A DNA stretch of 64,000 nt, from assembly GCF_017743995.1 (NCBI RefSeq), contig NZ_JAGHRB010000003.1, positions 186,001 through 250,000 of the forward strand, read 5' to 3'. Both the position numbers and the translations under genes were made by a program. Shown here piece by piece: positions 1 through 64,000 of this stretch (position 1 is its first letter; each line of letters opens with the position of its first letter). Under the pieces are notes generated by a model. The model was not told the DNA's origin. It saw nothing but the letters and a program-made list of their open reading frames with translations, and did not search any database. This DNA comes from Ruegeria sp. R13_0. Lineage in GTDB: Bacteria > Pseudomonadota > Alphaproteobacteria > Rhodobacterales > Rhodobacteraceae.

Positions 1-327
1 CAACGGGCATCCGTTCCGACTATCTTGAGCGTGAGCTTGGGAAAGATACTTGGCTATATAGTCTTGGCGCTCCTTCTTTCGCCCGTCGCTGGTTTCTTCG
101 CGCTCCATGTCGGAAACCACATCGTCGACTGCGTGCCGGAAGGATGCCGCGATCAAATCCTCTTTCGAATCGAAGTGTCGGTAGAAACCGCCATGGGTCA
201 TTCCGGCTGTCTTCATGACGTCCGCGACGCTGGTCGCTTCGACACCGCGTTCGCGGAACAACTGCGCTGCAGCATCCAGTATCCTGCTGTGACTGCGTTG
301 TTTTTCCGCTTCCGACATTCTTGGCAT
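1..327 (-). CDS. TetR/AcrR-family transcriptional regulator (partial, C-terminus outside window)
   Basis: This is the N-terminal 109 codons of a repressor, reading off the left edge of the window without a stop. Translation from the ATG at 327 begins MPRMSEAEKQRSHSRILDAA, the usual first helix of TetR proteins, followed by a helix-turn-helix with the family hallmark MTHGGFYRHFDSKEDL (about residues 44-59). The ligand-binding half is missing from view. It is divergent from the NmrA-like gene at 415, and a perfect 15-base palindrome lies between them, so it probably represses that gene and itself. The inducer cannot be told from what is visible. Confidence 0.88.
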   Translation of the reverse strand, partial: MPRMSEAEKQRSHSRILDAAAQLFRERGVEATSVADVMKTAGMTHGGFYRHFDSKEDLIAASFRHAVDDVVSDMEREETSDGRKKERQDYIAKYLSQAHAQDSRNGCPL

Positions 328-371
328 ACTCGCGCTCCCTGGTGGGGTTGACAATTAAGATTATGTCTATC

Positions 372-386
372 ATCTATATTATAGAT
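372..386. promoter_or_regulatory. Putative TetR operator palindrome
   Basis: ATCTATATTATAGAT is a perfect inverted repeat around a single central base, lying between the divergent TetR gene (start 327) and the NmrA-like gene (start 415). Placement and symmetry are what one expects for a TetR-family operator. The flanking sequence repeats the half-site loosely (TATCATCTA on both sides). Assignment to this repressor is inferred from position only. Confidence 0.55.
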
Positions 387-414
387 TGCAAGTATCATCT
401 AAAAGGAGCGTGCT

Positions 415-1521
415 ATGCCTGCCAAGCCTAAGATTCTCGTCACAAGCGCAAGCGGTAAAACCGGGCTCCAAGTCGCACTTCAGCTCAGAGCTAAGGCTTA
501 TCCTGTCCGCGCGTTCATACGGCAGAGAGATTATCGCTCTGACCTACTTGAGCGTGCGGGTGCCGAATTATTCGTGGGTGACCAGTATTCCCTGAGTGAC
601 ATGCGCAATGCCTTGAAAGGCGTGCAGCGGGCTTATCAATGCGCACCAACGGCACCCAATGGGCTGCACTTCAATGCGATCTTCACCGTTGCGGCTTACG
701 AAGCTAAGATTGAGCACGTTGTTACGCTAAGCCAATGGCTTTCGAGCGTAGATCACCCATCACTGTTTACACGCGAAGTCTACCTGAGCGACATCCTGAT
801 CGGCATGCGCCCCGAAATGTCTGTGACTACAGTGAATGTCGGCTGGTTTGCTGAAAACTACCTAATGGTACTGGGTATGGCGGCCCATCTTGGGCAGTTC
901 ACAATGCCTCTTGGCGACGGCGGCGTGAAGAAGAATGCGGCCCCCTCGAACGAAGACATTGCCCGTGTGGCGGTCGGTGCCTTGACGGATCCGGCACACC
1001 ATGCGGGAAAGACCTACCGCCCAACAGGTCCAATGCTGCTGTCACCCATCGAGATCGCCGATGCAATGGGCCGCGCGCTGGGGCGGCGGGTACGCTATGT
1101 CGACATTTCCGAAAGGATGATGGTCAAGGCCCTGAAAGCCCTGCGCCCTGCAAACTATTCAGAAGCGGCTGTCACCCAGTTGGCGATTTATTCAGAAGAG
1201 TACAGGCGAGGTACCTTCGCGGTAAACGCCCCGACCGAGGATGTGTTCCAAGTTAGCGGGCACGCACCTGAAGCCTTTGAAAGCATCGTACGGCGCAAGG
1301 TCGCTGAACAACCCGATCTGGAGCGCAACATGTCCGGCAGCCTCAATGCGATCGGCAACTTCCTGAAGATTCTCACTATGCGCCCCTTCGACCTCGACCG
1401 TGCCCAGGCCCAACGCGATTACGTGCGGCTTTCGTCCCCTTCGTACTGCCAAGACGATGCGGCTTGGTCTGAAAGGCACCAACCCACCGCCAGAAAGACC
1501 GCTTCGATACGTGTCGCTTGA
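415..1521 (+). CDS. NmrA-like NAD(P)-binding family protein
   Basis: A 368-residue protein opening with KILVTSASGKTGLQVA, a Rossmann nucleotide-binding loop of the atypical short-chain dehydrogenase/NmrA type (the GxxGxxG is relaxed to SASGKTG). Such proteins either reduce small carbonyl or quinone compounds or act as redox sensors. The following segment, with RAFIRQRDYRSDLLERAGAE and VGDQYSLSDM, matches the NmrA pattern of binding and domain order. The start is preceded by AAAAGGAG. The gene is divergent from a TetR repressor and is followed within 50 bases by a carbonic anhydrase gene, with which it may be cotranscribed. Substrate unknown. The C-terminal 70 residues are not typical of the family. 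Confidence 0.75.
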   Translation: MPAKPKILVTSASGKTGLQVALQLRAKAYPVRAFIRQRDYRSDLLERAGAELFVGDQYSLSDMRNALKGVQRAYQCAPTAPNGLHFNAIFTVAAYEAKIEHVVTLSQWLSSVDHPSLFTREVYLSDILIGMRPEMSVTTVNVGWFAENYLMVLGMAAHLGQFTMPLGDGGVKKNAAPSNEDIARVAVGALTDPAHHAGKTYRPTGPMLLSPIEIADAMGRALGRRVRYVDISERMMVKALKALRPANYSEAAVTQLAIYSEEYRRGTFAVNAPTEDVFQVSGHAPEAFESIVRRKVAEQPDLERNMSGSLNAIGNFLKILTMRPFDLDRAQAQRDYVRLSSPSYCQDDAAWSERHQPTARKTASIRVA

Positions 1522-1568
1522 TATTGCGTACTACGAAGGATTGAGCCTGCAGACGAAAGGACCTCCGA

Positions 1569-2141
1569 ATGAACGTTCAAAACGAACTCATCTCTCGAAA
1601 CCAAGAATTCGCGGCGGGCTTTAACAGTGCTGACCTACCGATCCTGCCAAAGTTGCGAACGGTTGTTCTGACCTGCGGCGATGCCCGGGTCGATCCCGCG
1701 CACATCCTCGGACTGGAGCTTGGCGACGCGGTTGTGATCCGAAACAATGGCGGAAGGGTTACACGCGCCGCAATCGAAGAAATCGCCACCCTCGCCTTTC
1801 TAATGAGCGCTATGACGGAAGGCCGCGAACAGGGGTTCAACGTCATCCTTATGCAGCACACACAATGTGGAGCCGAGCGGCTGTCCAATCCGGACCTTCA
1901 GGACGCGCTGCAGAAAAAGCTCGGGATCGACGTATCCGAATACGCGATCACGGATCAGGAAAGCGACCTTTCAACAGATATCAATCGCTTAGCGGCGGCA
2001 CAGGAGGTGCCGGACGCAATAACCGTCTCGGCCTTGCTTTACGATGTCGCTACTGGAACAGCCCATAAGATCGCTCCGTCCGCTTCACTGGGGACCATCC
2101 GGGCCGAGGCGAGCGTATCGCAAACTGCGGCTCGAGGATGA
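1569..2141 (+). CDS. Beta-class carbonic anhydrase-like protein
   Basis: A 190-residue protein with the zinc-site motifs of beta-carbonic anhydrases: CGDARVDP (about residues 35-42, Cys plus the Asp-Arg dyad) and MQHTQCG (His and second Cys, about residues 96-102). These enzymes interconvert CO2 and bicarbonate in the cytoplasm. The sequence between the motifs includes VIRNNGGRVT, also typical. It has no signal peptide. The gene starts 47 bases after the NmrA-like gene with the ribosome site AAAGGACCTCC, so the two probably share the TetR-controlled transcript. A noncanonical activity (for example on CS2-like substrates, seen for some relatives) cannot be excluded. Confidence 0.8.
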   Translation: MNVQNELISRNQEFAAGFNSADLPILPKLRTVVLTCGDARVDPAHILGLELGDAVVIRNNGGRVTRAAIEEIATLAFLMSAMTEGREQGFNVILMQHTQCGAERLSNPDLQDALQKKLGIDVSEYAITDQESDLSTDINRLAAAQEVPDAITVSALLYDVATGTAHKIAPSASLGTIRAEASVSQTAARG

Positions 2142-2195
2142 AGGCCTGCCACCTACACCTCACGTAAACAGACGTATATCGAAAGGATCGATCAG

Positions 2196-2684
2196 ATGAC
2201 CCCCACAGTAATATTCCTTCTTCAATTCGCGATGAGTCTCTTTGTCTTCGCTCTGATCGCGGCGTGGTACGTTGCACCCTGGCTTGCACGGCTGTCGGCG
2301 GCGGCGGCGCTCTCAATCCTGCTGCTGCCGCATGCTTTCCGACACATTGGAATGAGCTTCTTGGTACCAAATCTCAACAACGGAGGGTTGCCCGAGGCGT
2401 TTGCAACCAGCGCCAGCTATGGCGATTTGCTCTCGGCGTTTCTGGCAATCGTCGCGCTTATCGCTTTGCGATGGAGATCAGTGGCCGCCCTTCCGTTGGT
2501 GTGGGGTTTCAACATCCTTGGTACTGTCGATCTGGTGAACGCCTTGCGCCAAGCCGAGGCAATTAACTACTTTGGACCCACATGGTTCATACCAACATTC
2601 CTTGTGCCGGTACTCTTGGTAACGCACGTGATGATCTTTGCGCGACTGCTTAAGGCAGATAGGCCCCAAATCGCATCGGCGTGA
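2196..2684 (+). CDS. Integral membrane protein of unknown function
   Basis: A 162-residue hydrophobic protein with about five membrane spans (for example VIFLLQFAMSLFVFALIAAW near the start and FIPTFLVPVLLVTHVMIFA near the end). No family was recognised with confidence. It follows the carbonic anhydrase by 54 bases on the same strand and has the ribosome site GAAAGGATCGATC upstream, so it may be the last gene of the TetR-controlled unit. A strong GC-rich hairpin lies just after its stop. Confidence 0.7.
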   Translation: MTPTVIFLLQFAMSLFVFALIAAWYVAPWLARLSAAAALSILLLPHAFRHIGMSFLVPNLNNGGLPEAFATSASYGDLLSAFLAIVALIALRWRSVAALPLVWGFNILGTVDLVNALRQAEAINYFGPTWFIPTFLVPVLLVTHVMIFARLLKADRPQIASA

Positions 2685-2703
2685 ATAGTCACGTATCCTT
2701 GCA

Positions 2704-2728
2704 GGGCAGGCAGCTCCAATGCCTGCCC
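2704..2728. terminator. Hairpin between convergent genes, possible terminator without U-tract
   Basis: A nine-base perfect stem, GGGCAGGCA and TGCCTGCCC, closes a seven-base loop between two genes that end toward each other (plus-strand membrane protein ending 2684, minus-strand PhzF ending 2770). There is no run of T on either side, so it would be an atypical terminator or an RNA-stability structure. Confidence 0.4.
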
Positions 2729-2769
2729 ACTGGGTCTCACGGCCCAAAGCGATCATCGAGCGTCGTGGT

Positions 2770-3651
2770 TTAATGCTGCGATGGCAGCCTGGATTTGCGA
2801 GATGTTGCGTCCGCTTCGATGATCCGAGTCGTTCCCGAGACGCGAATTCCCTCTCCGCGTATGGTGCTGAACTCTGTTTTCAGGAGCGACCTTGCGCCCA
2901 TATCCTCTCCTTGCACGATGTTGATCTCGCCGTCATGGGGCCATCCAATGTCGCGCAGATATCCAGACAGTGCGGCGGCGGCGGCCCCTGTTGCGGGGTC
3001 TTCGGGCACGCCCCCGGTCGCAAAGGCATTGCGGCTGTGGAAACGCCGTGGCGTTTCCGCCCACAAGAGGCTGATCGTCGTCAGGTCATACCCTCGCATG
3101 AGCTCTGCGCCTTTGGTCAAATCATACGACATCCCGGCAAGTGTCAGCCTGTCGTGAAGCGTGAGGATCAGGTGATTGTTCCCGGCATTGGCGAGTGCCG
3201 GTGGCAGAGCATCGTCAAGGTCAGTTACGTCTAATTCAAAGAGCGCAAGCGCAGCCTTCAACAAATCCGGGTCCGCTTTGGCGCTGTGGGTGGGCGGAGA
3301 TGTCAGGGTTGCGCTGCCGTCATCTTTGGTTTCGACACTGATGCGACCCGAGTTCAGGTCAAGCTGAAACAGCCCCGGTCCCTCGCGCGCAGTCAGAGCA
3401 TTGCCCAATGCAATTGTGGCGTGTCCGCAGAACGCCACTTCTTCCTCGGGTGAGAAAAACCGCACGCGCCACCCGTCGGCTTGAGGCGCGGCAAAGACGG
3501 TTTCGGAGTATCCGACTTCTCTTGCGAGATGCTGCATTTCGGCCTCAGACGGAAGGGTTTCACCAATCACGACACCCGCGGGGTTGCCGCCTTCGGAGCC
3601 ATCAGAGAAAGCCGCGACACGCAGAATGTTTGGGGTCCCTGTATCTTTCAT
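2770..3651 (-). CDS. PhzF-family isomerase
   Basis: A 293-residue protein of the PhzF/diaminopimelate-epimerase fold. Visible landmarks are FSDGSEGGNPAGVV (N-terminal signature), VGYSETVF, whose Glu is the proposed catalytic acid/base of PhzF, and VAFCGHATIALG, followed in the second half by the mirror motif DPATGAAAAALSGYL. Family members isomerise or epimerise small acids, and most have unknown substrates. The ATG at 3651 is chosen over one 27 bases upstream because AAAGGA lies just before it. It is separated from the upstream hydrolase gene by a hairpin. No phenazine pathway genes are nearby. Confidence 0.85.
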   Translation of the reverse strand: MKDTGTPNILRVAAFSDGSEGGNPAGVVIGETLPSEAEMQHLAREVGYSETVFAAPQADGWRVRFFSPEEEVAFCGHATIALGNALTAREGPGLFQLDLNSGRISVETKDDGSATLTSPPTHSAKADPDLLKAALALFELDVTDLDDALPPALANAGNNHLILTLHDRLTLAGMSYDLTKGAELMRGYDLTTISLLWAETPRRFHSRNAFATGGVPEDPATGAAAAALSGYLRDIGWPHDGEINIVQGEDMGARSLLKTEFSTIRGEGIRVSGTTRIIEADATSRKSRLPSQH

Positions 3652-3734
3652 GGGTTTGATCCTTTTCAACCGTTGCAATCCAGGAACGGACAGCCAAAAC
3701 CCTTGGAGGCGCGACTGAACGGTTCCAATTGACC

Positions 3735-3754
3735 CCGGCGGAATGTTCCGCCGG
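3735..3754. terminator. GC-rich hairpin between two minus-strand genes
   Basis: CCGGCGGAA, a two-base centre, and TTCCGCCGG form a nearly closed palindrome just after the stop of the hydrolase gene (reading the minus strand). The structure is strong but is not followed by a T-run, so it may act as a weak or factor-assisted terminator, or protect the upstream message. Confidence 0.4.
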
Positions 3755-3766
3755 AGCTGAGTTTGG

Positions 3767-4729
3767 TCACTTGTTTATCCGGGCCAGAAAGTCCTGCATC
3801 TCGGCAGCGATGACATCGCCATATTCCTCGAGCGCAAAGTGCCCCGTCTCAAGTAGATGGAATTCCACGTCGTTGAGATCGGCTTTGTAAGGATGCGCGC
3901 CTTCGGCCGGGAAAATGTGATCATTCTTTCCCCAGACAATCAGCGCCGGAGGCTGGTGTTCCCGGAACAAGGCCTGCCACTTGGGATATTCGGTGACATT
4001 GGTGCCGTAATCCAGAAACATCTCCAGTTGCACCTCTTGGTTCCCCGGCCGGTCCAGCAGGTACTGGACGTGCCAGAAATTGTCGGGGTTCACCGTCGAG
4101 ACATCGCCAACACCGTGGGTGAATTGCCATTTGGTGGCGTCCAGCGTCAGGAAGCCACGCAATGCATCGCCATTTTCCTCGCTGGGGTCGGCCCAATAAG
4201 TCTTGATCGGGTCCCAAAACTCGCGCAGGCCTTCGTCATAGGCGTTGCCGTTCTGAATGACAAAACCGGTGACCCTTTCGGGATGCTCGGCGAACATGCG
4301 GTAGCCGATAGGCGCACCGTAATCCATCAGATAGACCGAGTAGGCGTCCACCCCTTTGGCATCGATCAAACGCGTAATGGAGTTTGCCGCGTTGGCAAAG
4401 CTGTAGTCATAGCTGTCGGCAGGCGGCATGTCCGACGCGCCAAAGCCGACATAGTCCGGGGCAATCACGTGGTAGTCTTCGGCCAGGACCGGGATCAGCT
4501 CGCGGAACATGTGCGAAGAGGTGGGGAACCCATGGAGCAGCAGGACCGTGGGATTCGACGGGTCGCCCGCCTCGCGATAGGCGATGGTTTGGCCCTCGAT
4601 CTCCATCGATTTCATGTCCACGGCAAAGGGGCTTTCAGCAGCGACAGCGCTGTTTGGCTGGATCGCTGGCAGCAGCGTGGCGCCGGTCAGCAGCGCTGCG
4701 AGAACGGGAATGCGCAAATATTGTTTCAT
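3767..4729 (-). CDS. Exported alpha/beta hydrolase, haloalkane dehalogenase/epoxide hydrolase-like
   Basis: A 320-residue protein with a Sec signal peptide ([20 protein letters not shown], cleavage near AVAAE) and a full alpha/beta-hydrolase core. [13 protein letters not shown] gives the oxyanion-hole region. The nucleophile elbow reads [11 protein letters not shown], with Asp in place of Ser, as in haloalkane dehalogenases and epoxide hydrolases. [10 protein letters not shown] supplies the acid region and [10 protein letters not shown] the catalytic His. Related enzymes hydrolyse halogenated or epoxide substrates through an ester on the Asp. A periplasmic location is unusual for that class. 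The substrate is unknown. It ends 14 bases after its upstream neighbour (4743-5384) in the same direction. Confidence 0.82.
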
Positions 4730-4742
4730 GTTTCAGGTCCTT

Positions 4743-5384
4743 TCAGGATTTGGGTGGGGTGCCAGACACTGTAGAGGCGCGCATGGCAATGTTTTCGGCC
4801 CTCAGGGCCTCGTTTTCGCGGTGCAGGGCCGCAATCTCTTGGTGCGTCTCATCAATGGTGAGGCGCCGTGGAATATGGCTGGGGCAGTTCCAGTCGAAGG
4901 CTTCGACGGTGATGAGCACCGCGCGCTCGGGGCGGGCCCGATAAGACGGGTCGTGGAGCTGATCCAGAATTTCGGGATTGTCGGCGCCTTCGACCAAGCG
5001 GGTCCGCCCCCACAGCTTCAGGCGACGGCGATTGGGGTAGTCCACAAGGATCATCGACAGGCGATCGTTGCCAGACAGGTTCCCTGTGCTGATATACTGC
5101 CGGTTACCGCGAAAATCGGCATACCCGAGCGTTCTGGATGACAACACCTTCAGAAAGCCGATCGGACCGCCGCGAAACTGCACATAGGGCCACCCGGTCT
5201 GTGACACCGTCGCCTGATAGAACCCGTCACGAGCGGTGATGAAGTCGACCTCTTGGGGCCCCAGTTCATCGAGGGAGGTCTCGTCGCCAGACAGGAACCT
5301 GGTGTAGCCATCAGCAGAGCCCATCCGGGATTGCTGTGACCGTACTGCAGGCGTAAAGGCGATGGTCGCAAAGGCGCGTGCCAT
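4743..5384 (-). CDS. Pyridoxamine 5'-phosphate oxidase-family flavoprotein
   Basis: A 213-residue protein of the split-barrel flavin-binding family: DFITARDGFYQATVSQTGWP, then GFLKVLSSRTLGYADFRGNR and LWGRTRLVE, arranged as in general stress/PNPOx-like proteins. The last 40 residues form a short heptad-like helix (EIAALHRENEALRAENIAMR), suggesting a coiled coil for oligomerisation. The start at 5384 follows AAAGGAAAACGCC on the minus strand. The gene is divergent from the LysR gene at 5526 and shares a 14-base gap with the downstream hydrolase, so the LysR protein probably regulates both. The natural substrate is unknown. Confidence 0.78.
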   Translation of the reverse strand: MARAFATIAFTPAVRSQQSRMGSADGYTRFLSGDETSLDELGPQEVDFITARDGFYQATVSQTGWPYVQFRGGPIGFLKVLSSRTLGYADFRGNRQYISTGNLSGNDRLSMILVDYPNRRRLKLWGRTRLVEGADNPEILDQLHDPSYRARPERAVLITVEAFDWNCPSHIPRRLTIDETHQEIAALHRENEALRAENIAMRASTVSGTPPKS

Positions 5385-5525
5385 GGCGTTTTCCTTTCGG
5401 ATACTCATTAGTTTTCTTAAGTGGAAGGCCGGGTCGGGCTGTTTCTGATTGCAAATTTACGCTTTGATCCGCAAATTGACAAACGACGATGTCTATCGCA
5501 GGGTTAGAAAAAATAAGTCATAGTG

Positions 5526-6473
5526 ATGAACCGGAAAAACTATCCCCTGAACGCGCTGCGCGCCTTTGAAGCGGCGGCACGCCACCTCAGCTTTGTTGCT
5601 GCAGCCGAAGAGCTTTCCGTAACCCCGGCCGCGATCAGCCACCAAATCAAGAAGCTCGAAGACTTTCTCGGCGTCCCGCTGTTTCGCCGTAGGACGCGCG
5701 GCCTTGTCCTGGTCGAAGCGGGACAGCTCTTGGCCAAAGAGCTGAACGTGGTGTTCGTCAGCCTCGACCGTGCGATGGAGCACGTGATGGAGGCAGACAA
5801 AGGCGGCTCGCTGGCGTTGACCGTCGCGCCCACATTCGCCGCGATGTGGTTGATCCCGCGGCTACAGAAATTCTACGCGCAACACCCGGCCATCGACGTC
5901 CGTATTTCGACGAGCTTGGGTCTGGTGGATTTTCAACGAGACGACTTTGACGCCGCCATCCGACTGGGTCACGGACAATGGCCCGGCGTTAAAGCCATCA
6001 AGCTCTTCGATGAATCCGTCATTCCGATGTGCAGCCCCAGCCTTCTGGAAGGTCCAAACGCCATTCGGACACCGTCCGATCTCAGAAAACATGTGCTTCT
6101 GCACAATCACTCGATGGACTTCGATCCCAATGCCCCAACTTGGCAGACCTGGCTTGACGCAAGTGGCACAAGCGACGTTGACGCCTCGCATGGGATGCAC
6201 TTCAGCTTGCCGGACCATGGGTTACAGGCCGCCATTGATGGTGCTGGCGTTGTGCTTGGATGGAGATTTCTGTCGGCAAAAGATGTCCAGGCCGGACGCG
6301 TAGTCGAACTGTTCGACCTGGCAATTCCTCTTGGGTCAACGTTTTATCTTGTTTATCCCGAGGCGCATTCTCGGCGGCCGAATATCGCCGCTCTTCGCGA
6401 CTGGATGTTACGCGAACTGAAAGCCCCCTCGGTCGTGCCGACCCTGGGTCCTCCACCGCAGAGCAGCGCTTAA
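5526..6473 (+). CDS. LysR-family transcriptional regulator, GcvA-like
   Basis: A 315-residue regulator. The N-terminal winged helix reads PLNALRAFEAAARHLSFVAA and AAEELSVTPAAISHQIKKLE, the signature of the GcvA subgroup, followed by FLGVPLFRRRTRGLVL. The rest is a periplasmic-binding-protein-like effector domain. It is divergent from the PNPOx-like gene (start 5384), the usual arrangement for a LysR protein and its target, so the PNPOx/hydrolase pair is the likely regulon. The ATG at 5526 is preceded in frame by a GTG at 5523, so either could be used. Effector unknown. Confidence 0.88.
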   Translation: MNRKNYPLNALRAFEAAARHLSFVAAAEELSVTPAAISHQIKKLEDFLGVPLFRRRTRGLVLVEAGQLLAKELNVVFVSLDRAMEHVMEADKGGSLALTVAPTFAAMWLIPRLQKFYAQHPAIDVRISTSLGLVDFQRDDFDAAIRLGHGQWPGVKAIKLFDESVIPMCSPSLLEGPNAIRTPSDLRKHVLLHNHSMDFDPNAPTWQTWLDASGTSDVDASHGMHFSLPDHGLQAAIDGAGVVLGWRFLSAKDVQAGRVVELFDLAIPLGSTFYLVYPEAHSRRPNIAALRDWMLRELKAPSVVPTLGPPPQSSA

Positions 6474-6672
6474 ATGCAAGCTGCCTTAGCAGTATTGCGA
6501 CCATTCAGCTTTGTCATCAGGATCCACTGGGGATTCAAGCTCGTCCTGAATTGGCGCGGTAGAAACACAGGGTTTGAAGAAATTTGAATGCCTGCTTCCA
6601 AAGTTCTGAATCTGTTGTCTCGCAACCGCAGAGAAGGTCTGCTTCCCGCCGTTCGTGCCGTATTTCAGCCCC

Positions 6673-7782
6673 CTACCCGTCCCGATTCAGCTTTAACCAA
6701 TATCGCGTGTATCGGAGTTCACCCGTTCGGCTCAGGGCGCCCTTCTCGACCAGATCCTGGAGATCGCGCGTCGCCGTGGCGCGGGACGTTCCCGTGATCG
6801 AGATATAGTTCTCGGCGCTCAACCCTCCTTTGAATCCATCTGGCCCAGCCTTGAACAACCGGGCGATGACCTTAGTTTGGCGGACGTTGAATTGATCACG
6901 ATGCCGGTCATAGAAATGCGTCTTGGATATGAAGAACCCAACCCGCTCAAGAGTCACCTGCTGCGCTGTAAGGACGGTCTCGGCAAACCAGATAAGCCAC
7001 GGTGTCACGTCTAGCGTCTTTTGATGGCGTTCGAGCTGATCGTAGTAAGCCTTCCGCTCTCGCTCAATCGTGAAAGCGAGTGCAATCAGACTTGGCTGAC
7101 CAATGTTTTGTGCCAGGGACTTTTCGGCCAGCGCCCTACCCAACCGGCCATTGCCGTCCTCAAAGGGGTGAATGCTCTCGAAATACAGATGGCTCAAACC
7201 GGCCCGGATCAGTGCGCGTAGTGGTTCGGAACCATCCGCTGCGGTCCGGTTGAACCAGGTTACGAACTGGTCCATTTCAGCAGGAACCTGACGCGAAGGT
7301 GGCGCTTCGAAATGCACCGTTGGGCGGTCGAGCCTGCCTGAGACGATTTGCATAGCATCCTCATGGCTCCGGTATGCTCCAATCTTTTCCAGATTCTTAT
7401 CATGGGACAGAAGCATGTCATGCCACCGAAACAGTGTGTCGTGCGACAGTGGTTCCGAATAGTTGGAATAAACATCCACCATCATTCCAGAAACGCCCTG
7501 TTCGCGCGGTTTGGATGGATAGCTGTCTGGAGCCAATCCAAGATGCCGACGCAAGGAAGATTGCACGCTGAGACGATCCAGCATCTCACCTTCGATTGCG
7601 CTGGTCTTCATCGCTTCTTCGCTTAGAAGGTCGATACGCAATTGATCTCGATCCGATGTGTTCACATGATGAACCGCTCCAAGAACTTCCCCTGAGGACA
7701 ACAGGAACTGTTGCTCGTATGGTTCGAGTCTTGCGGCATCGTAACGAAAAGTTGGCCAATTAGAGTTCTGCCAGTTCCACAT
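6673..7782 (-). CDS. Fic-domain protein (AMPylase-type) with self-inhibitory motif
   Basis: A 369-residue protein in three parts. The N-terminus (residues 1-100) contains KTSAIEGE, fitting the inhibitory helix motif (S/T)xxxE(G/N) whose Glu blocks ATP gamma-phosphate binding in class II Fic proteins. The Fic core has the active site HPFEDGNGRLGR (about residue 210). The C-terminal 80 residues look like a winged helix (AENYISITGTSRATATRDLQ). Fic enzymes transfer AMP or another nucleotide group to hydroxyl side chains of target proteins. Because the inhibitory motif is inside the same chain, no separate antitoxin gene is needed and none is adjacent. It lies next to the replication genes, as stabilisation modules often do. 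Target unknown. Confidence 0.88.
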   Translation of the reverse strand: MWNWQNSNWPTFRYDAARLEPYEQQFLLSSGEVLGAVHHVNTSDRDQLRIDLLSEEAMKTSAIEGEMLDRLSVQSSLRRHLGLAPDSYPSKPREQGVSGMMVDVYSNYSEPLSHDTLFRWHDMLLSHDKNLEKIGAYRSHEDAMQIVSGRLDRPTVHFEAPPSRQVPAEMDQFVTWFNRTAADGSEPLRALIRAGLSHLYFESIHPFEDGNGRLGRALAEKSLAQNIGQPSLIALAFTIERERKAYYDQLERHQKTLDVTPWLIWFAETVLTAQQVTLERVGFFISKTHFYDRHRDQFNVRQTKVIARLFKAGPDGFKGGLSAENYISITGTSRATATRDLQDLVEKGALSRTGELRYTRYWLKLNRDG

Positions 7783-7936
7783 CGTGAGGTATAAGCCTCC
7801 CTTCTATAGCTCACTATTTATGGTTTTGTGATTTATAGAGGTCAATCCTATTCCTCATTTTTTTTCAAACCTTCAATCCGATCATCGATTGGACGTGTAA
7901 TCTGAAAACGGTAAATCTCATCCTGTTTCCCCAAAT

Positions 7937-8992
7937 TTACGTAGCATTGGAGGTCCGCGATAGCATTGCTTTTGGGGACAGCTTTCCCTTCTCGATCTTA
8001 GCCAGCAATGAAATCAGGTAAGCCCCTGGAGACTGTATGTTCTCAGTACGTTGAAAAATGTATCCGAGAACGATGAAACGAATAGCCGGGCCAAACGTTG
8101 ACTTCATTGCATACCAAGTTTGGCCAAGCCGAAGAGACTCGGCGATATTATCCATGAGCTGATCGCAATGGACGTGATCTTTTGCAAAGCGCAGTTCTGA
8201 GCACAGCCTGGGAAAACTGCGCTCCATTTGATCTGGGGAAACCTGAATCTGAGAGAATTTTTCTTTCTTAACTTTCGGATTCAAAGAGTCCTCTTTGTGC
8301 CCCTCAATTTCAGTGTCATTGGCCCTCAAATTTTCTGTATCTGTCTGCGTTATCTCGGAGATTTCCACAGAGATTTCTGCCAGCAGCTTGCTGAGTACAT
8401 TCGCATCTGGTTTGCGACGCAGAGCATTGCGTACGGTGGTCATCAAATCAGAGATCGCGGTGTCATTTGCTACGAGTTCTCTAAGGCGCGCCAGAGCGGC
8501 GGAAACCTTGTCACGGAGTACAGTGAACTCCAGAACTCGATCAGCATGCCTCTGGGCTTCCTGGATGAACTCAGGGTGCCGTTCAGACAAAGGCATCAAG
8601 GAGAGCCCTGTTGCGGTGACCACCCTGCCCTGTCGATCCCGGCGCGCCCATCGCTTGCCGTTTGCGCTCATGACGCGGCGGATAAGTCCAAGCTCAACCA
8701 GCGTCGAGATATGACGCTCAACTGTCTGCACGCTGACATGAGTTCGCTTGGCGATCGCCGCGTTGGAAGCGAAGCAGATGTGATGATCATCTTGGTCCGC
8801 AGCAATCTGATCACCGCCCACAAAGGAAATCATCGCTCTCAGGACATTGAGAGTTGTGGATTTCAACCCAAGAGGTTCTCTGGCCTCTTCAACGGCGCGA
8901 AGAAGTATCCACTTTTTGGGCGTACTACTCCCCTGCCCTGCCGTTCCGGACAAGGTTGCTCCACTTGGAGCCAATACTGCTACTGTTTTCAT
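7937..8992 (-). CDS. repC: Plasmid replication initiator RepC
   Basis: A 351-residue protein, third gene of the repABC operon. The N-terminal third holds a winged-helix DNA-binding region (LKSTTLNVLRAMISFV, then IAKRTHVSVQTVERHISTLV and LGLIRRVMSANGKRWARRD) as in RepC initiators. The middle and C-terminus are charged and helical. RepC starts replication by binding the origin, which in this plasmid family lies inside the repC gene itself, so oriV is expected here, though I cannot point to its exact bases. It is separated from repB by 178 bases that hold the predicted antisense RNA. The length is slightly below the roughly 400 residues common for RepC. Confidence 0.88.
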   Translation of the reverse strand: MKTVAVLAPSGATLSGTAGQGSSTPKKWILLRAVEEAREPLGLKSTTLNVLRAMISFVGGDQIAADQDDHHICFASNAAIAKRTHVSVQTVERHISTLVELGLIRRVMSANGKRWARRDRQGRVVTATGLSLMPLSERHPEFIQEAQRHADRVLEFTVLRDKVSAALARLRELVANDTAISDLMTTVRNALRRKPDANVLSKLLAEISVEISEITQTDTENLRANDTEIEGHKEDSLNPKVKKEKFSQIQVSPDQMERSFPRLCSELRFAKDHVHCDQLMDNIAESLRLGQTWYAMKSTFGPAIRFIVLGYIFQRTENIQSPGAYLISLLAKIEKGKLSPKAMLSRTSNAT

Positions 8993-9024
8993 GACTTTCT
9001 ATCGGCAGACAAAAATTACCCGTT

Positions 9025-9043
9025 CGCTCAGGAGCGTTTTTTT
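9025..9043 (+). promoter_or_regulatory. Hairpin with T-run in the repC leader
   Basis: CGCTC, AG, GAGCG followed by seven T on the plus strand. It lies in the untranslated leader of repC, 33 bases ahead of its start. Read on the repC message (minus strand) the same stem could hide or expose the repC translation signal, as leader structures do in repABC plasmids. On the plus strand it looks like an intrinsic terminator for transcripts leaving repC antisense. Which role applies is not clear. Confidence 0.45.
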
Positions 9044-9044
9044 C

Positions 9045-9073
9045 TTGTGTGGCGATTCGGGTGCTGCTAGATT
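9045..9073 (+). promoter_or_regulatory. Predicted promoter of the antisense RNA
   Basis: TTGTGT (9045-9050) and TAGATT (9068-9073) are spaced by 17 bases on the plus strand, opposite to the repABC operon. This is a good fit to a housekeeping promoter and would start a transcript near base 9080. Confidence 0.55.
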
Positions 9074-9079
9074 CTAGGT

Positions 9080-9142
9080 GTCTAATCTAAGAATTGCGCT
9101 TTGCGCAGCAGCCCTCGAAGCTCCGGTTTCGGGGGTTTTGTT
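9080..9142 (+). ncRNA. Predicted counter-transcribed RNA (ctRNA, incA) between repB and repC
   Basis: A plus-strand transcript started by the promoter at 9045-9073 would end at an intrinsic terminator: CCCTCGAA (9112-9119), a seven-base loop, TTTCGGGGG (9127-9135), then TTTTGTTTGTTT. That gives about 60 bases, the size known for the antisense RNAs of repABC plasmids, which pair with the repB-repC leader and lower RepC synthesis, so setting copy number and incompatibility. The position, strand and size all match. The exact ends are estimates. Confidence 0.68.
9112..9142 (+). terminator. Intrinsic terminator of the ctRNA
   Basis: An eight-base stem including one T-G pair (CCCTCGAA with TTTCGGGGG), followed by a T-rich tail broken by single G residues. 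It lies just downstream of the repB stop on the opposite strand. Confidence 0.6.
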
Positions 9143-9170
9143 TGTTTGCCTTCCTCCTTTCTGCTCGTCC

Positions 9171-10139
9171 TCAGTCCTTTTTTTCGGTGTTTACAGCTGT
9201 AAACTCAGCGTGTGAGCGCTTGATGATTTCAGCCATGTTTTTGTCCAACCAGCAGGCGAAGCCAGCGTTAGCTCCGGTCCTTTTGACCGAAACAGTTAGT
9301 GATCCGTTGGTGGATTTGATTGTAACGCCTTCAATTGGGCTTACTTCGGCTGCACCTTCTCTGTGTCGTGCACCACGTTTGGCAGCTGCTTTTAGGAGCA
9401 TTTCCAGCCGATCATCTGACGACATCGATGGCTCAATGGTTGCAAGCAGGTTGGCCGCTTCATCTTCCGCCAGCTTGCCTGCAACGAAGTGTTCTGCAAG
9501 CACGGTCCATTTTGGGCGGCCAGATTTTGGGGCTGCACCGATCATGTCACCAATCTTTGCAGGAACATGTTGCGTAACTTTTGTAAGGTGAGACAGCCCT
9601 GATTTCGAAAGGTTCAATACTTGCCGCACCGTTGCAGAGTCATGCCCGGAAGTCAGGATCGCCTCGGCGAAACGTGCTTTCTCGTAGAAGGAAAGATTGC
9701 GCCTCGCAGCATTCTCAAGCCCCTTGGCGAGAAGCGCTGAAGCATCGTCGATATCCTGAACATTGGCGCGGACTTTAATACCGAGTTCACGACAAGCTTT
9801 GAGCCTCCTCCTCCCATAAATAGCCTCGTATCGGCCGTCGGATTTCGATTTTCTGACAAGAATGGGTACTTGTTGGCCACCGTCTTGGATACTCGACATC
9901 AAGCTTTCAAAGCTATCGTCTTCTTCGTCAGTGTTTACAGCTGTAAACTCACCAAGCCTATCGGCTGGGCCCCAATCGTCGATCAGAGCAGGGTCAATTT
10001 CCCTGATTGCGGCAAGAGAGCCCTGAAGCGCACCAAGTGCAGGGGCATTGGGTTTTGGGGCTTTATCGATGGCCTTGGGGCTAGAGCGCGCGATGGTGTT
10101 TGCGATCCCAGACATCTCCTGAAGCGATTTTCTAGCCAT
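9171..10139 (-). CDS. repB: Plasmid partition protein RepB (ParB family)
   Basis: A 322-residue ParB-type protein, middle gene of repABC. The ParB N-terminal domain is seen in VPILVRKSKSDGRYEAIYGRRR and LKACRELGIKVRANV, followed by ENAARRNLSFYEKARFAEAI and the helix-turn-helix TVRQVLNLSKSGLSHLTKV. RepB binds parS sites and works with RepA to segregate the plasmid. Its ATG overlaps the repA stop by one base (TAATG). Oddly, two perfect parS palindromes lie inside this gene, and each is translated in the same frame as FTAVN: once near residue 70 and once seven residues before the C-terminus. Confidence 0.93.
   Translation of the reverse strand: MARKSLQEMSGIANTIARSSPKAIDKAPKPNAPALGALQGSLAAIREIDPALIDDWGPADRLGEFTAVNTDEEDDSFESLMSSIQDGGQQVPILVRKSKSDGRYEAIYGRRRLKACRELGIKVRANVQDIDDASALLAKGLENAARRNLSFYEKARFAEAILTSGHDSATVRQVLNLSKSGLSHLTKVTQHVPAKIGDMIGAAPKSGRPKWTVLAEHFVAGKLAEDEAANLLATIEPSMSSDDRLEMLLKAAAKRGARHREGAAEVSPIEGVTIKSTNGSLTVSVKRTGANAGFACWLDKNMAEIIKRSHAEFTAVNTEKKD
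9189..9204. promoter_or_regulatory. parS partition site 1 (in the 3' end of repB)
   Basis: GTTTACAGCTGTAAAC, a perfect 16-base palindrome matching the repABC-type parS consensus GTTNNCNGCNGNNAAC. It lies within the last codons of repB. RepB is expected to bind it. Confidence 0.82.
9933..9948. promoter_or_regulatory. parS partition site 2 (inside repB)
   Basis: GTTTACAGCTGTAAAC, identical to site 1, placed in the first third of repB and read in the same codon frame as FTAVN. Confidence 0.82.
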
Positions 10140-11323
10140 TAGCTGCGTCCCCATGCTTGATGGATCATTTGTTCTACCTCAGAGCCGATCGCATCCATTG
10201 AGTTCTTTGCCCGATCATAAGTTGCGCGTGTCATTTCCGACCGCACGACCTCGTAAATTGATTGTTTGAGCATTGTGGCGTCACTGATTGCGGTGCTTTT
10301 GAGGGCAGTAGCTGACATAACGCGATCCTGAAACAGTGCTCGCATGAACGAAGCCAGTTGTTGAGACGGTACGTCTGTCGGCTCATCGCGCGTTATCAGG
10401 AATTTGAAGTTGTCGTATTCGAGCGTAGCGCCGGCATCTTCAATGACTGCCATGTAAGCACCAGCGAGTTCGAGAAATTGAGCCGTCGAAGACACGTCCA
10501 GCATCGAAGGTGTCAGTGGCACAAGCAATGAATTGGCGGCGGCCATCCCGGCTATTGTCAAGAATCCAAGTTGAGGTGGGCTATCAATCAGAACAAGGTC
10601 AAAATCGCCTTCTACCTGGGCCAAGGCATTCCGTATTCTCGTAAAGAACGGATGGTCCGGGTTGGAGTGAACGGCAGATTCTGTCTCAAATTCGGAAAGA
10701 ACAAGCCGTGACGGAGCCACAGAGAGACCGGTGAAGTATGTCGGAAGCACGACGTCTGCCATATCTACCGGATCTTCATATCGAATAGCATCGTAAATCG
10801 TCAGCCCGTCAAACTCTATTTCCGGGCTGATGCCGCACATGGATGTAAGTGAGCCTTGAGGATCCAGATCAACAGCCAGTACACGGTAACCGCGAAGCGC
10901 AAAATAGTGAGCCAAGTGAATTGTTGTGGTGCTCTTGCTGCTGCCGCCTTTGAAGTTCATCAATTGCCAGACTTGGAGCTTTTCTCCTTCAGTCCGGCGA
11001 GGGACATAGCGACCTTTTTTGCGTGAGGTTTTCTCAAGCGTTTCGCGAGCCTCCCAAAGTTCTTGGGCAGTATAGTAACGCCTACCGCTGCGTACGTCAT
11101 GCGGCTCAGGAATAGTTCCCTCTACGTGAACTTTGCGCATGAATTGACCTGAGACTCCTAAGAGTTCAGCAGCTTCTGGCGCTGCAAAATTTCGCAGTGA
11201 TTTGGTGTTGTCGGGGGCAAATGCAGCAAGTAGATGTTCTCGGATAGCCGAGTTTAATCTCTCAGATATTTCCGTGGCGAGTGCCGATGGTTTTTCTGCC
11301 ACAAGTGGTGTCACGGGAATCAT
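10139..11323 (-). CDS. repA: Plasmid partition ATPase RepA (ParA family)
   Basis: A 394-residue ParA-type Walker ATPase, first gene of repABC. The N-terminal 110 residues hold a DNA-binding region (AAELLGVSGQFMRKVHVEG and RRYYTAQELWEARETL) used for autorepression. The deviant Walker A box reads NFKGGSSKSTTTIHLA (about residues 122-137), followed by RVLAVDLDPQGSLTSM and DLVLIDSPPQLGFLT. RepA moves plasmid copies apart by ATP-driven patterning with RepB and represses the operon. A parS-like palindrome lies about 150 bases upstream of its start. The IS3-type element has inserted just beyond that, close to the promoter region. Confidence 0.94.
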   Translation of the reverse strand: MIPVTPLVAEKPSALATEISERLNSAIREHLLAAFAPDNTKSLRNFAAPEAAELLGVSGQFMRKVHVEGTIPEPHDVRSGRRYYTAQELWEARETLEKTSRKKGRYVPRRTEGEKLQVWQLMNFKGGSSKSTTTIHLAHYFALRGYRVLAVDLDPQGSLTSMCGISPEIEFDGLTIYDAIRYEDPVDMADVVLPTYFTGLSVAPSRLVLSEFETESAVHSNPDHPFFTRIRNALAQVEGDFDLVLIDSPPQLGFLTIAGMAAANSLLVPLTPSMLDVSSTAQFLELAGAYMAVIEDAGATLEYDNFKFLITRDEPTDVPSQQLASFMRALFQDRVMSATALKSTAISDATMLKQSIYEVVRSEMTRATYDRAKNSMDAIGSEVEQMIHQAWGRS

Positions 11324-11470
11324 GTAGTTGCCTCAAATTAAAGAATGTGGTCATTTTTGCGCCACTTGAGACAAACAGCCGTGATTCATTGCGCTAAGTC
11401 AAGGATTTTCGCCTATATTGTAGGTTTTCCAACACGGAGGACTACATACGCTTTGCATGAGAGCAGGGTG

Positions 11471-11486
11471 GTTTACAGTTGTAAAC
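11471..11486. promoter_or_regulatory. parS-like site 3 upstream of repA
   Basis: GTTTACAGTTGTAAAC differs from the two sites in repB only at the central C to T. It lies upstream of repA, only 24 bases from the left end of the insertion sequence. Confidence 0.7.
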
Positions 11487-11572
11487 CTTGTTGAGCGTGA
11501 TCAAGGGTTTGACCTGAGCCCCTGAATCTCCTCCAGATTTGTGTAGAGTCCGGCCAACAAAAGGACGGACAA

Positions 11573-11836
11573 ATGAAGCCGAGATTCACCGACGAACAGA
11601 TCATTTCGATGATCAAGGAACAAGAAGCTGGCGAGAAGACAGCGGACGTGTGCAGGCGCTATGGGATCAGCCAGGGCACCTTTTACAAGTACAAGTCGAA
11701 GTATGGCGGCATGGAGCCGTCGGATGCCAAGAAGCTGCGGGCGCTGGAAGCGGAGAACGCCAGGCTGAAGAAGCTTCTGGCCGAACAGATGCTCGACAAT
11801 GCGATGCTGCGCGACGTGAACGCAAAAAAGTGGTAA
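11573..11836 (+). CDS. IS3-family transposase OrfA (DNA-binding part)
   Basis: An 87-residue helix-turn-helix protein: [20 protein letters not shown], then [40 protein letters not shown] and the leucine-zipper-like end [20 protein letters not shown]. This is the standard OrfA of the IS407 group. It recognises the element ends and, when alone, limits transposition. Just before its stop is the slippery heptamer A AAA AAG (11824-11830), where ribosomes can shift to the -1 frame to make the OrfAB transposase. Confidence 0.92.
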
Positions 11837-12669
11837 CGCCCGGCGCCAAGCGCAGAGCGGTGGCGCATCTGATGGAGGTGCATCAGGTGAGCCAGCGCCG
11901 GGCGTGCTCTGCCTTGAATGTGGATCGGTCGATGGTTCGGTATCAATCCCGGTGCGCCGATGACGCTGATCTGCGCGACGCGATCAAACGGGTTTCCAGA
12001 GAACGCCGCCGGTTCGGTTATCGCCGCATCCACGTCATGGTCGAACGGGAGGGCCATAGGGTGAACCACAAGAAACTGAGGCGCATCTATCGCGAGGAAA
12101 AGCTGCAGGTGCGCCGCAGGGGCGGCCGGAAGCGTGCTCTGGGTACCAGAAGGCCGATGGTGCTGCCGGATGGTCCGAACCAGCGTTGGAGCCTTGATTT
12201 CGTGTCGGATGCCTTCACCGATGGTCGCCGGTTCCGTATTCTCGCCGTTGTGGACGATTTCACCCGCGAGAACCTGGCGCTGATCGCAGACACATCCCTG
12301 TCTGGCCTGCGTGTCACGCGGGAGCTGGGCAGGATCATCGCAGAGCGCGGAACGCCCGGCACCATAGTCTCTGACAACGGCACCGAGTTCACCAGTATGG
12401 CCATCCTGAGGTGGGTTCAGGAAACCGGGATCGACTGGCACTACATCGCGCCGGGCAAGCCGACCCAGAACGCATTCATCGAAAGCTTCAACGGAAAGCT
12501 GCGCGATGAATGCCTCAATGAAACGCTCTTCAGCTCATTGGCCGAGGCCAGAGACACGCTGGAAACATGGCAGGAGGATTACAACACCCACAGACCACAT
12601 TCGGCGTTGGGCAATCTCACACCGATGGAATTTGCAGAGAAAATGACAATGGACAAACTGGCCGCGTAA
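11824..12669 (+). CDS. IS3-family transposase OrfB (catalytic part, made by -1 frameshift)
   Basis: About 281 residues expressed as a fusion with OrfA after frameshifting at AAAAAAG, so the start given is the shift site, not a start codon. The rve integrase core has the DDE triad: Asp in [10 protein letters not shown], Asp in [10 protein letters not shown], and Glu in [15 protein letters not shown] 35 residues later. An HTH-like segment lies before it ([20 protein letters not shown]). It ends with [15 protein letters not shown], as usual for the group. The catalytic residues are all present, so the enzyme looks functional. Confidence 0.92.
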
Positions 12670-12879
12670 GGCCATCAAACAAACTCCAAGGACTCTCCGT
12701 CAGATGGAGGAAACTTGGGGCTCAGGTCAGGTTCTTTCAGTCGATGAAGTTTTAACGGAGGCATGCGAAGGCATTCCAATAAAACTCCTCCAAAAGCTCC
12801 GCTTTGAGTAGAGCACTTCTAGCATGTAATTGGAGTGAAGGCCGAACGGTTTGTGGCGCACATCGCGCAATTGGAAAGG

Positions 12880-13116
12880 GCAGGAAGCTAATTGATCTGA
12901 TTGGTCAAATTTTCCCGCCAACGAATTCGTTACCGAGTTTTTCGCGATATCGGCGTCGCAATAGTACTTTTGCGCCAGTACGGGAGGACGATGCAGTGAA
13001 GAGGGCATGGCGGCCTGGGTCAGATACCCCGAGCGCAGCCCGTGCGGAGAGGCAAAACCCGCGGACACTCCGGCTAGAGTCAGCCGTTGGCCGATCGCCC
13101 AAGAAATAGCATGCAC
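12880..13116 (-). pseudogene. Remnant of a tyrosine recombinase (C-terminal end only)
   Basis: Reading the minus strand gives LTLAGVSAGFASPHGLRSGY, LTQAAMPSSLHR and AQKYYCDADIAKN, clearly the C-terminal catalytic end of a recombinase related to the intact one at 14040-15113 (LRLAGLPEDFASPHGLRSGF ... AQKYYDDVDIAEN). About nine residues between QAA and the SLHR segment are deleted, and everything before the active-site HGLR is missing. The Tyr survives. It is a leftover of an older integration or duplication, now next to the insertion sequence. The remaining bases up to 13384 show no gene. Confidence 0.78.
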
Positions 13117-13384
13117 GGAGAGGTGGGGTTTAGAGTATTGTGTTCCTTTAAGTTACGACGGAGCAGGGAACTGTCTTCAATCTAGTGAAGCTGTGCTTGC
13201 ACGGCGCGGCTATTGGCGCAGTCGCTACTGTAGTTGGATTCATAAGGGATCGCAGACACGATCCGTGTGTTCACGCCCCTTTGGCGTCTATAAAACCAGC
13301 TTGCTCGAATTAGCGATTATGGGTTCCCAAATCGTTGAATCGACAGTCTTGTTGGCATATATTGCCAAGGAGGAGGCTTATGCC

Positions 13385-13642
13385 ATGGTAACGCGCAATG
13401 TGGTTCTTACAGAATCTCAGGATCAACTGGTACAGAATCTGGTTGCTTCCGGTCGCTATCAGAACGCCAGTGAAGCGTTGCGCGCCGGCCTTCGGCTTCT
13501 GGAGCGGGAAGAAGCGGGCCTAGTGTCTCTCAAACAAGGCCTGCAGGAGGGTTTGGCCCAGGCTCAGGCTGGAGATCTGGCAGAAGGTAGCGGTCCGGAT
13601 GCGATCCGTCGTGCCTTTGCAAGGGCACGAGCCAAGGCGTGA
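13385..13642 (+). CDS. parD: ParD-family antitoxin
   Basis: An 85-residue protein with the ribbon-helix-helix and ParD signature: NVVLTESQDQLVQNLVASGR, YQNASEALRAGLRLLEREEA, then an acidic, flexible tail that wraps the toxin. It neutralises ParE and represses the operon. The ATG at 13385 follows AAGGAGGAGG at 13366-13376. The stop overlaps the ParE start (GTGA), giving translational coupling. Confidence 0.92.
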   Translation: MVTRNVVLTESQDQLVQNLVASGRYQNASEALRAGLRLLEREEAGLVSLKQGLQEGLAQAQAGDLAEGSGPDAIRRAFARARAKA

Positions 13643-13983
13643 CCAGACCCTTTCGACTAACACGCCGCGCTGAAGCTAGCCTGGTGGAGATTGCCCGATG
13701 GACCATCGACAAGTTTGGACAGCATCAAGCCGATCTTTATGAACAAGAACTGATAGCGCGCTGTCAGGCCATCACGGAGGGCACGGCGGCCAGCCGAAGC
13801 TGTTCCATATTGGTCGAGGACGCGGTTGATCTCAGATATGTAAGGGCAGGGGAGCACTTTCTGGTCTACCTGGACCAGCCGGATAGCGTGATCATAATCG
13901 ATATCCTGCATTCCCGCTGTGATCTGCCGCGACATGTTTCCGCGCTGGCCACGTTGACAGACGCAGCTGAAAACAAGACGTAG
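13639..13983 (+). CDS. parE: ParE-family toxin
   Basis: A 114-residue RelE/ParE-fold protein: RPFRLTRRAEASLVEIARWT, FGQHQADLYEQELIARCQAI, then DLRYVRAGEHFLVYLDQPDS and IIIDILHSRCDLPRH. ParE toxins poison DNA gyrase and kill cells that lose the plasmid once ParD decays. It starts with GTG overlapping the parD stop. Its position between the recombinase remnant and the intact recombinase, next to replication genes, fits a plasmid-stabilisation role. Confidence 0.9.
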   Translation: MTRPFRLTRRAEASLVEIARWTIDKFGQHQADLYEQELIARCQAITEGTAASRSCSILVEDAVDLRYVRAGEHFLVYLDQPDSVIIIDILHSRCDLPRHVSALATLTDAAENKT

Positions 13984-14039
13984 GCGTTGCGGTCAGAGCA
14001 TCCCTCAGGAAGGGGTTTCTAAAAACAATCAGTAAGTGC

Positions 14040-15113
14040 TCACCCCAACAGGTCTGCGGCCGGGTTCTCTGCAATATCGACATCGTCGTAATATTTCTGT
14101 GCCTGGGCCATGGAGCGGTGCAGCGAGAGGCGCATGGCAGCCTGGATCGGGGCGCCGTCGAGCGCGGCTTGGGTTAGGAAGCCGGAGCGCAGACCGTGCG
14201 GCGAGGCGAAGTCCTCCGGCAACCCTGCCAACCGGAGGCGATGTTTGACGATCTGATAGATAGCGTCTGGCGAAAGCCGACGTTTCAGCACACGATCCGC
14301 TTTTGAGACTGGTCTGAACAGTGGCCCGGTCTTAATCTGTCCAACCTCGATCCAATGCACCAGCGCCTGGGCTGCGCGGCTCTTCAGAACCAGCCGCGGC
14401 GTTTCACCTTTGGTTGTCGTTTTGGTTTCCAGCAGGGAAATCCAAACTAGGCTTTTCTGGTCGAATTCCTTCAGCGAGACGTCGTCAAACATCAACCCGG
14501 TGATCTCCGAGCGCCGTCGACCACCAGAAGCCCAGCCCAGCATCAGGATTGCGCGGTCGCGGCAATCCCGGCGTGAACCGCGGCAGGTGGCCAGCAGTTG
14601 TTCCAGCACATCCCGGGTAATCGGGTGTTGCGATTTCGGGGCAGGCGGTCGGGCTGCAGCCCGGCGCGCCTTGGACCGGGCCTGTTTGACCTGCGGGGCG
14701 TCAAAGGGTGAGGCGAGGTTCTTCATTCGATGAAAGGCCAGCCAGGAGGCGATGCGCCGGTCCAGCGTTGACGGGGCAGGGCAGGCGAGGGACTTGCGCA
14801 GCCCCTGAGCAATCAGCGCCTCTGCCACCTGTCGCGCTCGGTCTTCAGGCGGCGCGTCGTTGAGATCCCGGGCGTGATCGAGAACGAAGGCCAGCGCTGT
14901 CGCTTCCGCTTCCGGCCAGCGCAGCGCCAGATCGAACCGGGCGGCTTTCCAGGCGGTGACATAAAGCAGATCCCGTTCATATGCCCGCAATGTGTTTTCC
15001 GGTGTGCCGCGCACATAAAGATCAGTGAGCGCCTCCTGATCTGTTTCCGAAAGGGCAGGGGCGGCGGCGGGGAGGTATGGGGCAGAGGGCTTCATGTACC
15101 CATTCTGCGTCAA
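14040..15113 (-). CDS. Tyrosine-type site-specific recombinase/integrase
   Basis: A 357-residue recombinase. The N-terminal core-binding domain has GTPENTLRAYERDLLYVTAW. The catalytic domain shows GWASGGRRRSEITGLMFDD (first Arg), SPHGLRSGFLTQAA (His-x-x-Arg), SLHRSMAQAQKYY (second His and the Tyr nucleophile). Such enzymes resolve plasmid dimers or move integrative elements. There is no obvious attachment site beside it. A close but broken relative lies at 12880-13116, with ParDE between, suggesting a duplicated or rearranged segment. Confidence 0.9.
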   Translation of the reverse strand: MTQNGYMKPSAPYLPAAAPALSETDQEALTDLYVRGTPENTLRAYERDLLYVTAWKAARFDLALRWPEAEATALAFVLDHARDLNDAPPEDRARQVAEALIAQGLRKSLACPAPSTLDRRIASWLAFHRMKNLASPFDAPQVKQARSKARRAAARPPAPKSQHPITRDVLEQLLATCRGSRRDCRDRAILMLGWASGGRRRSEITGLMFDDVSLKEFDQKSLVWISLLETKTTTKGETPRLVLKSRAAQALVHWIEVGQIKTGPLFRPVSKADRVLKRRLSPDAIYQIVKHRLRLAGLPEDFASPHGLRSGFLTQAALDGAPIQAAMRLSLHRSMAQAQKYYDDVDIAENPAADLLG

Positions 15114-15323
15114 TTTGGGTCAGATTTCAAATATCATGATAAGGGATACTTATCGTATGTAACTTAAAACTGATAACGCAACAAAAGTACCGAGCAAAAG
15201 TAACAGATTTTGCGCGTAAAGTAGGTAGAGGGCTTGCGGAATAATAAAATCGGAGGTTCTGTCGCAGGTCTGTAAACCAATTGACATCGACATTGCGCTG
15301 GAACCGTTGGCAAACTAAATGAA

Positions 15324-15989
15324 ATGAACAGATATTTTGCCACTGAATTGCCTTTCTGGAAGTTTGCCAGAAACACGCTGATCGTCAGTTGCCTTGCGTT
15401 GTTTCCGCTGTTGGCCATCTTCGTTTTGCGCACGCCGGGCTTTGCGACGCACCTCCTGAACAGTGGTCCCGCGTTTGTTCGGTTTTTGCGTCAGGTGGTG
15501 ACGAATGGGTTGCCGGTCGTTTTCCTTTTAAATTATCTCAGCTTTTTTCTTTTCGCCGTTGGGGTAAGGGCGCGGGGCAGGGGGGCCATCCCGGCCCGGT
15601 ATCTGCTAATTGACCTGCTGCTACGGGCCGTCCTGTTCATCGCGCTGCACGCGCTGATCTACGCGCTTTCGGCAGACTGGTTCGGGTCTTTCGGCGGTGA
15701 TCCCGTAGTGGCGTTGCGGGTAGTCGGTCCGACGCTGGTACGCTCCGCCTACTTCGAGAACATCTCAGGCGTTTACCTGTACGCCACGCTGGTCGGAGCG
15801 CTGCCGCTATACCTATCCGTCGTTCAGAGCCAGATCGCCCACGGTACTGGATTTGCAGCCCAACTGGCACGTCGCGTACCTGGGCGCGGCGGACCTGTGA
15901 TATTGGCCCTGCTACTGATGGCGGTGTCAGTGGTCGTTCTGACCACCGCGGCGGCGCTGATTGTCCGTTTACAGTCGGTTTGGGGCTGA
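15324..15989 (+). CDS. Integral membrane protein of unknown function
   Basis: A 221-residue protein with four to six predicted membrane spans (FARNTLIVSCLALFPLLAIF, GLPVVFLLNYLSFFLFAVGV, YLLIDLLLRAVLFIALHALI, and a C-terminal span VILALLLMAVSVVVLTTAAA). No recognised family or catalytic motif. It converges with the copper-box-controlled barrel gene ending at 15994 and has no copper box of its own. The 210 bases upstream to the recombinase gene show no gene. Confidence 0.65.
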   Translation: MNRYFATELPFWKFARNTLIVSCLALFPLLAIFVLRTPGFATHLLNSGPAFVRFLRQVVTNGLPVVFLLNYLSFFLFAVGVRARGRGAIPARYLLIDLLLRAVLFIALHALIYALSADWFGSFGGDPVVALRVVGPTLVRSAYFENISGVYLYATLVGALPLYLSVVQSQIAHGTGFAAQLARRVPGRGGPVILALLLMAVSVVVLTTAAALIVRLQSVWG

Positions 15990-15993
15990 AGGG

Positions 15994-17103
15994 TCAGAAC
16001 GCCCTGCGTATCGCGAAGGAGACTGCGTAATCGCGTTCAAGCTGGGGCCCATCCAGATCTTGATACACAGGGATCACGCCCTCGATACCCAGGCGCGTGC
16101 CCGCCAAAACGCCCGACCCCGGCACAAGGTAATTCACTCCGATTCCGATACTCAGAAACTGGCCGCCGCGCAGGGTCGGATCAGCGGTGGGCACCATGCC
16201 TGGGTTCAGGCGCGCATCCGACCCGTCAATGTTTTCCACGATGTCGCCGACCACCCGCAACGAGGAGCTGAACTGGTCATTCCAGCGCCGTGCACCCCAA
16301 ACTGTTGCTGAATAGACGTCACCCAAGGTGTAACCGGCATCATTCTCACCCATCCGGATCATGGCGGCCAGCTGGGCGCCCCAAGACCAATCCGCGTTCT
16401 GGCCCGTATAGGTGACGCCCGGCAGCAGGTCGTAGGTGCCTGAACCCAGTTGCATGGGGTAGGGCAGCAGCTGGTCCGGCCCAGCTGGCGTGGTGTCGGT
16501 CTCGTCTATCGAGCCAGTCGGCAGACTGAGGCCAAGAGATAGTTCCAGCACCTGCCCGTCGGATTTGTAGATATCATATCCGCCGATGATCTTCAGATCG
16601 CCAAACCCCTGTGCCCTGGTCTCAAAGGTCTGGCCCATGCGGGTCTGGTGCTTCATCGTCTTGCGGGTATAGGGCAGCATCGCCATCACCGAGATCTCGT
16701 CGGTCACACCGTACATCAGGCCGACCATCGCCATGTTCATGCTCATGCTGAGCGGCGCGATCGGATACTGCGACAGAACGTTCGAGGTAGACAGCGACTG
16801 CGTTCCGGTACGATTTCCGTCCATCTCCATGTTCATGTAAGAGAACACAGGCATCAAAACACCCTCGGGTGGATGCATACCGCCAACGACACCCGTTGGC
16901 GGCACCGCGTCGGGGCGCATCATCCTGGACATGCTTCCCATACCTGACATGTTGCTGGAGGCTTGCGGGTTCATCGCCACGTTGTCAGCCGGACGGGTTT
17001 CCGGTTGGGCCATGGCAGTTGACCCAAGGCTCAGCCCCCCAGCCAGTATTACAGCCTGGAGGCGTTGCCAGACGCACGTAATCTTGCTGTTGCTCCGTGT
17101 CAT
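15994..17103 (-). CDS. Predicted outer-membrane beta-barrel (MetA/transporter-like) protein with Met-rich N-terminus
   Basis: A 369-residue exported protein: signal peptide ending at TAMAQPE, then a Met-rich stretch (SNMSGMGSMSRMMRP and MNMEMDG, MSMNMAMVGLMYG) that could bind Cu(I), then repeated amphipathic strands ending in an aromatic residue (YAVSFAIRRAF), as in outer-membrane barrels of the phenol-degradation MetA-like family. A MerR-type copper promoter (17182-17212) reads straight into it, back to back with the one for ccmF. The ATG at 17103 has GAGGGC before it. It probably handles copper or another substrate at the outer membrane; this is inferred from context and composition. Confidence 0.68.
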   Translation of the reverse strand: MTRSNSKITCVWQRLQAVILAGGLSLGSTAMAQPETRPADNVAMNPQASSNMSGMGSMSRMMRPDAVPPTGVVGGMHPPEGVLMPVFSYMNMEMDGNRTGTQSLSTSNVLSQYPIAPLSMSMNMAMVGLMYGVTDEISVMAMLPYTRKTMKHQTRMGQTFETRAQGFGDLKIIGGYDIYKSDGQVLELSLGLSLPTGSIDETDTTPAGPDQLLPYPMQLGSGTYDLLPGVTYTGQNADWSWGAQLAAMIRMGENDAGYTLGDVYSATVWGARRWNDQFSSSLRVVGDIVENIDGSDARLNPGMVPTADPTLRGGQFLSIGIGVNYLVPGSGVLAGTRLGIEGVIPVYQDLDGPQLERDYAVSFAIRRAF

Positions 17104-17181
17104 GATGCCCTCGTGTTCGTTTGTTTCCTGAGTCCCTGCCCTGAAAACAAAGTGTTCGGTACGTCCATCGGTGAAGTCGAA

Positions 17182-17212
17182 ATGGTGGGGGTCTCCAGCG
17201 CTGGAAGGTCAA
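17182..17212 (-). promoter_or_regulatory. CueR/HmrR-type copper promoter A (to barrel gene)
   Basis: On the minus strand TTGACC (17212-17207), a 19-base spacer beginning TTCCAGCGCTGGA, then CACCAT (17187-17182). The over-long 19-base spacing and the central dyad are the mark of promoters activated by MerR-family proteins, and the TTCCAG/CTGGAA half-sites match those of CueR/HmrR. Confidence 0.75.
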
Positions 17213-17277
17213 GGCCGCCGGCCAGATTTGCGCTCGTCAAGCATGCATCAGCCGAAGGGGGTGCGGCAATAATGCGC

Positions 17278-17308
17278 TTGACCCTCCAGCGCTGGATTGT
17301 CGGACAAG
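17278..17308 (+). promoter_or_regulatory. CueR/HmrR-type copper promoter B (to ccmFGHI)
   Basis: TTGACC (17278-17283), 19-base spacer beginning CTCCAGCGCTGGA, then GACAAG (17303-17308). The -10 is poor, but the dyad is identical to site C and site A at its centre. It lies 31 bases before the ccmF start. Confidence 0.7.
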
Positions 17309-17339
17309 GCCGCAAAACCGGAAATCCGGAGGGATTGGA

Positions 17340-19334
17340 ATGATACCGGAAATCGGGCAGTTCGCCCTGGCGCTTGCCCTGGCCGTGTCCTTGGTGCAAA
17401 GCGTATTTCCCTTGATTGGAGCAGCACGGAACAATGTCATGTGGATGCGATCGGCATCTGCGACCTCGGTCCTGCTGACAGCGCTGGTTGCTATCGCCTT
17501 CGCCGCTCTGATGTGGTCCTTCGTGGTCAGCGATTTCACTGTGCTAAATGTGGCCAGCAATTCTCATTCGCTGAAACCGATGCTTTTCAAGGTGGCTGCG
17601 ACCTGGGGTAGCCACGAAGGGTCGCTGCTGTTGTGGATTCTGATATTGGTGATTTTCGGGCTGGGTGTGTCTCTGTTGGCTTGGAACATCCCACTGAAAC
17701 TCAAGGCGCGCACTCTGGCAGTGCAGGCCTGGATCAGCGCGGGGTTCCTGTCATTCATGCTGTTCACCTCGAACCCGTTTGACCGGGTGTTTCCGGCACC
17801 GCTGGATGGTCAGGATTTAAATCCGCTGTTGCAGGATGTCGGCCTGGCTATGCACCCGCCGTTCCTATACCTGGGTTACGTCGGCTTCTCTATCGTATTT
17901 TCTTTCGCCGTGGCTGCCCTGATTGAGGGGCGGGTCGATCCGGCATGGGCGCGGTGGGTCCGACCCTGGACATTGGCGGCCTGGGTGTTTCTGACACTTG
18001 GTATCGTTCTGGGCAGCTGGTGGGCCTATTACGAACTGGGTTGGGGCGGCTGGTGGTTCTGGGATCCGGTCGAGAATGTCTCGTTTATGCCCTGGCTTGC
18101 TGGCACAGCGCTGTTCCATTCGGCCATTGTGACCGAAAAGCGCGGCAGCTTCAAAAGTTGGACGATCCTACTGGCCGTTTTGACCTTCTCGTTGTCCTTG
18201 TTGGGGACATTCATTGTCCGCTCAGGCTTGCTTACATCGGTCCATGCGTTTTCGGTCGATCCCGAACGCGGCATTTACATCTTGGCGCTGTTGGCTGTCG
18301 CGATCGGTGGTTCATTGACGCTGTTTGCCATACGCGCACCGGAGATGGAGGGCGGCGGTCTTTTTGCCCCGATCAGCCGCGAGGCCGGTTTGCTTATTAA
18401 CAACCTGCTGCTGGCCACCGCAACGGCGACGGTTCTATTCGGTACGCTTTATCCGCTTTTGCTTGAGGCTGTGACAGGTGAAAAGATTTCGGTTGGACCA
18501 CCTTATTACAACGCCAGTTTCGTGCCGATCATGCTGGTTTTAGTCGTTGTAATGGGGATTGGGCCGCTGTTGTCATGGAAGCGGGCGGATTTGCGCGGTG
18601 TTCTGTCCCGGCTCAAATGGGTGGCCGGGGTTAGCCTGCTCGTAGCGTTGCTTGTGTGGTATCTGGATACCGGCGGCCCAGCCTTGGCGGTAGTGTCGAT
18701 CGGCCTTGCGGTTTGGTTGCTGGGCGCTGTGCTGACAGAGTGGGCCAGCCGAATTAAGCTGGGTGAGGCACCGTTGGCCGAGTCCCAGCGTCGGGCCCGC
18801 AGCCTACCGCGTTCTCATTACGGCATGGTCGTGGCCCATGCGGGGTTGGCTGTCTGTATGATCGGCTTTATCGGGTCCAGCGCTTGGAAATCCGAGGTCG
18901 TGACTTTTGCCGAGCCCGGAACACAGATTGAGATAGCAGGGTTCGACGTGCGTTTTGACGGTGTGGAACAGCTTCGCGGTCCGAACTATCTGTCTCGCGC
19001 GGCCACACTGACGGTATTTCGCGATGGCGCTTATGTCACCACGCTTCAACCCGAGCGCAGGGCCTATCTCGTGGCGGGTACCAGTACGACCGAGTCGGCA
19101 ATTCGAACGACGTTGGCAGGGGACCTTTACGCCTCGATATCGGAACCGGCGGCGGAATCAGAACAGAGCAAATGGACCCTGCGTATCTTGTATGAGCCAT
19201 TGGTGGTCTGGATCTGGATAGGTTCAGGATTGTTAGCATTTGGTGGTGTCTTGTCACTCTCCGATCGGCGTCTACGCGTCGGTGCACCACGAAAGCGGAC
19301 TGGGCAGAGCTCCGTTCCGGTGGCGGCGGAGTAG
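17340..19334 (+). CDS. ccmF: Cytochrome c-type biogenesis protein CcmF (heme lyase subunit)
   Basis: A 664-residue polytopic membrane protein, full length for CcmF. The WWD-type heme-handling motif reads WAYYELGWGGWWFWDPVEN (about residues 230-248), preceded by HPPFLYLGYVGFSI, with conserved His in HPP and in VTEKRGSFKSW-flanking loops. CcmF with CcmH/CcmI attaches heme covalently to the CxxCH motifs of apocytochromes at the periplasmic face. It is the first gene of ccmFGHI and starts with GGAGGGATTGGA before the ATG. The chaperone part of the pathway (ccmABCDE) is not in the window, so this set must work with genes elsewhere. It is preceded by a copper-type promoter, which is unusual. Confidence 0.95.
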   Translation: MIPEIGQFALALALAVSLVQSVFPLIGAARNNVMWMRSASATSVLLTALVAIAFAALMWSFVVSDFTVLNVASNSHSLKPMLFKVAATWGSHEGSLLLWILILVIFGLGVSLLAWNIPLKLKARTLAVQAWISAGFLSFMLFTSNPFDRVFPAPLDGQDLNPLLQDVGLAMHPPFLYLGYVGFSIVFSFAVAALIEGRVDPAWARWVRPWTLAAWVFLTLGIVLGSWWAYYELGWGGWWFWDPVENVSFMPWLAGTALFHSAIVTEKRGSFKSWTILLAVLTFSLSLLGTFIVRSGLLTSVHAFSVDPERGIYILALLAVAIGGSLTLFAIRAPEMEGGGLFAPISREAGLLINNLLLATATATVLFGTLYPLLLEAVTGEKISVGPPYYNASFVPIMLVLVVVMGIGPLLSWKRADLRGVLSRLKWVAGVSLLVALLVWYLDTGGPALAVVSIGLAVWLLGAVLTEWASRIKLGEAPLAESQRRARSLPRSHYGMVVAHAGLAVCMIGFIGSSAWKSEVVTFAEPGTQIEIAGFDVRFDGVEQLRGPNYLSRAATLTVFRDGAYVTTLQPERRAYLVAGTSTTESAIRTTLAGDLYASISEPAAESEQSKWTLRILYEPLVVWIWIGSGLLAFGGVLSLSDRRLRVGAPRKRTGQSSVPVAAE

Positions 19335-19338
19335 GGCA

Positions 19339-19908
19339 ATGAAACGTCTATTTGCACTGTTCCCAATTACGATTGCCGGCATCCTGGGTGCCTTCCTGCT
19401 ATGGGGACTGAATCCCGATCGCGATCCAAACGAAATCCCGTCTGTATTGATCTCGCAGCCGGTGCCTGAGTTCGACTTGCCGCCGGTCGAAGGGCTGGAT
19501 ACCCACGGGCTGTCCAGTACCGATCTGGTGGAAAATGACGGGTCAGCTCCGATCGTGGTCAACGTGTTTGCGTCCTGGTGCGTGCCCTGCCGGGCCGAAC
19601 ATGCGGTGCTGACGCGTATGGTACGCGATGAGGGCATTCGCCTGATGGGCATTAACTACAAAGACAAGCCGCAGGACGCGCGGAAATGGCTCGACGATCT
19701 GGGCAACCCTTATGAGCGCATCGGTTCCGACCTGGACGGCCGAGCCGGGATCGAATGGGGGATTTCCGGCGTGCCGGAGACCTTTGTGATTGATGGCGCG
19801 GGCAAGGTCGTATTCCGTTTTGTCGGCCCGGTGCTGGGCGGCGAGGCAATTTCAAAGATGCGCACCGCGCTGGATCAGGCGCGGGCGGCCGGAGGAGAGG
19901 CGTCATGA
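19339..19908 (+). CDS. ccmG: Thiol:disulfide interchange protein CcmG/DsbE
   Basis: A 189-residue membrane-anchored thioredoxin: N-terminal span LFALFPITIAGILGAFLLWG, then the thioredoxin fold with VNVFASWCVPCRAEH (active site WCVPC, about residues 78-82) and the CcmG-specific GINYKDKPQDARKWL and GVPETFVIDGAGKV (cis-Pro). It keeps the haem-binding cysteines of apocytochromes reduced in the periplasm. It lies four bases after ccmF and overlaps ccmH (ATGA). Confidence 0.94.
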   Translation: MKRLFALFPITIAGILGAFLLWGLNPDRDPNEIPSVLISQPVPEFDLPPVEGLDTHGLSSTDLVENDGSAPIVVNVFASWCVPCRAEHAVLTRMVRDEGIRLMGINYKDKPQDARKWLDDLGNPYERIGSDLDGRAGIEWGISGVPETFVIDGAGKVVFRFVGPVLGGEAISKMRTALDQARAAGGEAS

Positions 19909-20393
19909 TACGTCGCATTGTAATTACCGCGGTCACTCTGGCGATGCTGGTGTCGCAGCCGGCATTCGCGGTTGAGCCCGACGAGATACTTGCAGATCCG
20001 GTATTGGAAGAGCGGGCCCGGGCGATTTCGAAACAGGTGCGATGCGTGGTGTGCCAGAACCAAGACATCGACAGTTCTAACGCTGGCGTGGCGCGCGACC
20101 TTCGTCTGCTTGTGCGCGAACGGCTGGTGGCAGGCGACACGGACCAGCAGGTTATGGACTTTCTGGTTGCGCGTTATGGCGACTATGTTCTGTTCAACCC
20201 GCCATGGAAGCCATCAACTTACATTCTGTGGGTTGCGCCTATCGTCATCCTGGGGCTGGGTGGTATCGCGACTGCAGCGGTATTGACCCAAAATGCGCGC
20301 CGATATCGGAAGTCGCGAAAACAAGAGACGGAACGCGGCGCGAGCGAAGAACGGAATCCCGAAAACCATTCACTCACGGAGCCGCACGCATGA
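19905..20393 (+). CDS. ccmH: Cytochrome c-type biogenesis protein CcmH
   Basis: A 162-residue protein with a signal/anchor (VITAVTLAMLVSQPAFAVEP), the CcmH active-site motif VRCVVCQNQDIDSSNAGVAR (RCxxCQNQ), the YGDYVLFNPPWKPSTYILWV segment and a C-terminal membrane span. Its thiol pair passes electrons to apocytochrome c. Starts within the ccmG stop, and its own stop overlaps the ccmI start (ATGA). Confidence 0.94.
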   Translation: MIRRIVITAVTLAMLVSQPAFAVEPDEILADPVLEERARAISKQVRCVVCQNQDIDSSNAGVARDLRLLVRERLVAGDTDQQVMDFLVARYGDYVLFNPPWKPSTYILWVAPIVILGLGGIATAAVLTQNARRYRKSRKQETERGASEERNPENHSLTEPHA

Positions 20394-21538
20394 TCTGGAT
20401 TATCTTTTCATTCATGGCCGTGGCGGTGTTTCTGACGCTCGCCCTCTCCGGCCTGGGGCGCAAGACCTCGGACTTGTCGAGACGCGAAAGCGCCTCTGCC
20501 ATCTTTTCCGACCAGATCGGCGAAGTGGAGAAGGACCTGGAACGAGGAATTATCTCAGCCGAAGAGGCCAAGGCCGCCAGAGCCGAGATAGAACGTCGCC
20601 TGAAGGCGATTGACCGGCAATCGGACGACAAAGCGATAATGGGCCATTCCGGGCGTGCGCTGATTTTACTTGCCGCGCTGGTAGTTCCAGCGCTCGGAGC
20701 CGGTCTTTATTGGCAACTGGGTAGTCCCTACATCCCGAGCCAGCCATTTGCCCAACGCGAGGGGGAGCAGGCCGAAGCCCGTGAAATCGCCGACCTTGCC
20801 GTGCACCTGAAGTCGCGGCTTGAGGCGGATGAAACCGGCGGGCCAACCGAGGGATGGGTGTTGTTGGCTCAGACCTATATGCGGATGGGACGCTTTGGAG
20901 ATGCCGCAGACGCGTTCGAGGGGTTGCTGGACCGACCCAATGCGAATTCAGCGCTGGTGTCGCAATATGGCGAGGCGTTGGTCTATGCCGATGACGGTGT
21001 CGTTACGCCCAAGGCCGATCGGGCGTTTGAACGAGCCTTGGAACTGGACCCATCGAACCCAGCAGCGACATTCTACAAAGCCGTTGGTCTGGAGCAGGCT
21101 GGATCGCCTGATAAGGCCTATGACCTACTGAAGACGCGGATGGACGCCGAAGAGGAGTTCCGGCCATGGATGGAGAGTTTTGTGGCCCAGCTTAACCGCA
21201 TCGCCCCGTCGATCGGACGGGCTCCGGTGAATCTGGCGGCTTTTGCCCCTTCCATGCCCGGCCCAACTGCCGATCAGGTGGCGGCGGCCGAGGAGATGTC
21301 AGACGAAGACCGGCAGGCCTTCATCCGCTCGATGGTAGAACGGCTTGCGAGCCGGATGCAGGAAAACCCAGGCGATCTGGACGGCTGGATGCGGCTGGGC
21401 AACGCCTATTCGGTGCTGGGCGAGACCGACGGCGCCCGGAACGCCTATGGCAGGGCAAGGGATCTGGCGGATGACCTGCCGCAGGGGGATCCGCGCAAGG
21501 TGGCAATCGACCGGGCATTGCTGGAACTGGGGGGTTGA
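20390..21538 (+). CDS. ccmI: Cytochrome c-type biogenesis protein CcmI (apocytochrome chaperone)
   Basis: A 382-residue protein: two N-terminal membrane spans (IWIIFSFMAVAVFLTLALSG and ALILLAALVVPALGAGLYWQ) separated by a charged helical loop (VEKDLERGIISAEEAKAARA), followed by TPR-like repeats (GWVLLAQTYMRMGRFGDAAD, RAFERALELDPSNPAATFYK, GWMRLGNAYSVLGETDGARN). CcmI holds the C-terminus of apocytochrome c for the heme lyase. It ends the ccmFGHI unit. The start overlaps the ccmH stop. Confidence 0.93.
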   Translation: MIWIIFSFMAVAVFLTLALSGLGRKTSDLSRRESASAIFSDQIGEVEKDLERGIISAEEAKAARAEIERRLKAIDRQSDDKAIMGHSGRALILLAALVVPALGAGLYWQLGSPYIPSQPFAQREGEQAEAREIADLAVHLKSRLEADETGGPTEGWVLLAQTYMRMGRFGDAADAFEGLLDRPNANSALVSQYGEALVYADDGVVTPKADRAFERALELDPSNPAATFYKAVGLEQAGSPDKAYDLLKTRMDAEEEFRPWMESFVAQLNRIAPSIGRAPVNLAAFAPSMPGPTADQVAAAEEMSDEDRQAFIRSMVERLASRMQENPGDLDGWMRLGNAYSVLGETDGARNAYGRARDLADDLPQGDPRKVAIDRALLELGG

Positions 21539-21652
21539 TTCCCGCAGCCCGGCGTGGATCGGGCCGGCGCCGACTTCGCGCTGATGCCCAGTGAGCCATC
21601 TGGAAAATTCCGGTTTAGGCTATCGCATGCCGATCTTTAGGAGGTTGAGACC

Positions 21653-22111
21653 ATGAAAGTTGAAACGTTTTCTGATGTAATTGTCTGGACGCGGGAAATG
21701 CATCATTGGCTCGCCGAATGTTTGGCCCACTGTTCGACACAGTCAGAGCAGGAGTTGGCCAGGATGTTGCTTACCTACTTCGCCGATCATGAGGCTGCTC
21801 TGGAGAAAATCGTCGATGGTTTCGTGAAACGAGCCGATCCCAAAGCGCTCAACACCTGGGTATATGACTATTTGGGCAATGAGCCGATCGACCCACATCG
21901 CGCCTGCGACAGGCCGTTCGCACAGATGAGCGTCGATGAGATCTGCGAAGCGGTCTTCGATCTTCACAATCAGGTGATCGACTTATATCGGTATTTGCAC
22001 GGGCGTGCCGAGATACCCGATGCACGCGAACTCCTTCAGGCGCTACTGGATATGGAAGAGCACGAGACCATGCGTTTAGCGCAGCAGAGCAACCGCGTCC
22101 GGGATATGTGA
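21653..22111 (+). CDS. Small all-helical protein of unknown function, ferritin/hemerythrin-like composition
   Basis: A 152-residue soluble, acidic, helical protein with metal-ligand-like motifs on its helices (TREMHHWLAECLAHCS, LTYFADHEAALEKIV, DMEEHETMRLAQQ). I know similar sequences from gamma- and alphaproteobacteria but no established function. The His and Glu spacing suggests a metal-binding four-helix bundle, which is inference only. The start follows TAGGAGG 7 bases upstream. It converges with scsB, whose stop is 10 bases away, and it has no copper box of its own. The 110 bases before it hold nothing recognised. Confidence 0.6.
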   Translation: MKVETFSDVIVWTREMHHWLAECLAHCSTQSEQELARMLLTYFADHEAALEKIVDGFVKRADPKALNTWVYDYLGNEPIDPHRACDRPFAQMSVDEICEAVFDLHNQVIDLYRYLHGRAEIPDARELLQALLDMEEHETMRLAQQSNRVRDM

Positions 22112-22120
22112 ACTCCGGGG

Positions 22121-24247
22121 TCAGGATCCGCTTTCCACGGCTCCGCCCGCAATCGGCGCGGCCTGTTCCATCGCGTCGAGAATGGCGTTCGTGGTCAATA
22201 TCTCTGGCAGGGCGATGCCTTCGGGGGCCGACGGGCCGTAGACGATGTTGAAGGGGATCCCGAACCGTCCATTGTCGTCAAGGAAACGGGCGATCACATC
22301 GTCGGGGCGGGTCCAGTCGGCCTGCATCGGAATTGCTTTGTCCGATTGCAGTGTTGCCAGAACCTCGCCGCGTTCCAGCACCAGCGCTTTGTTGGCCTTG
22401 CAGGTCAGACACCAGTCGGCTGTGACATCGACGAAAACCACCTCGCCGCGCGACACAAGGCGGGCGATTTCGGAGCGGCTGAAGGTAATCCATGGAATCT
22501 CTCCGGCTGCCTCAAGCAGCCTGGACCGGTCTTTGCCGGCAATCGCAACCGGTGCGGCAAACGCTGCGGTCAGCGTCAGCAACAGGGCTGTCCAGCGCAA
22601 AACGGGTGGCATCGTCGTACTTTTCCAGATCAATAGGACCAGAACAGTTGCAGCCAGCACGGTAGCAGTTGCAGCAGTGTCTCCGGCCACCCCGATCATC
22701 ACCCAGACCAACCAGCCGATCGTGGTTAGCAGTGCCGCCGACAGGGCCCATTTTAATCCCACCATCCAACGCCCCGGTTTAGGCAGAGCGGTGGTGAGTT
22801 TCGGGTGCACTGCAACCAGCAAGTAAGGAATGGCCAGCCCGACCCCCATTGCGGTGAAGATCGCCACGATATCCACCGGTCGGCCGGTCAAGGCAAAGGC
22901 CACCGCCGTGCCGAGGAAGGGGGCCGAGCAGGGCGTCGCCAGAACTGCTGAAAAAGTTCCGGTCAGGAAATCCCCGACCAGCGACACGCGGCCCTTTTCG
23001 ACATGGGCCAGCCGGGTGTTCAGCGACTGCGGCAGCGTGATCTCGAACAGGCCCGCGAGGCTGGCTGCAAAAACCGCCAGCACCACGATCATCACCGCAA
23101 GGAAAAGCGGATTCTGGAACTGGATGCCCCAGCCGACGGAATAGCCCAGCGACCGCGCCGCAATGGTGATAGCCGCCAACAGCCACATGAATGTCAGGAT
23201 TCCGGCTGCCGAAGCCAGGAACCCGGCGCGAATCTGAGCCGCAGAGCGGTCGCGAGCCTTTACCGCCGAGGAAAGCTTGATCGAAAGCACTGGCAGTACG
23301 CAGGGCATGACATTCAGAATCAACCCGCCACCCACCGCCAGCAAAATGATCCAGACCAGCGCGCTGGCTGAAGTTTCGGCGGCCGCGATCTCATATGGTG
23401 GCGGGGTAGGGGGAGAGTCGGTACGGGGCGAAAACTCGGCCACGCGGTTGGTGTCGGTAACCGTGACGGACAAGGAGGGGGGGTCCTGTGCCAGAGCGAG
23501 GACCGGGAACTGCACCCATAGCTGACGCCTGTCGCCAGCGAGCCGGATGTCGGGTGCACCAAACGCGGTATCACGTCCCATGTCGGGAAAGACATCAGGC
23601 GCATCAAAGGGCAGGTCGCTGGTGAAATTCAGCGTCAGCATCTCGGACACGGTATCCAGGGTCGCGGCATCGGACTTCATTCCGCTTGTGTTTCCCGTGG
23701 TTGGCACCCGCGACAGAAAGGCATTTATAAGCCGGGCCGAGTCCTGATCCCGACCCGTTCCCTGAGTCAGCGACAAGTCCAGCGAAAACTCGACCGGCAC
23801 ACAGATATCGGAACAGATCAGCGTTGTCACAGCGGCCTTCAAGTCAACTGGCGCTCCGGGGTTCTCGAGTGTGACGGTCAGCGGAAAGACCACTTCGTCC
23901 TTGTACCCGAAATTCTCGATCCCGAAGGCGCGAAAACGGATCGGCGCGGGCCAGTGAAACTGTACGTCGCTGACGTTTTGCGAGCCGTTCCAAGTGATCT
24001 TGGGCGGAATTCCCACCTCACCAGGCGACTTCCAGTAGGTTTTCCAATCTTCGCCCAGTTTCAGATGCAGTCCTGCAGTGATCGTCTTGACGTCAGGCGC
24101 GATCCCGTCCTGCGCGGTAATTATGTGTGCGACCAGGGGCTCTGATTCATACGCTTGGGATGTAGCTGCAAGGCTTGTCCCGGCGGAAGTCTGGCCAAAG
24201 ATTAACCCCAAGATCATAATACATAAATTTAGGAGTGTTCTTGCCAT
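22121..24247 (-). CDS. scsB: ScsB/DsbD-like thiol:disulfide reductase
   Basis: A 708-residue protein in three parts. A signal peptide and a DsbD-alpha-like periplasmic domain (residues about 30-280, with CSDICVPVEFSLDL holding the Cys pair). A CcdA-like eight-span membrane domain (MPCVLPVLSIKLSSAVK and TPCSAPFLGTAVAF, the two membrane Cys motifs). A C-terminal thioredoxin domain (VDVTADWCLTCKANKALV). It moves reducing power from cytoplasmic thioredoxin to the periplasm, and the ScsB subtype is tied to copper tolerance. I place the start at 24247, because a GTG at 24274 would lie right at the -10 of copper promoter C, which leaves no leader. Confidence 0.9.
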   Translation of the reverse strand: MARTLLNLCIMILGLIFGQTSAGTSLAATSQAYESEPLVAHIITAQDGIAPDVKTITAGLHLKLGEDWKTYWKSPGEVGIPPKITWNGSQNVSDVQFHWPAPIRFRAFGIENFGYKDEVVFPLTVTLENPGAPVDLKAAVTTLICSDICVPVEFSLDLSLTQGTGRDQDSARLINAFLSRVPTTGNTSGMKSDAATLDTVSEMLTLNFTSDLPFDAPDVFPDMGRDTAFGAPDIRLAGDRRQLWVQFPVLALAQDPPSLSVTVTDTNRVAEFSPRTDSPPTPPPYEIAAAETSASALVWIILLAVGGGLILNVMPCVLPVLSIKLSSAVKARDRSAAQIRAGFLASAAGILTFMWLLAAITIAARSLGYSVGWGIQFQNPLFLAVMIVVLAVFAASLAGLFEITLPQSLNTRLAHVEKGRVSLVGDFLTGTFSAVLATPCSAPFLGTAVAFALTGRPVDIVAIFTAMGVGLAIPYLLVAVHPKLTTALPKPGRWMVGLKWALSAALLTTIGWLVWVMIGVAGDTAATATVLAATVLVLLIWKSTTMPPVLRWTALLLTLTAAFAAPVAIAGKDRSRLLEAAGEIPWITFSRSEIARLVSRGEVVFVDVTADWCLTCKANKALVLERGEVLATLQSDKAIPMQADWTRPDDVIARFLDDNGRFGIPFNIVYGPSAPEGIALPEILTTNAILDAMEQAAPIAGGAVESGS

Positions 24248-24277
24248 TGCGCGTTGCCATCGGTTGTTTTGCACCCG

Positions 24278-24308
24278 TCTCTGCCAGATTCCAGCGCTGG
24301 AGGGTCAA
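24278..24308 (-). promoter_or_regulatory. CueR/HmrR-type copper promoter C (to scsB)
   Basis: On the minus strand TTGACC (24308-24303), 19-base spacer beginning CTCCAGCGCTGGAA, then CAGAGA (24283-24278). The dyad core is identical to promoters A and B. It fixes the scsB start at 24247 rather than further upstream. Confidence 0.72.
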
Positions 24309-24339
24309 CGAGCCGGAATGTCACATCCCCACGATCAGC

Positions 24340-24501
24340 TCACGAAACCTTCGCGCCCTCCCACTGAACCCGGCAACCTTGGGGCAGTGCGTATTCAGGC
24401 TGCGGCGGTTGCAACGGGCATAGTTTAGGGCGTGGTGCGCAGGCCGCCAGCGAAAGAGCGGCCAGCGACACGGCGATCGACCTTGAGTACCGAAACTTCA
24501 T
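24340..24501 (-). CDS. Small lipoprotein
   Basis: A 53-residue product, short enough to be overlooked: MKFRYSRSIAVSLAALSLAA followed by the lipid-anchored Cys of the lipobox LAAC, then a Pro- and Cys-containing tail (CAPRPKLCPLQPPQPEY, QGCRVQWEGAK). It starts ten bases after the stop of the DUF2933 gene on the same strand and so belongs to the unit driven by copper promoter D. It ends 32 bases before promoter C. Three Cys remain after processing, which could bind metal. No family recognised. Confidence 0.72.
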   Translation of the reverse strand: MKFRYSRSIAVSLAALSLAACAPRPKLCPLQPPQPEYALPQGCRVQWEGAKVS

Positions 24502-24510
24502 GATTGAAGA

Positions 24511-24822
24511 TTATTGCCGGGGTACCGTGTTCGGCCCCACGGGGACGTCGGTTGCCTTCGGCCGATCCGATTCCGAGTTGGTCGAATGGCAGGATTTTCC
24601 CATCGCCTTGTGCAACAAGAAATGTGCTCCAACGCACAGGATCAACGGTGCGAACAGACTCAAAGAGTCAGAAAGCCCGCCAACCATTCCGCCGGCGATA
24701 AAGTAGAGAGCGATCGGCGTCACCATGACAATGCAACAAGACATCATGCCCCATTTCATGATCTTGCCACCGGTAACCGGTGTTGCCGCTTGCGGCGCGT
24801 CTGCGGTCTGCTTTTCTTTCAC
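24511..24822 (-). CDS. DUF2933-like small membrane protein (copy 1)
   Basis: A 103-residue protein with two membrane spans (MMSCCIVMVTPIALYFIAGG, LFAPLILCVGAHFLLHKAMG). The second span ends in HFLLHKAMGKSCH, matching the C-terminal His motif of DUF2933 proteins, a family that accompanies heavy-metal ATPases. The GTG at 24822 is preferred over a TTG at 24834 because GGAG lies six bases before it. A paralog (HFLMHRGHGKH) follows the second copper ATPase at 52564. Driven by copper promoter D. The function is unknown. Confidence 0.75.
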   Translation of the reverse strand: MKEKQTADAPQAATPVTGGKIMKWGMMSCCIVMVTPIALYFIAGGMVGGLSDSLSLFAPLILCVGAHFLLHKAMGKSCHSTNSESDRPKATDVPVGPNTVPRQ

Positions 24823-24852
24823 GTTCAGCTCCAAAATTGGGATTGGAGACCT

Positions 24853-24883
24853 CTGGTAGCGCCTTCCCGCGATGGAAGGTCAA
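24853..24883 (-). promoter_or_regulatory. CueR/HmrR-type copper promoter D (to DUF2933 and lipoprotein)
   Basis: On the minus strand TTGACC (24883-24878), 19-base spacer beginning TTCCATCGCGGGAA, then TACCAG (24858-24853), a good -10. The predicted start of transcription is just ahead of the ribosome site of the DUF2933 gene. The rest of the gap to the next gene at 25199 shows nothing further that I recognise. Confidence 0.75.
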
Positions 24884-25198
24884 GCTGATTTGGCGCGAAG
24901 CGAATTTGAAGCAGACAAACCAGTTCTGCAATTCCCAGGGCGTTACTCGGTACATAGACGCGGTCCGAACCTGGAAGATTTCAGGGGATATAACATAGCA
25001 GGCATTGTCGTCCCGAGGCTTGGTGAAGGTTCAGGTTAAACACGAAGCTGCCTAAGTCACTTTATGCCTTGAAAACTCGCGGGTGGATCGTAGCGGTATC
25101 GAACGAACAATTGAATGGACAAATCTTCCCCCGTCGCGGATTGTCTAATCCCCTGGATACTAACTCCAGGCCCTAACCAGGCAACAGGAGGGCTATAA

Positions 25199-25852
25199 AT
25201 GCTGACCAGACGACATTTTGTTGCAGCCTCGCTCGCCATTTTCTCTCAGCCGGTTCTTGGAGTGACGTCGGCGGCTGCCTCGCAATGGTCGGAGTGGGAT
25301 GCGCAAGTAACGCCAGCCAATTTTGATCCCGCAACATCCAATCCCTGGGGGTTACACCCACGTTTCCTGCCTCAGCGTGTGCAAACCAATCGACCACTTA
25401 TTCCGGGTGACATTCATGTCGACGCGGTGGCACGATATCTGTATTTCATCGAAGACGGTGGCACAGCAATGCGTTACGGCGTAGCCATTGCCCGAGGCAA
25501 TCTTTACGAGCCCGGTGTCTACACAATCAAGCGAAAGGCCAAATGGCCGCGTTGGACTCCTACAGCCGAAATGATTGAACGCGACCCTGATGAATATGCG
25601 CAATTCGCAGATGGTGTGCCCGGTGGGCCGACAAACCCATTGGGATCAAGGGCGTTTTATCTGTTCGAAGGTGGTCGCGACACATACCTGCGAATTCACG
25701 GAACGCCTTATCCAAGATCTATCGGAGGTCGCGCAAGTTCTGGCTGCGTAAGGATGGCGATGCCACATATCATCGGGCTTTATGATCGTGTCAGGCCAGG
25801 GTCCACGGCTCATCTCTACCCTCCCGAGCGCCTTCTGACCGCGACCAGCTGA
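25199..25852 (+). CDS. Exported L,D-transpeptidase, YkuD family (copy 1)
   Basis: A 217-residue protein with a twin-arginine-like signal (MLTRRHFVAASLAIF) and a YkuD catalytic domain ending in the motif YLRIHGTPYPRSIGGRASSG then CVRM, giving the His and the nucleophilic Cys (SSGCVRM). The enzyme forms 3-3 cross-links in peptidoglycan or attaches proteins to it. The ribosome site is CAGGAGGG. There is no TTGACC-type copper box before it. A near-palindrome CCTGGA-N7-TCCAGG (25152-25170) lies in the leader. It is very similar to the third copy at 63581 (for example GDIHVDAVARYLYFIEDGGT) and sits between copper-regulated units. Confidence 0.88.
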   Translation: MLTRRHFVAASLAIFSQPVLGVTSAAASQWSEWDAQVTPANFDPATSNPWGLHPRFLPQRVQTNRPLIPGDIHVDAVARYLYFIEDGGTAMRYGVAIARGNLYEPGVYTIKRKAKWPRWTPTAEMIERDPDEYAQFADGVPGGPTNPLGSRAFYLFEGGRDTYLRIHGTPYPRSIGGRASSGCVRMAMPHIIGLYDRVRPGSTAHLYPPERLLTATS

Positions 25853-25862
25853 TAGGCGCTTG

Positions 25863-26135
25863 TCAGGCGCGCGTACAGATTGGGCGCCCTTCAATAGTCC
25901 TGAGTGGCAGGTAGGTTGTTTCAACCGGCCCCACGTAGCGATACCAATAGCAACCGTCCTCGGGCATGATTTTAACGGCGTTCAGGTCCTGGCCCGGAGC
26001 AGCGATCTGGGCAACGGCGTCAGGAACTCGGGAAAGCGTTCCGGGCTCGCTTTCTGCAGATATCGACGTTGTTTCGGTGCAGGCGCCGACGAGCATAAGT
26101 GCGGCCAGTGCTTGGAAAGCTTTCTTGAAGCACAT
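25863..26135 (-). CDS. Small secreted lipoprotein
   Basis: A 90-residue protein with signal peptide and lipobox (ALAALMLVGAC, Cys about residue 19), then a short mature region with DGCYWYRYVGPVETTYLPLR and a C-terminal EGRPICTRA. It converges with the L,D-transpeptidase at 25199 (11 bases between stops) and is divergent from the copper-regulated operon starting at 26420. The aromatic Y-W-Y-R-Y motif resembles short SH3-like lipoproteins, but no family was assigned. The 260 bases between its start and promoter E are AT-rich and hold no gene I could support. Confidence 0.68.
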   Translation of the reverse strand: MCFKKAFQALAALMLVGACTETTSISAESEPGTLSRVPDAVAQIAAPGQDLNAVKIMPEDGCYWYRYVGPVETTYLPLRTIEGRPICTRA

Positions 26136-26419
26136 GGTGTTTAGTCCACTGTGTTTGTCATTTGTAGTACCTGATACCCTCGCATCGACGGGTGATCACA
26201 TCAATTCACCAAGAACTAAGCAATTGTTAGCGTTGCTTTTTTGTGCTCGGTTGATTCAAGAAAGTCAGGTTTTGCTTAAAGCAGCCTGGAATTACGTCCA
26301 AGAAAAACTGCTTTTCCACAATGACTTGATGATTTGGGTCCGCCTTCCAAGGAAATATTCCTGCGCCGACGGCAACAACAATTCAGACGAGGCATCCCAT
26401 ATGAAATGTCATTTGCGTG

Positions 26420-26450
26420 TTGACCTTCCAGCGCAGGAACCGGGCATACG
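26420..26450 (+). promoter_or_regulatory. CueR/HmrR-type copper promoter E (to the cytochrome/oxidase operon)
   Basis: TTGACC (26420-26425), 19-base spacer beginning TTCCAGCGCAGGAA, then CATACG (26445-26450). Transcription would begin near 26457, 30 bases before the L,D-transpeptidase ATG. Confidence 0.76.
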
Positions 26451-26486
26451 AGCTATTTGAGTCGGAAAAAAAGAATAAACTTTGGG

Positions 26487-27077
26487 ATGGCAGGCATGAA
26501 ACGGAGCAAAGAAAGAAAGGTTGTTACGCGACGTGAAGTGATTGCCGCGTTAGCTGCGACGACGCTTTTTCCAGCACCTGCCGTTTGGGCCCAATCAACG
26601 GCAACTGAGGGGACGCGCCGCAATGTTTCCTCATTCCGCGTTGCTAAATGGCAGGACCACTTTGATACCTTAAAAAACGGGGTAATCCTGTCCGATACAC
26701 AGTCCAAGGTCATGCAATATTGGTCAGAAGACGAAAGCGTTTACCGGATGTATCCGACCAGTGTACCGCTCACGGAAGACCTTACAAGGCTGGGTTACAC
26801 CACGGTTATTCGCAAGGTCGAAGGGCCATCTTGGCGACCAACGCCGGCAATGAAAGAGCGCAATCCAGCATGGCCTGACTATGTAGGCCCGGGTCCTGAG
26901 AATCCTCTGGGGACACATGCGCTCTATTTGAGCTGGCAATACTACCGCATCCACGGCACCAACGACACGCGCAAGATCGGGAGAAGATCCTCCAACGGCT
27001 GCATTGGCTTGTACAACGAGCAGATTGCGGAATTGTTCGAACTGGCCACTGTGGGCACTCAGGTAAAACTGATCTGA
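26487..27077 (+). CDS. Exported L,D-transpeptidase, YkuD family (copy 2)
   Basis: A 196-residue protein with a Tat-like signal (VTRREVIAALAATTLFPAPA) and a YkuD domain: TVIRKVEGPSWRPTPAMKER, ENPLGTHALYLSWQYYRIHG (His), then GRRSSNGCIGLYN (catalytic Cys). It is a distinct subfamily from copies 1 and 3. It is the first gene of the operon controlled by copper promoter E, ahead of the cytochromes and oxidase. The start could also be the ATG nine bases later. Literature reports that copper inhibits these enzymes in Escherichia coli, so a copper-induced copy makes sense as compensation; this link is inference. Confidence 0.87.
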   Translation: MAGMKRSKERKVVTRREVIAALAATTLFPAPAVWAQSTATEGTRRNVSSFRVAKWQDHFDTLKNGVILSDTQSKVMQYWSEDESVYRMYPTSVPLTEDLTRLGYTTVIRKVEGPSWRPTPAMKERNPAWPDYVGPGPENPLGTHALYLSWQYYRIHGTNDTRKIGRRSSNGCIGLYNEQIAELFELATVGTQVKLI

Positions 27078-27144
27078 CCTTGGTCAGGCCGATTTATTTT
27101 GCGCGCGTTGAACCTAAGAACTGACAATCATGTGAAGAACAGAG

Positions 27145-27594
27145 ATGGATAAACTTACACTCTTGATCGGCGGAGTAGTGATCGCAGGCGCCGCCGCGTT
27201 CGTCTACAACTTAAATCAGCAACCAACAGGTCACTCGATGACGCCGCCCGATACGTCAGCACTGGAGCCAGGAGACCCAATCGAAAACGTCAATCTGCCG
27301 GAACAGCTAACCGAATTTGCGGCCGTCGGCAAAGTGGCATTCGACGCCAAATGCTCGGCGTGCCATGGCGCGAATGCAACGGGTCTGGAAGGCCTTGCAC
27401 CACCTTTGGTGCATAAAATCTATGAACCAAGCCACCATTCCGACGAGTCATTTTATGTGGCAGTCCAGAATGGAGTTCGGGCACACCATTGGAAGTTCGG
27501 CAATATGCCGCCGGTCGATGGCTTGACCCGTGCGGATGTGAAAGGCATCGTGGCGTATATCAGAGAGCTGCAGCAGGAAAACGGGATTTTCTGA
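27145..27594 (+). CDS. Membrane-anchored cytochrome c (class I)
   Basis: A 149-residue protein: N-terminal membrane anchor (LTLLIGGVVIAGAAAFVYNL), a linker, then a cytochrome fold with the heme motif CSACHG (about residues 70-75), PPLVHKIYEPSHHSD and a Met ligand in KFGNMPPVDGLT. It carries electrons on the periplasmic side of the membrane. It lies second in the copper-controlled operon, 68 bases after the L,D-transpeptidase, and would be matured by the CcmFGHI system encoded nearby under the same type of promoter. Confidence 0.88.
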   Translation: MDKLTLLIGGVVIAGAAAFVYNLNQQPTGHSMTPPDTSALEPGDPIENVNLPEQLTEFAAVGKVAFDAKCSACHGANATGLEGLAPPLVHKIYEPSHHSDESFYVAVQNGVRAHHWKFGNMPPVDGLTRADVKGIVAYIRELQQENGIF

Positions 27595-27608
27595 AGGTGA
27601 CGAGCCGA

Positions 27609-27935
27609 ATGAGCAGTGCAATTCGTTACATCATACTGTCAATGGTGCTGACCATTGGCGGGCTGCTTGTGACGGCCGATTCTGCTCATGCACATGGCAG
27701 TGGTTCACAGCACGTGATTGACCAAACGGACTCAGCGGACGTTGAGCATGTCAAGCAGGGTCATCCCGGACATTGTCATGGCGGAACGATTTGCAACGCT
27801 GTTGGTCTATTTTCGATGGGTCCACCACCGCCTGGCCCCCAAGATACTGAACAAAGATACTCGATCCCTCGAGCCCAATACCGGGTTCTCGGTATCGCGG
27901 CGTTTGACCCACCGCCGCCGCGTGTCCTGATCTGA
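27609..27935 (+). CDS. Small secreted His/Cys protein, DUF2946-like
   Basis: A 108-residue exported protein: signal peptide to SAHAHGSGSQH, a His-rich section (VEHVKQGHPGHCHGGTIC, two Cys four apart), then a hydrophobic patch (NAVGLF) and a proline-rich C-terminus (FDPPPPRVLI). The layout matches two other small proteins in the window (35533 and 46824) and DUF2946-like proteins that accompany copper genes. It may bind copper in the periplasm, which is inferred from composition. It lies in the copper-controlled operon, 14 bases after the first cytochrome. Confidence 0.6.
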   Translation: MSSAIRYIILSMVLTIGGLLVTADSAHAHGSGSQHVIDQTDSADVEHVKQGHPGHCHGGTICNAVGLFSMGPPPPGPQDTEQRYSIPRAQYRVLGIAAFDPPPPRVLI

Positions 27936-27990
27936 CCAGTCGAATTGCGCTCAACTTGGGCGCGTCGAAGCAGACGACAAGGACAAAACA

Positions 27991-28542
27991 ATGAACATTC
28001 TAAAATTGACCACAGGCGTTGCCCTGGTTTCTCTGTTCGCAGCCGCCGCCCTGGCGCATGGTGGCGCAACCGGCATCGTCAAAGAACGCATGGATGGTAT
28101 GTCCGCGATGAAGGACAGCATGAAGATCCTTACGCCGATGATGCAGGGGAAAACGCCCTACAATGCGCAAACGGTACGAAGCGAGGCCAAGAAAATCGGG
28201 CGTCACGCTGGCGAGAGCATGACAAAGCTGTTTCCAGAGGGATCTGATGGCAAACCCTCGGAGGCCAAATCGGAGATCTGGCAGGATTGGGGTTCATTTG
28301 CAGAGTTAGCCAGGCAGTTGGAAACCTACTCTGAAGGCCTTGTGCTTGCGGCGGACAACGGGTTGATGATGTCCGGGTCGGGCCATGGTTCGGGCATGAT
28401 GGGCGGCGCATCCATGATGGGTGCCGGAATGATGGGCGGCAGTCCAAACCAGGCACAACTTTCTGAAATGCCGGCAGATGGTGTGTTCATGATGCTGAGC
28501 CAGACATGCTCGGCATGTCACACGCAGTTTCGGTCGGAATAG
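27991..28542 (+). CDS. Cytochrome c556/c' family protein with Met-rich insert
   Basis: A 183-residue exported protein with signal peptide (LVSLFAAAALAHGG) and a four-helix cytochrome c' fold with the heme-binding motif at the C-terminus, SQTCSACHTQFRSE, as usual for c556/c'. Unusually, a Met/Gly/His-rich insert (SGSGHGSGMMGGASMMGAGM) lies just before the last helix and could bind Cu(I). Third gene of the cytochrome group in the operon and ten bases ahead of the diheme cytochrome. Confidence 0.86.
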   Translation: MNILKLTTGVALVSLFAAAALAHGGATGIVKERMDGMSAMKDSMKILTPMMQGKTPYNAQTVRSEAKKIGRHAGESMTKLFPEGSDGKPSEAKSEIWQDWGSFAELARQLETYSEGLVLAADNGLMMSGSGHGSGMMGGASMMGAGMMGGSPNQAQLSEMPADGVFMMLSQTCSACHTQFRSE

Positions 28543-28551
28543 GAATGCGTC

Positions 28552-29451
28552 ATGAGACCGATATTCCGATTGGGCCTTGCTGCCGCCGTAACGGCGTCAG
28601 CGGGACTTGTTGCCGTGATGGCTTGGCCAATTGGCCAGCCCTTACAAGCTCTCGACATTCAGGGTGACGTTAACCGCGGGGCTTATCTGGCAAGGGCAAG
28701 TGGCTGTATCGCTTGCCACACAGATTTTGCCAAAGGGGGCGCGCCCTTGGCCGGTGGGGTGGAGTTGGATACCCCGTTCGGCACGCTCTTTTCACCGAAC
28801 CTGACCACAGATCCCGATCACGGGATCGGTGACTGGACAATCGAGGAGTTTGCTCGCGCTGTGCGTCAAGGCGTGTCACCCGGCGGACAACCCTACTACC
28901 CGGCCTTTCCTTATCCGTTCTATGCCAATTTCACGGATCAGGATATCGCCGATCTCTGGGCCGCCTGGCAAACGGTTGCACCGGTAGCGGAACCGTCAAA
29001 AGAGCAGGAAATGGCGTTCCCCTTCAATCAGAGATGGGGCCTGAAGCTGTGGCGCGCGGCTTTTCTGGAACCACCCCGTACTGATCCCGTGCCGGGCAAT
29101 GACGAAGTGTGGAACCGGGGTCGGCTACTGGTCGAAGGTGCTACGCATTGTGCGGCCTGCCACACCGGGAGGAACCTGGCTGGCGCAAGAAATTCGGACA
29201 CGGAACACTTCAAAGGAAGTGACTCCCTGCCGGGCGGTGACAAGGCACCGGCCATCGACTTTGAGACCCTGCAAAAGCGTGGTTGGACGGTAGATGATTT
29301 GGCCTACGCGTTGCGCACCGGCGTCATGCCTGATGGCGATGTCTTCGGCGGCGCCATGGGAGAGGTCGTAAACTATGGCACCAGCTTTCTGACAGACGAA
29401 GACCGGAAGGCAATGGCGACCTATCTGCTGGATGTGCACGACGGGGGATAA
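28552..29451 (+). CDS. Diheme cytochrome c
   Basis: A 299-residue exported protein with two class I cytochrome domains: first heme motif SGCIACHTDFAKGGAP (about residue 42) with Met ligand region further on, and second heme motif HCAACHTGRNLAGARN (about residue 198), then LRTGVMPDGDVFGGAMGEVV. It resembles the cytochrome subunits of periplasmic dehydrogenases. It lies 40 bases before the multicopper oxidase gene, and could pass electrons to or from the oxidase; that is inference. Confidence 0.88.
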   Translation: MRPIFRLGLAAAVTASAGLVAVMAWPIGQPLQALDIQGDVNRGAYLARASGCIACHTDFAKGGAPLAGGVELDTPFGTLFSPNLTTDPDHGIGDWTIEEFARAVRQGVSPGGQPYYPAFPYPFYANFTDQDIADLWAAWQTVAPVAEPSKEQEMAFPFNQRWGLKLWRAAFLEPPRTDPVPGNDEVWNRGRLLVEGATHCAACHTGRNLAGARNSDTEHFKGSDSLPGGDKAPAIDFETLQKRGWTVDDLAYALRTGVMPDGDVFGGAMGEVVNYGTSFLTDEDRKAMATYLLDVHDGG

Positions 29452-29490
29452 TCGAGTGAGAGATCAAATTTTCTTTGGAGGGAAGTCCTC

Positions 29491-30861
29491 ATGAAGCTCA
29501 ATCGCAGGCAATTCGTTGCAGGCACGTCGGCACTAATCGCAGTGCCGACTATCGGGAGGGCGGCTACCGCCCCCCGAATAATCGAGGCGCGTTCAGGATT
29601 GGCACGTGTTGCCCCCGACAGCTATCCTGAAACCGAGATATGGGGATATGATGGCGGTGTTCCGGGCCCCGAAATTCGTGCCAGGCAGGGCGAAACGGTT
29701 CGCCGGACACTCCTGAACTCACTGCCTCAGCCTACGGCAATCCATTGGCACGGATTGCGGGTTCCGAACAATATGGACGGGGTGCCGGGCCTTACGCAGG
29801 AGGCTGTACCAACCGGCGGCGAATTTCAGTATGACTTGCCTCTGAAGGACGCGGGGACCTTCTGGTATCACTCTCACAACCAGTCAACGGAACAAGTGGC
29901 CAGGGGCCTTTACGGCGCGTTCATCGTCGACGAAACGGACCCGCCGGACACGGACCATGACATCACGATCCTTCTGGATGATTGGCGGTTGGGTAAGGAC
30001 GCTCAAATAGTAGATGATTTTGGTGCAATGCATGATTGGACCCATGCAGGTCGCATGGGTAACTACGTTCACGCACGTATATCGCCCATGACCGAAGTTT
30101 TGACGAACCAGCGTTTGCGAATTCGAATGGTCAACGTGGCAACTGATCGGATCATGTATGTCTCAGTAGGTGGCGCAAACGGGAAACTGGTCGCTTATGA
30201 TGGCATGCCTGTAAGGCAGCCAGAGGATTTTGAAACCCTTGTTTTCGGGCCTGCACAGCGAGCAGACTTAATTGTTGATGTCACAGCGGAATCGAACGAA
30301 TCCGTTCAAATAACTCTTCACGAACGCGATGAATCGTTTGTCATCGCTGAGATTCCGGTTTCGGGAAGCGGCACATCTGCTAACCGCGGTGTGATCGCAG
30401 CCCTGCCACCCAACCCTGCTTCTTTTCTCGAAGATGTTTCTGACGCTTTGACAGTTCCATTGGTGATGGAAGGCGGGGCGATGGGCGGACTGCGTCAAGG
30501 CACTTTTAACGGCCGGGTCATGAGCACCAATGAATTGGTCCAGGAAGGGCAGATCTGGACATTCAACGGTGTCGCCGGGTTACCTGAAAACCCACTTGCT
30601 GCCGTTTCGCGTGGCGACATAGTCCGGATTCAGATGCAGAACGACACCGTCTTTCCGCACGCTATGCACTTGCACGGGACGCACTTTCAGGAAGTTCTGC
30701 CGAACGGCAGCCTGGGGCCGCTGCGGGACACAATCCTGGTTGACCGGATAGAAACGCGGGAGATTGCGTTCGTTGCGGATAACCCGGGGGACTGGCTGTT
30801 TCATTGCCACATGCTGTCGCATCAGGCCGCTGGTATGAAGACCTGGCTGAGCGTGGCGTGA
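29491..30861 (+). CDS. Multicopper oxidase, CueO/CopA type
   Basis: A 456-residue periplasmic oxidase with a Tat signal (KLNRRQFVAGTSALIAVP). All four copper-ligand motifs are present: AIHWHGLRVPN, TFWYHSHNQSTEQ, HAMHLHGTHFQE and LFHCHMLSHQAAGMKTW (ending in the type 1 Met). It oxidises Cu(I) to the less toxic Cu(II) with O2. Compared with E. coli CueO, a long Met-rich insert is missing, but there are Met and His clusters (RISPMTEVL, MGGLRQG). It is expressed in the copper-controlled operon, its stop overlapping the next cytochrome start by one base. Confidence 0.92.
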   Translation: MKLNRRQFVAGTSALIAVPTIGRAATAPRIIEARSGLARVAPDSYPETEIWGYDGGVPGPEIRARQGETVRRTLLNSLPQPTAIHWHGLRVPNNMDGVPGLTQEAVPTGGEFQYDLPLKDAGTFWYHSHNQSTEQVARGLYGAFIVDETDPPDTDHDITILLDDWRLGKDAQIVDDFGAMHDWTHAGRMGNYVHARISPMTEVLTNQRLRIRMVNVATDRIMYVSVGGANGKLVAYDGMPVRQPEDFETLVFGPAQRADLIVDVTAESNESVQITLHERDESFVIAEIPVSGSGTSANRGVIAALPPNPASFLEDVSDALTVPLVMEGGAMGGLRQGTFNGRVMSTNELVQEGQIWTFNGVAGLPENPLAAVSRGDIVRIQMQNDTVFPHAMHLHGTHFQEVLPNGSLGPLRDTILVDRIETREIAFVADNPGDWLFHCHMLSHQAAGMKTWLSVA

Positions 30862-31334
30862 TGAACAAGAGCGCGGCGAAATGGGTGTCACTGGCTGCTG
30901 TGGTGATCATTGTCGCGGTCGCTGGCTGGGGCCTGGGTGGGCGTGCGCAGAACAGTTCATCGGCGGATTCGGCACGTGGTGCAGTTTTGTACGCCGAAAA
31001 CTGCGCGTCATGCCACGGGGCAGATTTGGAGGGTCAGCCGGATTGGCAAACACCTGATCCGGATGGCGTCTTGCGGGCGCCCCCGCATGACCGAACCGGG
31101 CACACCTGGCATCACGGCGACAAGCTGTTGTTCGACTATACAAAGTTTGGCGGGGACCAAACTTTGAAACAGATGGGTGTCGCTGACGTCAAAAGCGGCA
31201 TGCCAGGCTTCGGGGACACTCTGTCGGATCAGGATATCTGGGACATCCTCGCCTTCATCAAGGAGAGTTGGCCGGATCGGGAACGCAAGCTGCAAGAGCA
31301 ACGCACCGAAGCAGAACAAACGGAAGGAAACTGA
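30861..31334 (+). CDS. Membrane-anchored cytochrome c
   Basis: A 157-residue protein with an N-terminal span (WVSLAAVVIIVAVAGWGLGG) and a class I cytochrome domain: heme motif CASCHGADLEGQPDW (about residue 49), WHHGDKLLFDYTKFGG, SGMPGFGDTLSDQDIW with a likely Met ligand. The last residues are a charged helix (ERKLQEQRTEAEQTEG). Starts within the stop of the oxidase (TGATG), so it is cotranslated and may be the oxidase's electron partner. Confidence 0.88.
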   Translation: MNKSAAKWVSLAAVVIIVAVAGWGLGGRAQNSSSADSARGAVLYAENCASCHGADLEGQPDWQTPDPDGVLRAPPHDRTGHTWHHGDKLLFDYTKFGGDQTLKQMGVADVKSGMPGFGDTLSDQDIWDILAFIKESWPDRERKLQEQRTEAEQTEGN

Positions 31335-31335
31335 T

Positions 31336-32064
31336 GTGAAACGAATACTTGCAGGCTTAGTCGCTATCGCCATGTCGATTGGCATTCCTATGGCACGCGC
31401 CGACGAGCTGTCTGACTCCGATGTAAAACGGCTGGCTCTCGAAGCCATTTTGGAAAACCCTGAGATCATCATGCAGGCGATTCAACTGCTTCAACAGCGC
31501 GAGGATCAGGCAAAAGCCGAAGCAATTGGAAGCGTCTTGGAAAATCAGCGTGAATTGCTGGAACAGGATCCGAATGCGCCTGTCATCGGAAACCCGGAAG
31601 GCGATGTAACCGTGGTCGAGTTTTTTGACTACAACTGCCCATATTGCAAACGCGCTGCCCCGGTCGTGAAAAACGTAATCGCAGGCGATTCCGATGTACG
31701 AGTTGTCTATCGAGAATGGCCCATACTCGGAGAAGGTTCCGACTTCGCGGCACGCGCCGCGCTTGCCTCACGTAATCAGGGAAAATATGAAGAATTTCAT
31801 TGGGCGCTTATGGCTCTGAACGGTCGTGCCACTGAGGCCAGTGTACTGAAAGTTGTCCGTGAACTCGGCCTGGACGAGGATCAATTGCGCGCAGATATGG
31901 AGGCGCCGGAAGTCGACGCACATATTCAGGTGTCCATGGAATTGGCCCGACAGCTTGGCTTCAGTGGCACCCCCTCGTTTGTGATTGGAGATGCTCTTGC
32001 CCCGGGGCTGATCGCCGAAGATGAAATGACCCGGCTAATCGAGGCAGTCAGAGACGCAAGATAA
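31336..32064 (+). CDS. DsbA-family periplasmic oxidoreductase
   Basis: A 242-residue exported protein. It has a signal peptide (ILAGLVAIAMSIGIPMARAD), a charged N-terminal helical segment (residues 25-80) and a DsbA thioredoxin domain with the active site FFDYNCPYCKRAAPVV (CPYC), then FSGTPSFVIGDALAPG with the cis-Pro loop. It forms or rearranges disulfides in periplasmic proteins; the ScsC/Scs-type partner of ScsB is a plausible role. The start is a GTG at 31336 right after the cytochrome stop. The last gene of the operon; converges with copZ. Confidence 0.9.
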   Translation: MKRILAGLVAIAMSIGIPMARADELSDSDVKRLALEAILENPEIIMQAIQLLQQREDQAKAEAIGSVLENQRELLEQDPNAPVIGNPEGDVTVVEFFDYNCPYCKRAAPVVKNVIAGDSDVRVVYREWPILGEGSDFAARAALASRNQGKYEEFHWALMALNGRATEASVLKVVRELGLDEDQLRADMEAPEVDAHIQVSMELARQLGFSGTPSFVIGDALAPGLIAEDEMTRLIEAVRDAR

Positions 32065-32099
32065 AACCAAGGCGGCGACAGAATGCGCCCCTAAGTGTC

Positions 32100-32297
32100 T
32101 CATGCGACCGTGGCTTCGTATCCCTCGGACTTCAGAGCAGCAAGGATTTGATCAAGTGGATTGGCGCTTAAGACACGTACCCTGCGGTTTTCCATGTCAA
32201 AGTCCAACTGTGCGGAGGAATCCACCGTGGCAACGGCTTTTTCGATTGCTGACTTGCAGTGCCCGCAGCTCATATCCGGGATATTTAGGGTCGTCAT
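32100..32297 (-). CDS. copZ: Copper chaperone CopZ (HMA domain)
   Basis: A 65-residue heavy-metal-associated domain: NIPDMSCGHCKSAIEKAV (MxCxxC metal site), with LDFDMENRRVRVLSANPLDQ and the end LKSEGYEATVA. It ferries Cu(I) in the cytoplasm to the P-type ATPase. The ATG at 32297 is chosen from the promoter position (F) and the size of other CopZ proteins. It is divergent from copA with a 173-base gap that holds two back-to-back copper promoters. Confidence 0.93.
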   Translation of the reverse strand: MTTLNIPDMSCGHCKSAIEKAVATVDSSAQLDFDMENRRVRVLSANPLDQILAALKSEGYEATVA

Positions 32298-32325
32298 GGA
32301 TGTTTGCTCCTGTTTTCCGTTGTCC

Positions 32326-32356
32326 CGGCTAAAGTATTCCAGCACAGGAAGGTCAA
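32326..32356 (-). promoter_or_regulatory. CueR/HmrR-type copper promoter F (to copZ)
   Basis: On the minus strand TTGACC (32356-32351), 19-base spacer beginning TTCCTGTGCTGGAA, then TAGCCG (32331-32326). Confidence 0.78.
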
Positions 32357-32409
32357 GTCGTGAAAATTGGATCGCCAAAATTAGTGGAAAAGAAAGTCAA
32401 CCCCATCAC

Positions 32410-32440
32410 TTGACCTTCCACTTGCTGGAACCCTTATGTT
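32410..32440 (+). promoter_or_regulatory. CueR/HmrR-type copper promoter G (to copA-hmrR)
   Basis: TTGACC (32410-32415), 19-base spacer beginning TTCCACTTGCTGGAA, then TATGTT (32435-32440), the best -10 of the seven. Being the copA promoter with the regulator gene in the same unit, it is the reference site for the regulon. Confidence 0.82.
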
Positions 32441-32470
32441 GCCCGTCAGCAGAACATTTGTGGTGACAAT

Positions 32471-34981
32471 ATGACTGAAATTTCACATGCACGGTTTCAA
32501 GTTCAGGGTATGAGCTGCGCTTCTTGCGTAGGGCGCGTCGAGCGCGCGTTGAAAGATGTGCCAGGGGTAGATGCCGCTTCGGTTAATCTCGCCAGCGAAA
32601 GCGTTCAGGTCGATTTCCGCGATCCAGCCGATAAAGCGGCCATTGCTGATGCGTTAAACAGCGCCGGATATCCGGCACGGACGGAAGAGGTAACGCTGGA
32701 TATTCAGAACATGTCCTGCGCATCGTGCGTGGGGCGCGTTGAGCGGGCATTGCAAGCAGATGATGGCGTCTTGTCCGCGTCGGTCAATCTGGCCACCGAA
32801 AGTGCAACTGTACGTTATGCTGAGGGAGTCACAACACCCGAAGCCATCGCGGCGCTTGCGGCATCTGCTGGCTATCCGGCGAGCCTGCGATCCGCGACGC
32901 AGACCGAACCACAAGACCGCAAAGCCAAAGAGATTCGCCAATTGGCCCGGCGAACAAGCTTTGCCGCCTTGCTCGCTTTGCCGGTCTTTATCCTTGAAAT
33001 GGGCTCGCATGTTATTCCGGGCATGCACCACCTGATAGCGAGCACGATCGGCATCCAGAACAGCTATTACCTGCAATTCCTTCTGACCACGATCGTTCTT
33101 TTTGGGCCAGGTTTGCAGTTCTACACCAAGGGCTTCCCTTCCTTGTTCAAAGGCGCGCCGGACATGAACTCTCTGGTGTCCCTGGGCACTTCGGCGGCCT
33201 ATGGGTTCTCGCTTGTTTCCACCTTTGCGCCGGGTGTTCTTCCCGCCGGCACCGCAAACGTCTACTACGAGGCCGCAGCGGTGATCGTGGTTCTCATATT
33301 GCTGGGGCGGTTCCTCGAGGCGCGCGCCAAGGGGCGAACTGGTGAAGCGATCCGAAAATTGGTCGGTCTGCAGGCAAAAACAGCGCGAGTTGAGCGCGAC
33401 GGATCGGTTGTCGAGCTACCGATCGAGCAGATCGTTGTAGGGGATATTGTGCACGTTCGACCGGGCGAAAAAATCGCGGTGGATGGTGCCGTAGTGACCG
33501 GCGCGTCATATGTCGATGAAAGCATGATCACCGGCGAGCCGGTTCCTGCCGAAAAGACCGAGGGCGCAACTGTGGTCGGCGGAACAGTCAATGGCGCGGG
33601 CGCATTGACGTACCGGGCTGAAAAGGTCGGCGCAGACACTATGTTGGCCCAGATCATTCAAATGGTCGAACAAGCCCAGGGGGCCAAGCTTCCGATTCAA
33701 GGCCTGGTCGATCGCATCACGCTGTGGTTCGTGCCGGTAGTGATCGCTGTGGCCGTTGTGACTGTGCTGGTTTGGATGTTGTTCGGACCCGATCCCGCGC
33801 TCAGCCTGGCGTTGGTAGCCGGGGTTGCGGTACTGATCATTGCTTGCCCCTGCGCCATGGGGTTGGCCACACCCACCTCAATCATGGTCGGCACCGGCCG
33901 TGCGGCCGAGATGGGTGTCCTTTTCCGAAAGGGCGACGCCTTGCAAATGCTGCAGGAAACCACTGTTGTTGCGGTAGACAAGACAGGGACCTTGACCGAA
34001 GGGCGCCCGGAGCTGACCGACCTTATTGTGGCCGAAGGATTGGCCGAGGATGAGGTTCTGCGCCTTGTTGCTGCCGTTGAGGTCACATCCGAACATCCGA
34101 TCGCCACGGCCATCGTGCGCGCGGCTGAAACCCGTGGTCTGGAGCTTTCGAAGCCAGAAGACTTCACGTCGATCACCGGTTACGGGGTAAGCGCCTCGGT
34201 CGAAGGCCATACAATCTTGATCGGGGCCGACCGCCTGATGAGTCGCGAAGGGGTTGAAATGGGCGCGTTGTCTGATCGGGGCGCTGAACTCGCAATCAAC
34301 GGAAAGACTCCACTTTATGCCTCCGTAGACGGAGTTATCGCAGCCGTCATCGCCGTGGCGGACCCAATCAAGACCACAACGCCAGACGCAATTGAAGCTT
34401 TGCACGGACTGGGGCTGAAAGTAGCGATGATTACCGGCGACAATACCGCTACAGCCAAATCCATCGCGGCGCAGCTTGGCATCGATCATGTCGTGGCCGA
34501 GGTTCTGCCCGAAGGTAAAGTATCCGCGTTGCAAGATCTGCGCTCAAATGGCGGAAAACTGGCCTTTGTGGGTGATGGCATCAATGATGCCCCCGCTCTG
34601 GCGGCGGCTGACGTAGGAATTGCGATCGGGACAGGCACTGACATCGCCATCGAGGCGGCCGACGTCGTTCTGATGTCAGGCGACCTGACAGGCGTGGTCA
34701 ACGCCTTCGATATTAGTCAGCGCACCATGCGTAACATCCGACAAAACCTGTTCTGGGCTTTCAGCTACAACACGCTGCTCATACCGGTTGCAGCGGGGGT
34801 GCTCTATCCGTTTGGCGGCCCGTTGCTGTCGCCGGTTCTGGCTGCAGGTGCCATGGCGCTGTCCAGTGTATTTGTCCTGACCAACGCGCTGCGGTTGCGC
34901 TGGGTTAAGCCGATCAAAGTTGGGCGAGAACAGATCTCGCAGAATGAAGAGCAGGCGCTGCGATCAGCGCCTGCTGAATAG
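32471..34981 (+). CDS. copA: Cu(I)-exporting P-type ATPase CopA
   Basis: An 836-residue P1B-1 ATPase. Two N-terminal HMA domains ([14 protein letters not shown] about residue 15, [14 protein letters not shown] about residue 82), membrane spans, the channel motif [15 protein letters not shown] (CPC, with Met in place of the usual Leu), phosphorylation site [19 protein letters not shown] and [14 protein letters not shown]. The last spans have the Cu(I)-specific YN ([10 protein letters not shown]) and MxxSS ([16 protein letters not shown]). It pumps Cu(I) from the cytoplasm to the periplasm, where the oxidase and CusBA act. It is followed 15 bases later by hmrR. Confidence 0.96.
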
Positions 34982-34996
34982 AAAAGGAGAACCGCT

Positions 34997-35383
34997 GTGA
35001 ATATCGGAGATGTAGCAGAACGTTCGGGTCTGCCTGCCAAAACCATCCGCTATTACGAGGATATCGGATTCATCAAACCCAGGCGCAGTCTGAACGGGTA
35101 TCGACATTTCGACGAAAAGGAACTGCACAAACTGGCCTTCATCGGGCGGGCCCGTTCCTTGGGCTTTACCATTGAGGATTGCCGTTCACTACTGGCGTTG
35201 TACGAGGACAAAGAACGCGCAAGCGCGGACGTGAAGGATATCGCCAAACAGAACCTAAAAGAGATAGATGCCAAGATCGCGGACCTGAAGGCCATGCATG
35301 CTACACTGTCTCATCTGATCGACGAATGTGCTGGCGACCACCGCCCTGACTGCCCGATCCTGAAGAACCTCGGCCAAACTTAG
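34997..35383 (+). CDS. hmrR: Copper-responsive MerR-family activator HmrR/CueR
   Basis: A 128-residue regulator. MerR winged helix at the N-terminus (NIGDVAERSGLPAKTIRYYE, GFIKPRRSLNGYRHF, LGFTIEDCRSLLALY), a dimerisation helix, and a C-terminal metal loop LIDECAGDHRPDCPIL, in which the two Cys eight apart are the Cu(I) ligands of CueR/HmrR. It twists promoters with a 19-base spacer to turn them on. All seven TTGACC-N19 promoters listed here are candidate targets. Last gene of the copA unit, so it also raises its own level. Confidence 0.92.
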   Translation: MNIGDVAERSGLPAKTIRYYEDIGFIKPRRSLNGYRHFDEKELHKLAFIGRARSLGFTIEDCRSLLALYEDKERASADVKDIAKQNLKEIDAKIADLKAMHATLSHLIDECAGDHRPDCPILKNLGQT

Positions 35384-35532
35384 ATGCGCTCATCGTATGA
35401 ACTGCCTCCGATTTTGGCAGTTTGTTACGTGTATTCGCGGGAATCAGCTTCATTTCGATGCAGCGCACCAACTCACCTGTTTTTTTCTCCGACTGGCTTG
35501 AACACACGTTACGTTCGTCCTAACTGCACGGG

Positions 35533-35925
35533 ATGGAGTGGAAGTTCTTCTCAGTGTTGCGAATGACGTTTCTGACATGCGTCTGCTTGGCGATGACCTT
35601 CGTCGGCACTGTTGTGGTCGCGAGCAGTGACGTCAAAAACAGTAGCACCTCTGAGCCTCACGGCGTTTCAATGGCTGCAAAGTCATCAGACTTCAAACAC
35701 GACCATAGCGGTTTGCATCCGACGACTGGCCAAATCCACACTGATAGCCACGTAAATCACAGCGGAGAATGTCATTCCGGCATCTGCTGCGTTGGTGAAT
35801 ATCCTACCCAAGTGAGTGTTGCTGTGTTGGCTACAGCTTTCGGGCAGCAAAACCGAAACATGGATTCGGAAACCCATCTGTCTCAGGGACCTCTGACTCC
35901 CGATCGTCCTCCTCAAATCTCCTGA
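35533..35925 (+). CDS. Small secreted His/Cys protein, DUF2946-like
   Basis: A 130-residue exported protein: signal peptide (MTFLTCVCLAMTFVGTVVVA), a His-rich stretch (HDHSGLHPTTGQIHTDSHVN), a Cys motif HSGECHSGICCVGEY, then a hydrophobic patch and a proline-containing end (DRPPQIS). It has the same layout as the proteins at 27609 and 46824. It lies just before cusB and may be a periplasmic copper-binding helper, inferred from context. The start could also be the second ATG at 35563. The 149 bases from hmrR hold no gene. Confidence 0.6.
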   Translation: MEWKFFSVLRMTFLTCVCLAMTFVGTVVVASSDVKNSSTSEPHGVSMAAKSSDFKHDHSGLHPTTGQIHTDSHVNHSGECHSGICCVGEYPTQVSVAVLATAFGQQNRNMDSETHLSQGPLTPDRPPQIS

Positions 35926-35934
35926 CATCCTCAG

Positions 35935-35950
35935 GCCCGCAAGCGCGGGC
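35935..35950 (+). terminator. Short GC hairpin before cusB
   Basis: GCCCGC, AAGC, GCGGGC, followed by ATTCATGTTGTTT. A weak candidate terminator or leader structure between the small secreted gene and cusB. Confidence 0.3.
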
Positions 35951-36000
35951 ATTCATGTTGTTTCGGTTCCAGCATTCAATGCGACCGTCGGGAGATTATT

Positions 36001-38196
36001 ATGCGTGGAAGATATGCGGCACTATCAGTACTTGCCTTGGCGTTTGGCCTGGGTGGAGGTGTCATTCTTGAAAGACTGTACCTGAATCCAATTGATCAGG
36101 GCCAGTCGAACGAACCAGAGGTCCTTTATTGGGTAGCACCGATGGATCCGAATTTTCGGCAGCCTGGACCTGGAAAATCGCCGATGGGTATGGATTTGAT
36201 CCCGGTTTATTCTGGGCAGGAACCTACCGGCGACCCTGAAGAAGTCACCCTAAGCGCTGCGGAAATCAACGCAATTGGTGTGCGGACTGCGGTTGCACGC
36301 ATGACTGATATCGAACCTCGCATCGAGACGGTGGGTTTCGTCGGCTTTGACGAACACCTGACCAATCACGTTCATACGCGTGTTGAAGGTTGGATTGAGC
36401 AACTGAAAGTTCGCGCGGTCGGTGATCGGGTTGAGAAGGGGCAAGTTTTATTTGAACTCTTTTCACCATTGATCGCAGCTGCGACCGGCGATCTTGTACG
36501 CGCAGTTGAAGCCGGTGACCCGCGGATTTTGGACGCGGCGCGCAATAAGTTGATCAGCCACGGTATGTCCGCACGTCAGGTTGCAGAGATCGAGGCGGGC
36601 GGTGAGTTGGTTCGAAATGTGCAAATTGAGGCGCCTCAAAACGGTGTTGTCATAGCGCTGAATGCCGCTGATGGAATGTACCTGCAGCCAGGCACGCTTG
36701 CGTTTTCGGTCACCGATCTTTCTGAAGTATGGTTGATCGTCGATGTTTTCGAACGAGATATTGCACGTTTGTCGGAGGACATGCGCGCAATAGCAAGGTT
36801 CGAGCACCTACCCGGTCGCACCTTCGAAGGCGAAATCGACTATGTTTACCCTGAGCTTGATCCGCAAACCCGAACTCTTCCCGTCAGACTGAGTTTCGAT
36901 AACACCGACGGCGTTCTTCGGCCGGGCATGTTTGGCAGCGTTAGCCTTATACCGGATGAAAGCCGGAATGTTCTCACTGTTCCATCAGAGGCGCTAATTC
37001 GTACTGGTTCGGCGGAACGCGTCATCTTGAAAACAGGCGATGGTACTTTTCGCCCGAGACTGGTGACCACAGGTCTTCGAGACAGTTTCGGCGAGGGGGG
37101 TCGAACAGAAGTTCTGCAAGGGCTTGAACCCGGTGAGGAAGTTGTCGCATCCGCACAGTTTCTAATCGACAGTGAAAGTGCTTTGAGCGCCGGTTTCACC
37201 CGAATGGCACCAACGGATACCGAACCAGCACGCGGGGCAGGCACCCTGGTTTCACTCGATGCCGAAAATCGTATGGCAACTGTTCGTCACGATGTTCTCG
37301 AAAGCCTCGATTGGCCCGCAATGACTTCGCAGTTTCCGGTTAGGTCTGGTGTTTCGCTCGACCGTTTGAATGCTGGCGACGCGGTTGCTTTCGTGATCGC
37401 GCGGGGTGCGGATGGGCTTCTGAGCCTGATGGAGCTTGCGCCGGACGACGGTATTGCCGGAACTGGAGCTGGTGTTGCGCGCGCCGTCACTTCCGATGGC
37501 AAATTGACGCTTGAGCACGGACCAATCCCCGAGCTCGGTTGGCCGGCCATGACAATGGATTTGTCGGTTGTCGGAGTAGATCTCACTACCGTGCCTATCG
37601 GCATGCCAATTGAGTTTGATCTGGCTGAGGGAGAAGGGGGGATGTTCTCGATTGTGGCAATTCGCGAAGAGGGCTCCACGCCAACGGATTCTGTTGAACC
37701 TGAAGAAACCAAGACGCCTTCTGCTCCACCGATTGTGGTCACCGGCACGATCAACCTCGTTAATGCTGAGGCGGGAACTGCAAGCATCACTCACGGGCCG
37801 ATGACTGAGATTGGTATGCCGGGGATGACCATGGATTTCCCATTAGAGCCGTCATTGGACCCTAACATGCTCGAAGTCGGTTCTGAAATGACTCTGACTT
37901 TCGCGCGTGCAGATGGCATGACAATGGTATTGGCCGAGGCAACGCCTATTGCGCCGCCGCTTCAGGTTTCTGGCCGGATTAACAGTATCGACGCAAACGC
38001 GCGGACCGCGAATGTAACACACGGTCCGATGACTGAGATCGGCATGCCGGGCATGACCATGGATTTCCCGGTTGCGGAGGGGATTGAGGTTTCTAACTTG
38101 CCTGTAGGGATTGATGTTTCTTTGATCCTTCGCCGCAATCCCGACTTTTCGATGACGCTGTTAGAGGTCGCGCTTGATGGGAGTGTTACGCAGTGA
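36001..38196 (+). CDS. cusB: CusB-type efflux adaptor with heavy-metal-binding N-terminus and four C-terminal CusF-like domains
   Basis: A 731-residue periplasmic adaptor, much longer than the usual 400-500. N-terminal anchor, then a heavy-metal-binding domain (YWVAPMDPNFRQPGPGKSPM, GMDLIPVY, residues 42-70), then the barrel-sandwich and beta domains of an RND adaptor (about 75-405, with VEGWIEQLKVRAVGDRVEKG). Four CusF-like domains follow at about 410-478, 488-555, 579-645 and 655-731. Their copper motifs are WPAMTS, WPAMTM, MPGMTM and MPGMTM. So domain 2 keeps the full His/Trp/Met set, domain 1 has lost the last Met, and domains 3 and 4 have Met in place of Trp. It links CusA to an outer-membrane channel (not encoded nearby) and passes Cu(I)/Ag(I). 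The stop overlaps the cusA start. Confidence 0.9.
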   Translation: MRGRYAALSVLALAFGLGGGVILERLYLNPIDQGQSNEPEVLYWVAPMDPNFRQPGPGKSPMGMDLIPVYSGQEPTGDPEEVTLSAAEINAIGVRTAVARMTDIEPRIETVGFVGFDEHLTNHVHTRVEGWIEQLKVRAVGDRVEKGQVLFELFSPLIAAATGDLVRAVEAGDPRILDAARNKLISHGMSARQVAEIEAGGELVRNVQIEAPQNGVVIALNAADGMYLQPGTLAFSVTDLSEVWLIVDVFERDIARLSEDMRAIARFEHLPGRTFEGEIDYVYPELDPQTRTLPVRLSFDNTDGVLRPGMFGSVSLIPDESRNVLTVPSEALIRTGSAERVILKTGDGTFRPRLVTTGLRDSFGEGGRTEVLQGLEPGEEVVASAQFLIDSESALSAGFTRMAPTDTEPARGAGTLVSLDAENRMATVRHDVLESLDWPAMTSQFPVRSGVSLDRLNAGDAVAFVIARGADGLLSLMELAPDDGIAGTGAGVARAVTSDGKLTLEHGPIPELGWPAMTMDLSVVGVDLTTVPIGMPIEFDLAEGEGGMFSIVAIREEGSTPTDSVEPEETKTPSAPPIVVTGTINLVNAEAGTASITHGPMTEIGMPGMTMDFPLEPSLDPNMLEVGSEMTLTFARADGMTMVLAEATPIAPPLQVSGRINSIDANARTANVTHGPMTEIGMPGMTMDFPVAEGIEVSNLPVGIDVSLILRRNPDFSMTLLEVALDGSVTQ

Positions 38197-41100
38197 TCAC
38201 GGCCATCATTCGTTCTTCTCTTGCCAACAGGTTCGTCATCTTGGCCCTCGCATTCATGATAGGAGTTGCGGGTATTTGGGCCATTCGTGAGACGCCGGTT
38301 GATGCAATCCCGGATCTTTCGGATGTCCAGGTAATTGTTCGCACGCCATATCCCGGGCAAGCACCTCAAGTTGTCGAAAACCAAATCACATATCCACTTG
38401 CGACAGCCCTATTGGCCGTACCCGGTGCAAAAGACGTTCGCGGGTTCTCGTTCTTTGGAGACAGCTTTGTATATGTCGTCTTTGAGGACGGGACGGACCT
38501 CTACTGGGCTCGGTCGCGTGTGCTCGAATATTTGGGCCAGATTACCGGCAGCTTGCCTGAAGGCGTGTCACCACAACTTGGCCCAGATGCGACTGGGGTC
38601 GGGTGGATTTATCAGTATGCGCTGGTTGACAGAACCGGAAATCATGATCTGGCTCAGCTCAGGACTCTGCAGGATTGGTTTCTGAAATACGAATTACAAG
38701 CCGTGGAAGGCGTCTCAGAAGTCGCCACCATCGGCGGAATGGTCAAACAGTACCAGGTCGTCGTCGACCCAAACAAACTACGTGCCTATGACATAACACT
38801 TGCACAATTGAGGACGGCTATTCAGGCGGCCAACCGCGAGACGGGCGGCAGCGTCATTGAGATGGGTGAAGCCGAATTCATGGTCAGGTCATCGGGCTAC
38901 ATCGATGAATTGTCAGACCTTGCAAGCGCGCCATTGATGGTCAACGAGCGCGGCGCCGCTCTGACGCTTGGAGACGTCGCTGAAATCCGCCTGGGGCCTG
39001 AAATGCGCCGTGGTGTCGGGGAGCTCGACGGGCAAGGAGACGCGGTTGGCGGAGTGGTCATCCTGCGATGGGGTGGGAACGCATTAGCGACGATCAAAGC
39101 GGTGGAAGCGCGCATAGAAGAGTTGCGTTCAAACCTGCCGGAAGGGGTCGAAATCATAACGACCTACGACCGATCTGGTGTGATTGAGCGCGCTATCGAT
39201 AACCTCCAGAAGAAATTGACGCAGGAATTCATCGTCGTTGTTCTTGTGTGCGCGGCTTTTCTACTTCATCTGCGGTCATCCCTCGTAATTCTTCTGTCGC
39301 TCCCTCTGGGAATCTTTGCCGCATTTATTCTGATGAAGGCGCAAGGAGTAAACGCAAACATCATGTCGCTCGGCGGCATAGCCATCGCTATTGGTGCGAT
39401 GGTCGACGCATCGATTGTGATGATCGAGGCGATGCACAGGCGGTTGGAAAAAGAAAAGCTCACAGCAGAGAACAGATGGCGGATTGTGCAAGAGTGCGCG
39501 TCTGAGGTGGGACCAGCACTTTTTTATTCTCTGGCGATCATCACGGTTAGTTTTCTGCCTGTCTTCGTTCTGGAAAATCAGGAAGGTAGGCTCTTCTCGC
39601 CACTCGCTTATACCAAAACCTACGCCATGGCTGCAGCCGCCATCCTTTCGATAACGCTGGTTCCGGTCTTGATGGGTTACTTTGTAAGGGGGCGTATTCT
39701 ACCGGAGCGAAAAAATCCGCTAAATCGCTTGGTCGTGTTCGTGTACCGCCCATTTCTGGACGCGGCAATTGCCTGGCCATGGGCAACAACACTGTTGGCC
39801 GGCGTTCTGGTGACGTCCATGTGGTACCCGTACCAGAGAATTGGCTCTGAATTCATGCCCGAGTTGAACGAAGGTGATTTTCTCTACATGCCGAGCTTCT
39901 ACCCCGGGATCTCGACGGGAAAAGCCCGTGAGGTACTGCAGCAGACCAACCGTCTGATCGCGACCGTGCCTGAAGTCGAAACTGTTCACGGTAAAGTTGG
40001 GCGTGCGGAGACTGCAACCGATCCAGCACCTCTAACGATGGTGGAGACCACTATCCAACTCAAGCCGAAAAAAGAATGGCGACCCGGCATGACAATGGAG
40101 AAAATCCGGAATGAGCTCGATCGAATTGTTCAGGTTCCGGGCGTCACAAATGTTTGGATCCAACCTATCAAGAACCGCATCGATATGCTTGCAACCGGTA
40201 TCCGTACACCTGTCGGTGTCAAAATATCCGGCACCGACTTGGAGGTCATTACAGATATAGGGATCGAAGTAGAACGTGCGGTCGCTGATATTGAAGGGAC
40301 GGCTTCCGCCTACGCAGAGCGACCTGTTGGCGGGCGTTTCATCGAAATCGACGTCAAGCGTGATGCCGCCTCCCGATACATGATGAGTGTTCGAGAAGTT
40401 CAGGACGTAGTGCAGACCGCAATTGGCGGTATGCAAGTGTCGGAATCTGTGGAGGGGCTGGAGAGGTTTCCTATAAACCTTCGGTACCCTCAGGCATGGC
40501 GAGACAGCCCGGAACGGCTCGAAAATCTTCCTGTCGTCACGCCGTCGGGTGCTCATGTGCCACTGTCCGCTCTCGCCGATATTCGAATAGTTGACGGGCC
40601 GGGAATGATACGATCAGAGAACGCTCGACGAACTGGGTTCGTGTTCATCGACATCGCAGGGCGCGACCTGGGCGGCTATGTGGCCGAAGCACAAGAGGTG
40701 GTTGCAGAAAAGGTCAACCTGCCTCCGGGTTATTCGCTGACCTGGTCGGGGCAGTATGAGTACATTGAGAGAATGCAGGACAGGCTGACGATCGTTGCTC
40801 CTGCAACCCTGCTAATCATCACGCTCATGCTTTTCTTGGCGTTCAATCGGGTGATTGAGGTCGGGATAATTCTTGCGGCGCTTCCGGTCGCATTGGCAGG
40901 TGGGGTTTGGTTCTTATGGTATCTTAACTTCGATATCTCAATTGCTGTGCTCGTGGGCTTCATCGCGCTGGCGGGAGTTGCCGTGGAAACAGCGATTGTC
41001 ATGTTGCTGTACCTCAATCTTGCTTGGGAGAAACGTCGTGGGCTGGCGCAATCGGAACAGCGAAAGCTGACACGTGACGATATCGAAGACGCGGTGTTCG

Positions 41101-41372
41101 AAGGCGCCGTTCTTCGGGTTCGGCCGAAGGTAATGACTGTAGCCACGATCTTTGCAGCACTGATACCCATCATGTACGGCACCGGTACAGGCTCTGAAAT
41201 CATGCAGCGGATCGCTGCGCCGATGATTGGGGGCATGGTGACAGCGACCCTTCTTACGCTTTTCGTCATTCCCGCAATATTCGTGATTTGGAAACGGCTC
41301 GCGCTCAATCGCGTGAACCGAGAGATCTCCCACACGATCCAGGAAGTGCCCCCTGCGCTTCCGGCAGAATGA
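38193..41372 (+). CDS. cusA: CusA-type heavy-metal RND efflux pump
   Basis: A 1059-residue inner-membrane transporter, full length for the HME-RND family: N-terminal span, two large periplasmic loops, twelve spans (for example GAMVDASIVMIEAMHRRLEK in TM4 with the proton-relay Asp, and LVGFIALAGVAVETAIVMLL). The periplasmic Met-rich region (MSVREVQDVVQTAIGGMQVS) is typical of CusA. It exports Cu(I)/Ag(I) across the envelope as a tripartite complex with the CusB above. The start is a GTG overlapping the cusB stop. No outer-membrane CusC gene follows, unless the barrel protein at 15994 or a distant gene serves. Confidence 0.94.
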   Translation: MITAIIRSSLANRFVILALAFMIGVAGIWAIRETPVDAIPDLSDVQVIVRTPYPGQAPQVVENQITYPLATALLAVPGAKDVRGFSFFGDSFVYVVFEDGTDLYWARSRVLEYLGQITGSLPEGVSPQLGPDATGVGWIYQYALVDRTGNHDLAQLRTLQDWFLKYELQAVEGVSEVATIGGMVKQYQVVVDPNKLRAYDITLAQLRTAIQAANRETGGSVIEMGEAEFMVRSSGYIDELSDLASAPLMVNERGAALTLGDVAEIRLGPEMRRGVGELDGQGDAVGGVVILRWGGNALATIKAVEARIEELRSNLPEGVEIITTYDRSGVIERAIDNLQKKLTQEFIVVVLVCAAFLLHLRSSLVILLSLPLGIFAAFILMKAQGVNANIMSLGGIAIAIGAMVDASIVMIEAMHRRLEKEKLTAENRWRIVQECASEVGPALFYSLAIITVSFLPVFVLENQEGRLFSPLAYTKTYAMAAAAILSITLVPVLMGYFVRGRILPERKNPLNRLVVFVYRPFLDAAIAWPWATTLLAGVLVTSMWYPYQRIGSEFMPELNEGDFLYMPSFYPGISTGKAREVLQQTNRLIATVPEVETVHGKVGRAETATDPAPLTMVETTIQLKPKKEWRPGMTMEKIRNELDRIVQVPGVTNVWIQPIKNRIDMLATGIRTPVGVKISGTDLEVITDIGIEVERAVADIEGTASAYAERPVGGRFIEIDVKRDAASRYMMSVREVQDVVQTAIGGMQVSESVEGLERFPINLRYPQAWRDSPERLENLPVVTPSGAHVPLSALADIRIVDGPGMIRSENARRTGFVFIDIAGRDLGGYVAEAQEVVAEKVNLPPGYSLTWSGQYEYIERMQDRLTIVAPATLLIITLMLFLAFNRVIEVGIILAALPVALAGGVWFLWYLNFDISIAVLVGFIALAGVAVETAIVMLLYLNLAWEKRRGLAQSEQRKLTRDDIEDAVFEGAVLRVRPKVMTVATIFAALIPIMYGTGTGSEIMQRIAAPMIGGMVTATLLTLFVIPAIFVIWKRLALNRVNREISHTIQEVPPALPAE

Positions 41373-41401
41373 TACCCACAACCTTGAAACAGGAGCATCT
41401 G

Positions 41402-41743
41402 ATGAAAACTTTGACTGCTATTGTGGCCCTTTTGGCCGTGTCTACGACAACCAGCATCGCGCAAACGAACCAGGGCATGGACCATTCCAACATGTCCATG
41501 TCTTCCGAACAGATGGAAGGGGCGGTTCACGCAAAAGCTTTGGTGAACTCAATTGGCGACGAAACCGCTAACGTCAGCCATGATCCGATCCCCGAGATCG
41601 GGTGGCCCGCGATGACGATGGATTTGCAGCTTCTTGAAAATGCCCAGATGATGGGTGAGATTAGCGCCGGTGACGAAGTCACACTGATGTTGGTCAAAAG
41701 CGATGGTGGTATGTATGCGATCGGCGCGATCATGAAAAACTGA
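41402..41743 (+). CDS. cusF: Periplasmic copper chaperone CusF
   Basis: A 113-residue exported protein with signal peptide (AIVALLAVSTTTSIA), Met/His linker (GMDHSNMSMSSEQM) and the CusF fold (ANVSHDPIPEIGWPAMTMDL: His, Trp, Met, Met ligands). It hands Cu(I)/Ag(I) to CusB. It is 29 bases after cusA, with AGGAGCATCTG as its ribosome site. Because the large CusB also carries CusF domains, this operon has five in total. Confidence 0.92.
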   Translation: MKTLTAIVALLAVSTTTSIAQTNQGMDHSNMSMSSEQMEGAVHAKALVNSIGDETANVSHDPIPEIGWPAMTMDLQLLENAQMMGEISAGDEVTLMLVKSDGGMYAIGAIMKN

Positions 41744-42308
41744 GTCTGTTGATGCGGCAGCTATTCACCAATGATGTGATTGTTCGCCGTTTCAAGGACT
41801 GTAGGAAATTCTATGAACTAAGAGAAATGGAGTAGGAGCCACTCAAGAACCAAATCGTATTTCAACGATCTGTGGCTCTGCTCAAAAGTTATCAGTCCAT
41901 TGTCGGTTAAAGGCGCTTTAATCAATTCGTTGACTGATTGAAGCCCCAAAGCTCAGAAAATCTTCCGGCTATACTGATTGAACAGAGCAATCCAGGCAAG
42001 CAGTACACAAACTGCCAACGCTTCGGTGTCTCCGGCCCGCGCCACTGCAGTTAAACTGCGCAAAATTCTGGAGCTACTTGCGCAGCCCAGTGGAAATCTG
42101 ACCGACAAGCAAATCCCACCTAAAACATTTCACTATTGGAATGTGTGTACTACAATGTCGCCGAGCTGACTTCATGCGGCCATTCAACGAACCAGCATCG
42201 AATTGTCTGAAGCGTTGCCTTGTTGGTTTTTGCTCCAGTCGAAAACGCAGCGCGGAGCGGTCAAAATGAGGATATCTCCAGGGCGATGACTTGGGAAAAC
42301 GATACGAC

Positions 42309-42929
42309 ATGACGGCTAACACAAGAGAGCACTGGGACGATGTCTATGGCGAGAAGTTTGACACCCAATTGAGTTGGCACGAGGATGATCCAGAGATATC
42401 GCTTGAACTCATCGAGTTGATCAGAGTGTCTAAGCCTTCATCCGTCATCGACATTGGTGGAGGTACATCTCGTCTTGCTGGAGCGTTGCTTGCGAAGGGG
42501 CTCCATGACGTGACAGTTCTCGATCTATCGCAGGTCGCGTTGGACACGGCCCGGGAAAGGTTGGGGCGCGCCGCTGAAACAGTCACTTGGATTTCCGCAG
42601 ATATAACTTCCTGGGTCCCCGATCGCAGATATGACGTCTGGCATGATAGGGCGGTTTTTCACTTTCTCGTGGATACGTCGCAACGCGCGGCCTATCTGGA
42701 AAGCGTGAAGAGAGGGGTAAAAATTGGCGGCCATGTGATCATTGCTACGTTTGCACTTGATGGGCCGGAGACTTGCAGTGGTCTCCCGGTCGCCCGCTAT
42801 AGTCCGAGCGATATCGCCGTGCTTTTCGAAGACCACTTTGAACTCGTCGCGCATCGCCATCACCTGCACCAAACCCCTTGGGGGGAAAGTCAGTCTTTCC
42901 AGTTCAGTGTTCTCCGCCGCTGCGTTTGA
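42309..42929 (+). CDS. Class I SAM-dependent methyltransferase
   Basis: A 206-residue protein with the SAM-binding motif I VIDIGGGTSRLAGALL, motif II VTVLDLSQVALDTA, then SADITSWVPDRRYDVWHDRA and FHFLVDTSQRAAYLESVKRG. Such small methyltransferases are often found next to metal-resistance genes, but the substrate is unknown. A TTG start at 42291 is possible; I chose the ATG. The 565 bases between cusF and this gene show no supported gene. It converges with the sensor kinase. Confidence 0.8.
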   Translation: MTANTREHWDDVYGEKFDTQLSWHEDDPEISLELIELIRVSKPSSVIDIGGGTSRLAGALLAKGLHDVTVLDLSQVALDTARERLGRAAETVTWISADITSWVPDRRYDVWHDRAVFHFLVDTSQRAAYLESVKRGVKIGGHVIIATFALDGPETCSGLPVARYSPSDIAVLFEDHFELVAHRHHLHQTPWGESQSFQFSVLRRCV

Positions 42930-43002
42930 GCCCACACCTGATACTGGCCCAAAGCGGTGCGCTTCCAATAAGCTTTCAGAACGTGCCGATTGTGTTCACA
43001 AG

Positions 43003-44400
43003 TTACGTTTGGCCCTCAAAAACTGGCAGAACCACCTTAGCGCACAAGCCGCCAGTTTCCCCGTTTAGCAATTCTATTGTGCCACCGTGCGACTGGATGA
43101 TCGTACGTGCGATCGACAGCCCCAAGCCGGTTCCGCCAGTCTCTCGCGAGCGGGATGTTTCAAGCCGCACGAATGGGTCGAATACCGCATCGAGCATATG
43201 CTCGGGGATGCCGGGCCCCTGATCCTGGATCAATATTTTTGCCTCATTCCCCTCTTGCATGACCGAGACGTTGGCCCGGGCACCATACCGGCAGGCGTTT
43301 TCAATGATATTGCGTAGAGCTCGCTTCATCAGCATCGGCCGAAGCGTGACGGCCGGATTGTCTGCTACCGATACTTCAACCGTGTTACCGGCTTGCACAA
43401 TGTCTTCGGTCGTTTTGGTTACGAATTCACCAATTCGAACGGTACTGGAAGGTTCGTGCGTGGCCACGCCCTTGGCAAATGACAGGGTAGAGTTCACCAT
43501 CTCCTGCATTTCCTCGATGGTCTCGATCAGATGGTCACGGGTCTCCTCTTCCTCCACCAGTTCGGCGCGAACCCGCAATCCCGTCAGTGGCGACCGCAAA
43601 TCGTGACCCAGCGCCCCCAATAGCCTGGTCCGATCGGCAACATAGCGAGTCAGCCTGTCACGCATATGGTTGAACGCCTGTGTCAAATCTCGCACCTCGG
43701 TCGGACCAGAAACCGTCAGTTCCTGGACGTCTTCACCGCGACCAAACTGGTCTGCAGCCAGTGACAGGCGGCGCAACGGGCCGGTCAGCCGTGTCAGTAG
43801 AAACCAAATGGCTGCTCCAAGAATTAAAGTTGCAGTTAAACCAAAGCTGACGAAGGACTGCAAAGGCCATTGCAGAGGAGGGTTATGGAACCGGGTATCC
43901 ACGTTGAGCCATTGATCGGTCGTCAGAGCGATCGACAGCTGCATCTCAATTGCGGAAACGTGATCACGCATCATTGCAATGTGCATTTCAGCCATTGTAG
44001 ACGGAACACCTTCGACCGGCAGCATATCGGGAGAGAACTCATGTAACTCTACCCTGATGGGACGGTTTTCATAGCCTGGCAGAATTCTGCGGATTGTGTT
44101 TTCGACCGTCCCACCAGCGCTATGTCCTGTGTGATCGACCGCGGGCGTATCTGTAAGGCTGAAACGCACCAGTGGAGAGCTTGCTGCCCGCAGGATCGCG
44201 TCGTGCATCTCGGGTGGAGCTTCTTCAATCAGCCGCGCGATGTTTGCGGCGCGTCCGGCGGTTTCCAGGCCAAGGGCCATATGAACTGCCATTGAGCGTT
44301 CGTCGACGAACAGCCACAGGCTGACCAGTTGCGCGGCAGTCAGCGCGGCGATGATCAAAAGGATAAGCTGACCGCGCAGACTTTGGGCAAAGCCTTTCAT
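43003..44400 (-). CDS. Sensor histidine kinase of an OmpR-type two-component system
   Basis: A 465-residue kinase: first span (LILLIIAALTAAQLVSLWLF), a periplasmic sensor domain of about 140 residues, second span (FVSFGLTATLILGAAIWFLL), HAMP, phosphoacceptor H in LLGALGHDLRSPLTGLRVRA, and the ATPase boxes NIIENACRYGA, DQGPGIPEHML and GGTGLGLSIARTI. It probably senses metal or envelope stress in the periplasm and phosphorylates the regulator encoded just upstream; the gene pair overlaps by four bases (ATGA). The periplasmic region has scattered His and Met (HTGHSAGG, MAEMHIAMMRDH) but no clear known sensor. Confidence 0.92.
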   Translation of the reverse strand: MKGFAQSLRGQLILLIIAALTAAQLVSLWLFVDERSMAVHMALGLETAGRAANIARLIEEAPPEMHDAILRAASSPLVRFSLTDTPAVDHTGHSAGGTVENTIRRILPGYENRPIRVELHEFSPDMLPVEGVPSTMAEMHIAMMRDHVSAIEMQLSIALTTDQWLNVDTRFHNPPLQWPLQSFVSFGLTATLILGAAIWFLLTRLTGPLRRLSLAADQFGRGEDVQELTVSGPTEVRDLTQAFNHMRDRLTRYVADRTRLLGALGHDLRSPLTGLRVRAELVEEEETRDHLIETIEEMQEMVNSTLSFAKGVATHEPSSTVRIGEFVTKTTEDIVQAGNTVEVSVADNPAVTLRPMLMKRALRNIIENACRYGARANVSVMQEGNEAKILIQDQGPGIPEHMLDAVFDPFVRLETSRSRETGGTGLGLSIARTIIQSHGGTIELLNGETGGLCAKVVLPVFEGQT

Positions 44401-45122
44401 TCCGTAAGCTCGCGCACGTCGGTCGACAGGCAATAACCGCCGCCCCTTACCGTGGTGATGAGCTTCGGGCGCGTTGGGTCAGCTTCGATCTTGCGACGCA
44501 AGCGGCTGACCTGGTTGTCGATCGTACGGTCGAACAAGTGCGGGCTGCGGCCGGCGGTCAAGTCCAGCAGTTCGTCTCGCGACAGGAGTTTGCGGGGCCG
44601 CTGCAGGAATACGGCCAGCAGCCGGACATCGGCGGTGGTCAGACTTTCTTCGGCCCCTTCGGCGGATATCAAGGTGCGACTGTCGGCATCCAGAACCCAG
44701 CTCCCAAAGGCGATCCGTTTGCCGCTCAGATCGCCAGCCGGAGGGGCGGTGGTTTCGGAACGCCGCAGGATCGCCTTGATCCGGGCCAGCAATTCACGTG
44801 GGTTAAATGGTTTGGGCAGGTAGTCATCGGCGCCGATCTCTAAACCCACGATACGGTCGGTGTCATCGCTGAGGGCTGTCAGCATCAGGATCGGCGGGCC
44901 ACCGGCCGCGGACAGGCGGCGGCAGACCGACAATCCGTTTTCGCCCGGCATCATGATATCGAGTACGATAAGGTCAATCCGACCGGCCGCCAGTCGCGCG
45001 TCCATCTCGGTTGCGTCGCGCGCGGTACTGGCGCGCAACCCATTCTTTTCCAGATAACGGCTGACAGCATCACGGATTTCGCGGTGGTCGTCGACAATCA
45101 AGATATGTGGTGCTTCGGTCAT
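44397..45122 (-). CDS. OmpR/PhoB-type response regulator
   Basis: A 241-residue regulator with a receiver domain (HILIVDDHREIRDAVSRYLE, acceptor Asp in LIVLDIMMPGENG, MLTALSDDTDRIVGLEIGAD, KPFNPRELLARI) and a winged-helix output (RPRKLLSRDELLDLTAGRSP, DRTIDNQVSRLRRKIEADPT, TVRGGGYCL). It binds direct repeats in front of target genes. The gap to the divergent plus-strand gene run at 45295 contains TTTGTA repeats and is the probable target. It precedes the kinase and overlaps it. Confidence 0.94.
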   Translation of the reverse strand: MTEAPHILIVDDHREIRDAVSRYLEKNGLRASTARDATEMDARLAAGRIDLIVLDIMMPGENGLSVCRRLSAAGGPPILMLTALSDDTDRIVGLEIGADDYLPKPFNPRELLARIKAILRRSETTAPPAGDLSGKRIAFGSWVLDADSRTLISAEGAEESLTTADVRLLAVFLQRPRKLLSRDELLDLTAGRSPHLFDRTIDNQVSRLRRKIEADPTRPKLITTVRGGGYCLSTDVRELTE

Positions 45123-45159
45123 GGCGCGATCATAGGCCTCGGCGCGGTACAAATCCCGG

Positions 45160-45215
45160 CTTTTTTGTAACCCTTTGTATCAGTTGGGCCGGCTGCGACA
45201 CAACGATACAAACCG
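45160..45215. promoter_or_regulatory. Candidate OmpR-type binding repeats upstream of the 45-53 kb gene run
   Basis: TTTGTA occurs twice in direct orientation with a ten-base step (45164-45169 and 45174-45179), and TACAAA, the inverted form, at 45207-45212, flanked by GTATC and GATAC. Two direct repeats one helical turn apart is the typical site for OmpR-type regulators. It sits between the regulator gene and the EF-hand gene and could serve both. Confidence 0.5.
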
Positions 45216-45294
45216 GGTTGAGTAGGAGGGTGGTGGCGCGGCCGAGGGCGGCCATATGCTTTGTGTAGAAACAAAAACCCGAGAGGTGAAAGTC

Positions 45295-45852
45295 ATGAAA
45301 GTTACCTTCACGCTGGCCGCCGGAGCCATTGCCGCGACTTTGATGGCGCTGCCCGCGCTTGCCGCCGGTCAGCATGGCAGCAGCGCGCAGATGCAGGGCC
45401 ATCAGGGCGGCATGATGCAGGGTGCGCCCGGCGGTATGATGGGCGATCACGCAGGCATGATGCAAGTGATGATGAAAATGCATGGTCAGATGATGGGTGG
45501 TATGCATGGTAAGGGTATGATGGGCGGCAACTGGCTGGCGGTTCTGGACATGGAGGTTCTGGACATGGACGAGGACGGTCGCCCGAGCGAATCTGAGATC
45601 GCCGAAGGTCTGAAGGCCCGGATGCAGGCGCATGACGTTAATGGAGATGGCAACCTGTCGATTGATGAGTTCGAAGCGCTGCATTCCGGAATGATCCGCG
45701 AAACTATGGTGGACCGATTTCAGCATCTGGATGCCAATGGCGATGGCGCGGTGACCACAGGGGAAATCGAGAAAGGCGCGAAGACGATGTCGCCGAAACA
45801 CGGCATGAAGTCCTCGAAACCTGTGACAAAGTCTTCTGAAACCAACAACTGA
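45295..45852 (+). CDS. Secreted Met/His-rich protein with EF-hand motifs
   Basis: A 185-residue exported protein: signal peptide (TFTLAAGAIAATLMALPALA), then a Met/His/Gly-rich section (residues about 25-85, with MQGHQGGMMQGAPGGMMGDH and MMKMHGQMMGGMHGKGMMGG) that looks like a Cu(I) or Ag(I) sponge, then EF-hand-type Ca-binding loops (DMDEDGRPSESE, DVNGDGNLSIDE, DANGDGAVTTGE). It is the first gene of the plus-strand run after the two-component system. The combination suggests a periplasmic metal-buffering protein regulated by that system; this is inference. The ATG follows GAGAGGTGAAAGTC. Confidence 0.78.
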   Translation: MKVTFTLAAGAIAATLMALPALAAGQHGSSAQMQGHQGGMMQGAPGGMMGDHAGMMQVMMKMHGQMMGGMHGKGMMGGNWLAVLDMEVLDMDEDGRPSESEIAEGLKARMQAHDVNGDGNLSIDEFEALHSGMIRETMVDRFQHLDANGDGAVTTGEIEKGAKTMSPKHGMKSSKPVTKSSETNN

Positions 45853-45910
45853 AACGCAACCGTGTAGCCGGGTCATCGCACTCGGCCACAAACCACTGAG
45901 GAACAAAGCG

Positions 45911-46018
45911 ATGATGGGGTATGGCGCTGGAATGGGGTTTGGCATGATTTGGATGTTGCTGATTGCAGTGTTGATCGTTCTGGCGATCGTGGCACTGGTC
46001 AAATACATCGCTAAGTGA
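45911..46018 (+). CDS. 35-residue small membrane protein
   Basis: A tiny gene with Met- and Gly-rich head (MMGYGAGMGFGMIWMLLIAV) followed by a single hydrophobic span (LIVLAIVALVKYIAK). It lies between the EF-hand gene and the TVP38-like gene on the same strand, with a GAGGAACAAAGCG ribosome site. Similar short membrane proteins occur in copper- and silver-resistance clusters. No known family was matched. Confidence 0.62.
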   Translation: MMGYGAGMGFGMIWMLLIAVLIVLAIVALVKYIAK

Positions 46019-46077
46019 CCTCGGAATCCGTCACTCCCGTATAGGGGTGGAGGGCTATGTCATAGGAGGAACGAAAG

Positions 46078-46827
46078 CTGGAAGGCCTGCACAGCAATAG
46101 CCGTTTGGTTTTCATCGCGGTTTTGATCGCGTTGCTGATCGCCACCATCTGGTTGTGGCTGTCTGGCGCGTTGGACGCAGGACTATCGCGCGAAGTCATT
46201 ACTGCGTGGGTGGATTGGGCCGGCCCGTTCGGACCCATTGTCATCATCGGCTTCATGACAGCCGCAGTGGTTGCCAGCCCAATCCCCAGCGCTCCGATCG
46301 CTGTCGCCGCCGGGGTGGCATATGGGCATGGGCCGGGAACCGCATTGGTTGCTATCGGGGCGGAGTTGGGGGCGCTGCTGGCGTTCCTGATAGCCCGTTG
46401 GTTGGGGCGCGACGCGCTGCGCCGGTGGTTCGGCGACAAGCTGGACATGGGGTTGCTTGGATCGCAGAATGCCCTGATGTTGACCGTGTTCACCAGCCGC
46501 CTGATGCCTTTCGTTTCTTTCGACATGGTCAGCTATGCCGCTGGTCTGACCCGACTTCAATTTTGGCGGTTCGCACTGGCCACCTTGGCTGGAATCTTGC
46601 CGGCCAGTTTCGTTTTGGCCCATCTGGGCAGCCAGATTACCGAAACCGCGACGGGCGGCACCAGCCTTGCGGTTATCGGGCTTGGGCTGTTGACGGGGGC
46701 GCCACTTATTTGGTTGGCTTGGAAACGCAAGATGCCCGTTGGCTCTTCAGACCACGAATTGAGCCAGATCAATGCGACCGATCCAAGCGGTCCTAAACTG
46801 TTGGAGAATGGAGGAAACCCTAAGTGA
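46078..46827 (+). CDS. TVP38/TMEM64-family membrane protein (CTG start inferred)
   Basis: A 249-residue protein with six or so membrane spans and the SNARE-associated (DedA-like) signature: GPIVIIGFMTAAVVASPIPS, PSAPIAVAAGVAYGHGPGTA, RWLGRDALRRWFGDKLD, TSRLMPFVSFDMVSYAAGLT. The usual start codons are absent: the TTG at 46105 has no ribosome site, whereas CTG at 46078 sits eight bases after AGGAGG (46064-46069). I therefore use CTG, but this needs protein evidence. The family is implicated in membrane lipid movement. Its stop overlaps the next gene start. Confidence 0.8.
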   Translation: MEGLHSNSRLVFIAVLIALLIATIWLWLSGALDAGLSREVITAWVDWAGPFGPIVIIGFMTAAVVASPIPSAPIAVAAGVAYGHGPGTALVAIGAELGALLAFLIARWLGRDALRRWFGDKLDMGLLGSQNALMLTVFTSRLMPFVSFDMVSYAAGLTRLQFWRFALATLAGILPASFVLAHLGSQITETATGGTSLAVIGLGLLTGAPLIWLAWKRKMPVGSSDHELSQINATDPSGPKLLENGGNPK

Positions 46828-47192
46828 TCCGCGCACAATGGATATCAACTGCGACACGGACGGGTCGAGCCATGGGCCGGCTGCAGGTCCTGTTGATCTG
46901 TGCGTTGGTGGTTTCGATGCTGATTTCTGTTGTGCCGTCCCATGCCGGGCATGACATCGCGAAGGCCGCCACCCAGGCCGAGCTCGTTATCGATGACAGC
47001 GGTGGGTATCCCGCGTCTCATCCATCAGAAGAATTAGACTGCTCAGTGCACCCGGGCTGTTATGCGATGGCAGTTATGGCGGCACCTGAATTGCTCTCGA
47101 TGCGTATTGCTACGCTCGTAGCGCCAGAACGGTTCCGGCCACGCGCAAGCCTGCCGGTCGCACCACTACCACATCCGCCAAACCTGTCCTGA
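46824..47192 (+). CDS. Small secreted protein with Cys/His motif, DUF2946-like
   Basis: A 122-residue exported protein: hydrophobic signal (VLLICALVVSMLISVVPSHA), GHDIAKAATQAELVIDDSGG, the Cys motif LDCSVHPGCYAMA, and a Pro-rich C-terminus (VAPLPHPPNLS). Its layout is the same as 27609 and 35533. The start is a GTG overlapping the TVP38-like stop; an internal ATG at residue 17 is the alternative. It may bind metal in the periplasm. Confidence 0.58.
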   Translation: MIRAQWISTATRTGRAMGRLQVLLICALVVSMLISVVPSHAGHDIAKAATQAELVIDDSGGYPASHPSEELDCSVHPGCYAMAVMAAPELLSMRIATLVAPERFRPRASLPVAPLPHPPNLS

Positions 47193-47276
47193 ACGTGACC
47201 GGCAATGGCCCCGGAATCGCTCCGGGGTCTTGCCCAAGCCGTTGATTGCGGCCCAACTCAGTTCAGGACACTTACC

Positions 47277-47636
47277 ATGCTTACCATTCTGTACTTTTTC
47301 GTCACGGGCGTGGTGCTATTCGCACTGTTGCGCCTGACCTGTGGTCCCTGTGTGATGGGGACACAAGAACATCATCCCGTTGTTCCGGTGACAACCCTTG
47401 GCTGGGCGCTCAGCCTGTTTCTGGCCGCAACCTACCTGCTGTGCGTGGCCTTTGACCTGATCTTTCCAAGTTTTGCCATGTACCGGGCTTGGATCGGCCT
47501 GATGCCCGGAATGACTTGGCTCAGCCTGCCCTCATTCCTGTTGGGACTGTTATGGGCGTTTCTCTACGGCTGGTACGCCGCGTTGCTGTTCGGCGGACTG
47601 TTCAATGTCTTTGCGGCTCGCACAAAACTCAACTGA
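47277..47636 (+). CDS. DUF5676-like membrane protein
   Basis: A 119-residue protein with three to four membrane spans (LTILYFFVTGVVLFALLRLT, TTLGWALSLFLAATYLLCVA, WLSLPSFLLGLLWAFLYGWY) and FDLIFPSFAMYRAWIGLMPG, the conserved block of DUF5676 proteins found with heavy-metal ATPases. The ATG at 47277 is preferred; an earlier GTG-type start would extend into the gap after the secreted protein. The function is unknown. Confidence 0.7.
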   Translation: MLTILYFFVTGVVLFALLRLTCGPCVMGTQEHHPVVPVTTLGWALSLFLAATYLLCVAFDLIFPSFAMYRAWIGLMPGMTWLSLPSFLLGLLWAFLYGWYAALLFGGLFNVFAARTKLN

Positions 47637-47640
47637 TTGA

Positions 47641-47772
47641 ATGGACAAAGCCATGAAGGCCATCGCTCTGACCCTGCTTTTGACGCCCTTCCTGATGGCC
47701 GTCATCTACCGGATTTTTCTGCACGTGCCCGCCAAGGTGCGCGTTTCAGTTGACGAAAGGAAACCTAAATGA
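47641..47772 (+). CDS. 43-residue small membrane protein
   Basis: A short gene (MDKAMKAIALTLLLTPFLMA then VIYRIFLHVPAKVRVSVDER) with one membrane span and a basic tail. It starts four bases after the DUF5676-like gene and its stop overlaps the start of the beta-propeller gene (ATGA), so it is translationally coupled to it. That coupling is the main evidence that it is real. No family recognised. Confidence 0.6.
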   Translation: MDKAMKAIALTLLLTPFLMAVIYRIFLHVPAKVRVSVDERKPK

Positions 47773-48818
47773 CCCTGTTCAATCTGGCCGCTGGCCTGTC
47801 TGTAGTAGCTTTGACCGCGCCTTCACTCACGCTTGCGGCAACCGTGTTCATTCCCGAAGGCAGCGCGGACTCGGTTCTGGTGATCGACTCCGAAACCGGC
47901 AAGACCGTCGAGCGGCTGCCGAGGCTCGTGGCGGTCCATGGGCTGGCCGGCGCGCCCGGCGTTAAGTACTTGGTCGCGGGCAGCTACGCAGAAACCGAGG
48001 CCACAACGCCACCAAAACCCGAAGGTATGTCCCAGGACGAACACGCCGCGCACCACGCCAAGCGCGATGTCACCGTGTTGCCCAAAGACAAGGGGCGGAG
48101 CCTGCTGACGATCCTTAATGCGGAAACACGCGAGGTCGTCCGCCAGATCGAGGTTCCAGGTGCGGTGCATCACACTGCGGTCTCGCCCGATGGGCAGTTC
48201 GCGGTGGCGACCCATCCGGGCGGTGACGGTATTTCGATCGTCGATCTCGATAAGCTCAGCTTCCTTGGTTTCGTAGCAACCGGGCCAATGCCCAACTATG
48301 CGGTATTCGCGCCTGACGGCGACAGGGTCTATGTCACCAATACCAGCAACGGTACACTTAGCGAAGTGGATGTCGTCAAAGGCTTCGTCGTACGCAACAT
48401 CCCCGTCGGCGAAGGCCCTGAGCATCTTGTACTTAACGCCACCGGCAGCGCCGCCTTCGTAGCCGACAGTGATGGTGGCAAGGCCTTCCGCGTAGATCTT
48501 GCCAGCGGTTCTGTCACCGAAACCTATGACATAGGAGGCGAGTTGCACGGGATCGGCCTGTCCGACCGCGAGGCCGTACTGTTCGTGGCCGCCAAAGGCA
48601 CCGACCGGTTGTTGTCGATTGATCTTGCTACGGGCAAACAGCGCTCGACCAACCTGTCACCGGCACCCTATCACCTGACGACCATACCGAACTCAGGCAA
48701 AGTGATGGTATCAAGCCGAACCGAACCGAAGGTCTGGATCGTCGATCAAGTCAGCCTGACGGCTATTACCGAAGTGCCGATACTGGGTGAGGGCCACCAG
48801 ATGGTTGTTCTGCCCTGA
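47769..48818 (+). CDS. Secreted YVTN-type beta-propeller protein
   Basis: A 349-residue exported protein: signal peptide ending ALTAPSLTLAATV, then repeats of a propeller blade (DSVLVIDSETGKTVERLPR, SLLTILNAETREVVRQIEVP, DRVYVTNTSNGTLSEVDVVK, KAFRVDLASGSVTETYDIGG, DRLLSIDLATGKQRSTNLS). Between blades one and two is a His-rich insert (SQDEHAAHHAKRDVT) that could bind metal. The fold is shared by YncE-like and nitrite/nitrous-oxide reductase proteins; no enzymatic motif is seen. Within the same gene run as the copper ATPase. Confidence 0.8.
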   Translation: MTLFNLAAGLSVVALTAPSLTLAATVFIPEGSADSVLVIDSETGKTVERLPRLVAVHGLAGAPGVKYLVAGSYAETEATTPPKPEGMSQDEHAAHHAKRDVTVLPKDKGRSLLTILNAETREVVRQIEVPGAVHHTAVSPDGQFAVATHPGGDGISIVDLDKLSFLGFVATGPMPNYAVFAPDGDRVYVTNTSNGTLSEVDVVKGFVVRNIPVGEGPEHLVLNATGSAAFVADSDGGKAFRVDLASGSVTETYDIGGELHGIGLSDREAVLFVAAKGTDRLLSIDLATGKQRSTNLSPAPYHLTTIPNSGKVMVSSRTEPKVWIVDQVSLTAITEVPILGEGHQMVVLP

Positions 48819-48884
48819 AGGACTGTGCCCGGCATTGTGTAATTAAACGGCTCTACGACCAAAGCTTAAACCAGGGAGCAGAAC

Positions 48885-51236
48885 ATGACAGAAGACCACG
48901 ACATCAGAATCCACGCGAACGGTCCGACCGAGATCGCTTACGTCTGCCCCATGCATTCTGACGTGCGTCAATCTGGGCCCGGCGACTGTCCCAAATGCGG
49001 GATGCACCTTGTGCCCGAGGGCGAGGTGGATGCGCATGCGCATCACCATCATTCCGCGCATCATGGCGCGACGGACGACAACGGTGAATATGACATCGTT
49101 CCGACAGGCTATGACGGACCCGTATATACCTGCCCGATGCATCCGCAGGTGCGGCAAACCCATCCTGGGTCCTGCCCACTCTGCGGCATGGGGTTGGAGC
49201 TGGAAAGCGCGGCGATGGTGGACGAGGGGCCGAACCCGGAACTGGTGGATTTCACCCGGCGCCTGTGGGTAGGTGCGGTTCTGACGCTGCCGCTTTTGGT
49301 TTTCACGATGGGCCCCTACGTTGGGCTGTCTGGTGTGCGAGAGATTTTTGGTGAGCGAACAACCCTATGGATTGAACTGATACTTGGCACTCCGGTCGTT
49401 CTTTGGTGCGGTTGGCCATTTCTGGAACGAGGGTGGAATTCGTTTCGCACCATGAACCTGAACATGTTCTCGTTGATTGCCATGGGGGTTTCGGCCGCGT
49501 GGCTGTTCAGCGTTGTCGCCGTATTGATGCCCCACATATTTCCGGACGGTTTTCGAGATTCAGAAGGCCATGTTGGGGTCTATTTCGAGGCTGCCGCAGT
49601 TATCGTTACACTTGTTCTGCTCGGGCAGGTGATGGAACTGCGGGCACGCGAAGGCACAGGAAAGGCAATCCGCGCTTTGCTGGACATGGCCGCAAAGACC
49701 GCCCGCATTATCCGCCCTGACAGCAGTGAAGAGGAAATTCCGCTTGAAGAAGTACAGGTAGGTGACCGCCTTCGCGTACGCCCCGGCGACAAGGTGCCAG
49801 TAGACGGCATTGTACTCGAAGGGCGCTCATCTGTTGACGAAAGCATGATCTCTGGCGAACCGGTTCCGGTCGAAAAGGTACAAGGCGAGCCGGTCACAGG
49901 GGCCACAATCAACGGCACCGGTAGTCTTGTAATCGAAGCAACCCGAGTGGGCTCTGACACAATGCTGTCCCAGATTGTCGAAATGGTGGCCAACGCGCAA
50001 CGCTCGCGCGCACCGATCCAGAAATACGCCGACAAAGTTGCCGGATGGTTCGTGCCAGCGGTCATTGGCATCGCTGTATTGGCCTTCATTGCATGGGCGG
50101 TTTGGGGACCGGCTCCGGCACTCTCCTACGCCTTGATCGCAGCGGTGTCGGTACTGATCATAGCTTGCCCGTGCGCGCTTGGCTTGGCCACTCCGATGTC
50201 GATCATGACGGCCACGGGGAGAGGTGCACAAGCCGGAGTTTTGATCAAAAACGCCGAAGCTCTGGAACGGTTCGAGAAGGTCGATACCTTGATCGTCGAC
50301 AAAACTGGCACTCTGACCATGGGCAAGCCGCAGCTGGTGGCTGTGTTACCTGAACCCGGCCATGACGAGGCCGAGGTGCTGCGGCTGGCTGCGACGCTGG
50401 AGAAGGGCTCGGAGCACCCGTTAGCTGAGGCAATCGTCACAGGTGCCGAGGAACGTGGCGTGGCCCTGTCCGACGCCAGTGACTTCGAGGCGGTGACTGG
50501 TAAAGGCGTGAAAGGCACGGTGGATGGCCGCCCCGTCGCGCTCGGCAACCTGAAACTGGTCACCGATCTCGGACTCGAGGCGACCGATCTGACGGCCAAG
50601 GCCGATGCGCGCCGGGATGACGGCGAAACGGTAATGTTCGTGATGCTTGATGGTTCAGTGGCAGGGTTGGTCAGCGTCGCAGACCCGGTCAAGGAAACCA
50701 CGCCTGCAGCACTGAAAGCACTGCACGAGTTGGGTTTCCGAATTATCATGGCGACTGGCGACAACGAACGCACTGCAAAGGCGGTGGCCGAACGTCTGGG
50801 TATCGATGAGATTCGAGCCGACGTTCTACCTGAGGACAAGGCCCGCATAATTCGCGAACTGCAGGAGAAAGGCGCAAAGGTCGCCATGGCGGGTGACGGA
50901 GTGAACGACGCACCCGCGTTAGCGCAGTCCGATGTGGGCATCGCCATGGGCACCGGCGCCGACGTGGCGATCGAAAGTGCAGGCTTCACGCTGGTCAACG
51001 GTAGCCTCGATGGCATCGTGCGCGCCCGAAGGCTGGCCCGCGCTACCATGCGCAATATCCGGCAGAATCTATTCTTTGCCCTGATCTACAACGCCTCGGG
51101 CGTTCCGGTGGCGGCGGGTCTTCTGTTCCCGCTTTTCGGCATCCTGATCAGCCCGATGTTCGCCGCCTTCGCCATGAGCGCTTCGTCGATTTCAGTGGTG
51201 TTAAATGCGCTGCGATTGCGGGGGGCGAAGATTTGA
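48885..51236 (+). CDS. Copper/silver P1B-type ATPase with two heavy-metal-binding N-terminal domains
   Basis: A 783-residue P-type ATPase. Instead of HMA domains, the N-terminus has two heavy-metal-binding domains with the CPMH...CGM pattern ([20 protein letters not shown], about residue 18; [20 protein letters not shown], about residue 81), separated by a His run ([13 protein letters not shown]). The core has [35 protein letters not shown] and [14 protein letters not shown], and the last spans carry YN ([12 protein letters not shown]) and [15 protein letters not shown], the P1B-1 Cu(I)/Ag(I) pattern. It is a second exporter next to CopA and may be specific for silver or periplasmic loading. 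It starts 67 bases after the propeller gene and overlaps the permease start. Confidence 0.93.
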
Positions 51237-52567
51237 GCACGCACGAGCATAGTACGCACGGCGCCAGTGGCGCGCTGAAGCCCGGATCAATCTCGCTGAC
51301 CGGGGCCGTCGCCATGGGTACCGGCGTTATGATCGGCGCGGGGATATTTGCACTGACCGGACAGATCGCCGGGCTGGCGGGGCCGTGGTTTCCGCTGTCC
51401 TTCGTGGTCGGGGCCGTGGTGACGGGTTTCAGCGCTTATACCTATATCGCCATGTCCAACGCCTGGCCCTCATCGGGCGGCATCGCCATGATCCTGACCA
51501 AGGCCTACGGGCCCGGGGCGGTTGCGGCGGCGGCCTCGCTGCTGATGGCGCTGTCGATGGTGATCAACGAAAGCCTCGTCGCGCGTACATTCGCGAGCTA
51601 TGCGCTCCGCCCGTTCAACATCGAGAGCGGACCGCTGGTGCCTTTGGTCGCGGTTGCGCTGATCGTCTTTGCCTATGCGGTGAACCGGTCGGGCAACCGG
51701 TCCGTGGGGTTGTGGTCGATCATCATGTCGGCGCTCAAGATCGGCGGGATCGCAATATTCGGCATCGCCGCACTTTGGGCTGCGGGCGGAACCTGGCAGG
51801 TTCAGGGCTCGGAACCGGCCGCGCCGCTGGGGTTCGTCGCCTCGGTAGCCCTGTCGATCCTCGCCTTCAAGGGCTTTACCACCATCACCAACAGCGGGGC
51901 CGAGATCCTCGACCCGCACCGCAATGTCGGGCGCACCATCATGATCTCGATCGCGATCTGCGCGGTGGTCTACCTGCTGGTCGCCCCTGCCGTCGGTGTC
52001 AGCCTGCCGCCCGAGCAAATCCGCGCGGCGCAGGACTATGCCCTGGCCGAGGCTGCCAGGCCGGTGCTGGGGCAGGGCGGGTTCTACCTGACCGTGGCGC
52101 TGGCGATGGTGGCGACGGCCTCGGGGCTGATCGCCAGCGTTTTTGCTGTGTCCCGGATGCTGGCGATGCTGACCGACATGAAAATGATCCCGCACAGCCA
52201 TTTCGGCATGACGGGCAGCATCCAGTCTCACACGCTGATCTACACGGTCGTGATTGCGGGCCTGCTTGCGGTGTTGTTCGACCTGTCTCGCATCGCCTCG
52301 TTGGGGGCGTTCTTTTACCTGGTGATGGACATGGCGGTGCATTGGGGTGTCTGGCGACGCTTGCGCGGTCAGATCAAAGCCCGTGGATGGGTCTTGTTAA
52401 CCGCCCTGGCGCTGGACTGCGTAGTCCTGACCGCGTTCACAATACTCAAGCTGCGCTCCGACCCGATGATCGTAGTATATGCCGTTGCTGGCATCGGCTT
52501 GGTCTTCGTCTATGAGCGCATCTTTCTCAAACAATGGATCATCGAAAAGGAGGCAAATCAGCTATGA
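51233..52567 (+). CDS. APC-family amino acid/polyamine permease
   Basis: A 444-residue transporter with twelve predicted spans, beginning with a His-containing tail ([12 protein letters not shown]) and the APC signature [20 protein letters not shown] (substrate-binding TM1), then IVLTKAYG-like segments and [20 protein letters not shown]. The start is a TTG overlapping the ATPase stop (TTGA), and its stop overlaps the DUF2933 start (ATGA). So it is translationally coupled to a copper pump, which is unusual. Its substrate is not known; a link to metal-chelating amino acids is only a guess. Confidence 0.88.
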
Positions 52568-52842
52568 CCCAATCAAATTTCGACGAAACCCGCGCCACAC
52601 AGGAGACGACCGAAAGGGTCAGCTATGACGTAACGGCCGAAGCGCCCAAAACCGAAGATCAGACGGCCAACGGTGCCAAGCGTAATTGGCTCCCGGTTGT
52701 CATTGCGATCGCGTTGGGCGCCGCTGTTCTGGGCTGGGAATACCGCGAGACACTCTATCCTTTGCTCAGTTCTCCGTTGCTGTTCTTGCTGGTCTGCGTG
52801 GGCATGCATTTCTTAATGCATCGCGGCCACGGCAAACACTGA
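52564..52842 (+). CDS. DUF2933-like small membrane protein (copy 2)
   Basis: A 92-residue protein with a polar N-terminal half, two spans (WLPVVIAIALGAAVLGWEYR, PLLFLLVCVGMHFLMHRGHG) and the His-rich end HFLMHRGHGKH of the DUF2933 family. A paralog lies at 24511. The start overlaps the permease stop. The family accompanies copper and silver ATPases; its role is unknown. Confidence 0.78.
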   Translation: MTQSNFDETRATQETTERVSYDVTAEAPKTEDQTANGAKRNWLPVVIAIALGAAVLGWEYRETLYPLLSSPLLFLLVCVGMHFLMHRGHGKH

Positions 52843-52955
52843 GAACGGCGCCCTGTATGGCTGGAGGCTTTGCGGCAAGAACACTGCGCAACAAGGAGCA
52901 GCAACGGCCAACTGATCAGAACAAATTTGTAACCCAATAAGGAAGGGAAATTGCC

Positions 52956-53066
52956 ATGTTAGCAAATCCAATTCGGAGAGCAGCAATTGAACTGCACCTG
53001 ACGGCCGGTGCACTGCCTGTAAAGGCATTGCACGGTGACACCGACGAAGATCACTCTGATGAATAG
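52956..53066 (+). CDS. 36-residue putative small protein ahead of the Rieske gene
   Basis: A short open frame (MLANPIRRAAIELHLTAGAL then PVKALHGDTDEDHSDE), with a good ribosome site AAGGAAGGGAAA and an acidic, His-containing end. It sits in the 325-base gap between the DUF2933 gene and the Rieske gene on the same strand. The evidence is only the ribosome site and position, so it may not be translated. Confidence 0.45.
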   Translation: MLANPIRRAAIELHLTAGALPVKALHGDTDEDHSDE

Positions 53067-53167
53067 GGAATGGGGCATCGCGGTGAAGAAGAGGACCAAG
53101 GCGACTGATCCACCTCGTCCGAGTCCTATCATTCGATGAACCCGTCCTGACGCACAGGAGGAACAAT

Positions 53168-53716
53168 ATGTCTGAATTTTCTGAAAGACAGGCACCTTCA
53201 GAGCCTGAAACTCGGCGCGATTTCTTATACTTCGTCACCGGCGGTGCCGCCATCGTGGCCACGGGCACGGCGGTCTGGCCACTTGTTAACAGCATGAACC
53301 CCAGTGCAGACATCTCCGCCCAAGCCGTTGTCGACATAGATCTTGAAGGTGTCGGACCAGGAACGAGGATCACTGTTAAATGGAAAGGCAAGCCGATCTT
53401 TATAGACCACCGGACTAAAGAGCGGATCGCGCTGGCGATAGCAGAAGACGATGCACCAATGATCGACCCGCAACCTGACGCCGAGCGCGTACAGCGACCG
53501 GAATGGCTGGTAGTTATTGGCGTTTGCACCCATCTGGGATGCATACCACTCGGGCAGGGCGGCAGCGAACCCACCGGAGACTGGGACGGTTGGTTCTGTC
53601 CGTGTCACGGTTCACATTACGACACGTCTGGTAGAATTCGGAAAGGCCCCGCGCCCCGCAACCTCGATCTGCCCCCTTACGAGTTCGTCACCGACACACG
53701 GGTCAAAATTGGGTGA
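53168..53716 (+). CDS. petA: Rieske iron-sulfur protein of the cytochrome bc1 type (lone copy)
   Basis: A 182-residue protein with a Tat-like N-terminal anchor (ETRRDFLYFVTGGAAIVATG, no cleavage site needed) and the Rieske cluster boxes VCTHLGCIPLGQG and CPCHGSHYDTSGR. The chain is similar in length to PetA. In the bc1 complex it carries electrons from ubiquinol to cytochrome c1, but no petB or petC follows here, and the sequence after its stop is non-coding. It may replace or supplement the chromosomal subunit under metal stress; that is inference. The 291 bases to the next gene hold nothing recognised. Confidence 0.9.
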   Translation: MSEFSERQAPSEPETRRDFLYFVTGGAAIVATGTAVWPLVNSMNPSADISAQAVVDIDLEGVGPGTRITVKWKGKPIFIDHRTKERIALAIAEDDAPMIDPQPDAERVQRPEWLVVIGVCTHLGCIPLGQGGSEPTGDWDGWFCPCHGSHYDTSGRIRKGPAPRNLDLPPYEFVTDTRVKIG

Positions 53717-54007
53717 CGGCGCGGTGAACTTTGTTCAGAGGCGCGTGCCTCACCAGGTTCGTTTGTCAGTCCTCGAATATCCCTCGATCAGCGCCGCGAT
53801 GCTATGTGGCGGAATTCGACATGTACCCCGCTTTCTGGAGTTTTCGAGAAGAGACCTCGCCGTCATGTTCTGAACGGAACAATTCTAATCGCTGCGCTCA
53901 AGGTTTCTGCTTCGCCCATGTTTAGACATGCCATCTTGCCTTTTGACAGGATCGCATCTGAATTGCGGGTTGAGAGGAAACGCTTTGGTCCTGAACAAGG
54001 TGCTATT

Positions 54008-55258
54008 TCAACCCCGTGTAAGCCGCGCGGCGATCGCGACCTGTCCCAGCGCGGCCAGGATCGCAGCGATGAACACGGCTTCGATGGCGATCATGCTGAC
54101 CACCACACCGCCCACAAGCGGCGCCAGCGCCGCCGGGGCCGCAAAGCTGTTGAACCACGCGGAATAGGCCGGGCGGCGGTCGTCGGGCGAGATCTCCAGC
54201 AAGTAGCCGAGATAGCCGATGGTCACGCCGTTCATCATCGCGCCGATCAGGAAGAACAGCACCGCGAAACTGGTCAGCCCCGAACCCGTGACCACAAGCA
54301 GCAAAACCAGCACCGGAGGTCCGAGACGCACCAGTGCCACTATCCCCAGCAGGCGCAATTTGCCCGCCTGGTCTCCGATGTGGCCCCAGAGCGGATTCGA
54401 GGCCAGCGCGCCGACAGTCTGCGCCGCCAACAGCGTTCCGACATCCGCCGCCCCGAGGCCGCTGCGGCTGGCGGCAACGACATAGAACGGCAACGCCATC
54501 AGCGTCGCTGCACCAAGCCATTGGAAGATCAGGAACAGCCGGAACCGGCGGTCCTGCCGCAGCGTCGAGAAACCTTCGCGCAGAAATCCAGGCAGATTGG
54601 CAGGACGGTCCCGTGGCGCCCTTGCAGCGGTAGCGGCCTCACCCGCGGAGACAAAAAGCGTCGCAGAGACGATCATCAGCACCGCGCCGAGCCAGAATAT
54701 CAGCGCATAGGCCCTGAGCGGCGGCATCACGTCGAGCGCGAGTCGCAGAACGCCCGCCACCAGAACCGCCAGAACACCGCCGCCGAAAAAGCGCCAGGCC
54801 AACATCCGGCTGCGGCGCTCGGACGGGATCGCCCGGCCGACGATGTCGTTGTAGGGCACCGCGACCACGCCGCTGGCAAAGGCATAGACCGTCCACAATC
54901 CCAGCATCCCGAGCGCCAGCGGAACCGGAGGCCAATCGACCTGAGGCCAGTCGGCCCCCCACCACAGAAGAATACCAATCATCGCGACCGTGATCGCCCG
55001 CCCATAGGCACCAAGGGCGTAGAACGGCATCCGCCGATCGGTGCGCTCGGCGAGGTAGCCCACCGCGAACTGGGGCAGCAGCCAGCCAAGACGCAGGACC
55101 GTGCTGGCATAGCCCACGGCCAGCGCGCTACCGGTCAGCATATGCACCAGACTGGCCACTACCGTCGCGCTGTCCACCGCCGCCGACCCGCCCTGAAACA
55201 CCGCACCAGCACCGGCGATCCGCCAAAATCTCGTGTCTTCGGGATTACGCCTTGCCAT
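54008..55258 (-). CDS. MFS transporter
   Basis: A 416-residue major-facilitator protein with twelve predicted spans and the loop motifs YLAERTDRRMPFYALGAYGR (between TM2 and TM3) and WGHIGDQAGKLRLLGI. The start codon overlaps the end of the LPG-synthase-like gene by 14 bases, so the two are translationally coupled in one unit. That unit starts at a MerR-type promoter at 56306-56336. Substrate unknown; a metal or drug exporter is possible. Confidence 0.86.
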   Translation of the reverse strand: MARRNPEDTRFWRIAGAGAVFQGGSAAVDSATVVASLVHMLTGSALAVGYASTVLRLGWLLPQFAVGYLAERTDRRMPFYALGAYGRAITVAMIGILLWWGADWPQVDWPPVPLALGMLGLWTVYAFASGVVAVPYNDIVGRAIPSERRSRMLAWRFFGGGVLAVLVAGVLRLALDVMPPLRAYALIFWLGAVLMIVSATLFVSAGEAATAARAPRDRPANLPGFLREGFSTLRQDRRFRLFLIFQWLGAATLMALPFYVVAASRSGLGAADVGTLLAAQTVGALASNPLWGHIGDQAGKLRLLGIVALVRLGPPVLVLLLVVTGSGLTSFAVLFFLIGAMMNGVTIGYLGYLLEISPDDRRPAYSAWFNSFAAPAALAPLVGGVVVSMIAIEAVFIAAILAALGQVAIAARLTRG

Positions 55259-56273
55259 TCGCCGCCTCTGCCTCCGCCCGGGCGCGGCGGATGTCGATGC
55301 CGCTCTGCCACAACACCGTCAGGCCGATCCCGACCACCAGAAGGATCGTCAGCACATAGTTGAACAGGATCATCAGAAGGGCGGTTTCGTCCGGAACGCC
55401 AAGCACCTTGAGCGCGAACCCCGCCCCAAAGACAAAGCTCGCCGGGATGCGCACGAAACGACCCAGAACCATGGCGAACCCGGCAAACACCATCAGGAAC
55501 AGGTAATCCCACGCGCTCAGCACCACGCCAACCGCCAGCCCGGCCCACAGGAAATGGGTTGTCGCCACCAGCTTACCCGCAATGGCTGCGGCAATGGCGG
55601 CGATGCGGCGGGCCCGTGCCTGTGGCCAGACAATCCCTTCACCGAGCGCGGTGCGCAGATACGCGCCATCGGCCCCGATGCGGGCGGCAGCCCAGTCGAA
55701 GAGTCGGCAGACCAGAGGGTCTTCGCTCAGAAGTGACGCGCGGAACCGGAACAGAACCCAAAGCAGGCTGCCGAAAAGCATCAGGTTCAACAGGCCCGCA
55801 ACGCTCAATCCCAGCCGCAGGTCACCCTCGATCTGTGGAATCTGGCCGGCGGCGGCCACCGCTCCGGCAAAAAGGGCGAAAACGACGCCGTCGAGGAACC
55901 GGGCGATGATCGCGGTTGCAAGCACGGTCGCCATCTTCAAGCGGTCGAGCCGAGCAACCAGCCAGGCCCGGACCAGCGGGCTGATGCCGAGCGGGACAAG
56001 GACATTTGCGCCATAACCTGCCAGTAGCGCCCCCGTCAGCCGCAGGGTGCCGACCGGTTTCACGTCGAACAGGATCTGCCGCCACTTCCAGCCGCTCATC
56101 AGCTGCTCCAGCAGGATGGTGGCGGCAAGAATCGCGATCCAGAACATGTTGGCTCCGCGCAGGCCCTGCAGAAACAGCGCAAAATCGAGGCTGCCGTAGA
56201 GCGCAAACACCAGATAGAGCGCCAGGGCGGAGCCGAATATCGGCAGCAGCCACCGTTTCAGGAAGATCCGCAT
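55245..56273 (-). CDS. LPG-synthase-like (UPF0104) integral membrane protein
   Basis: A 342-residue protein with eight predicted spans, resembling the flippase domain of lysylphosphatidylglycerol synthases and UPF0104 proteins: LEQLMSGWKWRQILFDVKPV, LRLTGALLAGYGANVLVPLG, SPLVRAWLVARLDRLKMATV, ARFLDGVVFALFAGAVAAAG. There is no catalytic tRNA-transferase part, so it would move a lipid or other substrate rather than charge it. The ATG at 56273 is the only suitable start after the promoter. It is the first gene of the MerR-controlled pair. Confidence 0.84.
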   Translation of the reverse strand: MRIFLKRWLLPIFGSALALYLVFALYGSLDFALFLQGLRGANMFWIAILAATILLEQLMSGWKWRQILFDVKPVGTLRLTGALLAGYGANVLVPLGISPLVRAWLVARLDRLKMATVLATAIIARFLDGVVFALFAGAVAAAGQIPQIEGDLRLGLSVAGLLNLMLFGSLLWVLFRFRASLLSEDPLVCRLFDWAAARIGADGAYLRTALGEGIVWPQARARRIAAIAAAIAGKLVATTHFLWAGLAVGVVLSAWDYLFLMVFAGFAMVLGRFVRIPASFVFGAGFALKVLGVPDETALLMILFNYVLTILLVVGIGLTVLWQSGIDIRRARAEAEAANGKA

Positions 56274-56305
56274 ATGACATCCTCGCAAGCACCAAGACCC
56301 CAATG

Positions 56306-56336
56306 TTTTAACCTCCGTATCATGATACGGTGTCAA
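56306..56336 (-). promoter_or_regulatory. MerR-type promoter/operator with 16-base palindrome
   Basis: On the minus strand TTGACA (56336-56331), 19-base spacer containing the perfect palindrome CCGTATCATGATACGG (56315-56330), then TTAAAA (56311-56306). It lies between the divergent MerR gene (56363) and the LPG-synthase-like gene. The half-sites differ from the copper boxes, so the regulator is the neighbour. Confidence 0.82.
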
Positions 56337-56362
56337 GATGCCGGTGAAGGAGGGAGACCGCG

Positions 56363-56776
56363 ATGCAACCACTTAAGATCGGCCAGGCCGCGCGCGAGAC
56401 CGGGATAGGCGTCGAGACGATCCGATTTTATGAAAGGAAGGGCCTTGTCACTCAGCCGCCGCGCCCAATTGACGGCGGCGCGCGGGACTATGGTGGTGAC
56501 ACGCTTTGGCGGCTGAAATTCATATCCGGCGCTAAGAAGCTCGGATTTTCGCTGGCAGAAATCGCGGAAATTCTGGAGTTGCGCACGGTACCAAATACCG
56601 AGTGCGTCGCGATGCAGGCCAGAGCGCGCAAAAAGCGGGACGAAATTCAGGAACGGATCGACGGGCTTGTACGGTTGAGGAACAATCTGGACGAGCTGAT
56701 AGCGGCGTGTCCGGGGCGTGGTGGAATTCAGAACTGTTCGATCGTGGGTGCCATAGAACGCAGCAGTGAGAAATAG
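56363..56776 (+). CDS. MerR-family regulator with mercury-type cysteines
   Basis: A 137-residue regulator: MerR winged helix (KIGQAARETGIGVETIRFYE, GLVTQPPRPIDGGARDYG, LGFSLAEIAEILELR) and three Cys (TECVAMQARAR near residue 81, AACPGRGGIQNCSIV with Cys about 116 and 125), the same spacing as the Hg(II)-binding Cys of MerR. It is divergent from the membrane-protein/MFS pair and shares the 19-base-spacer promoter. Start preceded by GAAGGAGGGAGACCGCG. The regulon it controls here is not a normal mer operon, which is odd. The 284 bases to the DUF411 gene show nothing I could assign. Confidence 0.88.
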   Translation: MQPLKIGQAARETGIGVETIRFYERKGLVTQPPRPIDGGARDYGGDTLWRLKFISGAKKLGFSLAEIAEILELRTVPNTECVAMQARARKKRDEIQERIDGLVRLRNNLDELIAACPGRGGIQNCSIVGAIERSSEK

Positions 56777-57060
56777 GCGCAATTCCGGCCTTGATCGGAG
56801 GGTAGCGGAGTTGCTTGCGAACCGGGTTATTGCCAAGCAAGACCCAGAGTGGCTGGTGCAGCGAAAAAAGGAGAGCGAGGGTTCCGTCTCCGAGCAGAGT
56901 TTGCGCCAGATCATTGTGAGAAATCCCTCCGTCGCCCAGAAAGCCATATCTGATGAGTATCCGAGGGTAACGAATATGGCAGTCTCGTATCTGCGATCCG
57001 CATTCAACCCTGCCGGTGCGCTTTCACATCGGTTCAAGACAAGTTTTCCCCGGAGGGAAC

Positions 57061-57537
57061 ATGACGACGAATAACCTGAGCCGCCGCCGCGTGATGCAAG
57101 GAGCCGCGGCCCTTGCGGGAAGCGCGGCGCTTCCCGCCTTCGCGAAAACCGACCGTTTCATCCATGTCCTGAAGGATCCGAATTGCGGATGCTGCGGCTC
57201 GTGGATCAAAATCATGCGGGCGGAAGGCTTTGAATTAAGCGTGGAAAACAGTGCCTGGGAGGCCTTGAACGCTTACAAAACCGCCAACGGTATTCCAGAG
57301 GGCATGATGTCATGCCACACGGGCCGCGCGGAGGGCTACATGATCGAAGGACACGTCCCGCCCGCTGACATCCGGCGCCTGCTGGGCGAACACCCGGATG
57401 CTGTCGGACTGTCGGTTCCCGGAATGCCGTTCGGCTCGCCAGGCATGGGGCCGGAAAGCGAACGCGAAGCCTTTGACGTCTTCCTGATCCGCAAGGATGG
57501 AACCACAGAGGTGTTTGCCAGCTACCCGGCCGTATGA
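57061..57537 (+). CDS. DUF411 putative metal-binding protein, exported
   Basis: A 158-residue protein with a Tat-like signal (LSRRRVMQGAAALAGSAALP) and the DUF411 motif KDPNCGCCGSWIKIMRAEGF (three Cys), plus MMSCHTGRAEGYMIEGHVPP with a Cys and His, and GLSVPGMPFGSPGMGPES, Met-rich. The family is found with copper resistance genes and thought to bind metal in the periplasm. Starts at 57061 after CGGAGGGAAC. It lies between two MerR-regulated units. Confidence 0.85.
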   Translation: MTTNNLSRRRVMQGAAALAGSAALPAFAKTDRFIHVLKDPNCGCCGSWIKIMRAEGFELSVENSAWEALNAYKTANGIPEGMMSCHTGRAEGYMIEGHVPPADIRRLLGEHPDAVGLSVPGMPFGSPGMGPESEREAFDVFLIRKDGTTEVFASYPAV

Positions 57538-57748
57538 AGTCCCGACGGCGCTGGCAAGATCCTGAAAAACACGGCGCTCGCTTGTTCTGCCCGGTTTACG
57601 TGACATTCTTCACGGCAAACCAGTTGATCCGTGACTTCACGCCTGCCTTGTCCTACCGGGCAAGTTCCAGCCTACGGTGAAAAAATACCTGCGTCCGCCA
57701 AGCCTGATGACCGGCTTTGCGGACAAAACCGACATCCCGGTCGCCGTA

Positions 57749-57967
57749 TCAACCGCAGCATTTGTCGCCCGCCTGAATTGGCGGGCATGGGGCCGATCCG
57801 TAGGAACAGTAGACGCAGCAATCGCCGGGAAGTGGCTTCAGGACTTTTCCGCAAGATGTGCATTCGTAGAACCACTGGCACGCATCTGTTGGCATCGTTT
57901 CAGGTCTTGAATGTCCACATTCCGGGCAGATGATCGTGCTGACAAGGTTCGGGCGTTCTTCACTCAT
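57749..57967 (-). CDS. Small Cys-rich protein with GDCCVYCSYG motif
   Basis: A 72-residue soluble protein with ten Cys: IICPECGHSRPE and CTSCGKVLKPLPGDCCVYCS then YGSAPCPPIQ. The first half looks like a zinc ribbon; the second is a motif seen in small proteins of alphaproteobacterial mercury and metal-resistance operons. It is four bases downstream of the MerT-like gene, on the same strand, and forms one unit with it. The role is unknown; metal binding is very likely from the Cys content. Confidence 0.75.
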   Translation of the reverse strand: MSEERPNLVSTIICPECGHSRPETMPTDACQWFYECTSCGKVLKPLPGDCCVYCSYGSAPCPPIQAGDKCCG

Positions 57968-57971
57968 GGCG

Positions 57972-58295
57972 TCACATTAAGGTTATCAGGAAATCATTTA
58001 TTCGGATTTCGTTGAGTACGATAACCCAAGCGATGGTCGTTAACGCAAAACTGCCTGTCAGCCACCATTTGAGGCGGTCGAGTGAACCATGGCGGTACGC
58101 GACGATGCCAGAGAGAAACAGCAGGGCCGTCGAACCGCCGAGCACGTAATAACTCGCGGCGGCAATCTTGCCAAATACGGCCAGCCAGCCCCCTCCCAAG
58201 CCAAGTAAAATCAAGGCCATCGGCAAGATGCAGCAGGTCGCAACGCCAAATGCGGTAAACGATCCAAGAAAACTCGCCCCTACAAACTTGCTCAT
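57972..58295 (-). CDS. MerT-like inner-membrane metal transporter
   Basis: A 107-residue protein with three membrane spans. The first holds the vicinal cysteines GVATCCILPMALILLGLGGG, the Hg(II)-binding pair of MerT. The rest reads YYVLGGSTALLFLSGIVAYR and LTTIAWVIVLNEIRIND. It would bring metal into the cytoplasm, although without a reductase (merA) nearby this is unexpected. The start MSKFVG at 58295 follows the MerR-type promoter at 58395-58425. The pair with the Cys-rich protein resembles a mer remnant or a different-metal system. Confidence 0.82.
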   Translation of the reverse strand: MSKFVGASFLGSFTAFGVATCCILPMALILLGLGGGWLAVFGKIAAASYYVLGGSTALLFLSGIVAYRHGSLDRLKWWLTGSFALTTIAWVIVLNEIRINDFLITLM

Positions 58296-58394
58296 AGTCT
58301 GCTTTCTCCGACTTTGACGATCTTGAGCGGAAGCCGGTTCGGCTTCCTCGATTTTTGCTTCGTGCGGTTTGCGAAATTCGACATCATGACCGAC

Positions 58395-58425
58395 AATATG
58401 CATCCTGTAGTGGCTACAGGTTCAA
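58395..58425 (-). promoter_or_regulatory. MerR-type promoter/operator with 17-base dyad
   Basis: On the minus strand TTGAAC (58425-58420), 19-base spacer with CCTGTAGTGGCTACAGG (58404-58420), then CATATT (58400-58395). Resembles sites of CadR/ZntR/PbrR-type regulators more than those of the copper regulator. It lies between the MerT-like gene and the MerR gene at 58441. Confidence 0.78.
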
Positions 58426-58440
58426 GGGAAAGGTCATCAC

Positions 58441-58857
58441 ATGATTGCGATTGGCGAAGTGGCGAGATTGACCGGCCTGTCGGTCGAGACGATCCGCTAC
58501 TACGAACGGGAAGGCATAGTCGAGAAAACCGGTCGAACCGCCTCGGGGCGCCGCGCTTACACGGAACGGGAAATATCCGAGCTCAGATTCATCAAACGCT
58601 GCCGCGATCTTGGCTTCACTATTCAGGATGCATGCGCACTTCGCGAATTGTCCAAAGCGCCGGAGCAAGCCTGTCGTGACGCCGAAGACGTCGCAACAAA
58701 ACATCTCGACAAGGTCAGGTCAAAGATCGCCGCTCTCCAACGGCTGGAGCAAGCATTGGTAGAACTTGTGCAGACCTGTACTGAAGGAGCAGCATGCCCC
58801 CTGCTAACGGCGTTGCTCAACGAGCCTGTCGTCAAAGATGTCATTAGCGGTCACTAA
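58441..58857 (+). CDS. MerR-family metal-responsive regulator
   Basis: A 138-residue regulator with MerR winged helix (AIGEVARLTGLSVETIRYYE, GIVEKTGRTASGRRAYTERE, LGFTIQDACALRELSK) and three Cys in metal positions (QACRDAEDVATKHLDKVRSK; LVQTCTEGAACPLLTALL). The C-terminus aligns well with MerR, but the two final Cys are six residues apart rather than nine as in MerR, so its metal could be Hg, Cd or Pb. Divergent from merT-like gene with the operator between. A similar operator precedes the L,D-transpeptidase at 63581, so it may regulate that too. Confidence 0.86.
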   Translation: MIAIGEVARLTGLSVETIRYYEREGIVEKTGRTASGRRAYTEREISELRFIKRCRDLGFTIQDACALRELSKAPEQACRDAEDVATKHLDKVRSKIAALQRLEQALVELVQTCTEGAACPLLTALLNEPVVKDVISGH

Positions 58858-59205
58858 TTGCAGCGCCCGGAAAAACCGAAACTGCCTGTCTCAGTTTGGG
58901 GAGGAGCGGCTTCATTGTCCCAGTATTTCGTAACCTTAAGCGATGACGGCCGATCTGTGTTGTATTTTTGTTGAATGAGAGAATTGCGATCAGCTTACCC
59001 TCTAGTTCGCGCTGTTAGCTATGCCGGACTGGTGATGGCGTGGATGCTCTGATGCTGTCAACTAAGGAAGAAATACCAAAGAATCTGCAAATTTTTGCCG
59101 CTTTACCCCTAGAGGCTAAGAAGCAGTTGCAATGCCTCAAGGCACATGAAGGCTTGGAATAAAATACATTGGCCCCGGAAGTTTGGATACCTTCGAGGAA
59201 CGAGC

Positions 59206-59829
59206 ATGGAGAAGGCAGATATGACAAATCCCACGTTAGTTCAGAGAATGTTATCGAAAAACCTGCTGGGTTATCTCCCAATGATCTGTTTTATATGCAG
59301 CTTTTTTGTGTCTGCCGCTACATTACAAGCCTCTGAGCTTCCCTCGATCGGTCTTGACAGAAAGATTGAAGCGCCATCCGGTGCCAAAACACTATGCAAA
59401 GATTACTCTTGGGCGTGCGCGAGCGCTCGTAGTTCTGGTCTGTCCGTGGCACAAGAAAATCAGATCGTTAAAACGATCAACACGCGCGTCAATCGGAGAA
59501 TCCGTGCCGTTTCGGATCAAAGCCAATACGGGACAAAGGAATACTGGACACTGCCGACGCAAGGGTCAGGAGATTGCGAAGACTTCGCTTTGCAAAAGAA
59601 GTTTGAACTTGTGCAGAACGGTGTGGATCCTACGAAGCTACTAATCGCGACCGTCTTGGACACCAATCGCAATGGCCATGCTGTTCTAGTCTATCGCTCG
59701 AGTGAAGGCGATTTGGTTCTGGACAATGTTACCAACAGGATCAAAACGTGGAAGGAAACAAGGTATCTTTTCCTACGAATACAGGACCCGATTCACCCTG
59801 ATCGTTGGGTACAGGTTTCTAGCGGCTAA
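59206..59829 (+). CDS. BTLCP-family transglutaminase-like cysteine peptidase, exported
   Basis: A 207-residue protein with a signal/anchor (LLGYLPMICFICSFFVSAAT) and the BTLCP catalytic triad: Cys in WTLPTQGSGDCEDFALQKKF, His in NRNGHAVLVYRSSE, Asp in LVLDNVTNRIKTW. The Rhodobacterales and rhizobia carry many such peptidases in the periplasm, often of unknown substrate. The ATG at 59206 is chosen for its ribosome site GAGGAA; an earlier frame extends to 59146. Surrounded by non-coding and mobile remnants; the 345 bases before it hold no supported gene. Confidence 0.86.
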   Translation: MEKADMTNPTLVQRMLSKNLLGYLPMICFICSFFVSAATLQASELPSIGLDRKIEAPSGAKTLCKDYSWACASARSSGLSVAQENQIVKTINTRVNRRIRAVSDQSQYGTKEYWTLPTQGSGDCEDFALQKKFELVQNGVDPTKLLIATVLDTNRNGHAVLVYRSSEGDLVLDNVTNRIKTWKETRYLFLRIQDPIHPDRWVQVSSG

Positions 59830-60089
59830 ACCATTGGGTAGACATTGGTTGCCTCTCGCAATTGATGTCACGACCTGCATTGTTCTGGGCGCATAGTTGA
59901 GTTTCGATGCTCAGTCCGACTCGTCCATCTGCTTGTGTTTGCACCATTGCGTGTGAACGAATTCGATCCGCGCGCCAGATATCTCGGAGGTGTCGTATTG
60001 GCCTACTGTTGGGATTCCGCAAGCCATACACGTAGACAATGGGCGCGTTTCCGCAGCGAAACCTTCCATTTGACCCGCTCAGATTGGAG

Positions 60090-60540
60090 TATCTCCGTCA
60101 AGTAAAGGCCACCGGGTCGAGCGCGTTACGGCGAAGATATCGAACGCCTGATTAGGACGACCATGGAGGCCGTTCATCTACTTTAGGGAAGAACGCAATT
60201 ATCCCCCAAGGATAAGGGGAAATGCGACGGCTCCGGCACTGCGTCGATGACATTGGAGGAGTTCGAAGACTGGCTGCACCCGGAGATATGCCGTTATCAC
60301 AACACCCATCACACCGGGTTGCGGCGAGAACCGATGGCGGCATGGGCGATCCTCGGTTGTAGTGACGCAGACAGAAAAGTTGTTAATGCCGAGGCGTTTC
60401 GCATCAGCGTACTTCCTTTTGAATGTCGTCGGTTGTCGCTACGCATTCAGTCCCATGATCGGTCGTGGTAACCGAAAGGTAACCATCAAGCACGAACCCC
60501 GCTATATGTCCCGGATCTAGACTGTAATTGACGATAGAAC
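60090..60540 (+). pseudogene. Degraded Mu/TniA-type transposase fragment
   Basis: The plus strand reads ALRRSMTLEEFEDWLHPEIC, RYHNTHHTGLRREPMAAWAI and, after a frame change, MIGRGNRKVTIKHEPRYMSR: the C-terminal integrase and Mu-C-like parts of a TniA/TnsB transposase. Stops and frameshifts break it, and no N-terminal part or inverted repeat was found. It marks an old Tn7/Tn5053-like transposition near the end of the metal region. The rest of the gap up to 60975 shows no gene. Confidence 0.62.
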
Positions 60541-60974
60541 GAACCTAGTTACGCGCAACAAGAACCTGTCGCGTCTCGGAATTCGCCTTGGGAGGCGCGG
60601 TGCGCGCGGACCTGAAAATAGGCGTGTCATGGCGAGCCGATCCCGGAGGCAATGCTGTTTCAGATTATTGAAGAACAAAGATGTTTCGCGTGAGCTGTTT
60701 CCACTTCATCGCCTACCACCTGCTTCAGCTCAGTCTCACGTAGAAACTTAAAAATTTTTTCGTCTGATGGTTGCTTCTTCGCCCTGCCAAATCCCCGTCT
60801 CGCACTCGGTGTATTTGCAAAGTTTTCGAGGGCTAGGGCTCATGTGTCCTTCCTGCCTGAGTATGGACTCTTTTCCAGACTTAGAGTCAAAACACGTATT
60901 GAAACTGAGCTAACAACCGACCAGCAAATATGAAATCTCAGATGGAAGTTCTCGATCAAGGATCAGCCTGACGC

Positions 60975-61310
60975 ATGTGCCTACCTAACCTCACGCTTTG
61001 CAGAACCTGCCGCGACGCGGATTCCACCCTTTATGATCAATTAGCCGCAACGCTGGAGGCATCGGGGGTGCAAGCCGAGTTGCAGCAAGTGGATTGCATG
61101 TCCGGTTGTCACCGACCACAGACGTTGGCGGTGCGACAAAGCGGCAAGACCGCCTATCTTTTCGGTGAGGTTACGGTTGTCGATCTTCCGGACATAATGA
61201 TCTTCATGCGGATGTATGAGGACAGTACTGACGGCGACTTCGCTGACGCCAGGAAGCTAGGTAAGCTACGTTTCAAGGCGATTGCACGTATACCGGCACA
61301 AAAAAGATAG
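60975..61310 (+). CDS. DUF1636-family Cys-rich protein
   Basis: A 111-residue soluble protein with TLCRTCRDADSTLYDQLAA and QVDCMSGCHRPQTLAVRQSG (Cys pairs at both ends of a ferredoxin-like fold), then AYLFGEVTVVDLPDIMIFM. DUF1636 proteins occur beside cobalt/cobalamin genes and may bind metal. It lies upstream of the cobalamin riboswitch, with no ribosome site obvious, and is probably outside the riboswitch-controlled transcript. Unusual in that it is plasmid-encoded here next to cbtBA. Confidence 0.75.
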   Translation: MCLPNLTLCRTCRDADSTLYDQLAATLEASGVQAELQQVDCMSGCHRPQTLAVRQSGKTAYLFGEVTVVDLPDIMIFMRMYEDSTDGDFADARKLGKLRFKAIARIPAQKR

Positions 61311-61500
61311 CCAACATGCAACTTGCCGACCAAAGCTCCGGTGTCGAGTTTTCAGCTTACAGTTTGTGTTTTTCGACTTAGCCTTCTGCACTGAACGGCT
61401 AAAATCTAAACCAAGCCTGCCATTACCTAAGATTGACCGCTGCAGAATACTATGATGTCGCTTTCGTACTTGACGGAACAAAGCACTATGGAACAATAAA

Positions 61501-61695
61501 GGCTTCTACGGTGTCCAAAGGTGCCTACGCACTGGGACTGAAACGGGAATGAGGACGGTGCACCAAACTACCGCACTGAAGCCTTGACCGCCCCCGCGAC
61601 TGTGAGCGGCGAGCGGCCTTCCAATACCACTGGCGTAATGGCGCTGGGAAGGGGGAAGTCTGCTGTGACCTGCGAGTCAGGAGACCGGCCGTAGG
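61501..61695 (+). promoter_or_regulatory. Cobalamin (B12) riboswitch
   Basis: The leader of cbtB holds GGTGCC near 61520, GGGACTGAAACGGGAATGAG, the loop CCGCCCCCGCGACTGTGAGC (61589-61608), GGCGCTGGGAAGGGGGAAGT and the B12 box AGTCAGGAGACCGGCC (61675-61690), the order and spacing of cobalamin riboswitches. Binding of adenosylcobalamin should reduce expression of cbtB and cbtA downstream. The exact ends of the aptamer are estimates. Confidence 0.88.
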
Positions 61696-61741
61696 ATGGA
61701 CACAACATATGCCGTCGGGTGTGACGGCGAGGAGGATTAAA

Positions 61742-61912
61742 ATGACGACAAAAACGATCAAGGCATCCGCCGCTGGCGCATCCTTTCTGCCTGCAGTATT
61801 CGCCGTGGTTCTGGGTCTAGGGATCATTACCGTGACTGGCCATGTTCAGGCTTCTGGCCTGCATGACGCGGCTCATGATGTGCGCCACGCAACTGGCTTC
61901 CCCTGCCACTAA
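61742..61912 (+). CDS. cbtB: Cobalt transporter subunit CbtB
   Basis: A 56-residue membrane protein with one span (LPAVFAVVLGLGIITVTGHV) and the C-terminal His motif LHDAAHDVRHATGFPCH that defines CbtB. With CbtA it forms a predicted cobalt uptake system for B12 synthesis. The ribosome site GAGGAGG precedes the ATG by seven bases. It follows the riboswitch directly and is four bases ahead of cbtA. Confidence 0.9.
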   Translation: MTTKTIKASAAGASFLPAVFAVVLGLGIITVTGHVQASGLHDAAHDVRHATGFPCH

Positions 61913-61916
61913 AACA

Positions 61917-62615
61917 ATGTTCAGTCGTATTCTGACCAGCGGCTTGTTCGCTGGTGCAGCAGCGGGGCTGATTGCCGCCCTTCTGCAGTTGTATTTCGTG
62001 CAGCCAGTGCTACTTCACGCCGAGCTCTATGAGGGCGGCGACCTGGTGCATTTTGGCGCTGATCCCGTAACTGCGCATCCCGACCTGCCCGGCATGTTCG
62101 CCGAGCCGATGCGCGATGGTCTCAGCATTATCTTCACCATGCTTACCTACACCGGCTATGCGCTAGTCCTGGCGGCGCTGATGTCAGTAGCCGAACGTCA
62201 GGGGCATGAGATCAACGGCCGCACCGGCCTGCTTTGGGGTCTTGCGGGCTTTGTCGCCTTCCACTTTGCTCCTGGCTTGTCACTGGCTCCAGAAGTTCCC
62301 GGCGTAGCGGCAGCAGATGTGGGAGTGCGTCAGATCTGGTGGACGGTCACCGTTGCCGCAGCCGGCGTAGCCATGTGGCTGATTGCCTTTGGAGGTAACC
62401 TGGTAAGCTACCTGATTGCGGCCGTGCTGCTAATGGTACCGCATATTATCGGGGCCCCTGAGCCTGAGAGTTTCTCTGGGCCGGTTCCGACCGAGATCGG
62501 GGCGCTTTTTGCTGCCCGGGCCTTCGGCATCGGCATGGCCGCCTGGGCACTCTTAGGCAGTTTCACCGGCCACTTCTGGCAGACAGAAGGCAAGCGCGCA
62601 GGCGCTGCAGTCTGA
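61917..62615 (+). CDS. cbtA: Cobalt transporter subunit CbtA
   Basis: A 232-residue protein with five or six membrane spans: SGLFAGAAAGLIAALLQLYF, GLSIIFTMLTYTGYALVLAA, GLLWGLAGFVAFHFAPGLSL (conserved HFAPGL), AEVPGVAAADVG-like loop, LVSYLIAAVLLMVPHIIGAP (conserved PH). These blocks are typical of CbtA. It works with CbtB in cobalt uptake, controlled by the cobalamin riboswitch. Followed by an intrinsic terminator at 62636. Confidence 0.92.
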   Translation: MFSRILTSGLFAGAAAGLIAALLQLYFVQPVLLHAELYEGGDLVHFGADPVTAHPDLPGMFAEPMRDGLSIIFTMLTYTGYALVLAALMSVAERQGHEINGRTGLLWGLAGFVAFHFAPGLSLAPEVPGVAAADVGVRQIWWTVTVAAAGVAMWLIAFGGNLVSYLIAAVLLMVPHIIGAPEPESFSGPVPTEIGALFAARAFGIGMAAWALLGSFTGHFWQTEGKRAGAAV

Positions 62616-62635
62616 TCGCGCTCCTCCATTGCTAC

Positions 62636-62664
62636 CCCGCTGGTTACACCGGCGGGTTTTTTTT
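62636..62664 (+). terminator. Intrinsic terminator after cbtA
   Basis: CCCGCTGGT, TAC, ACCGGCGGG, then eight T. A nine-base stem with one T-G pair and a perfect T-run: the clearest rho-independent terminator in the window. The next gene starts 16 bases later, so it may be partly read through. Confidence 0.88.
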
Positions 62665-62679
62665 ATTGAGGATGACAAG

Positions 62680-63183
62680 ATGTCCCGTTCTCTTGCTCTC
62701 TTTGCCATCGGACTTGTCTTTGGCGGCGGTGCTGGCTTTGTGATTGCCGCCAGCAGCGGTAGCACCTTTGAGAGCCATGACCATACTGACCCGGCCCAAC
62801 ACGGCGGCAACATGGAGATGGCAGCGCACGACCACTCCGCTGCCACTAATCTGCCTGCCGACAGCGACGCCCCCAGTGTGGCGATCCAGATGATTAAGGA
62901 TCCTATGGCGGGCTGGAATCTGCGTGTGACACCGCAGAACTTTCGCTTTGCTCCGGAAAATGCCTCCACGGCTGACGTTCCAGGCGAAGGTCACGCGCAT
63001 GTTTATATCAACGGCGAAAAGCTGGGCCGCCTTTATGCCAATTGGTTACACCTTCCGTCGCTCCCCGATGGCGATGTTGAAGTAAAAGTTTCTCTCAATG
63101 GCAACAGCCACAGCCCTCTGATGGTTGAGGGTGTGCCCGTGGAGGCCAAAGTGACCGTGCAGCCTGACGGCGATGACTCCTGA
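62680..63183 (+). CDS. Secreted/anchored His-rich protein with periplasmic domain
   Basis: A 167-residue protein with an N-terminal span (LALFAIGLVFGGGAGFVIAA), a His/Met-rich stretch (SHDHTDPAQHGGNMEMAAHD, then HSAATNL) that could hold metal, and a beta-rich domain (DPMAGWNLRVTPQNFRFAPE, GEGHAHVYINGEKLGRLYAN, SLNGNSHSPLMVEGVPVEAK). The start at 62680 follows GAGGATG after the terminator; an upstream in-frame TTG (62629) lies within the terminator and is not used. The domain is widely found without an assigned function. Its place beside cbtBA suggests metal binding. Confidence 0.7.
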   Translation: MSRSLALFAIGLVFGGGAGFVIAASSGSTFESHDHTDPAQHGGNMEMAAHDHSAATNLPADSDAPSVAIQMIKDPMAGWNLRVTPQNFRFAPENASTADVPGEGHAHVYINGEKLGRLYANWLHLPSLPDGDVEVKVSLNGNSHSPLMVEGVPVEAKVTVQPDGDDS

Positions 63184-63488
63184 TTGACATTCCTGGCTGA
63201 GAAGACAACTACGCGGATTCAGCGGGTCTAAGCGGCAAGTACAGCGTGCGCGCGGGTTTTTGCCGCTCTGTATCCAAGGACAGATAAGCTGTTGCAAAGC
63301 CGCGCCGAATTCCCGTCTTGTTCCTTTGGCTTGCATCGTCGGAAACCGAAAACATGAAGCAACTACAATGGGCATTTCGGTTCTTTCCATTGCTTTTTTG
63401 ACCCAGTCCAAAGCAAACTCGATCAAATCAGAGTTCACGCCACCGCGCACCTGATCGACTGGATAAACTAAGCGTTACCTGAAACCTC

Positions 63489-63519
63489 TTGAAGCTCTAG
63501 CTGCTAGAGGCTTTAAGAC
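63489..63519 (+). promoter_or_regulatory. MerR-type promoter upstream of L,D-transpeptidase copy 3
   Basis: TTGAAG (63489-63494), 19-base spacer beginning CTCTAGCTGCTAGAG, a 15-base palindrome, then TAAGAC (63514-63519). The dyad is of the CTnTAG type, like the operator at 58404, not the copper type. It lies 62 bases before the coding start. Upstream to 63183 I see nothing else. Confidence 0.7.
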
Positions 63520-63580
63520 TCGAATTTGATCGTGAAAATGCGATGCAAATACATTGAACTTGTGAACCAGGCTGAGATCT

Positions 63581-64000
63581 ATGCTGACAAGGCGCTATTT
63601 CATTCAATCAACCACTGCGCTGTTTTCCGCGTCTGCGGCCAGTCCATTGATCGCCAAAACATGGCCAACCTCGTCGCAAAAGACCTATTGGGACAGCCAG
63701 GTCACGCCATTTGATTACGATCCAGCGACCTCAAATCCATGGGGCGTTCATGACCGTTTTTTACCACGACGTGTCGTAGCAAATGATGGTTTGGTTCCTG
63801 GTGACATCCATGTCGATGCGGTCGCGCGCTATCTTTACCATATCGAGGAAGGCGGGACCGCAATGCGCTATGGCGTTGCGATCGCGCGAGGGAACCTTTA
63901 CGAGCCCGGAACCTATGCTATCCGGCGCAAGGTCGAGTGGCCACATTGGACGCCAACGGCTTCAATGATCGAGCGCAACCCCGAATACGCGGAATTTCGG
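63581..64000 (+). CDS. Exported L,D-transpeptidase, YkuD family (copy 3, truncated by window end)
   Basis: The first 140 codons of a protein closely related to copy 1 at 25199: Tat-like signal (MLTRRYFIQSTTALFSASAA), then TPFDYDPATSNPWGVHDRFL, GDIHVDAVARYLYHIEEGGT, AMRYGVAIARGNLYEPGTYA, KVEWPHWTPTASMIERNPEY. The catalytic Cys lies beyond the window. The ATG follows a MerR-type promoter. Confidence 0.82.
   Translation, partial: MLTRRYFIQSTTALFSASAASPLIAKTWPTSSQKTYWDSQVTPFDYDPATSNPWGVHDRFLPRRVVANDGLVPGDIHVDAVARYLYHIEEGGTAMRYGVAIARGNLYEPGTYAIRRKVEWPHWTPTASMIERNPEYAEFR

What the first reader, a model, noticed from the sequence alone, without database searches (positions are those of the whole stretch)
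17182..32440. One copper regulon of seven MerR-type promoters, including ccmFGHI and a cell-wall enzyme
Seven promoters share TTGACC, exactly 19 bases, and a TTCCAGCGCTGGAA-like dyad, each correctly placed before a unit: barrel protein (17182-17212), ccmFGHI (17278-17308), scsB (24278-24308), DUF2933/lipoprotein (24853-24883), cytochrome/oxidase operon (26420-26450), copZ (32326-32356) and copA-hmrR (32410-32440). The regulator hmrR sits in the last one. Copper control of copA and copZ is established in the family; tying in late cytochrome c maturation, ScsB reduction, four cytochromes and an L,D-transpeptidase in one plasmid regulon is what I have not seen described.
Basis: partly seen in the sequence, partly recalled or inferred. 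Interest (0 to 1): 0.9.

Follow-up and report, generated by a model that had tools for sequence, protein, structure and literature searches.

The report
Copper-sensor promoters with shortened dyads
A marine-bacterium plasmid carries seven copper-sensor-type promoters in front of genes for pumping and oxidising copper and for rebuilding cell-surface enzymes, and six of them have an apparent binding site one base pair shorter than the textbook one, a form that recurs in related bacteria.

Summary
But they are two operator classes. Only copA-hmrR has the textbook CueR/HmrR dyad (TTCC-N7-GGAA). The other six, before ccmFGHI, scsB, the cytochrome/oxidase operon, copZ, DUF2933 and a barrel gene, have TTCC-N6-GGA: the same half-sites, with what reads as the central base pair missing. 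In the 4.68-Mb genome the N6 pattern occurs only at these six places (about 0.3 expected). In 49 copZ/copA loci of relatives, found without reference to spacing, copA sites are N7 in 46 of 46, while copZ sites are 24 N7, 19 N6, 1 N5. The -10 register stays at 19 bp, and the N6 centre is a pyrimidine-purine step in 30 of 30. N6 and N7 interchange several times on the HmrR tree with no evident change in the recognition region, so one Cu(I) sensor most likely reads both. All four related Ruegeria plasmids examined carry the N6 sites. In other genera copZ and the cytochrome/L,D-transpeptidase operon are the commonest N6 members; ccmF and scsB are patchier. Nothing was measured. New variant of a known kind.

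The parts
17182..17212 (-). N6-class site (TTGACC-TTCC-AGCGCT-GGA, 19-bp spacer) before the barrel gene
15994..17103 (-). barrel-like protein (Pfam Phenol_MetA_deg)
17278..17308 (+). N6-class site before ccmFGHI
17340..19334 (+). ccmF, plasmid copy; the genome's other ccmF is 52% identical
19339..19908 (+). ccmG (DsbE-type thioredoxin, CVPC)
   Evidence: relatives annotated alike
19905..20393 (+). ccmH (CVVC)
20390..21538 (+). ccmI
22121..24247 (-). scsB / DsbD-like reductase (Pfam DsbD_N, DsbD_TM, Thioredoxin_7; below the NCBIfam DsbD cut-off)
24278..24308 (-). N6-class site before scsB
24511..24834 (-). DUF2933 protein (open frame from 24834; start probably the GTG at 24822)
24853..24883 (-). 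N6-class site before DUF2933
26420..26450 (+). N6-class site before the L,D-transpeptidase/cytochrome/oxidase operon
26487..27077 (+). L,D-transpeptidase (YkuD) with twin-arginine-like signal and catalytic-Cys motif
27145..27594 (+). c-type cytochrome, one CXXCH
27991..28542 (+). cytochrome c'-type protein, one CXXCH
28552..29451 (+). cytochrome c with two CXXCH
29491..30861 (+). multicopper oxidase (Pfam; below the NCBIfam CopA-oxidase and CueO cut-offs), twin-arginine-like signal
30861..31334 (+). cytochrome c, one CXXCH
31372..32064 (+). ScsC-like DsbA-family protein (CPYC, ScsC_N domain)
32100..32297 (-). copZ-like metal-binding protein (best NCBIfam match CopZ, below cut-off)
32326..32356 (-). 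N6-class site before copZ
32410..32440 (+). canonical N7 HmrR/CueR site before copA-hmrR, better -10 (TATGTT)
32471..34981 (+). copA, copper-translocating P-type ATPase (TIGR01511 over cut-off)
34997..35383 (+). hmrR, CueR-type Cu(I)-responsive MerR regulator

Best explanation
The island is one copper regulon driven by HmrR, a CueR-type MerR regulator encoded in its copA-hmrR operon. HmrR sits on dyads inside over-long (19-bp) promoter spacers; with Cu(I) bound it kinks and untwists the DNA so that RNA polymerase can use both promoter elements. Two operator forms are in use: the textbook N7 form at copA-hmrR, and a contracted N6 form, equivalent to the N7 dyad without its central base pair, at copZ, the L,D-transpeptidase/cytochrome/multicopper-oxidase/ScsC operon, ccmFGHI, scsB, DUF2933 and the barrel gene. 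Because the promoter spacer stays at 19 bp while the half-sites are one base pair closer, the -10 lies one base pair further from the gripped half-site. I infer a tighter off-state, a weaker on-state or a higher copper threshold than at copA. Functionally the N6 set looks like a copper-inducible envelope repair and oxidation kit: a Cu(I) oxidase, cytochromes, and fresh copies of periplasmic enzymes that copper is reported to poison (late cytochrome c maturation, an L,D-transpeptidase), with thiol proteins ScsB and ScsC. Shown: the sites, their rarity, conservation, spacing classes and gene order. Inferred: HmrR binding to N6, copper induction, the tuning effect, the physiological role.
For: N6 hits in the whole genome are exactly these six. 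HmrR meets the CueR equivalog model and aligns with E. coli CueR over residues 1-126, metal-site cysteines included. In 49 copA loci taken from a spacing-blind search, copA sites are 46 of 46 N7 while copZ sites are 24 N7, 19 N6 and 1 N5 (Fisher 7e-8 for N7 against N6, not corrected for relatedness), so an established CueR target is served by either form. The -10 register is 19 bp in both (A at hexamer position 2: copA N7 61/61, copZ N6 28/30, copZ N7 26/28). The central step of N6 copZ dyads is pyrimidine-purine in 30/30; copA N7 centres carry such a step in 61/61, the place where MerR regulators kink DNA (PMC9909328, passages). The N6/N7 label needs at least 8 changes on the HmrR tree, 5 of them forced by well-supported branches, and the recognition region looks the same in both groups by eye. 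In L053 the copA-hmrR operon itself is preceded by an N6 site. N6 fronts the cytochrome operon in other genera.
Against: No binding or expression data. ccmF and scsB membership is patchy outside Ruegeria (N6 before ccmF in 3 of 7 and before scsB in 1 of 7 loci of other genera, most of them chosen because they hold N6). In the Actibacterium and Aliiroseovarius plasmids (L062, L063) the cytochrome operon, ccmF and scsB have no strict site, and a response regulator with a probable sensor kinase lies near ccmF. N6 -10 hexamers are weak, and several cytochrome-operon promoters of relatives have a better hexamer two bases further on. The label is clustered on the HmrR tree (0 of 500 shuffles as low). 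Published CueR/HmrR signals are all N7 (PMC1526738). The pyrimidine-purine centre is partly a consequence of dyad symmetry.
Confidence: 0.72

Rival explanations
1. A second regulator reads the N6 sites (another MerR-family protein, or an unrelated dimer), and HmrR controls only copA.
For: The half-sites are one bp closer, which would normally change the phase between the two monomers; the six N6 sites form a matrix that excludes copA; the genome holds 12 MerR_1-domain matches, including two more in the window and one at C33:257752 just outside it.
Against: The copZ promoter, an established CueR target, appears as N6 or N7 in different relatives with unchanged -35/-10 register. L053 has N6 before copA-hmrR itself. 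Of the five MerR proteins of this genome scanned, only HmrR and the C7 copy pass the CueR model; the two others in the window and the one at C33:257752 are below every metal-specific cut-off. No N6 site lies near the two in the window. Limit: no systematic search for other regulators shared by all N6 loci was made.
Confidence: 0.13
2. Only copA and copZ are truly controlled by copper; the other N6 sites are inherited promoter-like sequences with little effect, because their -10 elements are poor.
For: Weak -10 hexamers; patchy retention of ccmF and scsB sites outside Ruegeria.
Against: Site plus -10 region is conserved against diverged flanks between the window and two relatives (216/231 in the site, 88/110 in the unselected next ten columns, 193/440 in the upstream flank). 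N6 recurs before the cytochrome operon in other genera.
Confidence: 0.12
3. The units are mainly controlled by a two-component system such as CusRS, and the dyads are relics.
For: A sensor kinase gene lies at 43003-44433; L062 and L063 carry a response regulator and an ATP-binding protein (probable kinase) near ccmF and lack strict N6 sites there; L060 has a similar pair about 11 kb from ccmF.
Against: The dyads are kept in the window's lineage and in other genera; no such pair is annotated next to ccmF in L059, L060, L061 or L064.
Confidence: 0.05

Closest known systems
CueR/HmrR copper regulons (E. coli copA-cueO; actP-hmrR operons), Permina et al. 2006, PMC1526738 (passages seen)
   Same: MerR-family Cu(I) sensor, 19-bp promoter spacer, TTCC/GGAA dyad, exporter-hmrR operon order, copper chaperone and multicopper oxidase among targets
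   Different: Published signals are ACCTTCCC-(5)-TGGAAGGT and ACCTTCCAG-(3)-CTGGAAGG, both N7; six sites here are N6. The regulon here adds ccmFGHI, scsB/scsC, four cytochromes and an L,D-transpeptidase
Candidate CueR sites before cytochrome c553/c554 genes in Vibrio (PMC1526738, passages)
   Same: c-type cytochrome genes behind a CueR-type site
   Different: Cytochrome genes only in the passages seen, no maturation genes mentioned
RSP_2889, CueR homologue of Rhodobacter sphaeroides (Peuser et al. 2011; only the title seen, in reference lists of PMC7558416, PMC10141476 and PMC8456105)
   Same: CueR-type regulator of copper genes in a relative of this organism
   Different: Not readable here; whether its targets include an N6 site is unknown to me
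Copper damage to c-type cytochrome assembly (Durand et al. 2015; title only, in the reference list of PMC7558416)
   Same: Names the process that an inducible ccmFGHI copy would protect
   Different: By its title it concerns toxicity, not induction of a spare maturation module
Scs (suppressor of copper sensitivity) system of Salmonella (recalled)
   Same: ScsB-like and ScsC-like proteins present
   Different: Here split over two units behind N6 sites and joined to cytochrome genes

Membership tests
CueR/HmrR regulon | regulator is a CueR-type MerR protein | tested here: met
   TIGR02044 at 160 bits, cut-off 147.4; aligns with E. coli CueR over 1-126 of 128
CueR/HmrR regulon | metal-site cysteine pair near the C-terminus | tested here: met
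   CAGDHRPDC aligned with CPGDDSADC of E. coli CueR
CueR/HmrR regulon | 19-bp spacer between -35 and -10 | tested here: met
   7 of 7 in the window; register kept in relatives' copA and copZ; the N6 hexamers are weak
CueR/HmrR regulon | operator half-sites separated by 7 bp (ACCTTCC-N7-GGAAGG) | tested here: not met
   met by copA only; six sites have N6
CueR/HmrR regulon | regulator binds the sites and activates with Cu(I) | not testable with these tools
   no binding or expression assay
System I cytochrome c maturation, late module (CcmFGHI) | CcmF, CcmG, CcmH, CcmI present in order | tested here: met
   annotated so in L059
System I cytochrome c maturation, complete | heme-delivery part with CcmE in the island | tested here: not met
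   the genome's only CcmE match is on contig C4, beside the other ccmF; CcmABCD were not searched
Scs copper-tolerance proteins | ScsB with DsbD_N, DsbD_TM and thioredoxin parts; ScsC with ScsC_N | tested here: met
   Pfam over cut-off; the NCBIfam DsbD model is below its cut-off

The most novel reading that the evidence does not exclude
CueR-type regulators of this family read two operator geometries on purpose: an N7 dyad centred on a base pair at copA, and an N6 dyad centred on a pyrimidine-purine step at copZ and envelope-repair operons, with the 19-bp promoter spacer held fixed. The one-bp contraction is a selected tuning device that gives the two target groups different copper thresholds or on/off ratios from one regulator, and it has switched repeatedly at copZ.
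Probability: 0.5. Interest if true: 0.78.

Novelty: new variant of a known kind. Interest (0 to 1): 0.63.

Why it matters
MerR-type activation is explained by exact DNA geometry: a fixed grip on two half-sites inside a 19-20-bp spacer. A natural, recurrent operator with one base pair fewer between the half-sites and an unchanged promoter spacer is a ready-made test of that geometry, with matched natural N6/N7 versions at the same gene in many relatives. It also would widen the copper response from pumping and oxidation to replacing copper-poisoned envelope enzymes, and it means that CueR/HmrR scans using only the N7 signal would miss targets in this family.

Tried and rejected
Tried: a 21-bp spacer for the cytochrome operon, because several relatives have TATGAT-like hexamers two bases further on. 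Rejected as the general rule: in the copZ sets the near-invariant A lies at spacer 19 for both N6 and N7. It remains possible for some cytochrome-operon promoters.

Tried: a second MerR gene in L041 near scsB as the N6 reader. Set aside: it lies beside what look like mercury-resistance genes (that naming is mine), and no hmrR-like hit lies next to scsB in the other loci.

Tried: N6 sites outside the family. A stricter N6 pattern was found in 4 of 143 genomes of the class, the window's genome included. One (L201) lies before a CueR-like gene (below the CueR cut-off, without the metal-site cysteine pair) and a cytochrome gene; the two others have no relative of the island proteins in the 3 kb read.

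Literature: none of the listings, nor the passages I opened, was seen to describe an N6 CueR operator or a copper-controlled ccmFGHI. In one search no paper held all three of 'copper resistance', 'plasmid' and 'ccmFGHI' (papers with more terms are listed first). The library holds open-licence papers only, the lists were capped, and the Rhodobacter CueR paper could not be read.

Sampling limits: loci L039-L058 were chosen because they hold N6 sites, so gene counts from them are biased. The spacing-blind set is L137-L192: 56 places picked by me from the hits (whose pattern asks for two divergent TTGACC elements, and which does not match the window's own longer gap). I left out what look like copies of mobile elements, places already fetched, hits that looked like chance, and a few others (such as G124:C13) for no recorded reason; near-copies remain in it (L170 and L182, for example). 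Of the 56, 49 gave a copA with a TTGACC-like element. L193-L196 were picked and are not in that set. Near-identical rows (L059, L064, L048) were dropped from the base counts and from the tree.
Full report
What was checked. Each has TTGACC, a TTCC/CTCC half-site, a GGA(A) half-site and a hexamer 19 bp from TTGACC. The hexamers are CACCAT, GACAAG, CAGAGA, TACCAG, CATACG, TAGCCG and, at copA, TATGTT; their second base is A in 7 of 7. Each lies before a gene at 28-36 bp (78 bp for the barrel gene). The window is part of contig C33 (354 kb) of a 4.68-Mb genome; its nearest named relatives are three Ruegeria plasmids at 96-97% identity.

Not chance. TTGACCYTCC-N6-GGA occurs six times in the window and zero times in 200 order-1 resamples. 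In the whole genome it occurs at exactly the same six places, against one match of the reversed control pattern and about 0.28 expected from a uniform model. Leave-one-out matrices score each of the six at 21.7-30.7 bits, with non-sites at 13.5 bits at most. A looser pattern with N7 spacing and three mismatches was far less telling (8 found, 3.3 expected).

Two classes, not one. The copA site does not fit: held out, it scores 5.4 bits and ranks 39th. Its half-sites are 7 bp apart, as in the published CueR (ACCTTCCC-5-TGGAAGGT) and HmrR (ACCTTCCAG-3-CTGGAAGG) signals (PMC1526738, passages). The other six are 6 bp apart. The N7 pattern occurs twice in the genome: here, and on contig C7, about 2.5 kb from the genome's second CueR gene.

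The regulator. The product of 34997-35383 passes the NCBIfam CueR equivalog model (160 bits, cut-off 147.4) and aligns with E. coli CueR over residues 1-126, with the two C-terminal cysteines in register. The genome has 12 MerR_1-domain matches, all read. Five were scanned against NCBIfam: this one and the C7 copy (158.7 bits) pass the CueR model; the two others in the window and the one at C33:257752 are below every metal-specific cut-off. The other seven were read only; by eye none looks like CueR (one resembles SoxR).

The non-cop sites are kept in related plasmids. L059 and L064 carry all seven; L061 with L200 (strain YS9) carries all seven, with TTGACT at ccmF; L060 (strain B32, about 81% DNA identity over its best matching place, which covers 32% of the query) carries all six N6 sites, its copA-hmrR not being in the 40 kb read. 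A further genome of the same genus, G043, has six N6 and two N7 matches (places not viewed). Over 11 promoter pairs between the window and L060 or the G193 loci (L041, L042), identity is 216/231 in the TTGACC-dyad part (partly fixed by selection on the pattern), 88/110 in the next ten columns, which were not selected, and 193/440 in the 40 bases upstream.

The N6 form across the family. Of 394 family genomes, 130 have at least one N6 match (some are chance, since the reversed control also matches, and the match list was cut). The divergent copZ-copA arrangement gives a spacing-blind test. A search for two divergent TTGACC elements 14-44 bp apart matched 80 of 394 genomes; 56 places were fetched, and 49 gave a copA with a TTGACC-like element. 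Their copA sites are N7 in 46 of 46; their copZ sites are 24 N7, 19 N6 and 1 N5; where both could be classed, 22 loci are N7/N7, 19 are N7/N6 and 1 is N7/N5. Fisher's exact test of copA (46 N7, 0 N6) against copZ (24 N7, 19 N6) gives 7e-8, not corrected for relatedness. Over all 68 scored loci, including those chosen for N6, copA is 64 N7 and 1 N6, and copZ 33 N6, 28 N7 and 1 N5; five further TTGACC-like elements on the copZ side had no classable second half-site.

Geometry. After dropping three near-copies, A at the second hexamer base at spacer 19 is found in copA N7 61/61, copZ N6 28/30 and copZ N7 26/28. So the promoter spacer is held while the half-sites move together. The two central bases of N6 copZ sites are CG 19, TG 7, CA 4: a pyrimidine-purine step in 30 of 30 (19 of 19 in the spacing-blind set). 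The central three bases of copA N7 sites contain such a step in 61 of 61. Part of this follows from dyad symmetry, but the equally symmetric GC and AT centres are absent. N6 therefore reads as TTCCAGY-RCTGGAA, the N7 form TTCCAGY-N-RCTGGAA without its middle base pair. MerR regulators kink DNA by about 90 degrees at the dyad centre and shorten the -35/-10 distance by about 7 A and 72 degrees (PMC9909328, passages); a flexible centre step fits that mechanism. By the same numbers, an N6 site gripped in the same way would leave the -10 about one base pair further away than an N7 site does. That is the basis for my prediction of a tighter or weaker promoter; it is inference.

One reader or two. 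On a tree of 54 HmrR proteins the copZ label (27 N6, 20 N7, 7 unlabelled) needs at least 8 changes, 5 of them forced by well-supported branches; 500 shuffles average about 15.5 and none is as low, so the label is clustered but recurrent. L158 (N6) and L172 (N7) are close sisters. The alignment shows no residue in the recognition region that separates the groups by eye (no formal test). In L053 the copA-hmrR operon itself is preceded by an N6 site. I take one regulator reading both forms as most likely.

What the regulon does. The order ccmFGHI, scsB, DUF2933, L,D-transpeptidase, cytochromes, multicopper oxidase, DsbA-family protein, copZ is kept in large part in Actibacterium and Aliiroseovarius plasmids too (the latter with extra genes between ccmI and scsB), with copA and cueR following in the former and the stretch read ending at the start of copA in the latter. 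The plasmid ccmFGHI is a partial second set: another ccmF (52% identical) and the only ccmE match lie on contig C4. CcmG, CcmH, ScsB and ScsC keep CXXC motifs, and both L,D-transpeptidases keep a catalytic-Cys motif. Copper is reported to hit c-type cytochrome assembly (Durand et al. 2015) and to inhibit LD-transpeptidases (Peters et al. 2018); for both papers I saw only the titles in reference lists. A copper-induced spare set of such enzymes, plus a Cu(I) oxidase with its cytochromes, is the reading I favour.

Limits. In loci of other genera, N6 lies before the transpeptidase or first cytochrome gene in L039, L042, L044, L046-L049, L051, L053, L055 and L056 but not in L058, L062 or L063 (11 of 14); before ccmF in 3 of 7 (L039, L042, L044/45; not L049, L057, L062, L063); before scsB in 1 of 7 (L041; not L039, L044, L049, L051, L062, L063); and before DUF2933 in 2 of 5 (L039, L049; not L041, L062, L063) (all but L062 and L063 were chosen for holding N6). 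So copZ and the cytochrome operon are the commonest N6 members, and ccmF and scsB are best supported within Ruegeria. No binding, expression or phenotype was measured.

Noticed in passing
window 61492-61707: Cobalamin riboswitch (Rfam RF00174, 110 bits) upstream of a CbtA-type cobalt transporter gene at 61842-62615.
   Followed up: no
window 36001-41372: CusB-like adaptor with four CusF-domain stretches, followed by an open frame annotated as an RND permease in relatives, next to hmrR but without an N6 or N7 match; a sensor kinase gene lies at 43003-44433.
   Followed up: no
L201:1501-2420: In another family of the class, an N6 site lies before a CueR-like regulator that lacks the metal-site cysteine pair, followed by a cytochrome similar to the window's last one.
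   Followed up: partly
L062, L063: Actibacterium and Aliiroseovarius plasmids keep the gene block but have a response regulator and probable kinase near ccmF and no strict N6 sites; copZ has N7 in both.
   Followed up: partly
hits (G165, G086, G231, G035, G349, G239, G229, G255, G237, G161, G219): The same or nearly the same copZ-copA intergenic sequence recurs in 11 genomes of different genera, which suggests a recently spread mobile copper element.
   Followed up: no
L061 and L064: The multicopper oxidase is annotated as a shorter open reading frame than in the window.
   Followed up: no
L143: One copZ-side site with N5 spacing, possibly a further contraction or chance.
   Followed up: no
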